64,000 nt of DNA from Timema cristinae. Lineage: Eukaryota; Arthropoda; Insecta; Phasmatodea; Timematidae. The notes under the pieces are model-generated. The model was given only the letters and a program-made list of their open reading frames with translations, was not told the origin of the DNA and searched no databases. How positions within the stretch are numbered: the first letter of the stretch is position 1; each line of letters begins with the position of its first letter. Location of the stretch: NCBI GenBank assembly GCA_039000515.1, contig JBCFYV010011135.1, positions 11,950,468-12,014,467 on the forward strand, in the 5' to 3' direction. The translations under genes were made by a program, and so were the position numbers. Shown in pieces: positions 1 to 64,000 of this stretch.

Positions 1-219
1 TTACTGCCTAGCGTGTAGCAAGTAATACAATACAATAGGCTGATGAACCAATATTTACATTTTTTTAAATATAAATTCTAAAATAATTATTATTGTGTAT
101 AGTTCACTAGTGAAGAGAAGATTGATTTAATCTCTTTCTTTCCATACACACGCGAATATATTTCCTTCTAATGTAATCAATTTTTTAACCTTAACCTATT
201 AATGTTAATATTCAAATAC

Positions 220-478
220 CCGCCTCGGTGGCGTAGTTGGATAACGCGCTTGTCGTGTTGAGCCCGACTGCTGAGGACGGGGAGATCGAGGTTCGAATCT
301 CGGTCGGGTGAACTGGGAGTGGTTTTTACTAAATGGTTTTCCACTCTCCCTCCACGCAAATGCGGGTTCACATCCTATAATTCAACCTTCCTAATTCCTG
401 ATCCATTAGAGTAATTAGTACTTAAAAGCGTATAACCCGAACGGGTAGTAAGACGCGGTGCTAAGTATAAGTATAATA
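220..478 (+). repeat. SINE family A, near full-length, tRNA-derived
   Basis: The head carries RNA polymerase III promoter signals: an A-box-like TGGCGTAGTTGG near 230 and a B box GGTTCGAATCT near 290. A body with the segment GGAGTGGTTTTTACTAAATG follows, and the element ends in the tail motif CCCGAACGGGTAGTAAGACG. Related copies lie in both orientations elsewhere (26.6, 31.5, 42.4, 52.2, 54.3, 59.5 and 61.0 kb), which supports a dispersed retroposon and not a tRNA gene. It is non-coding; the peptide readable on the opposite strand is debris. The family name is local to this annotation. Confidence 0.85.
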
Positions 479-934
479 TTCAAATATGCTGTAAGCTTGT
501 GAGCACGTTATAAGATATATAACTATTAATAATAACAGTTATACCATTTATATGCCTTATTGGAGTAAAGATTATGTGTGTAGAAATTACAAGAAAAATA
601 GGCACTTTTCATGGTGGGGTAGTGAAAATCTACATAGAAAAAATTATTTCAGTGCGTTTATAAGGGATTTTAAACCTTAAATCCCCAGTTCTTTCAAACC
701 AGACCAGATGAGATTGTCACCTGTTTCCGCGTGCCCATATATATGGGGTAGTTTTGTGTATAAAATATATACTAAAAAAATACTAATATACAGCTGTTAC
801 TGCTTGTCTTTAAGATGACGTACACTTCTGTCGTCAAACTTTTTTCAGTCAATTATTTTATTTTGAAAAAATTATATCTGTAGACTGTGATTAAAAAATT
901 TTTTATGAATTAGTTTCCAGGATAAATAAAGAGG

Positions 935-1211
935 CGTGACCTGGTGGTCTAGGTGTAAGGTATTGGACTTCTGTGCTGGGGGTCCAGGGTTTAATCCCCG
1001 GTCCCGGCACAGATTTATCTGATTACCAAATCCTTCCTTCACCTCTGACAAGACGTGTATTAATCACAACTTGTGAATGTGTGGAATACCAGGCCTCCAC
1101 GGTGGTTCGGATCCCACGTTAAACTGTAGGTCCTCCATTTCATCTCACAATCTCCCTACCATTACACATTAGCGTAAGTGCGTATAACCCGAACGGGTAG
1201 TAAGACGCGGT
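935..1211 (+). repeat. SINE family B, full-length, tRNA-derived
   Basis: The head has an A-box-like CTGGTGGTCTAGGTGTAAGG and a B-box-like GGGTTTAATCCC. The body includes CACCTCTGACAAGACGTGTA and GGTTCGGATCCCACG, and the 3' tail has the same CCCGAACGGGTAGTAAGACG motif as family A. The tail runs straight into a long TAA repeat, as expected for a SINE copied by a LINE with a TAA-type tail. Other copies are at 4.97, 25.9, 27.2, 38.5, 40.2, 51.8 and 55.2 kb. Confidence 0.88.
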
Positions 1212-1215
1212 GATG

Positions 1216-1297
<82 letters not shown>
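1212..1297 (+). repeat. (TAA)n microsatellite at SINE 3' end
   Basis: About 28 uninterrupted trinucleotide units directly follow the SINE B tail. The homopolymeric Ile or Tyr runs readable here on the minus strand are translation artefacts. The length suggests expansion of the SINE tail after insertion. Confidence 0.95.
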
Positions 1298-1298
<1 letters not shown>

Positions 1299-2370
1299 GA
1301 AGCCTACACATAACACAACCCAAGGCTTCATTTAACCTGTCAAAAGAAGACAGCATTAACCCTTGACCACATAAAATGCACCATCTTTTTCCATAAAGAG
1401 CTACCAATTTCAGGGATATAGAATTGGTGTCAGAAGTGGGATATCCTAATCAAGTTAATTTAATAATACGTATGAGAAAACAGACTGGCTGTAAAGGGAT
1501 GATTATGACAACCCTTGTTAAAGAATGTTCAAGCAAAATAGTATATAAAGATGAGTGCTTTAAATAAAATGTAACAGGCTAAGCTCATTTAGCCTGTACA
1601 TACAAAGAAATTGAAACAAAAATAAATTGCAGCTTATTAACTCACTGTGTAAATGTTACGTACTGGCTCACTTGATTCCAGCCAGGCTGGACAACTAAAG
1701 TAATAAGTGGTTGCAGCAGCCTCATCTAGTCAACTGACACAGAAAAAAAATACTGAGCGACCTGTGCTCTTCCTTGGACTCCGGCCAACTGTGGTTTATT
1801 TTTCTGGATTATTCTATCATGTTCGAATAAAGCTCCCTTCCCCTCCTTTCCTTTGACGTCAGATCCATTTCATATACAATGTGACACCTCTCGTACTATT
1901 ATTGTATTTCATTTCAGCTACTTGTTACACGAGCAGTCAAAAGGCTTGCAGCTCAACTTAACCTACAAGCAGCGGTCAAGATGACCGTTCCATTGGTATC
2001 TCCACCTCACCACAGAAAATCATGTAATATCTGTTAAAGTTGTATTTCTAGTATGTCACAGATTTTAGTATTTGGACTACCTCATATGAGAAGCTTTAAT
2101 GTTTGTTAAGTGTAGTAGTATACTCTTTGTCAGAGTCAGATTATTTTAAACAAAGTGTAGTTCTTATGACCACACTTGTTAATTGTTAAACTATATCCAT
2201 ATGACCCGTCTTAAATCTTTGGTGACAGTCTGATTCACTGTTCTATGTGAACATATCTCTAATGGTTTGATATTTAGTTTGGCAGAAGGGGGAAATAAGG
2301 TTAATTCATAGCGTTGCTGTACGAGCTAATTGAGGATTTGGCTATTATCAGTCTTTAGTTGGTATTGTTG
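1298..2370. other. No gene seen; 3' half is family E repeat flank
   Basis: No coding sequence is supported. From about 2090 the sequence is similar to the complement of 9.45-9.53 kb (shared stretch around GGATTTGGCTATT at 2334). This, with the similarity continuing past the inserted LTR at 4.2 kb, suggests an older repeat (family E, possibly itself an LTR) into which the 2371-4199 LTR inserted. Confidence 0.4.
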
Positions 2371-2593
2371 TGTGACATCCTTAAGGTTCCAGGAAGCGTA
2401 CCATAAATAATATCCAAGGAGTCACAAGAGAGAACAGATTGTTTATTTATTTGTTTACATAAATTAATTCTGAAGTATAGACAGTACATCATCGTTTCAA
2501 GAACAACGATATTGATTTGACCAATTTAACATCTGGTGTTCAAAAACAACCAGACAAGTGGCATTGCTGAAATAATAACCTCGCAATAAGTTA

Positions 2594-2599
2594 TTATAT

Positions 2600-2644
<45 letters not shown>
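2594..2644. repeat. (TA)n microsatellite
   Basis: An alternating TA run with one phase slip lies near the 3' part of the minus-strand LTR. The second LTR copy does not have it at a matching position, so it arose after the copies separated. Confidence 0.9.
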
Positions 2645-2647
<3 letters not shown>

Positions 2648-3384
2648 AATCTAAAACCCATAGGCTACTGAGAATCAGCCCAGACTATCCATTATTATAA
2701 CATCAATAGAAAAATAGGCTCTCAAGAAAGAGGATTTTTCTATACACTCGTTAGACTTGGCCATTCTAAAGCCTTTTCTAAAAAGTTATCACCCATAACT
2801 ATGTTTATATCAAAACATAACAGCTCGGTACAATTCAATATAATTGTCTGTCAATAATGCTAATAGAGAATATCTGAACCTAACAGCTGAAAGAAATTTG
2901 ATATAATCATCTCTGTCAATAAACGCCATTAAATGTTAGTTCAGTTTAACAAACAAGAGAACTATATGTTGACTAGACGTATCACTAACGCCATTAAATA
3001 GTAACTTTAGTTTAACCAATAAGAAACCTATACGTTGACTAGACGTATCAATAAACGTTATTAAATATTAATTTTAGTAAAACAAATAAGAGAACCATAT
3101 TTATAATTTAGTCAGCGCACCAGAGGCCACAAACTCAGCAAACTAATCAACGTAAATTAATTAATAGCAATATAATGGTTAGATCACGCCGGTAAATAAC
3201 CTACATATTTACAATTAAATGTACTCGCAACAATTCCACGAGATATTTCCAAAGCCCCAAAGAAAGACTATATTCATTTTTAGAGTTAATTCCAAACGAT
3301 AATGTTATCAAGCAAAACCCCCCCCATAATGATATCGAAACTGAATTTTGAAGTTCATTCCCTAGAGAAGATTTAAGTCGGCGT

Positions 3385-3455
3385 CCTCACCTTATAAATG
3401 CCGGTGGTACAATGAATAAATAAACTAAAGCTACAAGCCATTTTATAGCACACAA
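3385..3455 (-). promoter_or_regulatory. LTR core promoter with splice-donor-like site
   Basis: On the minus strand a TATA element GCTATAAAATGGCTTGTAG (3431-3455) is followed by CATTGTACCACCGGCAT and then AAGGTGAGG (3385-3393), which fits a 5' splice donor. The same order (TATA plus ATGGCTTGTA, CATTGTACCAC, then AAGGTAAGG) occurs at 14264-14330 in the second LTR. Conservation of this block between diverged copies suggests it is the transcription start region of the retroelement. Promoter and donor activity are inferred. Confidence 0.55.
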
Positions 3456-3540
3456 ACTCGAGCAAATTCACAGAGAGGGGGAAGCTGGGTGGAGAAGAAC
3501 AAACAATAGCAGGAAGGTAGGCAGTGCTCTGGTGGGGGAA

Positions 3541-3948
3541 ACGGTGACACTGAGAACTATTGAAGGTGCTAGGAAACTTCCACAGGGGGAAACGGTGACA
3601 CTGAGAACTATTTAAGGTGCTAGGAAACTTCCACAGGGGGAAACGGTGACACTGAGAACTATTGAAGGTGCTATGAAACTTCCACAGGGGGAAACGGTGA
3701 CACTGAGAAATATTGAAGGTGCTATGAAACTTCCACAGGGGGAAACGGTGACACTGAGAACTATTGAAGGTGCTATGAAACTTCCACAGGGGGAAACGGT
3801 GACACTGAGAACTATTTAAGGTGCTAGGAAACTTCCACAGGGGGAAACGGTGACACTGAGAACTATTTAAGGTGCTAGGAAACTTCCACAGGGGGAAACG
3901 GTGACACTGAGAACTATTGAAGGTGCTAGGGAACTTCCACAGCCGGAA
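3541..3948 (-). repeat. 51-bp tandem array, 8 units, in LTR U3
   Basis: Eight copies at exactly 51-bp spacing (unit starts 3541, 3592, 3643, 3694, 3745, 3796, 3847, 3898). Each contains GGGGGAAACGGTGACACTG and CTTCCACAG. Units differ by a few substitutions (GAACTATTGA or GAACTATTTA; GCTAGG or GCTATG). The array lies upstream of the TATA box when the LTR is read on the minus strand. The other LTR has about one copy of the same block, so the array is a lineage-specific amplification. Because 51 is a multiple of 3, frames stay open across it; this is not coding. Confidence 0.9.
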
Positions 3949-4203
3949 CCAGACTCTACCCTGGTCAAACTCAGTCTTTGTTTATTGCGGGCGTGACAAC
4001 CATCACTGCGGGGTGTTGGGTTCGGCCTGGCTTCAGTTAACGTTGTACTTCCCTCGGTGGAGAGTATCGTTAGGTGTGAGCTCCGGAGTGCCCCATTCAG
4101 CAAGGCAGGCAATGAGTTCAGCCCCATGTTACGGACCATTATACAGATTGTTTCTTCTTAGGCGTGACTTTGTTTCTACTTTGGTGTAACATCGTTACAG
4201 TTG

Positions 4204-4900
4204 TTAAACCTTTGTGTGGTGTTCAACTCGTGGGTATGCTTCTATCCCAAAGGGGTGGCCCACTTCTTGGTGTTTAATATAAATGTCCGGCTCCCTTCAG
4301 GCACAGCTTGACACCTTAATGTTTAGAAGTTTTGCATTGGTGTAGTCTGTCACCAGACTAATGTCAGGTGTTAATTTCACTATTGGATGTTCATGCAGTA
4401 CTAATTAGGAATATCCCTGCAATAGTTTCATTATGGCCTATATTCCTGATATTTCTCTTTTTACCATTAGTTGACCAAAAGTTCAAGCTGTTGGAAGATT
4501 TATTTTGTTTCATATTACTCTTTTTTGGAGCTAGCCAACGTTAGCTAATTCAGTTAGCGACTATCGCTATAACTCCTTAAATACGGACTCCCTAGTTTTA
4601 AAAGTTGTTCAACATAATTATTTGACCATATTTATCATATTTGAGGCTAACAGCCGTAGGAATTGAGTAGTGTTGTGTATTGTTGCTTGCCAATAGCTTA
4701 ATTTTATCCTTCTAATTAGAATTGCGGTAGTTATCTGCTTTGTACACTTTCGTTTTAGAAAGTGTGCATGTTCTTATTTAAGAAGTCACACGTTATTCAA
4801 TATTCAACCCAAGCATTGTTGTCTAAGTTGAGTGTTAATTTAAGGTGCCTCACACCAAAAACGGCAATTTGGTAACATTATTTTTAGTTACCATTTTTTA
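4204..4900 (+). repeat. Family E repeat, right part, with a single 85-bp-type unit
   Basis: Bases 4201-4290 resemble the complement of one unit of the 85-bp array at 7.77-8.67 kb: GTGGTGTTCAACTCGTGGGT here corresponds to GCGGTGCTCAACTGGTGGGT there, and GTGGCCCACTTCTTGGTG to the array's edge. Similarity continues beyond the unit, for example CCCTTCAGGCACAGCTTGAC against the complement of 7.71-7.74 kb. The block is therefore a related element with one unit where the 8-kb copy has about eleven. It has no coding potential. Confidence 0.45.
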
Positions 4901-4967
4901 CGCCGTATATTTATTAAGGAAAGTGTGGAATACCCTCATATATGTAAACATGTAACTATTCTCTTTT

Positions 4968-5250
4968 GAGGTGACCTGGCGGTCTAGGGGTAAGGTGTCA
5001 GATTTCTGTGCTGGGGTTCCGGGGCTCAATCCTCGGTCCCGGCACAGATTTATCTGATTGCCAAACCCTTCTTTCACCTCTGACAAGACATCTTGTGAAT
5101 GTGGGGAATGCCAGGCTGCCACCGTGGTTCGGATCCCACGTTTAACTGTAGGTCCTCCATTTCATCTCACAATCACCCTACCATTACACATTAGCGTAAG
5201 TACGTATAACCCTAACGGGTAGTAAGACGCGGCGCTAATAATAATAATAT
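4968..5250 (+). repeat. SINE family B, with internal deletion
   Basis: It shows the full B architecture: GACCTGGCGGTCTAGGGGTA head, CACCTCTGACAAGACATC, GGTTCGGATCCCACG, and the shared tail ending in a short TAA run. About 14 bases are missing after the CTGACAAGAC block compared with other copies. The tail reads CCTAACGGGTAGTAAGACG, one change from the usual palindrome CCCGAACGGG. Confidence 0.85.
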
Positions 5251-6882
5251 ATTTTGTTTTGATATGAATACATTTATTTGTTAACTTTTATTTATTCTCT
5301 TTTGTTTAACAATGTACTTTATCCTACCCTTACTTAACTTATTTGTATTTATCACCATCTATTTTAACAATAGCCGGGTCTAGGCTTATAAAAGTTAGGG
5401 ATAGAACAATCGAGAAATACTTGAATTGAAAGTAAAGCCAAGCAAGCAACCGTGACAACTTGACAATGTAATGCAACAAAGAGAAGATTTGGTTTTCTCT
5501 GTCTTTCTTTCTCTTTTTAATCAAGCAAGTACGTGATATTTACAGAAGACACAGATAAGAAGTGAAATGGTGTCAAGTAAGATCCAGTGAGACTTGATTC
5601 ATTTTCAGTGATGTGTGTACTTTTCATTAACTATAGTGCAATTTAATTTCTAACAGGTATGATTTTTATTAGGAGCCCTTTTAGATAAATTAGGGCTACT
5701 GTGGTGAATTCATTACACCATTAAATTGCACCCAGGTCTTAATTAATTAAAACTGATATCAAAGAATACATTGGTAAATAAAATAAATGATACTTTAACG
5801 ATTGAGAATCCTATATATTATTTATGTTGTTAACATCCTTTTTTTTTCAACTGTTACAAAGCCTACAGCGATGAATAATGTATCAATGGATAGGATTTTC
5901 TTACTGACTTCTGACATAGCTTACTTATCTTACGTTAAGACATATTGTTTGCTTAGAATTTAAGTTTAAATAAAAATCTAATAATATTTTTGTACCAATT
6001 ACCAAAAATAAACGCTCTTAGCTATTTTATATATACACTTCGCTGAGTATTTAATTTCAACAACCCAACAAAAGACTAAATCACAATTTTTTTGGGGGGA
6101 GGACAAGGTTTAATATGCGAAAGTTTCGCAAGGGTTTACTCGTATACTCTAAAAGTAATATGTGAGCTACCTATTAACATGTTTATAAAATTTTCAGTAA
6201 GGCAGGTCAGAGATCTTAGAATTATGTCATGTGGTATTTTTGATTGATTGTTTTCCCAAAATCATATGTAAAGTATATATTTTAAAATGGTTTAACGCGA
6301 GGTGAGTAAGACAAATAAAGGGTATAAAAGGGTAAAAAAAAAGTAAAAGTTCAGTTTTAACTCAAATTGAGCTAGTGCCGTCATCTGTTAGACAAACATA
6401 TGGCCTGAGACCTTTATAATGCACTGTAGATTTTGGTTAAAAGACGTCTCTGTCATATATAAACTAATTTAAAATAAATGGTATAGTTCACCGCACAAAC
6501 TTCCTATCTTTTTGATCTTAAAATGGAGGCGTTTACTAAAAACTCGTAAGATTTGTGAAACAAAATAATGTACATTGCTGCAGAAACACTCCACCAAAGA
6601 GAGTAAATGAAATAACAAACGATGTTACGGAAACATTGAGTATAGAGGAGCATCTTTCAACCAAAGGGCATAACAATCCATTTCATATTAAAAATACTTC
6701 ATAAAACTAAACACATATATTTGATAATAGCTTAGAAAATATTGGTTTTATAAAATATTATTTAATAAAAGAGATATATATTTTAAAAGTACTTCATCTT
6801 TATAGTGATAAATTATTTCCTATCTCAAATAGTTGCGAAGATATGATCAACATTTGAAATCTATGCATATATAATATATAAT

Positions 6883-6916
<34 letters not shown>

Positions 6917-7560
6917 ATATAAACTCATCTTTAAGGAAAAATCTCATTTTGTTTGTAATGTTTAACCGAAATTTAATCAAAATCGTTAGAGTTTATTTTG
7001 AGACCTTTGGCAACAGCGCTCTAGTAAAAACAAAAGACTCCGACTATGTGGACAAAGGAAACAAACATAATGGGGGAACACTTGAAAATAGAATACAGAA
7101 ATTCATGTTGACATAAGAGTTTAATGGAGCTAGTAAACAAGCTAGTACATAGACAAACATCACCGCACAATCCAATATTTCCTAAATTGGCCTATAGAGA
7201 TGGCCAAGGTAATTGACATAACTGCAAATCAATATGTTGACACACTCATATAGTGAACCCGGCGTGAAGAGCCTAAGGTTTAACACAACAGGTAAAACCC
7301 CGGCTATGCAATATAATTTTAGTCCCACTCTTAAAAGGAATTGTTATACTGGCCAGAAAAATCTACACAATACAATAGTGATCATTAATTTGTTGCAACA
7401 ATCCTTTCAAAAGCTACTACTGGTGATCAGGGCCAAAACAGATCCAGCTCATATAAACAACCCTATTTTAAGAGATACGGACTATTTACAGTACGATAGT
7501 GAAGCTAGCTTTATCCTAACAATATAGTTTTAAAATGTTTTCAGACAATTAACTATTTGT
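5251..7560. other. AT-rich DNA, no gene recognised
   Basis: I see only short chance reading frames, none with a recognisable motif or codon bias. A compound TA/ATAA microsatellite occupies about 6866-6920. A repeat origin for parts of it is likely but I cannot name a family. Confidence 0.5.
6866..6920. repeat. Compound (AT)n / ATATAAT microsatellite
   Basis: Runs of alternating AT are broken by AATATATA phase shifts, giving several overlapping short palindromes. Confidence 0.85.
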
Positions 7561-7771
7561 TCCGGTCATAGATAGACCATTAATCTATCCAGGGAAAGTT
7601 CCAACTCAGGGTTCTAGGCCTTAATATTACATGGGTTGGCAAGTAACCAATTGGTATAACCCGAAATGATGAGAAAAAACAACTATACAAGGATTACAAT
7701 CAATGAAGAGGGTTTCAAACAGCCCCTTAAGGGTACCAAACTAGAAAGTCAATCAAGATGTGGGGCCCACC

Positions 7772-8670
7772 AGAAGAGCAGGAACAACCCACCAGTTGAG
7801 CACCGCAAACAGGTGAACAACAAAACTTAAATAACATATAGTACGTGGGCCATGCCAGATGAGCAGGAACAACCCACCAGTTGAGCACCGCAAACAGGTG
7901 AACAACAAAACTTAAATAACATATAGTACGTGGCCATGCCATATGAGCAGGAACAACCCACCAGTTGAGCACCGCAAACAGGTGAACAACAAAACTTAAA
8001 TAACATATAGTACGTGGGCCATGCCAGATGAGCAGGAACAACCCACCAGTTGAGCACCGCAAACAGGTGAACAACAAAACTTAAATAACATATAGTACGT
8101 GGGCCATGCCAGATAAACAGGAACAACCCACCAGTTGAGCACCGCAAACAGGTGAACAACAAAACTTAAATAACATATAGTACGTGGTTCATGCCAGATA
8201 AACAGGAACAACCCACCAGTTGAGCACCGCAAACAGGTGAACAACAAAACTTAAATAACATATAGTACGTGGGCCATGCCAGATGAGCAGGAACAACCCA
8301 CCAGTTGAGCACCGCAAACAGGTGAACAACAAAACTTAAATAACATATAGTACGTGGGCCATGCCAGATAAACAGGAACGACCCACAAGTTGAGACCGCT
8401 AACCTGTGAAAAACAAAACTTATATATTATACAAAGTGTGGGCCATGCCAGATGGGCAGTAATGACCCACAAGTTAATCACCGCAAACAGGCACGCAACA
8501 AAACTTAAAAAGCATACAATGTGTGAGCTATACCAGATGGGCAGTAACGACCCACAAGTTGAGCCCCGCAAAACTGGTGAACAACGATACTTAAATACCA
8601 CATTGTGTGCGAGCCATGCCAGATGGCCAGGGATGTTCCACAAGTTTAGCACCGCAACTGGGTTAACAAC
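7772..8670. repeat. 85-bp minisatellite, about 11 units
   Basis: The units contain GAACAACCCACCAGTTGAGC, ACCGCAAACAGGTGAACAAC and TAGTACGTGGGCCATGCC. The first seven or eight (about 7772-8370) are nearly identical. The last three or four (about 8370-8670) are progressively diverged, with AGTAATGACCCACAAGTT-type variants, so homogenisation has been strongest at the left. One unit is a base shorter (GTGGCCATGCC). The minus-strand reading frames rich in CSPVCGAQLVGC are by-products of the array. Confidence 0.92.
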
Positions 8671-10420
8671 ACGGCATAAGGCACCCAGATCACGCTATAC
8701 ATGTTAAACAATAACTAACTAGGTATAATTCTTAGGCCTGGAACAACCTAAACAGGCCCTTCCCTGCCTGAAGGTCCTGCTGACTAAAACATGGTCATGC
8801 AGGCCAAGGAGTGAGATGCACACCTAAATAAACCACAGGCCTTAAGGACCGAGCAGAAAAATATGTGATGCGAGATATCACTCATGGCATGTACAACATG
8901 TCATAATTAATAAAAGGCTAATCTAATCACACATATGATAATCTCTAGATCAACAAACACTTTCAACCGGTATGAAAATTATTCATATGTTGCACCCTCT
9001 CTGAGTCCTCTTACTACCGACCAATGAAAATAATAAAAGGGAGAGAGTGAATCTAAGGAACAAGTTACAGGGAAATTATGAGAAATATTTAAAAGCAACA
9101 AGATGAAAAGTTTATTCATATTAATAACAAGAGCGCAGATAACAGTACATGGTCTCATTATATCTTAATGAGATATGTTGGAAATTAAACTCGGTGACAA
9201 CAACATTATGCCGCAGGTATATTTACAGAACCGAAACTTGAAATCCTATCATTATCCTGACGGTTCAGTCTATATGAGAAAACAACATTACGTTTGAAAT
9301 TAAAGGCGGTAAAAGATTACAGGGGCCTAATGGGCACCTTCAGTTGGTTACAAAAGTTTCGTTATTTACAGAAAACGAAGATATAAATTACGTTACTTCA
9401 ACTTAGAAAACATTATGTACGGCAATTACATAACGCGAGAGTTTGACTAACAGACAATAGCCAAATCCCCGTGGGACTATCTGATTCTGACTCAGACTTG
9501 GAATCAAAACAATAATGTCTTCAGAAAACAATACATCAAATGTCCTAAAGGGATATGCAAATGAAAAGATATTTAAATCAGTAATAGTTATTTAAAGTCA
9601 TGATACCTCAAAAAGGAAAATTGAATAGTTACATTACTTTACGATAATTTTAAAGCAAACTAAATAAGAGATGTTACCTCGATGAATAGAAAACATTAAT
9701 ACAATATCCACAATATCAAACATATTAACTTTAACTCGTACAAAAATTAAATCAACTTTTAAGAATGGATATTTACGAAAGTGAATATTAGACAAAAGAC
9801 TCTAGCGCCCAGGTGGCGATATACCAATTTAAATAGTACGACCATAATACGAAGATATTTTGAGAAATATAAGATTAAAGATTTATATACAAAATTATAA
9901 GAGTCGAAAATAAATATAAGTCCTAAACAATAATCGCCATAGTAACGATACATATTACAAGTTGTATCCAGCCACTGTCCCGGTCGATGTCAATGGTCCG
10001 TCATCCATCACAGATGGAAATATAGTCAATTTTGGCATGCATGTGTAGCCATTATATAGGAGTTTCATTGCAGGAAAGGGGGGTGGGAACACAAAAACAC
10101 ACGCTAGGTGACGTCAACGAAGTCTTCAAACAGTCACGTAGACCATTGTTTACAAGCTCCATTGGACTATCAACTAGTTTCTCCAATCATCCGATGTTTT
10201 ATTGGTACTTCTTCTTCCAACCGCCAGAGGTCAGGTACGTAGTTATACCTTGCTGCCATCGCAGATACCCAGCTCATTATTCACCAATTGTAAACGGAGT
10301 GTCTGGACCTCTAGTTGACGCGTCGTGTCTCGCTTGACCCACTCGTCGTTTTTAGTACGCCCGGTGTATGCCAGCCTTGCAGGTTACTAGTGTAAGCAGA
10401 ATCATATGGTAAGTACACGA
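8671..10420 (-). mobile_element. Probable degraded LTR-like element (family E), minus
   Basis: The minus strand carries CTATATAATGGCTACAC at about 10042-10058, close to the TATA block of the two well-supported LTRs. The 9.45-9.53 kb stretch resembles 2.09-2.35 kb, and the 85-bp array corresponds to a single unit at 4.2 kb. Together these suggest a long, old LTR or related element in minus orientation including the array. I could not find convincing ends or a target duplication, so limits are approximate. No retroviral-type protein sequence is visible. Confidence 0.35.
10030..10110 (-). promoter_or_regulatory. TATA-type promoter candidate in family E element
   Basis: TATATAATGGC on the minus strand lies downstream of a more GC-rich stretch (10.1-10.4 kb), the layout seen in the LTRs at 2.4-4.2 and 13.9-15.4 kb. 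Activity is inferred from similarity only. Confidence 0.35.
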
Positions 10421-10599
10421 ACAAACTATTAACATAGAATTGGATTTGGTAGTGAAATTTATTGTTCAGCAATATTTTATCATGTCTTCTTAACCTACAT
10501 GAACTACAACAGAGAAGATTACTATTGTAGGGATCCTAATTGAGTTGTATTTATTGGAGCGGGTATTATGATTTACTGTGATGCGAGCGTTTACGTCAT

Positions 10600-11100
10600 C
10601 ATGGGGCGGGGTCGTATTGCAACATTCTACAACGTAATGTTACACATAAAATCTACATACTGACTCTTGAGCCACCTACTCCCTACTAATTTAAAAGTTC
10701 AAACTTTTCTCGGCGTACTATTTCCGTCGATCTGGCCTGTCCATTGGTACCATCATCATGACCACCGAGTAAAGAAGTGTCGGGGAACGGAGACACGTCG
10801 GACGTGAAGAATATTAGTCTGGAACTGTGTGTCGTTCCCAGACAGCCGTGGAGTTTTATACTGGCTGAACATGATGGACCATGGGAAAGGAGGGGGGAGA
10901 GGGATGCCCCTTGTCGCTGAAAATAGCGCGTAGGCACCAGCCACAGAACCCATGCGCTCGCGGGTGTCTCCGAGATCCTCCCAGTTGGTAAGATAGCTCG
11001 GTAGAGTCAAGTTCAGTGTTGAATGCAGCGCGAGAATAGTTAACTCTTCCGATGAAACCATTCTTGTCCAGCGATGTTCCCCAGACGTGGTATGTAAGAA
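10600..11100. other. GC-richer block, origin unknown
   Basis: This stretch is clearly richer in G, C and CpG than its surroundings (for example CATGCGCTCGCGGGTGTCTC near 10950). It opens two overlapping minus-strand frames of 83 and 101 codons, neither with a motif I recognise. It may be U3 sequence of an old LTR or a decayed exon. I cannot decide. Confidence 0.3.
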
Positions 11101-11269
11101 TTGGAGTTATACATTTATAGACATATATACATAATTAGAAATCCATATCCATATATTATTTCGAGAAATGTTTTTTTGTAGCTGGTTCAGGTAGCACGGG
11201 CCAGGACTGGTTAGCTCGCTAGACTTTAATTTTAGGCTTAAATGTCTGATACAAATAAAAACTCACCGG

Positions 11270-11482
11270 ACATTATGAAAACCACAGAGACAAGAGTCTT
11301 AGCCCGATCAGCAAAATGGTTTCGGCTCTAATCCGAAGTACAGACAGATGGCATCGTGAAAAATCCCTTTTTGGTTTCAGGGAGTCATGCATGAAACGTT
11401 GACATTTATCTAAATCTAGCTTCCAATTTTCTATAGTTCTTTTACGATCACAATATTTCTCTTTTCGAGGGGTCAATAGAAA
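11270..11482 (-). repeat. Family D repeat, 5' fragment
   Basis: The complement reads TATTGACCCCTCGAAAAGAG, then AAATGTCAACGTTTCATG and GATGCCATCTGTCTGTAC. These are the same ordered blocks that open the longer family D copies at 41.4 and 61.2 kb. Only the first 210 bases are present. The short frame across it is not a gene. Confidence 0.7.
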
Positions 11483-11650
11483 GTAATAAAAGTATTTATT
11501 TGGGTTCTTATGATGTTTGAGATATAAAAGTTGTTGTACTGGAAAATATGTAAGATGTAATTTTATCCCTTATTCCCTTGTATCCTTAAAATAGGAGAAG
11601 CTTACATTTAATTTTAAGATATTTTCCATAAGCATTAATGTGAAATTGTA

Positions 11651-11864
11651 CAGTAGCCCCATGGCTTCATTGGTGCTGACTGACAGTTTTGAAAAGTTAC
11701 CAGACCAAATTATGTATCCCTACGCCGAACCATATGATCTCCAAAAGCATGTGTTTAGCAGCTGTCACTTCTTACGGTCAAAACTTAGGTATATACCTAA
11801 ATGTTGATTGTTAGAAGTCAGCTGTGAGCTGTCACTCAGCACCAAAGAAGCCACGACACTACTG
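11651..11864 (-). mobile_element. MITE copy 1, TA target duplication
   Basis: Terminal inverted repeats start CAGTAGCCCCATGGCTTC and end in the complement (degenerated to GCCACGACACTACTG here). A TA lies on each side. Internal blocks (CCAGACCAAATTATGTATCC; GGTATATACCTAAATG) match the copies at 43.6 and 60.3 kb in the opposite orientation. At 214 bp with no coding capacity, it fits a non-autonomous Tc1/mariner-type element by its TA target; the autonomous source is not in the window. Confidence 0.85.
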
Positions 11865-12484
11865 TATATATAATATCATGTGTGTATGCCTTGAGATTTG
11901 GAGTTGACAATACAAACGTTTTGCAAGAATGTTGTGTTGAACACATGAATCCTTTTTTAATATACTTTAGTATAATAGAGCTTTCATTGTGATCTAATAC
12001 AATTTTTCATGGATATCAACCCCAAATTATTTTTATGGCATGATATAAGTTATGCAACGACATGATAATTGTTTGAAAAATCGAATAAAATAACCAAGAG
12101 TTGTACCCGAAATTTATGACAAAATTGATTTACCACCAATATACAGCCTTCTATTAAAACTCAACTACTGATTTTAATATCCTACGTCCCACTCTATTAA
12201 CCTTCAAAATTACAGCCCTATACAATACTCCACACTACAGCCCAAACGCAGTATCAAATCATACTTCTCTGATATACAATCATTTTTATTGGGATACTTC
12301 GCTTTTTAAAATGTTGTTAAATTAATATTTTCTTTTAAACGACTTTTTCAAGTTATAGGAATAAGAATATTTCAAATGTATTTTAATAATTAAATTCTAG
12401 TAAGAATCAATTTATGAATTCGTATAGCTGTATGAAGGAAAGTAGTAACCAATAAGTATCCCTTACTTTATGGAATGATAACGT

Positions 12485-12485
<1 letters not shown>

Positions 12486-12546
<61 letters not shown>
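12486..12546. repeat. (TAA)n microsatellite
   Basis: About 20 perfect units, with no SINE tail recognisable beside it, unlike the other TAA runs in the window. Confidence 0.92.
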
Positions 12547-12687
12547 GTCAATTTTCAAGTATATCTGATAACTTAATAGTAGTTATTAAAGTAAAATTAA
12601 ACATATTCCATGTGATCTTATTTGAAAATTATACATTCACACTTAGTCTAGAATGACAATTTCTTAATCACAAAAGGCAGGCCAAAA

Positions 12688-12736
12688 TAAATAACTCAAC
12701 AGAATTATAATTATTATACTTCTGTTGAGTTATTTG
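12688..12736. other. Short perfect hairpin
   Basis: AAATAACTCAACAGAA pairs perfectly with TTCTGTTGAGTTATTT across a 15-base AT-rich loop, and weaker pairing extends a few bases further. It could be a remnant of a small inverted-repeat element. The stem is short for a microRNA precursor. Confidence 0.6.
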
Positions 12737-12892
12737 TTTTAACACTTTTTTGTGTTTGTATAAAATTTTATATTACTAAGAATTGTATCTTTTGATAAGA
12801 TATAAAGTTTCATATATTAAATTTTTAATACAGTTAAGAACGCTAAGGGCATACATAAAATGGAATATAATTTTTTTTTTTCTCACTAACTT

Positions 12893-13411
12893 GCAGGTAG
12901 GGAATGTCAAGTCAAAAAAATCGAGCTCGAGACGTTTCATGGCCCTCCGAATCCGAAATTATTATTTGTTTAATTTACGTCTGTCTTGGACTACCTTGGA
13001 CTAGAGCCTAAACTATTTTACCGCTCAAGCTAAAACTTGGTATCTAGGGGTTTCATAAGGTTCCCCAGAGGGATTTTTGGAATTGGGTATCTTACCCTAG
13101 AATGAAGGGTAGTATACTGAAGGGCAAAAAGAGAAAAAATTATATTTTCTCAAAATTAGCTCAAACGATTTTAATTAAATTTCATTTCTAAGCTTTAATA
13201 AATATTAAAAACAAAATGTCCACGCTCATTGTTTCGGAAAAATGACATTAAGGGTTCTGGTCTGATGCGTAAACTCTTTTTTTTTATCACATTTCCGAAA
13301 CTATTTGAGATATGAAATTACTTATCATTGTAAATATGTAGGCCTATATATAATACAAATATTTTATTGGAAACATACTTTTATAAAACCAATAACTTTC
13401 AAGCTATACGC

Positions 13412-13414
<3 letters not shown>
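12893..13414 (+). repeat. Family D repeat, copy interrupted at its 3' end
   Basis: It has the D blocks in order: GAGACGTTTCATGGCCCTCC, CTTGGTATCTAGGGGTTTCA, CCCCAGAGG, ATTTTCTCAAAATTAGCTCA, AACTATTTGAGATATGAAAT and ATAAAACCAATAACTTTCAA. It then runs into a TA microsatellite. No protein is recognisable in it. Confidence 0.72.

Positions 13415-13467
<53 letters not shown>
13415..13467. repeat. (TA)n microsatellite
   Basis: About 26 alternating TA units between two family D copies, at the point where other D copies have a short ATATATAT stretch. It probably expanded from that. Confidence 0.95.
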
Positions 13468-13471
<4 letters not shown>

Positions 13472-13479
13472 ACCGTTTC

Positions 13480-13891
13480 GAACGCTGAAGGTCAAGTATT
13501 GCGACCGTAAAAAAAATATATCCTGAAATGTTGATGGATGTCAACGTTTATTGAGCCCCGAACTCTAAACAGTAGTTTTTTCAATTCCAAATGTTTGTAT
13601 GTCTGTTTAACCCTAAAACTAAAAGTAATTTAATAAAGGTCGAAAAGAGAAAAAATTAGTTTTCTAGAAATCAGCTTTAACGATTCTGATTAAAATTCTT
13701 ATCTAGGTGTTGATTAAAATTATAAACAAAATTGCTTCTTTCCTTTTCCCATGAAAATGACTTTTAGGGTACTTTACAGAAGCGAATATTTCCGTATTCC
13801 CACAATTATTTAAGATACTAGATAACTTATCATTGAAATATTGTAGCAATATTAAAAATTAAAAACTTTTATAATAAATATATTTTTATAA
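13480..13891 (+). repeat. Family D repeat, second copy, left part
   Basis: It restarts with D-type 5' sequence (GTATTGCGACCGTAAAAAAA; TGTCAACGTTTATTGAGCCC), so two D copies are arranged head to tail. It stops at ...TTTTTATAA, where an LTR is inserted, and resumes at 15425. Confidence 0.72.
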
Positions 13892-15424
13892 TGTAACGAT
13901 GTTACAAGAACGAAGATCACCAGACTATATAATACCCAGTATAATGGGACCACACTCACCACCTGGCTTGTTGAACACGGCATACTAGAGCACACGTCAT
14001 AGCACCTTCTCCTTCGACTCTCCAACACGGACTAAAACGAGGTTTGACCCCATGTTCCGCTCGTGATTGAAGCCACGCCCATAAGAAACAAGTTCGACAC
14101 TTGACCAGAGTAGTTTACGGTTAATGGAATGGACATCTCTCCATTCGTCCAGAAGTTCTTAGAGTCACCGTCATCACCACCTGAGCATTGCTTGTCTCCT
14201 TTTATGGTTCGTTCTTTTTCGCCCCTGTTCCCCTCTCTGGATACATGCTTACGTTTGTGTTAACTATATAATGGCTTGTATCTTTCACTACGGTACTCAT
14301 TGTACCACTGGCATACATAAAGGTAAGGGCACCGATTTAAGCTTAGGTTGGGCTTTATTACTCAACATTCTATTCTTATAAAATTATGGGTGGGGGGGGG
14401 GGGTACTCTTTTCAAAATTACTGTTTCTAGTTTAACTTTAAAATAATCTTGTTTTCCAAATGGTTATTTTGAGGGGTTTTAGAACGTAGATATGCCACGG
14501 ATTAATAATGATTAAGTTCTTCAGGAACCATGATTTGGATTAGGATTTATTATGTTTTATGCGCGCTCTTGCCATTATTTAGTTGCTCTGTCCATTAACT
14601 TCAGTAATTTTTGGCAAGTTTATAGGGCGTTGGTACGATAACTTGTATACGCTTGATATATATACACATCTAAATTATTATGTTTTAGCTTTTTTTTATA
14701 CATATGCTTTAACGGCACTTTGTTGAAATAAATATATATGCCTTTAATATTAAATTATTTTATCTTGTTATTTTGTAATATGCTTTACGTTGAGTATTAT
14801 CTAGACTAAATTAAATTTTCATTCATTACAAATCTAAGTTTGCTTTCACGGTGTTTATGATTATATAATTATTATTAAATTTAAATACCCTACTTTATTA
14901 GAGGTATAGGCTATTACCGCATTCATTTTGATATTTATAGTTGGTATCTATGGGTCGATGCTTACCACCTTAATATATAAAAAGAAAAAAGAGATTTATA
15001 CAATTTAATTTTAAATTCGCTTGTAGTGAAACATTCTTGTTAATTGTTTAAGATAGGTATTACATATCTTTAATTCAAGGTCTTCTACCTTATAGGTATG
15101 GGTTACTTAGATGTTATTGGTATTTGCAGAAATTAACTAGATATTGAATCTGGGACTTAAAATCTTAACCCTCGGTGGTTTTTTAGGCTATGTATTTATT
15201 GTAAATAGTTTGCAGATATTTTTTAATAAACGTCTGAAATGTTACTATTTACGCCAGATTTGGTTTGATTTGGTTCAATTTAAGCTATGTTTGTGTACTA
15301 TGTGATGTATCATCCTCTCGTTGATAATTTTATAAAGTTATAATAAAAAACCAAAAAACTATTCTCTCTTGTGACTCCTTGGCTGTTGTTTAAGCTCGCT
15401 TCCTGGACTCTTAAAGTAGTCACA
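13892..15424 (+). mobile_element. Solo LTR of the same family as 2371-4199, plus
   Basis: It begins TGTAACGATGTTACA and ends AAAGTAGTCACA, flanked by ATAA on both sides (13888-13891 and 15425-15428). The flanks join into continuous family D sequence once the LTR and one ATAA are removed, which confirms both ends. Shared blocks with the other LTR include GTATAATGG, a TTGACCAG region, the TATA block at 14264, CATTGTACCAC and the terminal CTCTTGTGACTCCTTGG. It is 1533 bp against 1829 bp, partly because it lacks the 51-bp array. A run of 13 G lies at about 14389. No internal retroelement genes are present. Confidence 0.83.
14264..14330 (+). promoter_or_regulatory. LTR core promoter with splice-donor-like site
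   Basis: TATATAATGGCTTGTAT is followed by CATTGTACCACTGGCATAC and then AAAGGTAAGGG (about 14319). The last matches a metazoan 5' splice donor. The minus-strand LTR carries the same three blocks in the same order at 3455-3385. Function is inferred from this conservation. Confidence 0.55.
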
Positions 15425-16035
15425 ATAAGGCCAATGATTTCTGAGATATTGGCAGATATATTAATACAATTTTGTGAGCTATATTAGTACAGAGATACTA
15501 ATGTTTTAATGCAATAATTCTCTCTAATTCCATAGAATAAGTAGATTGGTAGGTCTCTCAAAATGTTTATATTTTTCATTTAAAATTTTAGGGGAAATAT
15601 TTGTACAGCAATGATCTATATCTATAATTTTAGACTCAATAGTCAATATTTACAATTGTATTGGTTAAAATATATTAATGAGGAATTTAATAGCAATGCG
15701 ATGACCTGAAGATGTGCAACCCATAATAAAATGTCAAAAATTTTAACCGGAAGTCGAAATTTTAATACAAAGTGTTTATCCTTGTTGACCCAATTTGGTT
15801 CATTTTTAGTGGTCCAAAATATACAAATGAGGAAATTAATTCCTTAATAAAATAACTATAAAATTTAAAACCTGGTTTCAAAAAGTTTTACCTTAGTATA
15901 ACGCAATATTTGCTTGGGTTTACATGTGTATACTATTTTGTTTCACATATAATACGAGTTTTGAGTGAATATCTCAATTTTTAAACATTGTAGTGAGAAA
16001 GTCCGTGCGGATTTCCGTACCATTTATTTTAAATC
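15425..16035 (+). repeat. Family D repeat, right part after LTR insertion
   Basis: It begins with the duplicated ATAA and continues CCAATGATTTCTGAG, matching CCAATCATTTCTGAG of the uninterrupted copy at 61.7 kb. It ends with GAGAAAGTCCGTGCGG and CCGTACCA, the characteristic D 3' end (GAAAGTCTGTACGG at 62.0 kb). Confidence 0.72.
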
Positions 16036-17235
16036 ATTACTCAATGCATTTTTTTAAATATTCACAGTAATGAACAAAATTGCACTTAGTGATTACCATT
16101 TCCCACGTAAACGATGATGCTCAAGATTTTTTTTTTAATATAAAGATATCTTATAAAATCATGTATGTTTTCCGGGACATTTACTGAAACGGTCCAATAT
16201 ACCCAGAAACTGATTGTCCTGGAAAATCTGGGATGAAGGACATAGCCTACTTTAATGTAAACAACTTTGATGCTAGAGCGTTGTTAGATAGTACCTTAAT
16301 TACAAGAGATCTATTTTCTTAATGAAAATCATGGATAAACTTTTACTGAAACAATTATAACTATCAATAAGCAACCATTGAAGTAGCTACTACAAAATTT
16401 ACGACGTGCGATCCCACGTTCATTGAGTTCATCCTTAACTAAGGAATTGTTAATATTACCAATACACATCTTTTCTTTCATGATATGGTTTATGTATTTA
16501 TAGATTAACAATTTCATGTATAGTCTTTTTAAGTAATTTTTTTTAATAATTCATATATCTAGATAATACATTTAGATAAACCAATATCCCACAAATATCC
16601 TTTTATATACAAAAGGTCCATTTTAATTTTATTTTAAAGACAAAGAAATCACAATATTTAATAATGTTTGTTAAAATTAGGTCTCCTTTAAATCAATCTA
16701 CTTTTCAAATACTCTCTCTTTAATGTTAATAATTATATTGTTTTCATGGAGCCTCAAATAAAAGTGTATCTTCTGTACTCTAACAACTCAATAATGCTCG
16801 AGAACCCTTCAAAATTTATAAATCGGCCAGATAATCTGTATTTGGATGACGCTAAGGAGGTATAGAACTAAAAACTTGACTTTACTGTACGTTGTAAACA
16901 TGTATTCCACAGGCCATGTACATGCATTTTTAATAAGTTGACTTATTCAAATACTTATAAAATGTTCTAACAGATTATACTAAAATATATTCAAGGGGAG
17001 ATCAAAATGGGAATTAATATCGGTAACCTTTTTTATTTAAATTAATTTTCAAAGCTGTTTTCATCTTTTCTTTTGTCTCGAAATATTAAACTGAGAATAA
17101 CAAAGCTATAGCCTATTCATGTTTTTTCTTTTTTACAAATGTGAAAGATGGTTTCTATTAAAATAAATATAGCAGTCACAAAAAATTTAATTAATAGCAT
17201 AGTTTACATTATCAAATAATGTACACGTCACTCAT
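16036..17235. other. AT-rich DNA, no gene recognised
   Basis: No reading frame of interest, no tRNA-like promoter and no tandem repeat that I can see. The 62-codon minus-strand frame near 16.4 kb has no recognisable features. Confidence 0.5.
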
Positions 17236-17778
17236 GTCATTTGCTTAAGTAACCACTGGTTTCCGCACACGACATACTCTACTGACCCGCCTTACAATAA
17301 CGCTAAACTCGCTGATTCACTCACTGGACACTTTCCCCACAAACGACCCAATACGCTGACCGACGTTATGCTAGACTCGCTGATTTACTTACTGGACACG
17401 TTGATCCATTCACTGAACAAGCTGCCCACTCCCGGGCACGATAGCTCGGACACGCTAGTCCACTCACTCGGTTAGTCACAACTCGGACTGGGACCTTTTT
17501 CTGATGACCGTATATATACATTGCGGTCACAGTTACTGTAGGAGTTTGGAATCCTCTATTTCTAGACCACTGTATTCAATGAATATGAACTCAGACTATT
17601 CTAAACGTGTCCCTTTTCTTTCAATTACGCTCCCCCCCCTCTGTGTCCGCTAATATCACTTGTGAAGCAGGCTGGTTGTTGCTAAACAAGGATGGAGAAA
17701 TAGAGAGAGAGAGCAGGCAGACAAATGAGAAGTGTGCCAGCCTCACATTGCTAGCAGTTGGACACTAATCTCGTTACA
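17236..17778 (-). mobile_element. Possible LTR-type block, weakly supported
   Basis: It is GC-richer than its surroundings and has a TATA-like TATATATAC near 17510. Read on the minus strand it starts TGTAACGAGATTAGTG at 17778, close to the TGTAACGATGTTAC start of the two confirmed LTRs. Three degenerate copies of a CTGATTCACTCACTGGACA-type motif lie at 17310-17420. I found no matching other end or target duplication, so it may be only the 5' part of an old LTR. Confidence 0.25.
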
Positions 17779-18184
17779 ATATTAAGGATAAACTATCAGC
17801 GCGGGCTGAGGTGGGGTGGCCATGTGGTGCTTAGGGGTGATTTAAAGGCGTGTACACAACATTTTAGTTGGGAGACCTGAATAAACAATAACCCATGTTA
17901 GGCTATAACATCGATGAGAGGTTAATGTTGAAATATATTTGAATTAGGTCATGTGTTAGGTTAGGGATTGGATAGAGTTGTCTCAGGATGGGTTTGAATG
18001 TCAAGCTTACTTTCTGATCGCCATTAATTCTCAAGTTTGGTTTTGTTTTCAGTTTTAATGGCAAGTCTTAAAACCCATTTAGGTTATACACATATGTGCT
18101 AACCACGACAGTGGGTTAAGGATGACTTAATTTCGCGTAAGTGTGCCTGTATTTGCTTAGAGGGAAAGGGGAAAATAATAAACC

Positions 18185-18275
18185 CTACCTGGATTCAAGC
18201 GCTGATATCCCCGTCATCGTCAGTATAGTCTATAGAGAGAGTGACGCCTTATACCATGCGGCCACTACCACGAGT
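18185..18275 (-). repeat. SINE family A head fragment
   Basis: The pattern TATCCCCGTCATCGTCAGTA followed by GACGCCTTATACCATGCGGC is the complement of a family A head of the variant also seen at 31.6 and 52.4 kb. The B-box side (GGATTCAAGCG in complement) is degenerate. Sequence at 18.29-18.42 kb may be a further diverged body. Confidence 0.5.
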
Positions 18276-19139
18276 AATTTTGGAGTTGATTATTTATTAG
18301 GGTAGGGATAAGTAAGGTAGAATCTAGAAAAATATACTCTGATTTGTATGAAAAGAAAGGATGAGTACGTCTAACGGGGATTTGAACCTCAATATCCTCA
18401 TTAAAGGAAAACCATATGAGATGAACCGGAAGTTTGATCTGCGGGCCCACAACTTGGTTATATATCAATCCTTACCACCATTGAATGGTATTTACGATTG
18501 ACAATGATCAAATATTTTCTTGACGAACTTTCACGAACCTTAATTTATTTAAGCTTATTAAAAGTAATTTTAAATAAATTGTTACTTTCCTTGATGATGA
18601 AAATGTAATAAATCTTGTAACATAATCCGATTTGCAAGTCTCTTTACCTTCTTGAAGCTATGAAGAACTAAGGAAGTCTTAGCATCAGGGCAGAATAAAA
18701 AATAACACGTAAATTTAACGTATAAACAAGTTAATGATATATTTTTTTAAATGAGGACTTTAATATTAAAGATATTAAGTAACTAATTTATGGGCTTGTA
18801 TTGTGCATGTTGTATATAGGAAATACACCCGAATTGGCGTGGAGACAGGATGTGTAAACCACTTTAATAAATCAAAATTTGAAGAAAACACCCACCGTGA
18901 TTATAAACCTGACCTCTCCATCACTAATATTGCAGACTATTTCAAGAGTGACTGTATGACCACGATAACTTCAAACTATTTTTTTAAACTGATTATATTT
19001 TTACCTTATAATATAAATGTCTGTCCTTACACTCTTCTGGTGCCGAAACATTTTAAAGATGATGGCTTAATTAACCAGGCTATTTTATCCGTTGATTATG
19101 ATTATAGCCACATCTAATTGTCATATTTTTAAACATTGA

Positions 19140-19530
19140 AAAATGACACCAAGACATGGGAATCGAACCCGGGACCTTTGGTTTAGTGCGCCAATTCCCT
19201 TCCACTGAGCTATCTAGGAATCGTTCAGTACCCAGGATCATTATTCACTTAAATTTTAAGGCAGAGTCTGTAATGAACGTGTGTAAATCGTCAGCTACTT
19301 ATGAGCGATCATTTAAGATCAGGAGTTATCAGATAACGCAGCCATATCCAACTCGAGAGCGCTCTATTCTGCCAATAGTACAATTACGGCCATCACAGAC
19401 TCTGCCCTAAAATATGGGTGAAGAATGATCCTGGGTACTAGAAGACTCTTGGATAGCTCAGTGGTTAGAGCATTGGTGAACTAAATCAAAGGTCTTGGGT
19501 TTGATGCCCATGTGCAGGTTTCACATTTCA
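19140..19530. repeat. Inverted pair of tRNA-like elements (family F)
   Basis: The left arm (19140-19275, minus) and right arm (19385-19530, plus) are inverted copies. Each has GATAGCTCAGTGG (A box), a B box (GGTTCGATTCCCATG or GGTTTGATGCCCATG) and upstream of it CAGACTCTGCC and ATGATCCTGGGTACT. The two promoters point outward. A D-arm can be drawn (GCTC/GAGC), but the anticodon loop lacks the universal T33, so neither is a working tRNA. Similarity reaches both upstream and downstream of the tRNA-like part, so this is a composite or fold-back element. A relic of the family is at 22038-22085. Confidence 0.65.
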
Positions 19531-19799
19531 ATTTAAAAAATAGCTTGGACATGATTTTAATTATACTTTTTAGTATAGTATGATTAAGGTAGGAAGAACA
19601 GTAGAAGATAGTTATTAATATTACTAAAACAATTTTAATATATTCATACATCAAGTAATGTTATCTAAAGTTATCACTTTTGATACATATTATCAATACC
19701 TATAGAGTAAAACACATATAATAGTAAAATATTATCAATGTTAGAAACAAAGGAGTATGTTTGAATTTTATCTACTGTTCTTCCAACTAACTTGAACCA

Positions 19800-19905
19800 A
19801 TGATTATGTGGTCTAAGGCATCAGAATCGTAATTTAGTGAATTTCCGGCAACGAGGAGTTTTATCTTTGAGGTTTGAATCTCACCTGCTCTCAGGGATTC
19901 TGATG
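19800..19905 (+). repeat. tRNA-like SINE head, degenerate
   Basis: TATGTGGTCTAAGGCATCAG resembles an A-box region and GGTTTGAATCTCACC a B box, spaced somewhat wider than in a tRNA. It is not one of the numbered families and no structured tail is visible. Confidence 0.35.
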
Positions 19906-20394
19906 CTCTGTCCATGAATACGAGTTTGAAATGTATCAAAAACAATATTTATCATCCTAAGTCTTATATGAAGTCGTAAATTACCCTCTTAGAGAAATTA
20001 ATTAATAATTTAACAAATATATTTTAAGGTCTATTAAAAAAGATGTTTTGCTAATATATTTTGACAAAACAAATAATTTAAAAATTATTATATTTGAAAA
20101 ATTTTGGCAATGATATAATACAAAGTCAATACAAAATGTTAATAATTCTCTCAGGTGTTTTATATAGAAATAAAATCATAAAAATGTATACTTACCTACT
20201 TACATCCTAAACCAGACAGGAATTAAATCTACTGTCGGTCTGAACAAAACAGAGACATGAATGCATTTCGCTCACCACATGGTCCAAACCGTTACTTTCA
20301 CAGTAGACTGGACCGTCGATGACAGAGAGTTCGTGATTTGAATCCGGAATTTGATTTTGGTTTTGGAAAAAAGGATGCAGCCTATCACTTTATT

Positions 20395-21020
20395 GAGCCA
20401 GTTCTATCCAGTACAACTAGTTACGTCTATCTTGAGCAAGTTATATCCAGTCAACCTCATTACACCTTATCCCTGTATTGAGCTAGTTCTATCCAGTCAA
20501 CTCATTACACCTTATCCCTGTATTGAGCTAGTTCTATCCAGTCAACCTCATTACACCTTATCCCTGTATTGAGCTAGTTCTATCCAGTCAACCTCACTAC
20601 ACCTTATTCCTGTATTAAGCTAGTTATATCCAGTCCACTTCATTACCCTATATTGAGTAGTTATATCCAGTCCACCTCATTACCCTATATTGAGCTAGTT
20701 ATATCCAGTCCACTTCATTACCCTATAGTGAGCTAGTTATATCCAGTCCACTTCATTACCCTATATTGAGCTAGTTATATCCAGTCCACTTCATTACCCT
20801 ATATTGAGCTAGTTATATCCAGTCAACCTCACTACACCTTATCTCTATCTTGAGCTATTTATATCCAGTCCACCTCATAAAACTTTATCCTTCTCTTGAG
20901 CTTGTTATTTCCAGTCCACTTCATTACAACTTATCCCTGCCTTGAGATAGTTATATCCAGTACACCTCATTACACCTTGTCCTTATCTTGAGCTAGTTCT
21001 ATCCAGTCCATCCCATTACA
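20395..21020 (-). repeat. 46-bp minisatellite derived from LINE ORF2
   Basis: About 14 imperfect units of mostly 46 bp, with some shorter (37-38 bp) units in the middle (about 20640-20820). They contain GAGCTAGTTCTATCCAGTC and CCTCATTACACC. The complement encodes parts of NEVDWIELAQDRD, as in the array at 43.9-44.3 kb. At the right end the array joins the LINE pseudogene at 21015-21110. Units are more diverged than in the 43.9-kb array. The plus-strand frame with repeated SQPHYTLSLY-like peptide is an artefact. Confidence 0.85.
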
Positions 21021-21115
21021 CCCTAACTATTTCAGGTTTTATCTAATGTTATCCTCCTATCTGTCTCTATATCTTCCCACTGGTTTCTTCCCAAGGGGTT
21101 TACCAGGCAATATCT
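21015..21115 (-). pseudogene. LINE ORF2 C-terminal remnant
   Basis: The minus strand reads PGKPLGKKPVGRYRDR, stop, EDNIR, then LGCNGMDW. This is recognisable beside the better copy at 44.2-44.4 kb (TGKPIGKRTFGKPRRRWEDN). It is the basic tail downstream of the reverse transcriptase domain of insect non-LTR retrotransposons. Stops and substitutions show it is dead. Nothing further upstream of the ORF is recognisable, so the copy is 5'-truncated. Confidence 0.7.
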
Positions 21116-21683
21116 TAATATTTTATTATATAGGTATGTATCTATATAGATTTAATATATATTAAAATATATGTAAACAAATAAATAGTAAATAATAGTA
21201 TAATAACGAACTTAAATATTTGTTTCAATTATTTTGTTGCAGATTTTTTAACACTTTCTATAACCTTACTATTTAAAAATAGCAAAGAACTATTTAGGCC
21301 TGTCTACATTTTATTAATTTTTTTTTTTCAATAATAAAATTCATAAAATGTAAATTAATGTAGAGAATTTTAAGAAACAAAATTATTTAATACTAATTAG
21401 AACCCAAATAAACGAGTATTTTGAGCGATTTAAATGCATATGGGACAGTTCTTAATAATAATAAATCCCCCGCTCTTATAAGGAAATTCTCCAATTATTT
21501 TATATAATATTTATATAAATATCACTAGGCATTATAACATTTGTTTCTTATAAACTGTAAAATTAAATTAAATTAAAAATGTGAATGTTTCTTTTATGAC
21601 CCTGTTATTCTGATCCATCATCAAGGTATTTAAATGTATGGTCTTATCATTTCACATTTCATCAACTATAATTCTTTCAATCC

Positions 21684-21760
21684 ATGAGGGGATTTGAACC
21701 CACGACCCTTAGCTTACCTAGTTAACTAGCTACCAACTTAACTAATACGTCAGACGGCTT
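21684..21760 (-). repeat. tRNA-like sequence (SINE head or tRNA pseudogene)
   Basis: The complement holds TTAGTTAAGTTGGTAGCTAG and GGGTTCAAATCCCCTCATGG, good A- and B-box matches with tRNA-like spacing. It resembles a tRNA head but the acceptor stem does not close convincingly. Its body is not shared with families A-C. Confidence 0.45.
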
Positions 21761-22099
21761 ATACTATTAAAATCTGATTAATATTTGAATCACTGGAGCT
21801 CAAATTGTTTGAAGCCTCACTTTTGAAATAGGCAGGACATCCGATGACAGGTAGATTAGGGTTCGAATACCAGTTGTGTGTAATGAAGATTTTTTTTTTA
21901 TAAAAATTTCCCAATATTCTTCCATGTATATTTTGTACAATTTAAATAAATTCAGTCTTTTTCATCCCTAAGACTTTAGAGTTTAGTGCATATGAGAATA
22001 GAATAAGAGGCAATGACAAGATAATAATCGTAAATTGTAAAAATGACACCTGGGTACAGAAATAAAACCAGGGACATTTATTTTACTTAAAAAAAATCT

Positions 22100-23440
22100 G
22101 AATATAGTTTTTATAATTCTATATTTGGCCTGAAAAATTTTTTTGGATTCAAATTAGGACCATAAAACCAGACAATGGGAGAAACATTGCTTTTGTGTGA
22201 CTTTTTTAAAAACATTTTTAAACACTCTATTAACTTTTTTTTTATGGTGATGACCCTTTTTACAAACAAAGTTTATAGAAGCTTTATCCATCCAAGTTTG
22301 AAAGAGTGTTTTTGCTTCTAAGAAAAACTATAGCTTTTACTTCAAAGTATCAGACGAGCTCTTAGGAACAATCCGTCTGGAAAACTTTTTCATGTAGCTA
22401 AACGACCTCTTGTTGATGATACTTTAGTGAAGAAGTTTGTGGAGTTTTGACCACACTGTGGTACTAATATTCACTTATAGTACATTCATAGCAGCTTGGC
22501 CTTTAATGAAAGTTTAGAATGTAAGATACTTAAAACAAACTCGGATTTAACAAGCAATGTTAAAAATAGGTTCAAATTTTCATAGTAAGCGTCCAATATG
22601 ACGCAATGAAAAATTACTAGAGATACTCTCTTGTTTTGATGTGTTATTTTATTACTCTCAGATAAGCTTTTCTTGCGGATATGATGAATAATTAGTGGCA
22701 TGACCAGATTCAGTAGAGGATAATACAGGTCTCTTGGCGATGTGCACGTGACAAGTTGACTACAACAGTCCTGGTGGCATGATCTGATCTAGGAATACTC
22801 GCCTTACGAAACAAGGGGTTTTTATTTGCTATTTAAATGTATCTTAGTGCTATTTAAGGATAGATTACTTCACTATAGAATAGTCTAAGCCTAGAAAGAT
22901 CTATGCTGTATTTAAATGCAAGAATAATAATTTAATACAGAAAATCTCATTATCTTTATTTCAATTTCCATAAAAGAAAGATAAGAACGCTAGGTAGTCT
23001 AGATTTAATGTTCTCGTAAATATTTTATTTGTTTTTTAATATACTTAAATTCAAATTGCTTGGTTGATGAAAAGTGTAAATACGGTATATTTCCTTTTAA
23101 AGTTGTAGGAGTATATTAAACACAAAGAATCAGCTGTAAGACCTAGTTATATTTATTTTTCAGAAACACAAGACTCATCGAAATCTACAGAGTAATTAAT
23201 AGCAATAAATATTAACAGTTGACGGTGTTCTGAAATTTATACCTGGTTTTAGGGAGCATTTTATAAATATGCTGATATGTATTAGTAACGAATTTATATC
23301 TTTTGAAATATAATGTTTTTACTTAGCGTGTTCTTGATATGTTTTATAGTTCTTCTTTAACTTAAGTTGTGTACACTTCCAAAACATTTCCAAGGCTGAG
23401 CTTATATTAATGTGTTGCATATATATAATATTATTAATGC
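22100..23440. other. AT-rich DNA, no gene recognised
   Basis: No supported gene or named repeat. The 71-codon minus-strand frame near 22.6 kb shows no motif. Confidence 0.45.
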
Positions 23441-23446
23441 ACAGCG

Positions 23447-23765
23447 TCATCATCATCATCATCATCATCATCAATTGTTTCCAGCTTGTGCCCGGGTTAG
23501 TTTAGTAAAATAACTCCAATTTTCCCTATCCTTCCACCATTCATCCTCCTATAATTTCTTCCATTCCTCTCCTCTCACTTGCACATTTTCTGTTATCTGC
23601 TCCTCCCATCGTTTTCTTGGCCTCCGTTGTGGTCTTTTTAATACATACTTCATTTCCATCTTTTCTTTGGCATCCTCTCTTTTTGCATTCTCATTAAATG
23701 CCCATACTATCTGTCTTACTTCCTCTACCATCTCATGTACTCCAACATCCTCATTACATGTCCAT
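23447..23765 (-). pseudogene. LINE (RTE-like) ORF2 3' end with ATG-repeat tail
   Basis: On the minus strand, just left of the array, the frame includes KRPQRRPRKRWEEQI, a stop after VRGEEWKKL, then EDEWWKDRENW and LTRAQAGNN. It terminates only inside the ATG repeat (23447-23473), which supplies TGA codons. The order of a GRPRKRW-type basic motif followed by WW-DR-W is typical of the region downstream of reverse transcriptase in non-LTR retrotransposons. A very short 3' end with a microsatellite tail is typical of the RTE clade; that assignment is inferred. The reverse transcriptase core is missing and the array replaces upstream sequence. Confidence 0.78.
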
Positions 23766-25412
23766 ACCATCTCAGTCTTGCTTCCTCTACTATCTCATGT
23801 ACCCCAACATCCTCATTACATGTCCATACCATCTCAGTCTTGCTTCCTCTACTATCTCATGTACCCCAACATCCTCATTACATGTCCATACCATCTCAGT
23901 CTTGCTTCCTCTACTATCTCATGTACCCCAACATCCTCATTACATGTCCATACCATCTCAGTCTTGCTTCCTCTACTATCTCATGTACCCCAACATCCTC
24001 ATTACATGTCCATACCATCTCAGTCTTGCTTCCTCTACTATCTCATGTACTCCAACATCCTCATTACATGTCCATTACATCTCTGTCTTGCTTCCTCTAC
24101 TATCTCATGTACCCCAACATCCTCATTACATGTCCATAACATCTCAACCCTGCTTCCTCTACTATCTCATGTACCCCAACATCCTCATTACATGTCCATA
24201 CCATCTCTGTCTTGCTTCCTCTACTATCTCATGTACTCCAACATCCTCATTACATGTCCATACCATCTCAGTCTTGCTTCCTCTACTATCTCATGTACCC
24301 CAACATCCTCATTACATGTCCATACCATCTCTGTCTTGCTTCCTCTACTATCTCATGTACCCCAACATCCTCATTACATGTCCATACCATATCAGTCTTG
24401 CTTCCTCTACTATATCATGTACCCCAACATCCTCATTACATGTCCATACCATCTCTGTCTTGCTTCCTTTACTATCTCATGTACCCCAACATCCTCATTA
24501 CATGTCCATACCATCTCAGTCTTGCTTCCTCTACTATCTCATGTACCCCAACATCCTCATTACATGTCCATACCATCTCAGTCTTTCTTCCTCTACTATC
24601 TCATGTACTCCAACATCCTCATTACATGTCCATACCATCTCTGTCTTGCTTCCTCTACTATCTCATGTACCCCAACATCCTCATTACATGTCCATACCAT
24701 CTCTGTCTTGCATCCTCTACTATCTCATGTACCCCAACATCCTCATTACATGTCCATACCATCTCTGTCTTGCTTCCTCTACTATCTCATGTACCCCAAC
24801 ATCCTCATTACATGTCCATACCATCTCTGTCTTGCTTCCTCTACTATCTCATGTACCCCAACATCCTCATTACATGTCCATACCATCTCTGTCTTGCTTC
24901 CTCTACTATCTCATGTACCCCAACATCCTCATTACATGTCCATACCATCTCTGTCTTGCTTCCTCTACTATCTCATGTACCCCAACATCCTCATTACATG
25001 TCCATACCATCTCTGTCTTGCTTCCTCTACTATCTCATGTACCCCAACATCCTCATTACATGTCCATACCATCTCTGTCTTGCTTCCTCTACTATCTCAT
25101 GTACCCCAACATCCTCATTACATGTCCATACCATCTCTGTCTTGCTTCCTCTACTATCTCATGTACCCCAACATCCTCATTACATGTCCATACCATCTCA
25201 GTCTTGCTTCCTCTACAATCTCATGTACCCCAACATCCTCATTACATGTCCATACCATCTCAGTCTTGCTTCCTCTACAATCTCATGTACCCCAACATCC
25301 TCATTACATGTCCATACCATCTCTGTCTTGCTTCCTCTACTATCTCATGTACCCCAACATCCTCATTACATGTCCATACCATCTCTGTCTTCCTTCCTCT
25401 ACTATCTCATAT
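23731..25412 (-). repeat. 62-bp minisatellite, 27 units, from LINE ORF2
   Basis: The core ACATGTCCAT recurs from 23756 to 25368 at exactly 62-bp intervals, 27 times, with no net insertion or deletion over 1.6 kb. Units contain CTTGCTTCCTCTACTATCTC and ACCCCAACATCCTCATTAC. The main variant is CATCTCAGTC or CATCTCTGTC: the left third is mostly CAGTC, the centre and right mostly CTGTC. On the minus strand each unit encodes RLRWYGHVMRM followed by two stops, matching the LINE motif that belongs just upstream of the RPRKRW block at the array's left. The plus-strand unit has no stop in any frame, giving spurious frames of up to 599 codons. Confidence 0.95.
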
Positions 25413-25429
25413 ACCATTCTTTCCTGGAT

Positions 25430-25858
25430 AACGTACAGTGTCAAATTAAATCGAAAAATACCGTGATTTAGAATGAAACACAGTGTATAAAGGCTTATTT
25501 AAATTGATTGTATTTTATTGATAGAAGTGCTTAAACTATTTCCGCTACTATTTAAAGTCTTTGAATATATTTGTATTAAATGTTACCTTAAAAAAAATTA
25601 AACTGTATCTTTTGAAACATGAAATTAACTTAATTTAAGTGATGCTTATAATAGTAATTCAAATCTGAATCTAATTTGATTTTGATTTTATCCCCGTTAA
25701 AAGCAAAAGCAAAAATTTAATATTTCCCTTTTATTTTCAATCAATATCAAATGTAACCGTTGTATTTGCGCTAAAACCAAAGAAAGCTCTTTAGTAACAA
25801 ACAAGCATGGCTACAAAAAGGAATTGCCAACATGAACAGAAGATATATCAGTTTGCTA
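25430..25858. other. AT-rich DNA, no gene recognised
   Basis: Upstream LINE coding sequence would be expected here in an intact element but none is recognisable. Confidence 0.5.
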
Positions 25859-25859
25859 T

Positions 25860-26147
25860 TTATTATTATTAGCACCACGTCTTACTACCCGTTCGGGTTA
25901 TACGCACTTACGCTAATGTGTAATGATAGGGTGATTATGAGATAAAATGAAGGACCTACATTTTGTGGGATCCGAACCACGGTGGAGGCCTTGCATTCCC
26001 CACATTTACAAGTTGTGATTAATACATGTCTTGTCAGAGGTGAAGGAAGGGTTTGTCAATCAGATAAATCTGTGCCTGGACCGAGGATTGAACCCCGAAC
26101 CCCAGCACAGAGTCAGACATCCTACCCCTAGACCATCAGGTCACCTA
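25860..26147 (-). repeat. SINE family B, near full-length
   Basis: The complement runs from GGTGACCTGATGGTCTAGGG through the B-box-like GGGGTTCAATCC and the shared tail CCCGAACGGGTAGTAAGACG to a short TAA run at 25860. A few substitutions only. Confidence 0.85.
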
Positions 26148-26559
26148 GCTTTCTATATAAACTGGCTTCCAGGCTATAAATCAACAGGCCCTGTGTTTGA
26201 ACCCCATTGCTTCAAAAATTTATCTGTGAAGCAGTGGATCTGAAATGGTGGCAAAATAAACCCCGTGAGGGGTTCTCGAATAAAGAAGTAGCAGCTCCTA
26301 TTTAGAAAACTAATATTAACGGTCAAAGGGTTCACTGCGTTGACACCAGAACACCCTTTATCCGCCAATTTTGGAATTATTATCGGCAACGACGATGGCT
26401 GCTTGGTTGTTATAGTTCACTTATGGGCTAACACCATAATGTTTTGTTTCATGTAAGATGGCGCTTAGTTATCTAGAGCCTATCCTCACACTCTCTCTGG
26501 CTGATACATCACAAGTGGAGGGTTATCTATACTCAGAAATGACGTTTACAAAGTTAAAT

Positions 26560-26583
26560 ATAATAATAATAATAATAATAATA

Positions 26584-26615
<32 letters not shown>
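26560..26615. repeat. (AAT)n microsatellite, SINE tail expansion
   Basis: Two AAT blocks separated by a slipped unit, at the 3' end of the minus-strand SINE A at 26617. Confidence 0.9.
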
Positions 26616-26616
26616 G

Positions 26617-26815
26617 TAATACTTAGCACCTGTTCGGGTTACACTCTTAAATACTGATTATGCTAATGGGTTAGGAGTTTGGGAAGAGTGAATATAGAGA
26701 AAGTGAACCCTCATTTACGTGGAGGTAAAGTGGAAAACAATTTAGGAAAAACCACCCCAGTTCACTCAATCGAGATTCGAACCTCGATCTCCCCGTCTTC
26801 GGTAGTCTAGCTCAA
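26617..26815 (-). repeat. SINE family A, 5' part of head missing
   Basis: The complement has GAGGTTCGAATCTCGATTGA (B box), the body with AAACCACCCC in complement, and the tail ending in the AAT repeat. Similarity stops within the tRNA-like head near CTCAACATG. Confidence 0.75.
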
Positions 26816-27179
26816 CATGAATTAAAAGTTAAAGTTAATTAAACTTTATTATTCATTATGTATTGATTATGAAGCAATCATTGAAAATAATGTATTTTAA
26901 CATCTTATGTACTATTTAGTATTGTCTTTTAACTGTCATTTTTTTATTTCATACCAAAATATAATAATTATATTTATCTATTGCACCCTACTTATAATTA
27001 GTTTTATACATATTTGTATTAACTTATATTTATCAATCTATTTTCACATTTCACGCAATGGTTTAGATTTTTCTAAAAATAGCGGCTGTACAGAAATATA
27101 AAATCAGCGTCACTTGAAGGAATTTGATTACGCTATTGTTAACGTCGCCCAGTACATAGCAGTTATAATACGAATATAG

Positions 27180-27457
27180 GAGACCTGGTGGTCTAGGAGT
27201 AAGGTGTCGGACTTCTGTGCTGGGGGTCCGAGGTTCAATCCTCGGTCCCGGCATAGATTTATCTGATTGCCAAACCCTTCCTTCACCTCTGACAAGACGT
27301 GTATTAATCACAACTTGTGAATGTGAGGAATGCCAGGCCTCCACCGTGGTTCGGATCCCACGTTAAACTGTAGGTCCTCCATTTCATCTCTCAATCACAC
27401 TAACATTACACATTAGCGTAAGTGCGTGTAAGCCGACCGGGTAGTAAGACGCGGTGC

Positions 27458-27497
<40 letters not shown>
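27180..27497 (+). repeat. SINE family B with TAA tail
   Basis: A full B element: GACCTGGTGGTCTAGGAGTA, B box GAGGTTCAATCCTCG, body, and tail GCCGACCGGGTAGTAAGACG, then about 12 TAA units (27461-27497). The tail palindrome is altered from CCCGAACGGG to GCCGACCGGG. The 93-codon minus-strand frame over it is not a gene. Confidence 0.87.
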
Positions 27498-27499
<2 letters not shown>

Positions 27500-27894
27500 T
27501 GAAGAGAGAGACACAAGCATTTTAGTCTGGTAATGACGATAACTGGACATTGGTATGTATTCTAAAGGGTTATTTATCATTTTAAGCTCCAAAATGTGAC
27601 CTAATTTTTATCAACTTAGATTGTATCACATAATCGCTTTGTAAATGTAATGTATACAGCACTCATTTCTTAATTTTCATTATTATCGTTTCAATATTCA
27701 ATCCTTTCATTGGTACTAGAATAGTATTCATTGTGGTTTAACCAGGTTTTGTTTGGGTTTATTTTTTGAAAACATAAAAATGATGCTAGCACGTCGAAAC
27801 TAGAAGTTTACAAACTGCAATTTCCTCAGACTTATAACACAGGAGAAATAAAATAATTAATCATCAAATTTCAATTCAATTATATTCAAATTTA

Positions 27895-28080
27895 ACATAC
27901 ATGGTAGTCAACGGTAAGGTGTCAGACCTATGTGTTAAGGGTCAAAGGTTCAAATCCCGCTCTCGGCACAGATTTATCTGATTAATAAATCTTTCATTTA
28001 CCTCTAGCAAAGTGTGTGCCCGTAAAACTGTAGGTACCCTCAGTTTTCCACCATCATCATTGTCATGTATCATCCTATCA
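27895..28080 (+). repeat. SINE family B, diverged
   Basis: GGTAAGGTGTCAGACC, B box AAAGGTTCAAATCCCGC and GGCACAGATTTATCTGATTA follow the B order, then CACCTCTG-like and AACTGTAGG-like blocks appear in shortened form. It lacks the usual tail, so it is an old or truncated copy. Confidence 0.6.
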
Positions 28081-28099
28081 TATGGGGATTTTTTTACGC

Positions 28100-29050
28100 T
28101 GACTAATATTACTTCGTTTCTAAAATTTAACCCGAGTCATAATTCCTACTGTTTGAATTTCCTCAATTTATTTTACTTTTACTTTTATTAATTAACTAAT
28201 ATAGTATTAGCTCTTAGTAACTTACTAAAGACTAATTTATAATTCACCTTAATGGTGTCCCCACCTCAGAAATTAATTCCTCCATATGTCAAGGGAGCAG
28301 AGGTAAGAGAAGGTCGAATGATCTAGAGCATTAGCCCACTCCATGTTCAAATTTACTAGTGATAACATGTCTTTCACAATTACAATTTCTTTAATTTGAC
28401 TTGTCCTCATTTGATACTTGTTTTCCAGTGCAATTTTATTGTGGTTCTTAATACCATTAATAATTCAAATATTCGTTTAAAATTATATATACAAAATATA
28501 ACGTCAATATAAGAGTTTTTAACACCTTAAAATATCCTTCCCATGAAATACATACAAAATCAAATTAATCAGAATAATTTAATAAAGTTTGGTTTTTAAT
28601 ATGTATTAATAAGAATTATTAAACAAAGGTGCCTTAGTATTTTCCATTTATGATTGTAATTTTTACCACCCCTACTGTATAAGATTGTGTCTTTCAGATT
28701 GGTACTAATGTTCTGTATTGAAACTCTATTTGACGATGAGCAGATTTTTTTTGTCTTTTTGTTGATTTCTCTGTGAAGAAGAAAAATATAAAGTTTAAAT
28801 TATTGTGTATTCTCTATTATCCTTTTTGAACTGTAGATTTACCGAGTAGGTAACCACTACATTACATTTAGCGACCATGCCAGGATGATAGAGATGTTAA
28901 ATAAGTCGTGCACAACTATACAGACGCGAATTTTAATAAGTACCATTTCCGAGTCTGCTACACAGAATCCTGAAATGGCGAGAGTATAAGGCAATCTCCA
29001 TTTGTTGGGACAAAGAGTGGAAACTTTGAGTGAGCTTGTTAAACATATGT
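28100..29050. other. AT-rich DNA, no gene recognised
   Basis: Nothing recognised. The 70-codon minus-strand frame at 28.9 kb has no motif. Confidence 0.45.
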
Positions 29051-29059
29051 GGGACGTAT

Positions 29060-30385
29060 TGTACAACACGTAAAGAAGAGGATGGTTTGGCTTACCGCTT
29101 CTTCCCCAGTTGACTCATCACGACAAGGCTCCACGCCACAACAACATTGCGGAACGACTCATTTCAGACTGACCTGAGGGATCATAGTTCGCTACTCACC
29201 TCTAATTGTGCCTCGTCCAAGAAAATAATAGACAGTCGATATGCGCAGGTTGGGTGCACACCGACAGCTGTGATTGGAAGATAACGGAACTATTGTCCGG
29301 CGCGCGTTTGAATTATGCCTAGACTGTGTGAGAATGTTCCAGAACAGTGATACCCCCTACCTCTCTTCCCATCCTTGCTTCCCACGGTTTGAGAACACAT
29401 GACCCCAAGCGTGTATATATAATGGCAGAACTCTGTAGTGCCAGTAAATATTGCACTACGATAACTAAGTGAGGCACTTTGGTCTTGGATGGATTTAGCT
29501 TTTATTATTTTTAAATTCAGTTTGGCATTTAATCTTTCAAAATTACCGTTTGGGATGTTATATTATAAATCTAATCTTTATTTATACCGGGTCTCCTGAA
29601 TTTCGCTTAAAGACAATGGCTAAACTTAATACTGTTGCACGGTTGGACCCAAAACATTTGTATGATAGGGAAACTCTTTTATCCGCTTCACGAATGGGTT
29701 TACGTTTTAGAGCACCGCAATTTTTGGTCCTGTGTTGCATTGGGCTGTATTATATTGTAATTTTCTCAAATCTTATATTTTAAGATTATGCCTCGTGTTA
29801 TTAATGTGAAGTTATTTGTTATTGTTAAACATTGGAGATTTATTCTTTGTTTGTTAAATCAGGGGCCACGAGTCGACGTGCTTAATCTTTTAACTCTAGT
29901 TGAAATGTTTAACGTTAGTTTTCATAACTTTAACGAATGTTCCTATTGTGTTGTATATTTCTATTACGTCCATTTATGGCTGTTAAGATATTCTTTTATC
30001 TAGAACAATTTATCTATTACTTTGATAAATTTAGAGTCACCGATAGCGACTTGCTAATATCCTTTTGATATCACCATAGTCTAGGGCTTACTATCGCCAT
30101 CCTTCATTATTATTTTTATCTCTACCTGATTTTTGCGAAGGTCAATAAAACAGTAATTGTTTTAATAGTTTGTTTGGCCATTTATGAACTTGGGGAGGCG
30201 TCCCACATTTTTATTTTGTTATTCTAACTTTTCGGCCATTGTGTATGGATACAGCGCCTAGCGCTGGGCATGTCTCACTCTCTTGTAGAGCCTTATTGTC
30301 ATTTTGTTGAATAAAAATAAAACTCCCTTGTAACCAACCTGTCTGTTATTTATGGGTATAAGAATACATAATTAGGGGGGGTTAT
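29060..30385 (+). mobile_element. Probable LTR, related to the 13.9-kb LTR
   Basis: It starts TGTACAACACGTAAAGAAG, loosely like TGTAACGATGTTACAAGAAC. It has a TATA block GTATATATAATGGC at about 29415, then AAGTGAGGCAC where the confirmed LTR has AAGGTAAGGGCAC. Near the end AAACTCCCTTGTAACC and CTGTTATTTA resemble CTCTCTTGTGACTCC and CTGTTGTTTA. The order of these blocks matches but no target duplication could be identified, so the end is approximate. Frames inside it (77 and 71 codons near 29.6-30.0 kb) are not recognisable proteins. Confidence 0.45.
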
Positions 30386-30894
30386 AGTGTTATCGTTATC
30401 AGAATGCAGCGCGTAAGAATTAAATTCAGAAATTTCTGGTGTAAATAAGTAAATAGAGAAATATCACAAAATTCAGGTTAATATTGAACACCCTATAAAT
30501 AAAATCACGTCTGCATGAATACAAACTCAGCCCAAGGTTATTATTTACCAGGGGATAATTTTATGGCTTTCCTAATAGACTAAGGTAGCTCCAAATTATT
30601 GTTACATTCATAATTGCTTTTAAAAATCATTTCTGATTGAATAAATATCTAAATCACTTGTTAAAAATAATTCCGAGATCTGCGTCTTACTACCCCTTTG
30701 GACCGTTGGTGAAAAATTACCACACCACACAAACATTTAAAACTAAAAAACTTGCTGAACCATGCTTGAAGCTAGGCCGCTTATTATCTCTGGCTAATGT
30801 TGATATAATTTTTACTTCGAGTATTTAACGAGAACTTTATGAACATACTGATTATATCAGCACATGAATTCTAAACTAACTTAAATCTATAGCA

Positions 30895-31050
30895 GCCACA
30901 ACACCCAAACCCCCAACCGTTAATTAATCACTGTGAAGTGGATAAACACATGTCACCATTTATTTTTGTCATACAAGGAATCAAACCCTGGACCCTTATT
31001 TAAGTAAGCATACACATAACTGACAGAGCTAATGTATGGGGCATGTTAAT
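30895..31050 (-). repeat. SINE family C, partial
   Basis: CCGTTAATTAATCACTGTG, the AAGGAATCAAACCCTGGACC B-box complement and a degraded head match the family C copies at 34.1 and 36.2 kb. The distal part of the body is absent. Confidence 0.55.
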
Positions 31051-31059
31051 ATCAAGTAA

Positions 31060-31450
31060 TACTGGTTTGATTATAGATATAAAGAATGATAGAGGGAACA
31101 AACTCCTCTCCTTTTTTGGTTAAGATGTCACATTTTCACAGTTACCTTCCATTTTCATTTGGTTTTAAATTACTATAAAATTCTAGTGTCTGTATAAAGA
31201 AGTTTTACGTCATTTATCAACATTTAGATGTAGATAAACTCTGCTTGTATGCAAAACTAGTTTAATTACCAGACGTTGCCCTGGAGAAATGGTTTTAAAT
31301 TTAATGATTCTACATTAAATTTAATTTTAAGGTTATTGCCTTTAAGCCCTGCATTGCCCGTGTAACTCTTTTCTTCCGACCTGGTTTTTTATATTTCTCC
31401 TTATTTTTTTCCTTAATATCTGTTATATTATATCAATACGTATTCATTAC
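31060..31450. other. No feature recognised
   Basis: AT-rich sequence without tandem structure, tRNA-like boxes or a convincing frame. Confidence 0.4.
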
Positions 31451-31454
31451 CCTC

Positions 31455-31650
31455 ATAAATTAGGAATGAAGAAAAGTAAATTTAGAAGAAACTTACGCAC
31501 ATTTGCGTGGAATAATAGTATAAAACTATTTATGAAAAAACCATCTAAATATATCCGATTGGTATTTGAACACCTATCTCATTTCATCGGCAGTATAATC
31601 TACTGTTATAGTGATGTCTTAGACCATGCAGCCACTGGAGTAGGCTTTTA
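31455..31650 (-). repeat. SINE family A, diverged
   Basis: The complement holds the head variant (CCACTCCAGTGGCTGCATGG-like, then ATTACAGTAGATTATACTGC) and the body with CACGCAAATGTGCG in complement. The 61-codon plus-strand frame here is a decayed SINE translation. Confidence 0.6.
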
Positions 31651-31699
31651 ATTATTTAACGTAAATATAATCAAAAAATTAAAACTTCTACCTTAAGGT

Positions 31700-32376
31700 T
31701 CATATTTTTGTACACAGGGGCTACTAAAGGTTGTTTTAACCAGATGGAGAAAAAATATACATTAGTTTACATAATATTCGACTAAAATCGTCAGGACAAT
31801 ATAAAAAGGCAAAACTAACATAAAACTCAAGGAATAAATATACTAGACCCTCACGTCAATATTCTTCATTCGGAAAAAGGGTTCAGTCAAACACATTTGG
31901 GGTGATAGAAGGTCGCGCCGTATACGAATCCAAAGTGAAGTATGAAACATTCGAAGAGAAGTCGAAACCGCTCGCTCCCGCTCTGAATGTCAGAAGCGGC
32001 TTTCAGAGGTGGTAGGGGGCTTGATTATTCCTAAAGTACCAATCTGTAGTCACAGATCATAACCTCCATTTCTAAAAGTGTAGCTTGGTTGTGAAGGAAA
32101 AATGGAGTTGGAGGGTGAAGGTTTGTATGTTGGGAATGACAGTGTTTGTGTGGAGTTGCTAATTCAAGCTATCGTACCTGTGATGGAAACACAAGCGCAG
32201 TTAGGCCGATGTGAGTGGTGTAGTGAGTAAGTAAGATCTAGTCGAGCTGAAATATAATACATGAATAATATTAGACAATGAGCGAAGATGGCTTTGATGA
32301 AAGTGAAGTTGTGAAGAAAAATGATTCTAGCTTGTGGGGAAGTGTAAGGATGAGGACCCAAGGATTTGGCAATGCT
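31700..32376. other. Unassigned sequence left of the 59-bp array
   Basis: It includes a CpG-bearing stretch (GGTCGCGCCGTATACGAATC near 31910) and GT-rich DNA from 32.1 kb that leads into the array. No motif or gene is recognised. Confidence 0.35.
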
Positions 32377-32907
32377 GAGGAACAGGAGTGGTTAGTAGGA
32401 AAGGATTGATTGGGAGGGTGTGCAGGTGTTTTGCTGAGGAACAGGAGTGGTTAGTAGGAAAAGGTTGATTGGGAAGGTGTGCAGGTGTTTTGCTGAGGAA
32501 CAGGAGTGGTTAGTAGGAAAGGGTTGATTGGGAAGGTGTGCAGGTGTTTTGCTGAGGAACAGGAGTGGTTAGCAGGAAAGGGTTGATTGGGAAGGTGTGC
32601 AGGTGTTTTGCTGATGAACAGGAGTGGTTAGCAGGAAAGGATTGATTGGGAGGGTGTGCAGGTGTTTTGCTGAGGAACAGGAGTGGTTAGTAGGAAAGGA
32701 TTGATTGGGAGGGTGTGCAGGTGTTTTGCTGAGGAACAGGAGTGGTCAGCAGGAAAAGGTTGATTGGGAAGGTGTGAAGGTGTTTTGCTGAGGAACAGGA
32801 GTGGTTAGCAGGAAAGGGTTGATTGGGAAGGTGTGCAGGTGTTTTGCTGAGGAACAGGAGTGGTTAGCAGGAAAGGGTTGATTGGGAAGGTGTGCAGGTG
32901 TTTTGCT
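32377..32907. repeat. 59-bp minisatellite, exactly nine units
   Basis: Nine units at constant 59-bp spacing. Each contains GAGGAACAGGAGTGGTTAG, AGGAAAGG and GTGTGCAGGTGTTTTGCT. Variation is limited to single bases (GTTAGTAGG or GTTAGCAGG; GGGAGGG or GGGAAGG). The array ends abruptly at CAATCGAGCTGGGG. Unlike the LINE-derived arrays, no coding origin is apparent on either strand. Confidence 0.93.
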
Positions 32908-33225
32908 CAATCGAGCTGGGGTTTCTTGTATTTCCTTGTCTCTCGGGGGTCGTACTGGCCGAGTCTTCTAACTATGGCGTTGTCTTCTACCTCGTGGGCT
33001 TGTTTGTAGAATTTGCCGCCTCGCTGCCGGAATATTTCTTGTAGAGTCGCACTACAAGTGGTAGCGTGTATGTACGCATTGTTAGTTTAGGTGTTCACAC
33101 CTAAGATACACCTAAGTACCTTGTTTTGCACAAGTCGAAACCAAGGTGGAAGTTAAGGTTTATGTTGTTGTCATATAGCCCTAGTCTTTTAAACTACCCA
33201 TTAAGTGCTTCTCTAGTCCATTACC
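32908..33225. other. GC-richer flank of the 59-bp array
   Basis: It contains CpG-bearing stretches (GCCTCGCTGCCGGAATATTT) and AGGTGTTCACACCT, a 14-base palindrome. Possibly part of an old LTR. No gene is supported. Confidence 0.3.
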
Positions 33226-33227
33226 TT

Positions 33228-33440
33228 AGCTAAATTGGTGGGTTTCCCTTTTCACAGTAATGAATTAACGGCCGGGGGTATTTATGTTGTGCCTGTCCTA
33301 GTCTTAAACTATATTATAAGGCATATGGGGCTACGACAGGCCTAGCAAGTAAGTAGTGGAAAACATAGGGCTTGAATAAAAAACTGATTCAGGGGACAGA
33401 CTGGGAACAGTAATGGATGTAATGTAAAATTAATTGTAAA
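33228..33440 (+). repeat. SINE family C, head degraded
   Basis: TGTTGTGCCTGTCCTAGTCT, CTACGACAGGCCTAGCAAG, AATAAAAAACTGATTCAGG and ACTGGGAACAGTAATGGATG follow the order of the other C copies. The tRNA-like head is poorly preserved. The 3' end resembles the LINE tail at 23.5 and 59.4 kb. Confidence 0.7.
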
Positions 33441-33591
33441 GAGAATGGCTTAGGGAAAAAAATGCACACTATGTTATATTATTAAGGCACATCTGATTGT
33501 ATACGTGCTTACGTTATATGTAATTTAATCAATAGTCTGTGTTGAATATGTATTTATTAACTTTTTTTAAATTAGCATGTTTTGAAATATA

Positions 33592-34037
33592 TCATACTAG
33601 CCCCGTTCCCCGTAAAAAAATATTGTAAAAAATCCTGTAAAACTAAACCTCAAATTATCCATCATGTAAATATAAAAACAAAACTTTTTACTTATTATTA
33701 TTAAAATACAGTCCTACCATCACTGTATAGCCCCCTCTCTCTTTTTATCCTCCCTCCTATTTTCATCTCATTCCTCTTTGCTCACCCACCCCGCCCCCTT
33801 CACCAACCCCACTTTCCCTTCAACAACTTTTTTTTTCCAACGACTATATATTATACTATCGACATTTTTATGAGGAATAAATTAAATTTTCAAAATAAAA
33901 TATAGCCTATGTTACTCGCTGATAATGTAGCTTTATATTGGTGAAAGAATTTTTAAAATAGGTCCAGTAGTTTTTGAGTTTATCCATTACAAACAAAAAA
34001 AAATCAAATCTTTCCTCTTTATAATATTAGTATAGAT
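33592..34037 (+). repeat. Widespread arthropod-type interspersed repeat
   Basis: It runs from ATACTAGCCCCGTTCCCCG to TAATATTAGTATAGAT and contains ATAGCCTATGTTACTCGC, AATGTAGCTTTATATTGGTG and TCCAGTAGTTTTTGAGTTTA. I recall near-identical blocks in many unrelated insect and other arthropod genomes (from memory, unchecked). The complementary ends ATACTA / TAGTAT could be terminal inverted repeats. It contains no frame. Confidence 0.55.
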
Positions 34038-34099
34038 TTGGTGAGATTTCAAATCATTTCATAATATAGAGTATATAAATTGCTTTTCTTAAATCCATC

Positions 34100-34372
34100 T
34101 CTGTTTCCAGCCTTCGGGCTGGGTCAGTTTTTTTTATTCAAGCCACATATCTCCACTACCGACTTGCTAGGTCTGCCGTAGCTTCATATGCCTTATAATC
34201 TAACTTAAGACTAAGACAGGCACAAAATCCAGTCCCCAGCCATTAATTCATCAATGGTAGAGGATAAACTTAAATTTGACCAATGATACATTTTTCAGCC
34301 TTTCCGGGAATCAAACCCTGGACCGTTATCTCAGTAGACAGACATGCTACCAACTGAGATAAGGTATCAGAT
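34100..34372 (-). repeat. SINE family C, near full-length
   Basis: The complement starts in a tRNA-like head (TTATCTCAGTTGGTAGCATG, B box CAGGGTTTGATTCCC), then CCATTAATTCATC-type body, GTCTTAGTCTTAAGTTAG and CTACGGCAGACC in complement. It ends AAAAACTGACCCAGCC-GGCTGGAAACAG. The best preserved C copy, with clear A and B boxes. The 69-codon minus-strand and 84-codon plus-strand frames near it are not genes. Confidence 0.8.
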
Positions 34373-34599
34373 ACATACATTTCTTCCTCCTGCAAAATGT
34401 TTGGAAGATGCGAAGCTATGGTGGGTATTGAGGTTGAATCAATGGCGATATGATTTAATACGAGCGAATCTTGTACCAAGGATTCCTATTATAATCCTTC
34501 AACGAAACTACTATCAGATCTTCTCCATTTATGGATTTTTTAAAGGTGTGCTTACTTTGTGCTGCACACCGGGACAAGATTGTACTTGTACGTGGTGAC

Positions 34600-35100
34600 A
34601 AACATTTATTTTACAACACTTTTACGTTAAGGGCTTAGGATGTAAAGAGTGGCACGAAAGATAAGGGATTCTGTCGTATTATATTACCGTTTCCATTATC
34701 CGACAAACACTATGTATTGTACAGGATGTGGCAGAAACTATTATAAAGTTTGTAACTTGAAAATTAACACTTTAATTAAAAAGTAAATATTCACTAGCTA
34801 TATAAAAGCAAACTACACACTACACTTTTTACTGTTTGAAGATAATATCACTCAAGGGAGCTCCACCGGTCCATCACTCTCCTCAGCATAGATCTTCTAA
34901 TTTTTTCCGTCCCACCCTGTACAACCAACGTAAACTATATAGGGTAGAAGAGGTTATGGTTGAGACTATCAGAAGGTTTTTAATTGAAAAATTGGCTGAA
35001 AGTAGCTAAAGTCAACCTATTCAGAAATAACTACTATTTTCTTGTTTAAACTATATTATCATTAATGATTTCCAACTAGATTGACAATAGTTATGCTCAG
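34600..35100. other. No feature recognised
   Basis: AT-rich sequence without recognisable gene or repeat. Confidence 0.4.
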
Positions 35101-35129
35101 CCAACGTTGTAGTAAAGAACCTCGTCCGT

Positions 35130-35300
35130 CATCTTATCTCTGCTGGTAGCATGTCTGTCTACTGAGCTAAGGGTCCCAGGATCGATTCCTGTCATGGCCG
35201 AAAAATGTATATTTGGTAAAATGTGAGATTACTCTATCACAGTGAATAATTAACATCCAAGGGTGGGATGTTGTGTTTGTTCTAGATCTAAGTTAATGTA
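35130..35300 (+). repeat. SINE family C, 3'-truncated
   Basis: The head TCTGCTGGTAGCATGTCTGT, the B box AGGATCGATTCCTGTCATGG and AATGTATATTTGGTAAAATG are followed by CAGTGAATAATTAAC and GATGTTGTGTTTGTTC. Then similarity fades before the LINE-like tail. Confidence 0.65.
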
Positions 35301-36237
35301 TATTCACACTTTCACTGAAAAATAAGCGCACAACAGAAATGGGTTCTCGTGACTAGCTCTAAGCCAATCACAAGATTTTCGCCCCATCGGCGCGAGCTGT
35401 CCTGCTAAAGTTTAACTTTACTTCATCCACTCTGCCCGAGATGTTTGGCATGGAAAACTAAAAAAATCTCAAAAATATCCATCTCAAATCAGTACAAATG
35501 TGCACTTGACAAAGCATGCTCTGTAGAGCTAACAGCAGACAGACAGTTTCGTTGACCGTTGTGAGTAGATTTAAAATAACCCGCTAAGCATGTGTAGCAA
35601 TGTATTGGACTGTACCCCGAAACAACGCTATAATTTGTAAACATTAATCGAAATAATTATCAAAAATATATTATGTGTTTTCCCCTAGACAATAAAATAT
35701 GTTAATAACCAGCTGTTTAAAGTTAGCGTTGCAATGCGTGTGAATCAAGCCTTAGTTAATAAGCCGTGTACTGATATAATCAGTCAGTTCATAAAGTACA
35801 AGTTTAGTACCTCAAATAAAATAAAGATGATAAAGAACCTTCTGATATGTCACTTTCCACATTTCCCGCTGTTATTAGAAGTATCCTGAGAGGGCTTGAT
35901 ACTATCTTGGTGAATTATTGACAAAGTGCCTCAATAAAACCAGCTCAACCGCTCAGATTTATCTTGCAGCCCACATATACATTTATACAGGTTGATTCAA
36001 ATGTATCCAGTTATGACGTAACTTATGGGTCACGTGAATAAATAAAATACTTATTGAAAAAACTATTAGTTTATTGCAGATATAAACGTCATCTAAAATG
36101 ACAATACGAACACAATTTTAATAATAATTCTAGTGATAAAATAATGGCTTATTTTAATTTTATGTATGTATAAGTTTGTAAGCTATAAAAAAACTTTAAA
36201 TATAACTGTATGTGTTTGTGAAATATTTTTACATCCA

Positions 36238-36512
36238 TGAATGTTTCCAGCATGTGGCCTGGGTCAGTTTTTTAATCAAGCCATCTATTTTCTACTACTG
36301 GTTGGCTAGGCCGTCGTAACTTTATACCTCTTATTATCTAACTTAAGACTAGGACAGGCACCACATCCAGTCCCCGGCCATTAATTCATCACTGTGTAGT
36401 GTAAGTACACATCTCACCAATTATACATTTTTCAACCATGCCGGGAATCAATCCCGGGACCGATGTCTTAGTAGACAAACACGCTACTGACTGAGCAAAG
36501 GTGTCGGAGAAT
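36238..36512 (-). repeat. SINE family C, near full-length
   Basis: Same architecture as 34.1 kb: head with CTCAGTCAGTAGCGTG and B box GGGATTGATTCCCGGC in complement, body with GGACTGGATGTGGTGCC, and tail AAAAACTGACCCAGGCC followed by TGCTGGAAACATTCATGG. Confidence 0.8.
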
Positions 36513-37599
36513 TTTTTTAGATAAATGTGTTAATTATTTATACTTCAAATTTGATTCAAAACTGCTCAGTAACCGACACAAAATATAAGAAATCTTACTA
36601 AAACATTACTGCCCGGGGTTGCTAGTAAATATTATCTTGTAAAAAGGGACTATTAATGAGATGGTTAAGACCGGTGCTATAAGCAATTTCCCTTGTCTCA
36701 CCCATTTGGATTGGAGTATTTATATCCCTTGTGATTAAAATACTAATAAAAAGCTTTTAATTAGATTTTTCCCATTAGTCAGTAGATTAACATACAAATC
36801 AAATTAATATGACAAGGTGAAATTAAATTACATCACATTCATACATTATATTGTACATATTAATTTGTATTGTACTGTACACTCCGTCGTATTGTAAGGT
36901 AGCAGCTTCTTGGCTCAGCCCGCGTGGTATGCTATTCATCCACACATGACTGCTGAATAGTTTGCCTAGCTATACCCAAGGCCGTATTTAAAGAAAGCCT
37001 TAAGTCCTTAAATTATTTCTTGCCTGTAGGGAAGGATTGATGGGGGAGGGTTATGTATTTTTGCGATGTCCAAATAGTTTGATCAACTAAATTAATTTTA
37101 CTTTTTTGTTCCCTTCATAATCAAACCAATTATTCGTTACATACTTAGCTAATTAATTATGTTTAGACTCATTTCAAATTACAAAGAATTACAAAGTAAA
37201 CTAAATATTCTAGGAAATGCCGTGAATGATTTATTTTCTACTGCATCGGTAGTCACGTGGAAAAAAATGTTCTCATATGGTCCATTTTCAGTGATGTATA
37301 AAACAGGGTTCTCATAATGGCCGAAAATATTGAGGGACGTTTTCCTACATTGTTTCCCAACTTCTCTCACAGCAAATGTGGTTACATCTTCTTTAACTTG
37401 TATCTTCTTCATCACTATCCCACAAAAATTGTTTAAGGCATGTAACCCAGATGAATAGCCGAGGGGGTGAAATAGATAATATTATATTACATATAAATAT
37501 TATCCTATAGTTCACTCTGAACTATATTATCCCCTTCGCGGAATAACGGAATTTCACCTTTCAGCTAACCCACAAAATCCATTATCAATAGGCTTGTCA

Positions 37600-38440
37600 G
37601 CAGTTCCAGGGACTCACAGCAAAACACTTGTTTAAACTAATGTTAAAACATGCCTGGAGATAGATACTACATAATTGAAAAAATCTGCACTGCAATCGCT
37701 TAAGTGGTTATAAATACCCTAGATAACATATTTACAATATCCATACAAAACTTTAACAGGGATTCGAAACCCAAAACTTAAATGTATCATTCTACAATTT
37801 GCCTGGTTAATATCCTACAGTGTGTAAAAAACTACATCGAAATCGGTTTGTTGTTTCAGAGATAAACACAAATATCTGGCTGGTCCTTCACCAAGACTCA
37901 CAACACAAAACCTGATTATATCAAGCTAAAACATGCCTGGATAAATATTATACAAAAAAACTACATCCCAATTGGTTAAGAGGTTCCAGAGATATATACA
38001 CATATCCAGCTGACACTTCACCGATACTTACACCAAAACACCCGATTACAACTATTACACTGAAGAATGCCGGTATAAATACTCTTACGGAATACTAAAA
38101 ATGACACCACAGCAATTATGTGGTTCCATCAATGTATACAAACAATCGGCTGGCCTTCACCGGGACTCGATGGGCCGATACACTGAAACACCTTATTATA
38201 CACAAATAATGTTAAAATCGGCCTAGATATTGGTCCAGTATGGAAGTAAAAACTACACCGCAATCGGTTAAGTGGTTCCATAGATCCTAAGCAACAGATT
38301 TAAATAAAACCAGACGTATCTTTAACGAAGACTCAAACCCTGACTGTATGTATACTAGATCCTATCGAATATAAATAAAGGCACCACAACCGGTTATGAA
38401 GTTCCATGTATATCTTGCAACAGACAGACGTTTTTAAAAA
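37600..38440. repeat. Degenerate ~120-bp internal repeat
   Basis: At least five diverged units share AAAACATGCCTGGA, ACTACATCCCAATTGGTTAAG, GGTTCCAGAGATA and CTTCACCGGGACTC in the same order (for example 37.66, 37.93, 38.05, 38.22 and 38.35 kb). Spacing is uneven, so this is an old tandem array or a decayed repetitive region inside the long-inverted-repeat element. Confidence 0.6.
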
Positions 38441-38491
38441 CAGATATATATATATTATTATAATATATATATATATATAATATATATTATG

Positions 38492-38768
38492 CACACGTCT
38501 TATACCCATTCGGCTACACTAACTTACGCTAATGATGTAATTGTAGGGTGATTGTGAGATGAAATGGGGACCTAAAAGTTTTAACGTGGGTTCTGAACCA
38601 TGGTGGAGGCTTGGAATTCCACACATTCACAAGTTGTGACTAATACACGTCTTGTCAGAGGTGAAGGAAGGGTTTGGAAATAAAATAAATCCGTGTCGGA
38701 GCCAAGGATTGAATCCTGGACTCCCATCACCGAAGTCTGGCGCTTTACCCTAGAACGCCAGGTCACAT
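38492..38768 (-). repeat. SINE family B, diverged
   Basis: The complement gives GTGACCTGGCGTTCTAGGGT, the GGATTCAATCCTTGG B box, CACCTCTGACAAGACGTG and the tail AGCCGAATGGGTATAAGACG. It lies inside the long-inverted-repeat element, so it inserted after that element formed. A compound TA repeat precedes it (about 38444-38488). Confidence 0.8.
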
Positions 38769-38769
38769 T

Positions 38770-39589
38770 AAAAACAGTAAAAAACTTCCAATACTTTTTT
38801 ATTTAAAGATATTTACATTCCAAACCTTTAAAAAGCAGAGATATCATTTAAAGTGTTTTTAAACTCGTAAAACAAAAACAAAATTTATCCCTACCTTTCA
38901 TTCATTTAAACCTTCCCACGATGATATCATATTAATACTTGCAGATGACATAACCAGTATTATGGTTTGGATTTCCAGAATTTATTAAGTAAAAAAAACA
39001 CAGAAAAAACCAATGTTAACATTATAAATTTAATTAATTAGAAAATTATAATCAAAGTAAATCATAATAAACAACAATTTTATCAATCAAAATATTTATC
39101 AATACTTTTTACTAATCGTTATATTGTGGCCGTTTGGTACCATTAAATAAATTATGGTACCTCAAAACTATATAGACAGTCATAGTAACTTTGAAGAAAC
39201 AAATAATTTACCTTTTATAATTAAAACATGTCCAATGGATAAGATTTTATCTGATATCTTTTTTTTTGTCCACCCGGAAATAATATAAAGTATTTTAAAT
39301 CACGATTGGGACCCTTAAATTATATAAGTTATTTTTAACTCAGCGTCTTAAAATTAAAGTAAAAATCTTTTAGATTTAATTTATTATTTGCACTACATAT
39401 GTGTAATGTAATAATTAATCATTAATACATTCATAATTAGCTATTCACAGTAATAAAGATTCTGAAAAGAAGGAGACCTGCTTTATGTTACCATGTAAAA
39501 CTAATAAACGTGGGTAGCACTGCTGCCAAAATAATGTGTGGCATGGTTAAATCTTTAACAGCTTTTTTTTAAAAAAAGGCCAATTTATT
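38770..39589. other. AT-rich interior of the inverted-repeat element
   Basis: No frame or repeat recognised between the SINE and the right arm. Confidence 0.4.
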
Positions 39590-40164
39590 AATGAGACTAA
39601 ACATAAATAATTAGCTAAGTATATAACGAATAATTGGTTTGATTATGAAGGGAACAAAATAGTATAATTTAGTTGTTCAAACTATTTGGACATCGCAAAA
39701 AGACATAACCATTCCCCATCACTCCTGCCCTACAGGCAAGAAATAATTTAAGGACTTAAGGCTTTCTCTAAATACGGCCAAGGCGTAGCTAGGCAAACTA
39801 TTCTGCAGTCATGTGTGGATGTATAGCATACCGCGCGGTCTGAGCCAATAAGTTGCAACCTTACAATCTTGACGGACTCTACATAACAGCTTGGATATTA
39901 ACATTTGTTAAATATTTGTGATGTCAATATTTTTTTGGCTGCAACTTCATTGTTGAATTTAGAATAATCTTCAAAGAAAAGTCAAAACTTATATTTTTTA
40001 AGAGGCCAATTCGAAGATTCGAAGTTTCATGCGCCCTCAAGATCATTCGAGCACTAAAATTGTATTGCACAATTTTAATAAGTTTATTTATAATCTATAA
40101 ATGGCGATTCAATTATTTCAAATTACTACAGTCCGAGAGTAATAAGTGGTCAAAACTGCAATTT

Positions 40165-40456
40165 ATTATTATTAATAGCACCACATCTTACTACCCATTT
40201 GGTTACACGCACTTACGTTAATTTGTAATGGTAGGGTGATTGTGAGATGAAATGGAGGACCTACAGTTTAACGTGGAATCCGAACCATGGTGGAGGCCTG
40301 GCATTCCACACATTCACAAGTTGTGATTAATACACGTTTTGTCAGAGGTTAAGGAAGGGTTTGGTAATCATAAAAATCTTTGCTGGGGCCGAGGTTTGAA
40401 GCCCGGACCCCCAGCACAGAAGCCTGACACATACCCCTTGACTATGAGGTCACCTT
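40165..40456 (-). repeat. SINE family B, near full-length
   Basis: The complement reads GGTGACCTCATAGTCAAGGG, the B-box region GGGCTTCAAACCTCGG, CACAACTTGTGAATGTG, GGTTCGGATTCCACG and the shared tail with a short TAATAATAA end. Confidence 0.82.
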
Positions 40457-40920
40457 GCTATGATATTCTTTTCATGTAATATTGTTAACGTAAAGTAATT
40501 ATCGTATCAGGTTAATATTTTGTATAACTAAATATTTATATGAGCTGTGTACAGTGAAATATTTATTATACTATTAATAACATAAATATATCATTGAACT
40601 ATTAATATACATTAATATTAGTAATAAATTAATATTAAAAATAATATTAAGATTATAATTATTTCATTTTGTACATTTCATATTAATTTCTGGCCATTAT
40701 AAATTTTAGCCCCATACATTAATTACTTTACCTTGACACTGGTACGGTAGAAGCATAAAATAATAAGTTTGACCCCTTATGACTGGTGAACTGTGATGAT
40801 TTGAAACCATTAATTCATTATTAATAAATATACACTTGTTCAAATTATGCAATACACAGCTTAAAGTACAATGGTTTGTGCCTTTTTTTAGAATTACTTG
40901 TGTAAATTTTTTTAGCAATT

Positions 40921-41080
40921 TGTCTTACTACCCATTCGGTCTATACGCCAAAGTACTAATTACACTGATTGTTTAGTGATTAGGATGGTTCAATTGAGAG
41001 GAAGTGCACCTGAATTTGCGTGGAATGAGAGTGGAACACCAATTAGAAAAACCACCCTTAGTGCTGCCACCGAACGAGAA
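40921..41080 (-). repeat. SINE family A, 3' part
   Basis: GTCTTACTACCCATTCGG begins the complement of the shared tail. The body (AGAGGAAGTGCACC; AAAACCACCC) follows, but the tRNA-like head is lost at about GCTGCCACCGAACG. Confidence 0.68.
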
Positions 41081-41389
41081 CTTGTGTACTATATCTAAGC
41101 TAGTGTTCCCTTACACTCCTCACCTTCATCACTTTTATATATAATTAAGAAAGAGGATAAATAAAACCACGAAATTTCTTAAATCAAGGTAAAGAGGAAA
41201 GCTTGCTGCTAGTTCTCAAAAATCTTTATATCTTCTGTTGTGAGCCTTTCCAAAAAATACTGAATTTATTGAAGGAAAGCTAATTATAGCACTCTTGTTC
41301 ATCAAGCCTAGTCACATTACTCCGTAAATATGCTTAAATATTTTATTTAAATTAGCTAGTGTCCCATTTCTCACATTTTTAATTTCCCT

Positions 41390-42112
41390 CGACACCTTTG
41401 AGAGAAAGTTTTGTGATCAATAAAAAATTATAACGAAAGATTTTGATAAATGTCGACGTTTCATGACCCCCTGAAACCAAAAATGTGTTTTTCTCATTGC
41501 CGTCTGTCTGTCTGTACCTCTGGCTAGAGCTGGAACTATTTCACCAATATTTGTGATAAAGCCTGGTATCTAGTGTGTTCATAGCATCCCCCCCGAGGAA
41601 GTTTTAAAATTAGATTTCTAACCCTTATTTTAAGGGTAGATTACTGAAAGACAAAAAGAAAAAAATCCATTTACTAGGAATTCGATCTAACGATTTTGAT
41701 TAATTGCTATATCTAGACACTATTTTTTTTATTATTATAAACAAGATGGCAGCTCTCATTTTCTCAAAATATCGCAATAAAGTTTTAGTTCTATTAAAGA
41801 ACAGATCTTTTATTTGAAATATATTTATATAAAATCAATGGTTTCTGATCTATAATCAAGTATATCTATTAATGAATTTGATTTCTATGCTATTTGGTAG
41901 AGAAAGATGTTTCTATTTTCTCAATTTTTCTGTAACAGTGTCCCTAGTTCCTAATACGAAGTATGTAACAGTGTATATTATTTCATGTATGATCTTTTAT
42001 GTAATATTTCTACAACAATCTATACACCTATTATTTCGCTTCACAAATATTACGAATTATTATAAAAGGTCTATTTTAAGATAAAAGCGAGAGAAAGTCT
42101 GTGCTTAGTGTT
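41390..42112 (+). repeat. Family D repeat, near full-length
   Basis: It starts CTCGACACCTTTGAGAG and AAATGTCGACGTTTCATGAC, runs through TGCCGTCTGTCTGTCTGTAC, TCCCCCCCGAGGAAG and ATAAACAAGATGGCAGC, and ends AGAGAAAGTCTGTGC. It is about 720 bp with no terminal inverted repeat or protein recognised; a 70-codon frame inside is AT-rich chance sequence. Other copies are at 11.3, 12.9, 13.5 and 61.2 kb. Confidence 0.75.
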
Positions 42113-42387
42113 TTATCATTTATTTATTTTTTCTATTAATAAAACTTAGACCATAGGGCTATTAAGGTTAAAGAGCCCTGCTGGGATCTTCTAGTTTACT
42201 CATATTTTGGTGTGAATCATATTTTTAATTAACGCACCATAGAATCAACAATTATTGGTTTAAATCTGAAGGTATGCGTGGAAAAAATTTGTTTATTAAT
42301 GCAGCCCCCTTAATATAAATCCACAATATCACTTTCTGCGTCCCTCGTCTTATTTATTGTCAGGACTATTACCATAATTAAAATAAT

Positions 42388-42643
42388 AATAATAATAGCA
42401 CCACGTCTTACTACCCATTCGGGTTATACGCTTTAAGTACTAATTACGCTAATTGATTAGGAATTGGGAAGGTCGAATTAGAGGAAGTGAACCCACATTC
42501 GCGTGGAGGGAGAGTGTAAACCCATTTAGGAAAAACTACCCCCAGTTCGCCCGACCGAGATTCGAACCTCGATCTCCCCGTCCTCAGCAGTCGAGCTCTA
42601 CACGTCTAGCGCGTTAGCCAACTACGACACCAAGGCGGGTAAT
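42388..42643 (-). repeat. SINE family A, full-length
   Basis: The complement reads CCGCCTTGGTGTCGTAGTTG, the B box GAGGTTCGAATCTCGGTCGG, the body, and the shared tail CCCGAATGGGTAGTAAGACG with a short TAT/TAA end. It is the closest copy to the element at 220-478. Confidence 0.86.
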
Positions 42644-42732
42644 ATAATTAAAGTAATGAGGCAGGTAATTAAACCTATAAAATAAAATCTATCTCCATTT
42701 TCGTGTAAGAAAACGTAGCTTAAAACAATCGC

Positions 42733-42965
42733 TACCTTGGCTCAGTTAGTAGCATGTCTTTGAACTGTGGACTTACTATCAATGAATACTTAATGGCTGG
42801 GGACTGGATGTTGTGCCTGTCCTCGTCTTAAGTTATATTATAAGGCGTATGAAGCTACGACAGGCCTGTCCAGCCGGTAGTGAAAAATCTATTGCATGAA
42901 TAAAAAACTGACGCAGACCACAGACTGTAAACCGTAGTGGATGTAAAAAAATATGTGGGTGAATA
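42733..42965 (+). repeat. SINE family C, part of head deleted
   Basis: TTGGCTCAGTTAGTAGCATG begins the head, but the B box is missing or deleted. The body GTTGTGCCTGTCCTCGTCTT, CTACGACAGGCCTGTCC and the tail AAAAAACTGACGCAGACC, ACTGTAAACCG, GTGGATGTAAAAA are present. Confidence 0.72.
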
Positions 42966-43241
42966 TTTAGGAAAATATAAACCTCACCACACCAAAATAG
43001 GGTTATAATCCCATCCCCTGCAAACAACAGAAGACTGTGTTTGTGTTCCAACAGGTGCCGGGTGTGAACAAAATGAATCATTCAACCATCACAATATTAT
43101 CCCTTTACTAAATTACCGACCTCTTCTAGCATTGATGTATCAGGTAGAACCCGTTATTAATTCACGTACCGGAGAGGAATACAGCTAGAGAACACTGGAA
43201 GCATTATGGTTCCAAACACAGCGGCCTTAACATAGACCCTC

Positions 43242-43275
43242 ATATATATATATATATATATATAATATATATACA
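43242..43275. repeat. (TA)n microsatellite
   Basis: Alternating TA with ATAATATA slips and neighbouring CATATACATACATA. Confidence 0.88.
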
Positions 43276-43615
43276 TATACATACATAGTTTCCACACAAC
43301 ATCAAACATCGCTCTGAGGGATTCCGACAATCCACGAACAACCTGTTGAAAAGAAAAGTAATCTGTGGAATGATTTGAGAACATCGGTGTACATACTGTG
43401 AGCTAAAAAACTCGTAAATATTGGAACAATTTGATATCAAGTATACCTTTAAATAGTCCAATGTTCTTAAGAGAGCTAGATAAGCTACTAAATCTTTCAC
43501 CAATGCCAAGTTATGTTATCTGCTATTACCACATTATTTAGTTAATTACTCTATTGCATAGGGATTCGAAAGTTCATTGCTTCGTTTACAAAAGTACGCC
43601 AGCTATTCCTATCTA

Positions 43616-43852
43616 CAGTAGCCCCATGGCTTCTTTGGTGCTGACTGACAGCTCACAGCAGACTTCTGACAGTCAACATTTAGGTATATACCTAAATTTT
43701 TACTGTCAAAAGTGACAGCTGCTAGACACATGTTTTTGAAGATCATCTGGTTCAGCGTAGGGATACGTAGTTTGGTCTGGTAACTTTTTAAAGCTATCAG
43801 AAGTCAGCTGTGAGCTGTCAGTCAGCACCAAAGAAGCCATGGGGCTACTGTA
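43616..43852 (+). mobile_element. MITE copy 2, TA target duplication
   Basis: Inverted termini CAGTAGCCCCATGGCTTCTT ... AAGAAGCCATGGGGCTACTG are essentially perfect, with TA on both sides. It is 237 bp without coding capacity. It inserted into a LINE ORF2 remnant beside the 46-bp array, separating it from the end of the ORF. Internal GGTATATACCTAAAT and AGCGTAGGGATACGTAGTTT match the other copies. Confidence 0.93.
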
Positions 43853-43856
43853 GATC

Positions 43857-44300
43857 TAGTTCTATCCAGTCCACCTCATTACACCACATCCCTATCTGGA
43901 TCTAGTACTATCCAGTCCACCTCATTACACCCTAACCTTATCTTGAGCTAGTTTTATACACTCCACCTCATTACACCCTAACCTTATCTTTAGCTAGTTC
44001 TATCCAGTCCACCTCATTACACCCTAACCTTATCTTGAGCTAGTTCTATACAGTCCACCTCATTACACCCTAACCTTATCTTAAGCTAGTTCTATACAGT
44101 CCACCTCATTACACCCTAACCTTATCTTAAGCTAGTTCTATCCAGTCCACCTCATTACACCTATCCCTATCTTGAGCTAGTACTATCCAGTCCACCTCAT
44201 TACACCCTAACCTTTTCTTAAGCTAGTTCTATCCAGTCCACCTCATTACACCTATCCCTATCTTGAGCTAGTTCTATCCAGTCCACCTCATTACAGCCTA
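43857..44300 (-). repeat. 46-bp minisatellite from LINE ORF2 (second locus)
   Basis: About ten units of 45 or 46 bp contain GAGCTAGTTCTATCCAGTCC, ACCTCATTACACC and CTATCTT. The complement encodes CNEVDWIELAQDRDR-type peptide. The 45-bp units (CACCTATCCC) keep frame and sit next to the coding flank; the 46-bp units (CACCCTAACC) break it. The same unit forms the array at 20.4 kb. Confidence 0.92.
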
Positions 44301-44449
44301 TCTCCTTCAGACCCATTTTAATATTATCCTCCCATCTTCGTCTAGGTTTTCCAAATGTTCTCTTCCCAATTGGTTTGCCAGTCAGTGTTCTGAAAATGGT
44401 TCTATAATCTCTCATTCACGTTGAATGTCCTGCCCACCTAATATACGAG

Positions 44450-45380
44450 ACTTGATTATCCTAACAATAGATATTATCATTACCTATAAAATAAAACTAA
44501 TAAGATTGTAAAATATTATCAATTTTAGCCAAATACAAAGTTTTTATTTTCTTAAGGTCTTTCCTATAAAATTTGTACCCCCTCTATTCTATCGCTCCTA
44601 CCAACTGATCAAGATATACCATTTATAGATAAAAATTTATTAGGAATGTGGTGTGTAATAATTTATAGAAAACGTAACCGCATTTGCTGTAGGGAGAGAG
44701 GGGGACCCTTAATTAAAATACACCCTTCAATACATTTAGGATAGGATTCGTAAAATTACCTTCACATTATAATAGGAACTATGCTCAAGTTTTTCCACAA
44801 CTGTATAGCTTACGTGATCATAAGTTAATTTGTATTCAATGGTTGGTATTTTTGAACCACACGGAGGTTTGTGTATGTGATCTGTGCATTTGGGGGAGAG
44901 AGAGGATGTCCGGTCCTTGAAAAGTGGGAAGAAACCATTCACACACAAATGTGAGAAATAGGAGCTAATAAAATGGCCAACTACGTGGATAATTTGTTTA
45001 CGTATATTGTTTAGAGATTTACTTATTTACTTATTTATTATTTATTAACTGAGACCTATTTATTTTTAACATACTAATCGTTTGGCATCAAAGCTGTCAT
45101 TAATGAATGAAGACGAATACTGGTCTTAGTGCTAAATATGAATCATCTTCATAACTAATTTTGGTATTAAATTATCAATTCGATTTACTTGCTTGGAAAT
45201 AATTTTGAATTATTTAAATAAATATTACTATATTATTAAGGAGAATGACTAATTATTTAAGATGAAGTATATTTAGCATCAAACCTAGTCATAGTCGTAT
45301 TCTAGTTCATTTATTAATGGGTGCGTACCTGCTAAGCGATAAACAATCAGAAAAGGAATATATCTTACATCATTAATTAT
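44450..45380. other. AT-rich DNA, no gene recognised
   Basis: No supported gene. The 70-codon minus-strand frame near 44.8 kb shows no motif. Confidence 0.45.
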
Positions 45381-45568
45381 AATCATTTATAAGCTAGTAG
45401 AACATCTGTTTAAATAATCTGAGCTCCCTCAAATTCAAACTGACCATTAATTTGTATCTCTAATTCAGTAAGAAAATCATTTATAAGCTAGTAGAACATC
45501 TGTTTAAAAAATCTGAGCTCCCTCAAATTCAAACTGACCATTAATTTGTATCTCTAATTCAGTAAGAA
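45381..45568. repeat. 94-bp tandem duplication
   Basis: AATCATTTATAAGCTAGTAG begins at 45381 and again at 45475. The two 94-bp copies differ by about one base (TTTAAATAATC or TTTAAAAAATC), so the duplication is recent. Confidence 0.95.
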
Positions 45569-47140
45569 AATTAATTCTATTATAGGACAATCACTTTATT
45601 ATATCTTTCCCTAGGCATACGCCTTGGAAACAATTCGATTAACTAATTTCCTATATCGATGGATTGTGGAGATATAATCAAAATTAGTGATATAATCTCA
45701 CATAAAGTATCATCTAAATTATATTTCCAGGGTAAATGAAATGTGGCATTTTGTTTATTTGTTTGTTTTTATGTATTGTTAAACAGTGTATACATATGAA
45801 TTTTATTCAAAATCATTTGAAACGATTTTGAGAATATTGATTAGTTTTATTTCCATCCATAAGTAAACTACCCCTAATTTTAGAGTTGGATTTATAATAC
45901 CGAATATAACACTAGGCAACATTATATAAAACATAAATACAAAAAAATTGTAATCTTGGAAACTGATAAGAAATAAAAGTTATATAAATAAAATTGTAAT
46001 TTATGTAATCATTTTAATTCGTCGACGTGTTATTTGCACTTCAAAAGCAAGGAGAAACTTGCATATAAATTCCAATTTCAAATCCGAAAATCTCAAGAGC
46101 ATTTGTGGATTGTGATAAAGTGTCCTGTTTTCATAGTTTTGTTTGTTATTTAGTATTCATGTCAGTAAATAAATCGTGTTTATTTGACAAATAAAAATTA
46201 CACAGAAATCATTCAAAATATTTATTTAACTAAACGTTTAATTTACATACACATGTATTTAGACGACTACTCTAAAGGTAGCTTGAAAATGAATGAATGT
46301 GGAAGGACACAGTGTCAGAAAAAAAGCAGTTTTAGTGAAAATTACATATCTTCTCAGGAAGATAGCTGCCTTCATTTTTGTATTTGGTTCATCGGCTGAA
46401 TTTATATAGCTGTGAGAAATATTCTTTGATATATTTATAGAGAAATTTATCAGGAAACGCAATAATCGTACTCCCTGATATTTCGATTGTGATAATTTGT
46501 CCCTCCAAGAAGTATTGTACAAAGCACACTGATCTAACAAGACAAAAAGCGGTAATACTTTTATTAATGTAAGCCTTCTCATCAGCTTCAGAAAATAATC
46601 CAAGGTATTCCTGACATGAATAAGGAAGAAAAATGGTGCAGCAGGAAAAGTTAATGTTGAACGCAGGACAAACAAAAGCCTTAGAATGTTAATGAATGAT
46701 GCAAACGTCATCGGAAGACAAACATCTAAGATTTGGTGAACCAACTATAACTCTGAGCCATGCAACAAATGCACTCATTCAATTGTTGCAGAATAGGCTA
46801 TAATGATTTAATATCTGGGAGAAAAGTTTTACTGTTGCGGGACGATTTCAGGTAATGTATAACAACTGTTCTGACGCATGTTGATAAGACAGCAATTGTC
46901 GAGACACGTTTTAAATACTTTCAGCTATGGAAGGAGTTATAAATTATCAAGCTAAAACATAATGTGCGGAAAATCAACAATAGCTTCCGTTATTGGCTAA
47001 TGCAAGTGAGTGATGGAAAACTGAAAATATATATTTTGAAATATCATATAGGGTCCAGGGTAAATTTGGCAAATGACTAGGTAATTAACATAGCATTTGA
47101 AAATATCTTGATATTTCAAATGGCCATTATGTGCCCAAGA
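45569..47140. other. AT-rich DNA around the unassigned frame
   Basis: Apart from the 161-codon frame, no repeat or gene is recognised. Confidence 0.4.
46259..46744 (-). other. Unassigned 161-codon open frame, probably not a gene
   Basis: This is the longest frame outside tandem arrays. It starts MVHQILDVCLPMTFASFINI and is rich in hydrophobic residues and Phe, with no domain, signal or repeat I recognise. In DNA this AT-rich a stop-free run of this length is uncommon but possible by chance across 64 kb. I see no matching splice sites, promoter or polyadenylation context. It could be a decayed exon or a fragment of an unrecognised element; I do not claim a product. Confidence 0.15.
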
Positions 47141-47144
47141 CATA

Positions 47145-49360
47145 ACTCATCACCATCAACTCTTTCCAGCCTGTGACCGGGTCAGTTAATTCCAGTTAGT
47201 CAGTTCCCCCAATCTTTCCCGGATAACTTAATTCCTTATCTGGTTTCTCCTCATTACAGTGAACATGCTCCTCACCAACTTCATTCCTTATCTGGTTTCT
47301 CCTCATTACAGTGAACATGCTCCTCACCAACTTCATTCCTTATCTTGTTTCTCCTAATTACAGCGAACATTCTCCTCACCAACTTCATTCCTTATCTTGT
47401 TTCTCCTAATTACAGTGAACATGCTCCTCACCAACTTCATTCCTTATCTTGTTTCTTCCCATGACAGCGAACATGCTCCTCACCAACTTCATTCCTTATC
47501 TTGTTTCTCCCCATGACAGCGAACATGCTCCTCACAAACTTCATTCCTTATCTTGTTTCTCCTCATTACAGCGAACATTCTCCTCACCAACTTCATTCCT
47601 TATCTTGTTTCTCCTAATTACAGTGAACATGCTCCTCACCAACTTCATTCCTTATCTGGTTTCTCCCCATTACAGTGAACATGCTCATCACCAACTTAAT
47701 TCCTTATCTTGTTTCTCCCCATGACAGTGAACATGCTTCTCACCAACTTCATTCCTTATCTTGTTTCTCCTCATTACAGCGAACATGCTCCTCACCAACT
47801 TCATTCCTTATCTTGTTTCTCCTCATTACAGCGAACATGCTCCTCACCAACTTCATTCCTTATCTTTTTTCTCCTCATTACAGCGAACATGCTCCTCACC
47901 AACTTCATTCCTTATCTTGTTTCTCCTCATTACAGCGAACATGCTCCTCACCAACTTCATTCCTTATCTTGTTTCTCCCCATGACAGTGAACATGCTTCT
48001 CACCAACTTCATTCCTTATCTTGTTTCTCCTCATTAGAGCGAACATGCTCCTCACCAACTTCATTCCCTATCTTGTTTCTCCCCATGACAGCGAACATGC
48101 TCCTCACCAACTTCATTCCTTATCTTGTTTCTCCCCATGACAGCGAACATGCTCCTCACAAACTTCATTCCTTATCTTGTTTCTCCTCATTACAGCGAAC
48201 ATGCTCCTCACCAACTCCATTCCATATCTTGTTTCTCCCCATGACAGTGAACATGCTTCTCACCAACTTCATTCCTTATCTTGTTTCTCCTCATTACAGC
48301 GAACATTCTCCTCACCAACTTCATTCCTTATATTGTTTCTCCTAATTACAGTGAACATGCTCCTCACCAACTTCATTCCATATCTTTTTTCTCCCCATGA
48401 GAGCGAACATGCTTCTCACCAACTTCATTCCTTATCTTGTTTCTCCCCATGACAGCGAACATGCTCCTCACCAACTTCATTCCTTATCTTGTTTCTCCTC
48501 ATTACAGCGAACATGCTTCTCACCAACTTCATTCCTTATCTTTTTTCTCCTCATTACAGCGAACATGCTCCTCACCAACTTCATTCCTTATCTTGTTTCT
48601 CCCCATGACAGTGAACATGCTTCTCACCAACTTCATTCCTTATCTTGTTTCTCCTCATTAGAGCGAACATGCTCCTCACCAACTTCATTCCTTATCTTGT
48701 TTCTCCCCATGACAGCGAACATGCTCCTCACAAACTTCATTCCTTATCTTGTTTCTCCTCATTAGAGCGAACATGCTCCTCACCAACTTCATTCCTTATC
48801 TTGTTTCTCCTCATTAGAGCGAACATGCTCCTCACCAACTTCATTCCTTATCTTGTTTCTCCCCATGACAGCGAACATGCTCCTCACAAACTTCATTCCT
48901 TATCTTGTTTCTCCTCATTAGAGCGAACATGCTCCTCACCAACTTCATTCCTTATCTTGTTTCTCCCCATGACAGCGAACATGCTCCTCACAAACTTCAT
49001 TCCTTATCTTGTTTCTCCTCATTACAGCGAACATGCTTCTCACCAACTTCATTCCTTATCTTTTTTCTCCTCATTACAGCGAACATGCTCCTCACCAACT
49101 TCATTCCTTATCTTGTTTCTCCCCATGACAGTGAACATGCTTCTCACCAACTTCATTCCTTATCTTGTTTCTCCTCATTACAGCGAACATGCTCCTCACC
49201 AACTTCATTCCTTATCTTGTTTCTCCCCATGACAGCAAGCATGCTCCCCACAAACTTCATTCCCATTGCCTCTACTTTCCTAGTATCTCTTACATTCATT
49301 GTCACTTTTTCTGCTGCATATTTAACAATGGGTACAGAGTACGCCCTGTACAATAATTAT
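47145..49360 (-). pseudogene. LINE ORF2 C-terminus carrying a 52-bp array
   Basis: At the right end the minus strand reads VEAMGMKFVGSMLAVMGRNK followed by IRNE. It corresponds to the KIEALEMKFLRSML..RDKIRNE-type stretch that follows reverse transcriptase in insect LINEs. The array interrupts it. Beyond the array, at 47145-47215, the complement (TTAACTGACCCGGTCACAGG, CTGGAAAGAGTTGATGG) matches the LINE 3' tail seen at 23.45-23.5 and 59.4 kb. So array, coding flank and tail are collinear with one LINE copy in minus orientation, 5'-truncated and dead. Confidence 0.75.
47227..49254 (-). repeat. 52-bp minisatellite, 39 units, from LINE ORF2
   Basis: The phase is exact: CTTAATTCC at 47227 and CTTCATTCC at 49255 are 2028 bp apart, 39 times 52, so there is no net indel. 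Units contain CTTCATTCCTTATCTTGTTT, CTCCTCATTACAGCGAACAT and GCTCCTCACCAA. Variants include CCCCATGACAG for CCTCATTACAG, TTAGAG for TTACAG, TTCTCACC for CTCCTCACC, and CACAAAC for CACCAAC. They recur in ordered blocks, for example alternating TTAGAG and CCATGACAG...CACAAAC units at 48.64-48.99 kb, a higher-order 104-bp repeat. The complement encodes RRNKIRNE-like peptide. Plus-strand frames of up to 195 codons are artefacts. Confidence 0.95.
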
Positions 49361-51585
49361 GTTAGGTTGCACAAATAAACTATGAGGTAGGTCTAATTAG
49401 TATTTTGGACTAATGTTACAATAGTGTGAACTCATTTGACTGTAAGAATGAGAGAAAAAACCCAACAATCCAGTAAAGTTTTTAAAAAGTTTTATGACCT
49501 TGACTTTACCACCATTACAGGTAATCTTAAAAATAGGTTGTATGATAATAGTCTTTTAGTATATAAATTCTAAACAAGGCGAGTTTATTGTAACTGCCTA
49601 GCAATGACAAAATTGGATAAAAGGCTTTAATCTATGCAACAATTTGTATCTTAAGGGAATGTATATTTCTTACCGACAATCTATTTGGTACTTGTAGCTC
49701 CCGGCATCGACTTTATTTTGAGACAGAAGCAGTTCCCAGTTAAACTGGTGTTCTTAATTACTAATAATTAGTTACGTGGTCAAACCTTGGGCATGGTTGG
49801 TATATAGTTATCATCCCAGGCCCGTTTACAGCCATAGCCAGTTGGACATGGCCTTTTCATATAATATCTTATAATGCATTTAATATATTTAGAATTAATT
49901 TATTTCACTCTCACTTTATTCACTTTTACGACAGAGAAATATATTTTTACAAACGAATCTTAACATTACATAAGCTTATCAATTGAAGGTTAGTAACCAT
50001 GTCATAAACGGGACTAGGAACTAATATACAGAACAATATAACACATATCTAAAGTGTATCCCACTTAAGAGTGGTGGTGTCTGGCCGCTAGCAAAAATTA
50101 CAATAACTTCTCTCATATATCCACTCGCCAAATCATATCCTCTGGAAGATGGTGACTTGGCAAACAAAAATGTATTAACAATTTGTTTAGCTCTTTTTAA
50201 AACATTAACATAATAAAATACCCCTTTGGACTTTTTTGTTTGTGGTAGTGGCATCTTTGAATAATTTAAAAATGCTTTAAAAGCTTCTGAAAAAAAAAAT
50301 TTCTCTTCATTAATTAAAATGGAAAACAAAATTAAATGAGAGGGCAGTAATGATGTCATACAAACCGTATTCGGTTGAATTTATACTCATGTGTTTCCAA
50401 AATAAAACCCTTTAATTTGGAAACCATTATTTTGTCTATAAAAGTTTATTATTTTGTCATAGAAAATCTTATTTATCTTATATTATATTTTTTTCACATA
50501 TTAGAAGATACAAGCACTCGTATAATACTTTCTAATGTATTATTTCATAAGCTATAATATATCTGGTTGCCTCAACCACGAAGCAAAAAACATAATAATT
50601 CTAACAACATTTATTGTTCCTTCAATAAGTTACGAAACAGCCAATTATACAGTACTCCTTGTGGGAGTATTATTAGAAGCGCTAGATGAACGCTACATGT
50701 ATAACCATACCCCCCTTCCCCCTCTTCGCCCAGGACATATGAACAACGAACATGTTGAACTCTTCCAACGTGTGTGACCTTAGGCCTTAGGGAGAACCTC
50801 TCTTCTGTTCTTGTTACCATACATGTCGCCTGACAGCTCCGCAACCTCGCAATACATGTGCGTGTGTTAATTTGATGAATACGTTGTAGGACGCAACCCC
50901 CACTGTCTCTCCTGTACGACACGGTAGTATGCCGAGGGTCAATAGGGGGCTTCAGGGAGGGAAAGAGGTTTGGGGGAGGAACAGTGCTGTCAAATACACG
51001 CGAACAAATGCCACCATGGTAATTATTATTTGTTTTCCTTTTGGTACTGCAGGCATTTCTGCCTGTTGGTGAGTGACAGCAGCCATTTGTTGGAATATGT
51101 TACGTTGCTTAAGATGAGTATAAAAACATTGTTTTCCAGTTTCCTCCGGCTAATCTACCTTAAGGAGAAAACATTTAATTATATTTATCAACATACTTTC
51201 ATTGGGGGTGGAGGGTGTTACCGCCATTTTTAGAGCTTTTACCCAAATGATTGGTTATGTAATCTCTAATAACTTAAAATAAAATAGTACAATTACTTAT
51301 TATAGTAGTATGTATACTCATTACACTTTTATATTAGTTAACAATTCCTTATTGAGCTTTTTTTTAATTACTCAGTCCAATTTAAATTAAAACTATTAAT
51401 TTCCAACATTCCTTATAGATTAATATAAATCATTATTACTTCAATATCATTGGTAGGACTACCTTTAATTACTTGTATTATTAACTTAAAATAATGTTTT
51501 AAGTTAAATAAACTAGTAACCTTTAAAGTTATAATAAAGTATAATCTTAATTATGTTATTGTAGAAAGGAATAGCTCCAATTTCA
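49361..51585. other. AT-rich DNA with a GC-richer block at 50.7-51.0 kb
   Basis: A 112-codon minus-strand frame (50021-50359) and a 103-codon one (50611-50922) have no recognisable motif and no gene context. The CpG-bearing stretch at 50.75-51.0 kb resembles the GC-richer LTR promoter blocks in composition, but no TATA-ATGGC motif is present. Confidence 0.4.
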
Positions 51586-51589
51586 CTAT

Positions 51590-51685
51590 CGATATTTTTC
51601 AGTCATTACAGGACTCGAAAACAGGACCGTTATATCAGTGGACAAATACGCTATCGACTGAGGTAAGGCATCGAACACCAATGCA
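51590..51685 (-). repeat. SINE family C head fragment
   Basis: TATTTTTCAGTCATTACAGG, ACTCGAAAACAGGACCG and CGCTATCGACTGAGGTAAGG are the complement of a family C head (compare 34.29 and 36.44 kb). No body follows on the left. Confidence 0.55.
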
Positions 51686-51789
51686 ATAACACTTATTTTA
51701 AATTGTGCTTTTTTATCAATAGAAACACATTATTTTGTGGTCAACATTGATAAAATTTTAGTATTTTATGTGTGTTATTTTATATTATT

Positions 51790-52057
51790 ATTTGTTATTA
51801 TTATAGCCACGTCTTACTACCAATTCGGGTTGTACGCACTTACACTAATGTGTAATGGTAGGGTGATTATGAGATGAAATTGAATACCTACAGTTTAACG
51901 TGGGATCCGAACCACGGTGGAGGCCTGGCATTCCCCACATTCACAAGTTGTGATTAATACACGTCTTGTCAGAGGTGAAGGAAGGGTTTGGGCAATCAGA
52001 TATATCTGTGCCGGGACCGAGGATTGAACCCGGACACCTAGACATCCAGGTCACCTG
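51790..52057 (-). repeat. SINE family B, deletion in the head
   Basis: Complete tail, body and B-box region (GGTTCAATCCTCGG in complement). About 25 bases between the B box and the A-box end are missing (GACACCTAGACATCCAGGTC replaces the usual longer segment), so this copy has lost internal promoter spacing. Confidence 0.83.
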
Positions 52058-52194
52058 TTATTTTATAGGCATTAAGAAAGTTACAGCTTTATGTCACATG
52101 ACTTGACGTATGAGTACTAGGAATATGAATATAACTTTTCTACTCGATAAGCATCTAATCATATCCAATTAAATACTGTCAAAGGGGTGGCATT

Positions 52195-52445
52195 AAGCCG
52201 AATACCAACTGGCTGGTGGTTGTGGTTTAATTTTAATTTAGGAATTTTATTTGGGGAAGGCTATATTTATAGGAAGTGTACCACCACCTTTACGTGGGTG
52301 GAGATTAGAAAACCATTTGGTAAAAACCGCCGTCAGTACAACCGAGCGAGATTCAAACCTCGATCTCCCCGCCATCGGCAGTCTGGTCTACTGTGAGAGT
52401 AGCGTGTTAGACCATGTAGCCACTGAAGTGGTTTGTGGGTTGATT
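52195..52445 (-). repeat. SINE family A, variant head
   Basis: The complement reads CCACTTCAGTGGCTACATGG, the B box GAGGTTTGAATCTCGCTCGG and the A body. The head carries ACTGTGAGAGTAGCGTG in place of the usual segment, a subfamily shared with 18.2 and 31.6 kb. The tail lacks the CCCGAACGGG block. The peptide readable on the plus strand is of the kind I recall from Timema predicted proteins. Confidence 0.78.
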
Positions 52446-52969
52446 ATATCTCCAAGTATCTGATAAATCCTACATGACCATAATAGATACCACCTTAAAC
52501 TACGATTGAATAATGGCCTCAAGGACTGGACGAATCCTGAATAGATCAGTGAAATTCTAAGTTAATGGTTTCAAGCTCGATTCTCCCGTTAAAATGTAAT
52601 TTGTCAAATAATTAAAATATTGTTGCTACCTTTTGAGAACTTATTATGATATTTTGTAAATTCACTGGGAAAATAAAACGGGCATCATAAGAGTATCGAG
52701 AAATAAAACTACCAAATAATAAATTCTGTTTTTCATGTCATTTAAAGTTTAGGTTGAAATCAAGTAATTGGTTGGTTTTTAATATTCAAGAATTTATTAC
52801 CTGATTGATTATTTTAGCACAATAATAACTTAATTAAAAAACTAAAAACATAATCTATAACTTTGAAAGGTTTTGTAAAACATATTTTGAAACAAACTAA
52901 ATGCTTTTGTAAAATCACGTTCTTTTGGGTCAAAGTAAATGAAATATTTCTTCAGTATAAACATGGCTT

Positions 52970-53130
52970 AATTTTCTTCACATGGTGATATCAACAGTTG
53001 TTGAATATCCAACATAGCATGGCGGCATTAGAGGACAAACTTTTTAAACGAAGAGAAAAAGTTATCATTAAATCCCAGGACACTCTTGACATATATTCAA
53101 CAAATGTTGATATCACCGTGTGAAGAATAC
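52970..53130. mobile_element. Short inverted-repeat element (MITE-like)
   Basis: TTCTTCACATGGTGATATCA with ACAGTTGTTGAATAT at 52975-53010 is mirrored by ATATTCAACAAATGTTGATA with TCACCGTGTGAAGAA at 53094-53128. The ~35-bp arms have two or three mismatches, enclosing about 83 bp. No coding capacity. The superfamily is unclear, as the target duplication is ambiguous. Confidence 0.75.
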
Positions 53131-53261
53131 GAAACTATGTTTGTAATGGAGCAATATCGTATTTATTTTGGCCATAAAAATCTGCAAAAACACTGGCTTT
53201 TCCTTGCCGCCCCTTCCATCCCACCTTAAGCCTTAGTTACAAAGAAGATATTCTTTTGACC

Positions 53262-53330
53262 ATGGATGAAATTGAGTCCGGGACCCATTGATCATAATAA
53301 AGATGAGCTACTGATTAAATTAAGGTGTAA
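53262..53330 (-). repeat. tRNA-like head fragment, probably SINE family C
   Basis: ACCATGGATGAAATTGAGTC, CGGGACCCATTGATC and GAGCTACTGATTAAATTAAG follow the order of the complement of a C head but are very diverged. Confidence 0.3.
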
Positions 53331-54284
53331 TATTGCTTCCTTAAGGGTTTCTTAGCGCTGTATATTAATATTCATTGCTACACAAAATCTAGAGGAAGTG
53401 AGGTTAATATGGACACTATTTACTTTTCCAAAAATATCAAAACGTATTTTAACATTTTTTCCTCATTGAGATCCATATTAAACTAATAGTCAATATGTTT
53501 TTAACTATTTTTTGTGTTTAAAGCAAAACTAATCACTTTTAATGTCCTATAGGAGTACTTAAAAGAAACGTGGAACAAATATGAAATAGGGAGGGCAATA
53601 TGAAATACTACACATTTTATATAAAAAATTAATTATATTTACTCAAACTAACCAATGTTTCATTATAAAGTGGTAAAAAAGACATGCAAATATTATGTGT
53701 AAAACAATAAAATAATAATAATAGTTAGTCAATGAAATAATACATTATAATTTAAAATAACTAATTATTAAATCAGTATTAATCATAAATTATTAAAATT
53801 TAATAGAATAAATACTGTATGAGGTTACATTGTTCTCTTGATAGATTTCTTAGGTGTTAGGAAAAATGTTTATGTTTACGTTGACAAAATAAATCACTTG
53901 CCAAATACTTGAAAAATGTGCGAGCATTATGAAATAGTAAGTAAAATTCCTTATTGCCCAACTCGCCATTTTGGAAAACAGTATTTTTATATGGTTATGA
54001 TAAAATAATTATAGTAAAATAATATTTTGACACGCAGATAAGCATGAGTGAGCCTTAACCTAATGATTTAATTAAAATTAATAAGAATAGTAAAGTAAAG
54101 AAATATAGCATGATAAACACTGGCCTGCAAATTTTTTCTGACAGCCAAAACAAACAATCGTCTCTCACAAAACATTCAGTCGATCTATCACTGGTTTTTC
54201 AAAATTGTTTTCTGTATAGTTGAAATAGTTAACGATAGATTGTGACACTTAACATATGAGAAATAATGGTATTCCGTACTGCCC
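53331..54284. other. AT-rich DNA, no gene recognised
   Basis: No feature recognised on either strand. Confidence 0.45.
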
Positions 54285-54510
54285 AACTATTCCATAATAC
54301 CGCATCTCCTCTACTAATTACGCTGATATGATAGGAATAAGGAAGGCTTTAATTTGAAGTAAGTGCACCCACATATGCGCTGAGAGAGTGTGAAGACATT
54401 TAAAAAAAATCTACCCCTAGTACACCCAACTGAGATTCAAACCCCGTTCGACCATCATCACCAGTACAGTCTATTGCAAGTATCACACGATAGACAGTTC
54501 GATCACCGAA
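54285..54510 (-). repeat. SINE family A, diverged
   Basis: TACTAATTACGCTGATATGA, AAGTAAGTGCACCCACATAT, GAGAGAGTGTGAAG, then the complement of the B box (GAGATTCAAACCCCG) and a degraded head ending CGATAGACAGTTCG. Confidence 0.65.
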
Positions 54511-54949
54511 TCAATTTGATATGAAGTTTAAAATTGGTTCATAGTTTTTAAAAATAAGAGCATTGTTAGTGATTAGAATATTCATGCCTTGTCCCGCTGT
54601 TATAAATATAAATCTCATAGAATAAAACTAATATAGGTCGTAAAAGGCTAAATGGTGTAACATCTTTTCCTCCTGAAATTATGTGAAGTCTCTCGTATGG
54701 AGACCCATGTCTATACATGTTTGTTCAAGGATATGAAGCACGCAAACCTCTACACACGTGTCGCATACATAATGCATGGTAGGTGTCAGTCGAGTGTGCT
54801 AGTGAACACTTCCTTATTCAAACACCTCCATGGCATGTGGCTGGTTAATTTAATGTCGCGCCTGTCTAATCTCTTCAATTCAGCAACAGTACTTACCCAC
54901 TCTTAAGATACTTACATTCTCACATGGATAAAGCTTGTTCTTTGACACA

Positions 54950-55055
54950 GCGTCTTATTACCGGTCCAGTGTCCAGACTATACGTATATCTATTAACTGC
55001 ATTAGTGAGTTGGGATAAGGAAACTTTAATATAAAGGGTATGTACTAATATTTTT
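54950..55055 (-). repeat. SINE family A 3' fragment
   Basis: AGCGTCTTATTACCGGTCC corresponds to the complement of the shared tail. TTAACTGCATTAGTGAGTTG and AAGGAAACTTTAATATAAAG follow the A body in order. The head is absent. Confidence 0.5.
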
Positions 55056-55154
55056 ATGAATTTAAAGTGGAAATATTTAATTTTTTACGTTACTCAGCAG
55101 TAAACTACCCATCAATTAATTTTTATTCCAAAAAACCCTATTCATTTCAATTTG

Positions 55155-55437
55155 TCGGTGACCTGGAGGTCTAGGGGAATATTTCGGTAGGACTTCTGTG
55201 CTGGGGTCCGGGGATCAATCCTCGGTCCCGGCACAGATTTATCTGATTACCAAACCCTTCCTTCACCTCTGACAAGACGTGTATTAATCACATCTTGTGA
55301 ATGTGGGAATGCCAGGCCTCCACCGTGGTTCGGATTCCACGTTAAACTGTAGGTCTTCCATTTCATCTCACAATCACCCTACCATTACACATTAGCGTAA
55401 GTGCGTACAACCCGAACGAGTATTAAGATGCGGTGCA

Positions 55438-55482
<45 letters not shown>

Positions 55483-55483
55483 G
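55155..55483 (+). repeat. SINE family B with TAA tail
   Basis: GGTGACCTGGAGGTCTAGGG head with a small insertion (AATATTTCGG), B-box region GGGGATCAATCCTCGG, complete body, tail CCCGAACGAGTATTAAGATG, then about 15 TAA units (55437-55483). Confidence 0.85.
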
Positions 55484-55489
55484 TAATAA

Positions 55490-57090
55490 TTTGTCATCTC
55501 CAACACTACCAATGTACTCAATTGGAACCAAACTATTAGAACCATTTATAAAATATTTCAACAAAAACTCCATCATCATTAAAACCCATAAACGAATTTT
55601 TAGCCCCAATATAAGTATACTGTGTTATTTATCATGTCAAACATTCTCAAGATACCCATTTGAAACCAAATATTTGGAGCCATTTGTAAAATATTTCAAG
55701 TTGTTGAAAAATCAGTCATGAACCCATAAATAAGTTTTAACTCCAAGAATAATTAATATTTCACAGTTTTAATTATCATTTCATACAATATTCTTATAAT
55801 TATACATTTTATTAAAAGTATTCAATGTTTTTCACTTGCGAACTACTTTTATATCCATTTAAAGAAAGTAGAATGTATTAATGTTTTATTTGAAATAAAA
55901 CTAATGTACAGTTAAACTTTTATATATTACAATAGCTCTCCTATAAAGTTGGAGAAAAATCTTTAATTAGCTTCGAACTTTTTATCCATAATAAACCAAT
56001 CATCCGGGTAAGAATTCAAACTGTTTGCGATGGAAGTTTTTTAATCCATGACGAAGCTCGTAAAGGTTTTGTTTTTTTCCACATCGTTACACAACAAACT
56101 GTTTTGTTTTAATGGGAAAGGATGAAGACTTTGAACCAGTCGATTTATAGGAAAACGATAAACTGTTCCCTAGATATTTTCAATTACAGATTTATCTGAT
56201 CTCAACAAATGGAAAAAAGTAAAACAAGAATTTTGTCTTCACTCTCCGTTAATAAACAGATGAGATATTTTTTATGGTGTCGACTTGGGTTTATCTACTT
56301 TTTAAAGTAAAACCACATAAACTGTATTTTTTAAATAATTTGTAGATTTACTGCTAGTGTGTAGAGAGAAATTACCCACAAACAGTATTGCTATCTGTGT
56401 CAACCGTGTACATCCCATTAACCCTGAAAGGTAGCAGTTTTACCTTGACGGATTACACTATGACTCCCACCTCATAAGACATAACATTGTGGATATTGAA
56501 AGTTAAGATTGTAACATTTCTGGATAAACGATGGGTACCTATTTTATTCGATTGAATGTATTATCTTAATACACGTGTGGTACAATGTAAATATAAATAA
56601 AGATCGATATCCACCAATGCATATGATTAAAATATTTAATATTTGAAATAATGTGATTGAAATGAAGAAGGCAGATCTTAAAGGAAATGTACTTAATTAT
56701 ACGTAGAAACAGATAGGGTACGTAATTTAATAAAAATAAAGTTTCAGTAGAAGTTATTTTCCTTTTGAATTCTCAAAGTAGATATTATTCTTAAAATTCA
56801 AATTTAAGTGCATGGGTGTAGTCCCAAATATAGCATTGCCGGAGCTGTTAATTTGTCGTGCTGGAGAGGATTGAGGGGGGGGGGGAATTTGATTCAATTT
56901 CTGATGTCCGTCAATATGGTGCAAAGTTTATCTATCTAGCATAACTATAATCCATTTGATTAGCTTTCAATAACTAATTCATTAAAAAAAGACAAGTTGC
57001 AAGCATCTGTATTTAGTAAATAAATAAAAACTAGTCTAATTTCAAGATACAATTATAATTTATGCTTTTAATCTGCTGGATAATCAGCTT
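55490..57090. other. AT-rich DNA, no gene recognised
   Basis: No gene supported. A run of ten or more G lies at about 56875. A short direct repeat (GAACCATTTATAAAATATTT and GAGCCATTTGTAAAATATTT, about 55540 and 55677) suggests an old ~140-bp duplication. Confidence 0.45.
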
Positions 57091-57094
57091 TATG

Positions 57095-57500
57095 AAGCAG
57101 AAACTTTGATTCTCAGAATATTGGAAGAAATACTTGTGGAGCCTTGACATGTGGTGCTGGAATTGACTCGAGAAGAACAGATGGACAAGCAGGGTGGTGA
57201 ATGAAGGAGTCATAAGAAGAGTTATGAGAAGAGAACAATTTTGAATTTAATTCCTCGGTGCAAATAAAACTAGAGCAGACACATCCTTATGAGTTTACGT
57301 CATAGAAGGAAAGGTTGAGGGAAAGGGGAGCTTAGGAAGAAGGAGGATTCAACATATTGGGTGACTTGAAGGAAAGTAGGCAATTATGTGAGCTGAAAGA
57401 GAAGGCAGAGGACTGGGCACATTGGCGGTCTCAGTTCACTGACAAAAAGAATGGACATGTCGTGAGACAGAAAACCTAATAATAAAATAATACTGAGCCA
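57095..57500 (+). pseudogene. LINE ORF2 C-terminal pseudogene (second LINE type)
   Basis: The plus strand encodes SLDMWCWN, stop, LEKNRWTSRVVNEGVIRRVM, then after frameshifts VIEGKVEGKGSLGRRRIQHI and CELKEKAEDWAHWRSQFTD. This is the standard order EMWCWRRM-WTDRVTNEEVLRR...EGKVEGKRGRGRPRxQYI...ELKRKAEDRxxWR of a common insect LINE tail, with several stops and at least two frame changes. The 3' end reads ACCTAATAATAAAATAATA, a TAA-type tail. It is a different LINE from the ATG-tailed one at 23.5 kb. A related fragment is at 63.7 kb. Confidence 0.78.
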
Positions 57501-58785
57501 GAACGCCGCCACAACCTCGAAACCAAAGCCAGGGGCGTCACTACGATCCACTACGTTCCAAATTCATTCCACCCCCGTTTAAGTGTCCAAAATTTTAAAT
57601 AATGTTAAATACCGGCTATGATTTTTCAGATTAGGAATATATTTTATTACTACAAAATTCTAGAAGTATTATTGGGTTTAAATAAAAGCATAAATTGTCA
57701 GTAAAAAAAATTCGAGTCCATCCAATCTCCGTCTTGAAAAATACCGATTATGGTCACTGCAATTATATTTTCCCAATCAGCTTCTCAAATTGATCGAATA
57801 GAATCCATAATCACTTCTACAATAACCCTAAAAGGACACCACGTGCCCACAGGAACGTGCTTAGAATTTAATCCGCATGGTAATTGACATCAAAAACACC
57901 CGGCACATTCTCTTAGGGGTGTGTTTAGATAACAGGGGTGTACAGTACAAGGAAAACCTCGTAAGTGCACTAAAGGGAGAAACGTCGTATCACAAAAGCA
58001 CAAAGATTTGGAATAAAAAGCTCACAGGGATAAAACTGCATAAAGTGGCAAAATTGCAGATATATATTGAAAGCTACCCCATTACTTTTACAATAATAGT
58101 TAGGTTAATTTAGGTTGTGTTGATAACTGGTTAATTCGCGAAACTAACAATATGTCTCGTATTTTCTGAAAGATATAGATTCTAGTGGTGTAGCCTTATG
58201 GAGCTCAAAGACTACAAACAATGGTGGGTTGCACCTAAATTGTGCACTTCTGGTATACTCAAGATTAGGTACAAAGGTTCAGCTCGTGCGTTTTCAGTAC
58301 GTACGACATCAACACTACCAGAACAAAATCAACGAAACATGATATAACGTAGATCACTTCACTATACTATAAAGACATATGGCTGACATTAATGTTTATC
58401 CATTTCCAGATGAGCTAGAAACTTGAAATTGGTAAACGTATAGCTTCTAGCCAGTAACTAAATAAAAAATTCCAAAAAGCTAAAAATTTTAATTTCCATC
58501 GCCCAAAAAATTTCAAAATGGTGGAGAAACTTTTAAAGTCGGTGCGGACCTTTCTTTGGAGGTCTGTTATGGCTAAACGGTAAAGGACCTATCAAAAAAC
58601 GGATTATACCAGAGCTAGATTCTTATCTTAGGTAAATTTTTCACATTTTCAACACTTTTTTAACTTTCTGACACACTTATGGGAAAGCTAGAATCATAAC
58701 ATTGTAAAAATCAATCAACGTTCAAAACAACTCTGTAATTACATTAGTTTACGTTCACTGGGGGTTTAAATCGGAGACCACAACG
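57501..58785. other. Unassigned, possible repeat remnants
   Basis: The 78-codon frame at 57877-58113 has no recognisable motif. Between 58.38 and 58.56 kb the text (GAGCTAGAAACTTGAAATTGG; AAGTCGGTGCGGACC) resembles interspersed-repeat 3' sequence but could not be assigned. Confidence 0.35.
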
Positions 58786-58789
58786 AACA

Positions 58790-59355
58790 AAGCGAGTTTA
58801 CTTCTATCTAGACTTATAAAATAACATGTCCTGACTGACTGACTGACTGACTGACTGACTGACTGACTGACTGACTGACTGACTGACTGACTGACTGACT
58901 GACGGACTGATTCATCATCGCCGATGCAAACTATCAAGGCTACAAGCATGAAATTCGGACTGTATATTCATTTTGTTATGTAGGCACCCACTAAGAAAGG
59001 ATTTTAGAAAATTCCACCCCAAACGGGTCAAAATAGGGGGTGATAATATGTATGATAATATGTATGAAAGTCCGTCATTTTGAAAGTTACATAAACAAAA
59101 TTTTGTATTTCGGTTATTGACGTAAAACAAATAAATGCGTGTTTCAGGAATTTTGGAAATTTTATTTAATAAGGGATGAAAAAGGGGGTGAAAGTTTGTA
59201 TCGGACTTGCCTTATTTTTGATCTGAGGTCAAGTTTTGGTCATCAACGTAACGTAATATTTCAAATTAATCTGTAAATACATATGTATATTTTCGTATTT
59301 GTATATAATCAACTTCCACGCGAGCAAAGCCGCGGGCAACAGCTATCTAGTATTC
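58790..59355 (+). repeat. Interspersed repeat with internal (TGAC)n
   Basis: AAAATAACATGTCC leads into about 18 TGAC units (58832-58903). Then come TTCATCATCGCCGATGCAAA, AAGCATGAAATTCGGACTG, GTCCGTCATTTTGAAAG and the end CACGCGAGCAAAGCCGCGGG followed by CAACAGCTA. I recall this arrangement from many arthropod genomes (unchecked). The tetranucleotide encodes repeated QSVS peptide on the minus strand, which is an artefact. Confidence 0.65.
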
Positions 59356-59365
59356 AATAAGACAC

Positions 59366-59452
59366 TCTACAGAGACAGAGTGGTGGAAGGATAGAGGAAG
59401 GCATTTTACTAAACTGAACGAGCCACAGGCTGGAAACAGTTGTTGTTGTTGT

Positions 59453-59484
<32 letters not shown>

Positions 59485-59485
59485 C
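59366..59485 (+). pseudogene. LINE (ATG-tailed) 3' fragment, very short copy
   Basis: The plus strand encodes ETEWWKDRGRHFTKLNEPQA, GNS and Cys codons from TGT repeats, then TGA from the ATG tail (59455-59485). It aligns with EDEWWKDRENWSYFTKLTRA and GNN at 23.45-23.55 kb. About 120 bp of the 3' end is retained, a severe 5' truncation typical of LINE insertion. Confidence 0.82.
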
Positions 59486-59494
59486 AATAAATAA

Positions 59495-59755
59495 CGACCC
59501 ACTTCGGTGGCCACATGGTCTACCGGACTAGGTTCTCATTATGTTAGACTGCTGAAGACCGGGCTATCAGGTTTCGATCCTGGTCGGCTGCACTGGGAGT
59601 GGTTTTCTTTCAATGGTTTTCCACGCTCTCCTGCAAGCAAATGTGGGTACACTTCATCTACATCTAATAATGTCACTCCCTTAACATATTAGTATATTAG
59701 TTAATATGCGTTAAATCTGAATATGTAGTGAAATGCTGTGCTAGGATAGTAAAAT
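59495..59755 (+). repeat. SINE family A, diverged tail
   Basis: CCACTTCGGTGGCCACATGG head, B box CAGGTTTCGATCCTGGTCGG, body CTGGGAGTGGTTTTCTTTCA and ATGGTTTTCCACGCTCTCC. The tail retains GTAGTGAAATGCTGTGCTAG in place of GTAGTAAGACGCGGTGCTAA. Confidence 0.78.
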
Positions 59756-60278
59756 GACGTCCGGGTTATTTTTAACTTCACAGGGTATTACTACACCTCA
59801 GGACTATGCACACTTTATCCACGCTAATAGGGGTAGGGTTTACGAAGGTAGAGTCTGGAGGAAATGTGCTCACATTTTCATGACGTAATAATAATAAACC
59901 ATTAATGAAATAAACACTCTGAGTACAGACTACCAGTATTCAAGCCCTTGGCTACACACCACTTAAAAAACAGATGAGCCTGATTTATAGTCCTCGCGTC
60001 CATCGATGTTTGTCCAGATTGCGTTAGAATGCTCGTAAGTCCAACTAAATCGGGTGTAAATAAAGCTACCTCATTTAGTCAATTAAATGATCACGTCAAT
60101 ATTATGTCAATTAACGGAATAATCTTTGGGTTGTAGATGAATAAAGTGTTTGAAGAATAAGTGCACCCACATTAGTGTTAAGAGTCGGTTGAAAAACATA
60201 GACCTGGTAAACGTGAATGTTAGCTAAACCCTCAAACTTGATTGAACTGATATTGCTTATGACAGAGAGACCTCTCTA

Positions 60279-60299
60279 TCTGTCTCTCTCTCTCTCTCT
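60279..60299. repeat. (CT)n microsatellite
   Basis: Short TC/CT run just before the third MITE. Confidence 0.85.
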
Positions 60300-60323
60300 A
60301 CTATGCCACAGCTGGGCATACTA

Positions 60324-60558
60324 CAGTAGCCCCATGGCTTCTTTGGTGCTGAATGACAGCTCACAACTGACTTCTGACAGTCAACATTTAGTTATATACC
60401 TAAATTTAGACTCTCAGAAGCGACAGCTGGTAAACATATGTTTTTGCAGATCATATGGATTGGCGTAGGGATACATAATTTGGTCTGGTAACTTTTCAAA
60501 GCCATCAGCTGTCAGATTTGAGTTGTCAGTCAGCACCAAAGAAGCCATGGGGCTACTA
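60324..60558 (+). mobile_element. MITE copy 3, TA target duplication
   Basis: CAGTAGCCCCATGGCTTCTT at the left and AAGAAGCCATGGGGCTACTA at the right (last base changed) with flanking TA. At 235 bp it is collinear with the 43.6-kb copy, including GGCGTAGGGATACATAATTT and GTTATATACCTAAAT. Confidence 0.92.
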
Positions 60559-61019
60559 TAGGTTCTGCTAGTCGGAAAATTAAAAATAACTATTATATAT
60601 ATATATATTTAAAAATTATGTAATTCCACCACTTTTTATCTGCTCATATTAAAAATTGTCTTTATTTAACATATTATAAATATTTCATTGTGTAAACCTC
60701 GTATGAATATCTAGATTTAAATTTCAGTCCCATGCATAAATTAATGTATGTTAACAATGGTACATTAAAAGCACAAAATAGCTCTTTAACTGTAATGATT
60801 TAAAATTATTTAATCACTAATTATAACTTAATTAACTAAAAACTTGTTAAAATGGTTTAATAAATTTGTTACTGTCGTATATATGTCGACCTCTGTGATT
60901 TGGACCATGATAATAATCGAGAGAAGTCATCCTAAAGGCTGTCCTTTTTTATTGTTTTTTCAGCACAATTTTTCCTTACATTTTTAGGTTTTTATAAATG
61001 TACTCAATACGTTAATATG

Positions 61020-61190
61020 TTACGGATGAAGAGGCTTAGATTTAGAAGAAGTGTACCTAAATGTGTGGGGGAGTGGAAGACCCTTTAGTAAAAATCAACC
61101 TAAGTAGACTCGACTGGGATTTGAACTCAGATATTCCACATAATTGTAGGTCCAGTCAATTGTGAGGGTGATGCCTTAGACAAGTGGTAT
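61020..61190 (-). repeat. SINE family A, partial
   Basis: GAAGAAGTGTACCTAAATGT, TAGTAAAAATCAACC, the complement of the B box (TGGGATTTGAACTCAG) and a degraded head (GTGAGGGTGATGCCTTAGAC). The usual tail is missing. Confidence 0.6.
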
Positions 61191-62040
61191 TCAATCTTTG
61201 TTTTCTATTGACCCTCTTGGAGAAAGAAGTATTGTGATCGTCAAAAAAATGCAGCTCGAGATTTTGATAAATGTTGACGTTTCATGACCCCCTGAAACTG
61301 AAAAAGTTGTTTTCGCTATGCAATATTTCTGTCCGTCTGTCTGTCTATGCCTTGGGCTGAATCCGAAAGTATTTTAACGATTGGGATGAAATTTGTTATA
61401 TTGGGTTTTCATAACGTCCCCCTGAGGTTTTTTTAAATTAGATATCTAACCCTGAATCTAAAGGAAGCTTGTAGAAGGGAAAAAATTGATTTTCTCAAAT
61501 TTGTGCTAACAATTTTGATTAAATTTTATATTTAGACATTGTTTATCGTTATAAACAAGATGGACTTTCTCATTTTCTCATGAAAATTACTTTGAGGATA
61601 ATTTACATTGGTAGATTTTCCAATTTTCATAATTTTGCCGCAACTATTTGAGACACGAAATATCTTACCATTGTAAAGTTGTAGTACTATTAAATATACA
61701 TATATTTTATTTGAAATTTATTTTTACAAAACCAATCATTTCTGAGCTATAAACAAATATATATACTTTTTAACTCAGGTCTTTAAAAATTTATATGATT
61801 CTTATGATCTTTGGTGGATAAAGATGTTTCTTTTTTCTAAATTTTTCTGTGTTCCTAGTTCCTAATGCCATAGAGTAAGTAACAGTGTATATTATTTCAT
61901 TAATGATCTTTGGTGCAGTATTTCTTCAACAATGTATATACCTATTATTAATTTTCACGCATATTAGAAGTTTTTAGAAAAAGTCTATCTATTTTAAGAT
62001 AAAACAGAAGAAAGTCTGTACGGTGCGCCGTACCAATTAT
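61190..62040 (+). repeat. Family D repeat, near full-length
   Basis: It starts TATTGACCCTCTTGGAGAAA and GATAAATGTTGACGTTTCAT. It contains TCTGTCCGTCTGTCTGTCTA, GTCCCCCTGAGG, ATAAACAAGATGGAC, CCAATCATTTCTGAGCTATA and ends AAGTCTGTACGGTGCGCCGT. This uninterrupted copy shows the sequence that the 13.9-kb LTR split. Confidence 0.78.
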
Positions 62041-62275
62041 TTTGTCCATGTAACCCAAGATTTAATTTATATTCATCCATGTACTCCCAAAGTTGTCGGT
62101 GCAAGCTATATATATTCTATAATAAACATCCTAAGGGAGGCAAGAAAGAGAGATATAGAGAGAGAGTAAAAAAAGATGTTCCAATATCGCATTTTCCTGC
62201 ATCCGAGTCGCTTATGATTAACCCTAAATCTGGCCCTGATTATTCTCTGTTTATCATGAAATAATATATAATTAT

Positions 62276-63310
62276 CTCCTATTAGATAAAAATAGATATC
62301 AAATTGAAGGATATGAATAAGATAGAAATTGGTTATTAATATAAATTACATTGACAATATCAATTAAGTATAATTTTCATAAAGAGTCAATGGACTGAGT
62401 GGGAAAGTTGTTGTTAAAACAAGAAACAAAAATCAATTAGAATCAATAATTGTGAGTGAAAATAGTTATGTATTGAGAAAAGTTTAATTAGGTTAAAAAG
62501 TAATAATTGAACCTTTACAAACACATTAAAAATGTGAGTCAAAAAGCACATATATAACAAAATAATAAAACATATTAAAATACATGTATTATAGACATTA
62601 GTTAAAATAAAATAAGGTGTATAATATTGATGACAAGATAATTATGATTAGAAAAGAATTAATAAAGTTCAATTGAGAATTGAGCCTATACTTTGCTTAA
62701 AAGTTATTAAATTGGTCTGTTCTAAAAATTTCAGGATTTTATGTAGTTACAATTTAACAAACCATAAATATATTAAGACAAGTGTTGAAACATGGGATAT
62801 TATAGATGAAACTTATAATATAGTGTAATAAGATAAAGGTCAAATGACAAAAAATTGTAATATTATAAATACAAAAAAGGTTAATATAAGTTGAGATCTA
62901 TCCTTATCTGATAGTTTTTGAATTCCCTTGTTCCTTGTAAATTAGGAGTGAATTAATCACAAGTCCGACATGTTTCGGCGCTCGATAGGTACCATCCTCA
63001 GGTCATAACAGGCCGAAACATGTCGGACTTGTGATTAATTCACTCCTAATTTACAAGGAACAAGGGAATTCATAAACTCTCAGATAAGGTTTAACCTAAT
63101 TAAACTTTTCTCAATACATAACTATTTTCACTCCCAATTATTGATTCTAATTGATTTTTGTTTCTTGTTTTAACAACAACTTTCCCACTCAGTCCCTTGA
63201 CTCTTTATGAAAATTATACTTAATTGATATTGTCAATGTAATTTATATTAATAACCAATTTCTATCTTATTCATATCCTTCAATTTGATATCTATTTTTA
63301 TCTAATAGGA
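62276..63310. repeat. Large nested palindrome
   Basis: The outer arms 62276-62496 and 63090-63310 are inverted copies with few mismatches (for example TCAATTTGATATCTATTTTT on the right). An inner hairpin pairs 62908-62978 with 63009-63088 (TCACAAGTCCGACATGTTTC with its complement) around a ~30-base loop. On the right the outer and inner arms are contiguous; on the left they are separated by about 410 bp (62497-62907). It looks like an inverted duplication followed by insertion or deletion in one arm. The inner part contains GCCGAAACATGTCGGAC, a motif seen at ends of some retroelements. Confidence 0.85.
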
Positions 63311-63404
63311 TATATATTGTTCCTTACTACAACTAATTATGTATTTTATGAATATAATTATGTATTTAAATTGTACGTACCCTCACAGATGTATTCACGT
63401 ATCC

Positions 63405-63460
63405 ACAGGAAGGTTGGATACCACTCTCTTAGACCACGTGACCACTGGTGTGGGTGATAT
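63405..63460 (-). repeat. SINE family A head fragment
   Basis: AGGAAGGTTGGATACCACTC and TTAGACCACGTGACCACTGG correspond to the complement of a variant A head (compare 52.40-52.43 kb). Only about 55 bases are recognisable. Confidence 0.4.
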
Positions 63461-63699
63461 TTCGTCTAAATAGGTCCTCAGGCACACATATTATTAGCAA
63501 AATGTTAGCTACACGCATAAAAATAAATTGGTACAACCCAGGGTTTCCAAAACTTTATATCCCTTGTTTACACTAATATTATGAACATATTTTAAAACTG
63601 ACATCTGCCTCAGTGGCGGATAAATAGGATCCGATACAATACCAAAGGCATGAAAAGAGAAAAGACAGTTTCCTTACCTTGATTGTTAATTTAATAGTA

Positions 63700-63930
63700 G
63701 GCCCATAATTATTATTATTATTATTACTATTATTGTTAGGTGTTCTGTCTTACAACAATTCCATTCCATTTGTCAGTGAATATGATAACCAATACACCCT
63801 GTCCTCTGCTTCATCCTTGAAACACAAGAACTTTCTTATTTACTTCAATATTTAAATACTCCCTCTCTCTAAGATCCTCTTTCCCTCAACCAATGACGTT
63901 GTCAAGAAGACTAGGATAAACACCATGAAG
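63700..63930 (-). pseudogene. LINE ORF2 3' end, TAA-tailed type
   Basis: The minus strand encodes EAEDRVYWLSYSLTNGMELL, a stop and DRT before AACAATAATAGTAATAATAA (63708-63735). It aligns with KAEDWAHWRSQFTDKKNGHV at 57.4 kb. Upstream, VEGKRILERGSI with a stop corresponds to the EGKVEGKRGRGR motif. It is frame-shifted and inactive, with the 5' part not recognisable. Confidence 0.6.
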
Positions 63931-64000
63931 AGTAAATATATCCCTTGCAATGATAAAACTGAGATTTATAAAGATCACAGTTTATATCATTCGAGGCTTA

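What the first reader, a model, noticed from the sequence alone, without database searches (positions are those of the whole stretch)
20395..49360. Four minisatellites born from the same short region of LINE ORF2
Arrays at 20.4-21.0 (46 bp), 23.7-25.4 (62 bp), 43.9-44.3 (45/46 bp) and 47.2-49.25 kb (52 bp) all encode, on the minus strand, pieces of the non-LTR retrotransposon tail downstream of reverse transcriptase: NEVDWIELAQDRD, RLRWYGHVMRM and RRNKIRNE. Each is flanked by collinear LINE coding sequence. The motifs come from different points within roughly the last 200 codons, and all four sit in the same orientation. Chance capture of one LINE by one array is unremarkable; four in 64 kb suggests this region is prone to tandem amplification, perhaps by template slippage during target-primed reverse transcription or by replication slippage afterwards. 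Seen: motifs, spacing, flanks. Known: the tail motifs of insect LINEs. Inferred: the mechanism.
Basis: partly seen in the sequence, partly recalled or inferred. Interest (0 to 1): 0.82.

Follow-up and report, generated by a model that had tools for sequence, protein, structure and literature searches.

The report
LINE tails carrying variable tandem repeats
Four repeat arrays in this insect DNA come from the tail ends of two jumping-gene families, and for one family the same 46-letter repeat, in anything from 1 to at least 34 copies, sits at the same spot in many copies across the genome, so these mobile elements may scatter ready-made minisatellites.

Summary
In detail: all four arrays lie inside 5'-truncated LINE tails, on the minus strand. 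But they are not four births from one region. They come from three sites in two LINE families: A (46 bp, twice) and B (62 and 52 bp). C-terminal clustering is expected, because no reverse-transcriptase domain was found in the parts of the window scanned.

A search of the window's own 1.29-Gb genome (probably a Timema stick insect) changed the picture. The 46-bp array sits at the same codons in 32 of 40 LINE-A copies found with an array-containing query, and in 6 of 25 distinct copies found with an array-blind query. Unit number runs from 1 to at least 34. The first junction is 46 bp in 31 of 34 distinct arrayed copies and never 40, although the longest direct repeat lies at 40. In three of four two-unit copies the units are about as diverged as the insertion is old. 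One locus appears with 17 and with 8 units.

Best explanation (0.6): LINE A carries the repeat as a VNTR, as SVA/LAVA elements do, and it is remodelled in DNA after insertion. Recurrent local slippage (0.28) remains possible. LINE B could not be searched genome-wide.

The parts
20427..21022 (-). 46-bp array in LINE A (about 14 units, five of them a 37-38-bp variant)
   Evidence: TRF; units listed
21023..21119 (-). LINE-A coding flank upstream of the 20.4 array (GKPLGKKPVGRYRDR.EDNIR)
   Evidence: HMM positions 63-110, iE 6.7e-17
23686..25415 (-). 62-bp array in LINE B (27.9 units; 12 distinct sequences among 27)
25416..25440 (-). short LINE-B flank upstream of the 62-bp array (GTTATCCAGGAAAGAATG)
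   Evidence: aligns to the 47.2 right flank, 19/22, and to array-free copy L045
23474..23685 (-). LINE-B tail downstream of the 62-bp array (RPRKRWEEQITENVQVRGEEW...TRAQAGNN)
   Evidence: Timema cristinae relative P0121
23447..23473 (-). (TGA)n tract at the LINE-B 3' end
   Evidence: TRF; the same end in L045 and at 59.4 kb
44301..44480 (-). LINE-A coding flank upstream of the 43.9 array
   Evidence: HMM 36-110, iE 1.2e-34
43856..44300 (-). 46-bp array in LINE A (10 units, the first and third of 45 bp)
43611..43855 (.). palindromic element inserted in the last unit; other copies at 11649-11870 and 60321-60561
43554..43610 (-). end of the LINE-A reading frame (DRNSWRTFVNEAMNFRIPM)
   Evidence: HMM 106-124, iE 6.6e-5
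49264..49340 (-). LINE-B flank upstream of the 52-bp array (KYAAEKVTMNVRDTRKVEAM)
   Evidence: aligns over 145 columns to array-free copy L045
47225..49263 (-). 52-bp array in LINE B (39.2 units, 19 distinct among 39, 5-unit periodicity)
47150..47224 (-). LINE-B 3' end after the 52-bp array, with an internal deletion
   Evidence: 35/41 to the 23.7 tail
17806..18037 (+). decayed LINE-A tail without an array
   Evidence: HMM iE 1.3e-7 for 17843-18037; 17806 from a weak tblastn match
59372..59483 (+). very short LINE-B tail with a (TTG/TGA)n end and a 9-bp candidate target-site duplication
   Evidence: the duplication was reached in 2 of 200 shuffles

Best explanation
The four arrays are minisatellites inside 5'-truncated copies of two non-LTR retrotransposons. 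For LINE A, one 46-bp tandem duplication (codons GCNEVDWIELAQDR of the ORF2 tail) most likely arose once and is carried by part of the family as a VNTR: it is copied with the element at retrotransposition and is then lengthened, shortened and homogenised in the DNA. LINE B probably behaves similarly at two other sites of its tail (62 and 52 bp). Shown: LINE identity, collinear flanks, the same site in many loci, variable unit number, two lengths at one locus. Inferred: single origin, passage through the RNA, exchange as the mode of growth, and the extension to LINE B.
For: Same site in many loci: 32 of 40 copies with an array-containing query and 6 of 25 distinct copies with an array-blind one. 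First junction 46 bp in 31 of 34 arrayed copies, 45 in 2, 47 in 1, never 40, although the consensus of 22 single copies has its longest direct repeat (8 bp) at lag 40 and only 6 bp at lag 46. Two-unit copies share at most one private change between units; their unit divergence over twice flank divergence is 1.36, 1.19, 0.46 and 1.09 against about 1.3 expected for duplication at insertion; some large arrays are also old (19 units 1.27, 6 units 1.29, 20 units 0.89). Remodelling in DNA: L007 and L008 agree at 99.8% over 400 bp but hold 17 and 8 units; repeated unit types and a 5-unit periodicity, 0 of 2000 permutations at lag 5 and 11 of 2000 for the best of lags 1-12. A second 62-bp array probably exists at another locus in Timema monikensis.
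Against: Within each sample no flank variant marks arrayed copies (77 and 61 of 100 permutations do as well), and no unit variant distinguishes arrays from single copies; a VNTR-bearing source lineage might be expected to leave such marks. Many arrays are younger than their insertion by the divergence ratio (pooled 0.75, 0.58, 0.52 and 0.47 for 2-3, 4-6, 7-12 and 13 or more units), which homogenisation or later birth would both explain. Each unit is only 46 bp, so single ratios are noisy. The longest exactly repeated block of units in the 52-bp array, 3, is not unusual (151 of 2000). No transcript was seen, and LINE B was not sampled genome-wide.
Confidence: 0.6

Rival explanations
1. Recurrent local birth: LINE tails hold short direct repeats, and each array is born after insertion by slippage or unequal exchange between them (the Haber and Louis model).
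For: The unduplicated sequence has direct repeats at the unit edges: GATAGG at lag 46 in LINE A and TGAAGTT about 51 bp apart in an array-free LINE-B copy. Array state is not linked to flank variants within samples. Array ages relative to insertion are widely spread.
Against: 31 of 34 first junctions have the 46-bp register and none the 40-bp register that has the longer repeat. Three of four two-unit copies are about as old as the insertion.
Confidence: 0.28
2. Template slippage during target-primed reverse transcription makes the array at the moment of insertion.
For: Some arrays are as old as their insertion.
Against: Repeated unit types and 5-unit periodicity point to later exchange in DNA, and one locus has two lengths. 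In LAVA elements new integrants did not differ from the source VNTR (PMC4432496, passage). The uniform 46-bp register needs a special preference of the reverse transcriptase.
Confidence: 0.07
3. Coincidence: a genome rich in minisatellites will show some in LINE tails.
For: 8 other minisatellites (25-110 bp, at least 4 copies), none from LINE A or B, lie in about 227 kb of fetched flanking DNA, some of it counted twice; three more lie in the window.
Against: The same LINE-A site is arrayed in 6 of 25 distinct array-blind copies.
Confidence: 0.05

Closest known systems
VNTR composite retrotransposons of apes (SVA, LAVA)
   Same: Mobile by the LINE route, with an internal tandem array of variable length, remodelled at the DNA level (PMC4432496: abstract in the listing, passages).
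   Different: Those are non-autonomous composites whose VNTR is not LINE coding sequence; here the array is the LINE's own ORF2 tail and the family has a reverse-transcriptase domain.
TE-derived minisatellites of the human genome (Ahmed and Liang 2012)
   Same: Tandem repeats inside TE copies, with hotspots in AluS and LTR12; for LTR12 the authors suggest that the array was propagated by transposition (PMC3389668, passages, section 3.4).
   Different: Different elements; the authors found flanking direct repeats in 300 of 7,276 TE-derived arrays. Here an insect LINE coding tail is the source.
Minisatellite birth between short direct repeats (Haber and Louis 1998, seen only as cited in PMC6947457 and PMC3389668)
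   Same: Short direct repeats at the unit edges.
   Different: The LINE-A arrays do not use the longest available repeat and occur at the same site in many loci.
LINE-derived satellites (PROsat, chicken HinfI, common cetacean satellite)
   Same: LINE ORF2 or 3' end as monomer source (PMC9659126, section 6 read, table passage).
   Different: In that review they are treated as satellites; here the short arrays remain inside dispersed LINE copies.

Membership tests
Non-LTR retrotransposon (LINE A) | reverse-transcriptase domain upstream of the tail | tested here: met
   RVT_1, E 6.6e-9, in L046, ending about 300 bp upstream of the tail; 1 of 3 copies examined, the other two gave none
Non-LTR retrotransposon (LINE A) | variable 5' truncation, short repeats at the 3' end | tested here: met
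   5' reach varies from about 155 bp to more than 700 bp among 40 copies; GTAA-like ends visible in 5 of 6 single-unit copies printed
Non-LTR retrotransposon (LINE B) | reverse-transcriptase domain upstream | not tested
   the genome search with LINE B did not complete; only tails were seen
Non-LTR retrotransposon (LINE B) | target-site duplication | tested here: inconclusive
   9-bp ATTCAATAA at 59.4 kb (2 of 200 shuffles do as well); no support at 23.7 kb (139 of 200); at 47.2 kb the best match is 7 bp, no control run
VNTR-carrying retrotransposon (SVA-like behaviour) | same array at the same site in many dispersed copies, variable length | tested here: met
   (LINE A only)
VNTR-carrying retrotransposon (SVA-like behaviour) | array transmitted through the RNA | tested here: inconclusive
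   uniform register and old two-unit copies speak for it; no linked flank markers speaks against
SVA/LAVA family proper | composite of Alu-like, VNTR and SINE-R or L1 parts | not tested
   not filed as a member; hominoid-specific according to the abstract listed
Haber-Louis minisatellite | short direct repeats at the unit edges in the unduplicated sequence | tested here: inconclusive
   6 bp for the 46-bp unit and 7 bp for the 52-bp unit, but the 46-bp arrays ignore the longer 8-bp repeat at lag 40

The most novel reading that the evidence does not exclude
An insect LINE has turned the end of its own ORF2 into a mobile VNTR. The element retrotransposes with one to tens of 46-bp coding units, so that most arrayed copies have a shifted C-terminus, and it seeds very many variable minisatellite loci. 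A second LINE does the same at two other sites of the homologous tail. The last codons of ORF2 would then be dispensable for mobility, and LINEs would be a main dispersal vehicle of minisatellites in this genome.
Probability: 0.4. Interest if true: 0.66.

Novelty: new variant of a known kind. Interest (0 to 1): 0.52.

Why it matters
A 2022 review finds no conclusive evidence that particular parts of transposable elements preferentially give rise to tandem repeats (PMC9659126, section 6). LINE A offers a natural experiment: many copies, one site, and unit numbers from 1 to at least 34, in what is probably a genus with several sequenced species (the last recalled). It would let one date array birth against insertion directly, and ask how minisatellites, and later satellites, are seeded.

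Tried and rejected
Segmental duplication of 20-25 kb and 43-49 kb: the spacing between arrays is similar (3.26 and 3.37 kb), but with the arrays masked self-BLAST shows only a 66-bp LINE-A match and one 62-bp match between those stretches. Rejected.

Shared 10-mer TGTAATGAGG in all three units as an amplification signal: 0 of 320,899 dinucleotide shuffles and 7 of 384,369 codon shuffles reach a three-way match of 10. But if only the 46-bp unit is shuffled, 609 of 212,950 reach it (0.29%); the 52-bp array of 39 units holds only 14 exact copies and its flank reads TGTCATGGGG; the array-free LINE-B copy lacks it; the 51-, 59- and 85-bp arrays lack it. Kept as a curiosity.

Relatives in viral contigs: none. 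In genome contigs: two short hits, L001 and L002, not studied. Rfam: no match at gathering score. Pfam hits TetR_C_46, DUF2400 and UL2 reached their cut-offs over the arrays as whole-protein scores, but no single stretch passed, so they were set aside as repeat artefacts. Timema + minisatellite in the paper library: two papers, neither opened.

Not reached: a genome-wide search with LINE B, and a census of random 10-kb regions.
Full report
CHECK. TRF gives the four arrays at the stated coordinates. Read on the minus strand they encode pieces of the tail of non-LTR retrotransposons. The 43.9-kb locus is the clearest. Before the array stands GKPIGKRTFGKPRRRWEDNIKMGLKEIG, then ten units of CNEVDWIELAQDR, then a ~245-bp palindromic element with two more copies in the window, then DRNSWRTFVNEAMNFRIPM. 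An 81-aa peptide over this locus has 519 relatives at E<=1e-3 among 522 candidates. On an HMM of 21 aligned rows the two flanks map to 36-110 and 106-124. The 20.4-kb array is the same unit in a more decayed copy.

TWO FAMILIES, THREE SITES. The 62-bp and 52-bp arrays belong to another LINE, B. Its only hit in the protein collection for the tail is a Timema cristinae protein (E 7.8e-6). The plus-strand reading frame of the 62-bp array hits one Timema monikensis protein, named CASC3 by its source (E 1.2e-21; only the 7,996 candidates sharing most words were scored). Its letters hold about three copies of the unit. Neither its CASC3 part nor the junction is found in the window above noise, so a second 62-bp array probably exists at another locus. 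The 52-bp array's right flank aligns to both flanks of the 62-bp array. An array-free LINE-B copy in fetched genomic DNA (L045) gives the native order: VKFVRSMLAVTRRN, NEVIQERMGV, LRWYGHIM, VQVRGEE, HFSKLT, then TGATGATGAT. LINE A and B tails are distantly alike (31.9% over 69 columns, E 1.5e-5).

WHY THE C-TERMINUS. Pfam on translations with stops read as X found no reverse transcriptase on the minus strand (1-64000 in overlapping pieces) or in the plus-strand stretches 9700-19695, 25600-43800 and 54005-64000. Plus-strand 1-9699, 19696-25599 and 43801-54004 were not scanned. The LINE-A and LINE-B matter found in this window is thus tails of roughly 100-300 bp, arrays left out. Arrays from 'the last 200 codons' are what coverage predicts, and that part of the finding is no evidence for a fragile region.

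THE GENOME. After 16 'busy' answers the same search was answered: the window is contig C7570:11950468-12014467 of an assembly of 1,291,024,802 bp in 7,605 contigs. Only 40 of 4,321 first-look candidates were scored. Among these 40 LINE-A copies (the window's own included, and two loci present twice) 32 have two or more units and 8 have one. The query contained the repeat junction, so this sample is biased towards arrays. A second query used only upstream flank from a single-unit copy (40 of 4,013 candidates scored, 30 fetched). Besides its own copy, 6 of 29 carry arrays (6, 19, 4, 2, 15 and 12 units), 22 carry one unit, and one lacks it. Collapsing near-identical copies leaves 6 of 25. Pooled and collapsed, 60 copies: 34 arrayed, 25 with one unit, one with none. 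Both samples are the best matches to one query each, not a random draw, so 24% is an estimate for that neighbourhood of the family only.

SAME SITE, SAME REGISTER. In copies with both flanks the LINE resumes near the place expected for a whole number of units: 35 of 51 lie within 4 bp of 50+46(n-1), but for arrayed copies alone 16 of 28; the rest deviate, through indels, odd-length units or wrong counts. The first junction is 46 bp in 31 of 34 arrayed copies, 45 in 2, 47 in 1. The consensus of 22 single copies has its longest direct repeat, 8 bp, at lag 40 and a 6-bp one at lag 46. Births by microhomology at each locus should have used lag 40 at least sometimes; within arrays a 40-bp lag does occur 10 times.

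AGE. In two-unit copies the units share at most one private change. Unit divergence over twice flank divergence is 1.36, 1.19, 0.46 and 1.09 for the four, while duplication at insertion predicts about 1.3, the ratio of unit to flank divergence in 25 single copies (0.107 and 0.082). Pooled ratios fall with array size: 0.75 (2-3 units), 0.58 (4-6), 0.52 (7-12), 0.47 (13 or more). Some large arrays are old (19 units 1.27; 6 units 1.29; 20 units 0.89). Low ratios can mean later birth or homogenisation. Each unit is only 46 bp, and the first sample was chosen partly by likeness to the unit, so single values are noisy and may be low.

FRAME. 46 is not a multiple of 3. The number of extra units is a multiple of 3 in 7 of 34 arrayed copies, so most arrayed copies have a shifted end of ORF2, with no sign of selection for frame.

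INSTABILITY. L007 and L008 agree at 99.8% over 400 bp upstream but hold 17 and 8 units; one lies on a 60-kb contig, so they may be two haplotypes or a recent duplicate. The 62-bp array has 12 distinct unit sequences among 27 and the 52-bp array 19 among 39, the latter with a 5-unit periodicity (0 of 2000 permutations at lag 5, 11 of 2000 for the best of lags 1-12), while its longest exactly repeated block of 3 units is not unusual (151 of 2000). This fits multi-unit exchange or slippage in DNA. In the ape LAVA elements new integrants showed no change in the VNTR against their source (PMC4432496, passage).

AGAINST MY READING. Within each sample no flank variant marks arrayed copies (77 and 61 of 100 permutations do as well). 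The combined sample has one such site (p 2.5e-4, 0 of 100 permutations), but there query and array status are confounded. No unit variant distinguishes arrays from single copies. A recurrent slippage site remains a serious rival.

IDENTITY OF LINE A. In L046 an RVT_1 domain (E 6.6e-9) ends about 300 bp upstream of the tail; two other copies examined showed none. 5' ends vary. The LINE clade was not determined.

BACKGROUND. In about 227 kb of fetched flanking DNA (some of it counted twice) 8 other minisatellites occur and none is LINE-A- or LINE-B-derived, so the genome is rich in minisatellites of other origin too.

HOST.

LITERATURE. Seen: passages of PMC6947457, PMC3389668 (and section 3.4), PMC9659126 (and section 6), PMC3648361, PMC11691646 and PMC4432496; the rest only as listings. 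TE-derived minisatellites, hotspots in AluS and LTR12, and VNTR composite elements are known. I saw no report of a family-wide VNTR in a LINE ORF2 tail in searches, which cover only the open-licence library.

Noticed in passing
window 3534-3942, 7770-8671, 32373-32907: Three further minisatellites (51, 85 and 59 bp) not derived from LINE A or B; the flank of the 51-bp one matches a dispersed copy at 14179-14340 (72%).
   Followed up: partly
window 43611-43855, 11649-11870, 60321-60561: A nearly palindromic ~240-bp element, three copies; one interrupts the last unit of the 43.9 array, so that array is older than this insertion.
   Followed up: partly
window 23686-25415, 43856-44300, 47225-49263, 20427-21022: All three unit types share the 10-mer TGTAATGAGG: 0 of 320,899 dinucleotide shuffles and 7 of 384,369 codon shuffles do as well, but it is not maintained in the 52-bp array.
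   Followed up: yes
window 936-1212, 4969-5249, 25872-26147, 27178-27457, 40178-40455, 51806-52041, 55157-55436 and elsewhere: A SINE-like repeat of about 280 bp that often ends in (TAA/ATA)n, several copies in 64 kb; the copy at 26.1 kb looks tRNA-like to the eye, not tested.
   Followed up: no
L046 about 3747-3992: A cytochrome b match (Pfam E 2.4e-14) just upstream of a LINE-A copy, probably a nuclear insertion of mitochondrial DNA.
   Followed up: no
protein P0001: A LINE-A relative from another source carries the whole ~60-codon tail twice in tandem, another kind of tail duplication.
   Followed up: no
L004, L007, L014, L031, L036, L074: Other long minisatellites of unrelated sequence beside LINE-A copies, for example 32 bp x19.6, 45 bp x20.7 and 58 bp x17.5.
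   Followed up: no
window 62273-62497 and 63090-63314: Inverted 225-bp arms, 98.7% alike, around a palindromic stretch 62902-63089.
   Followed up: no
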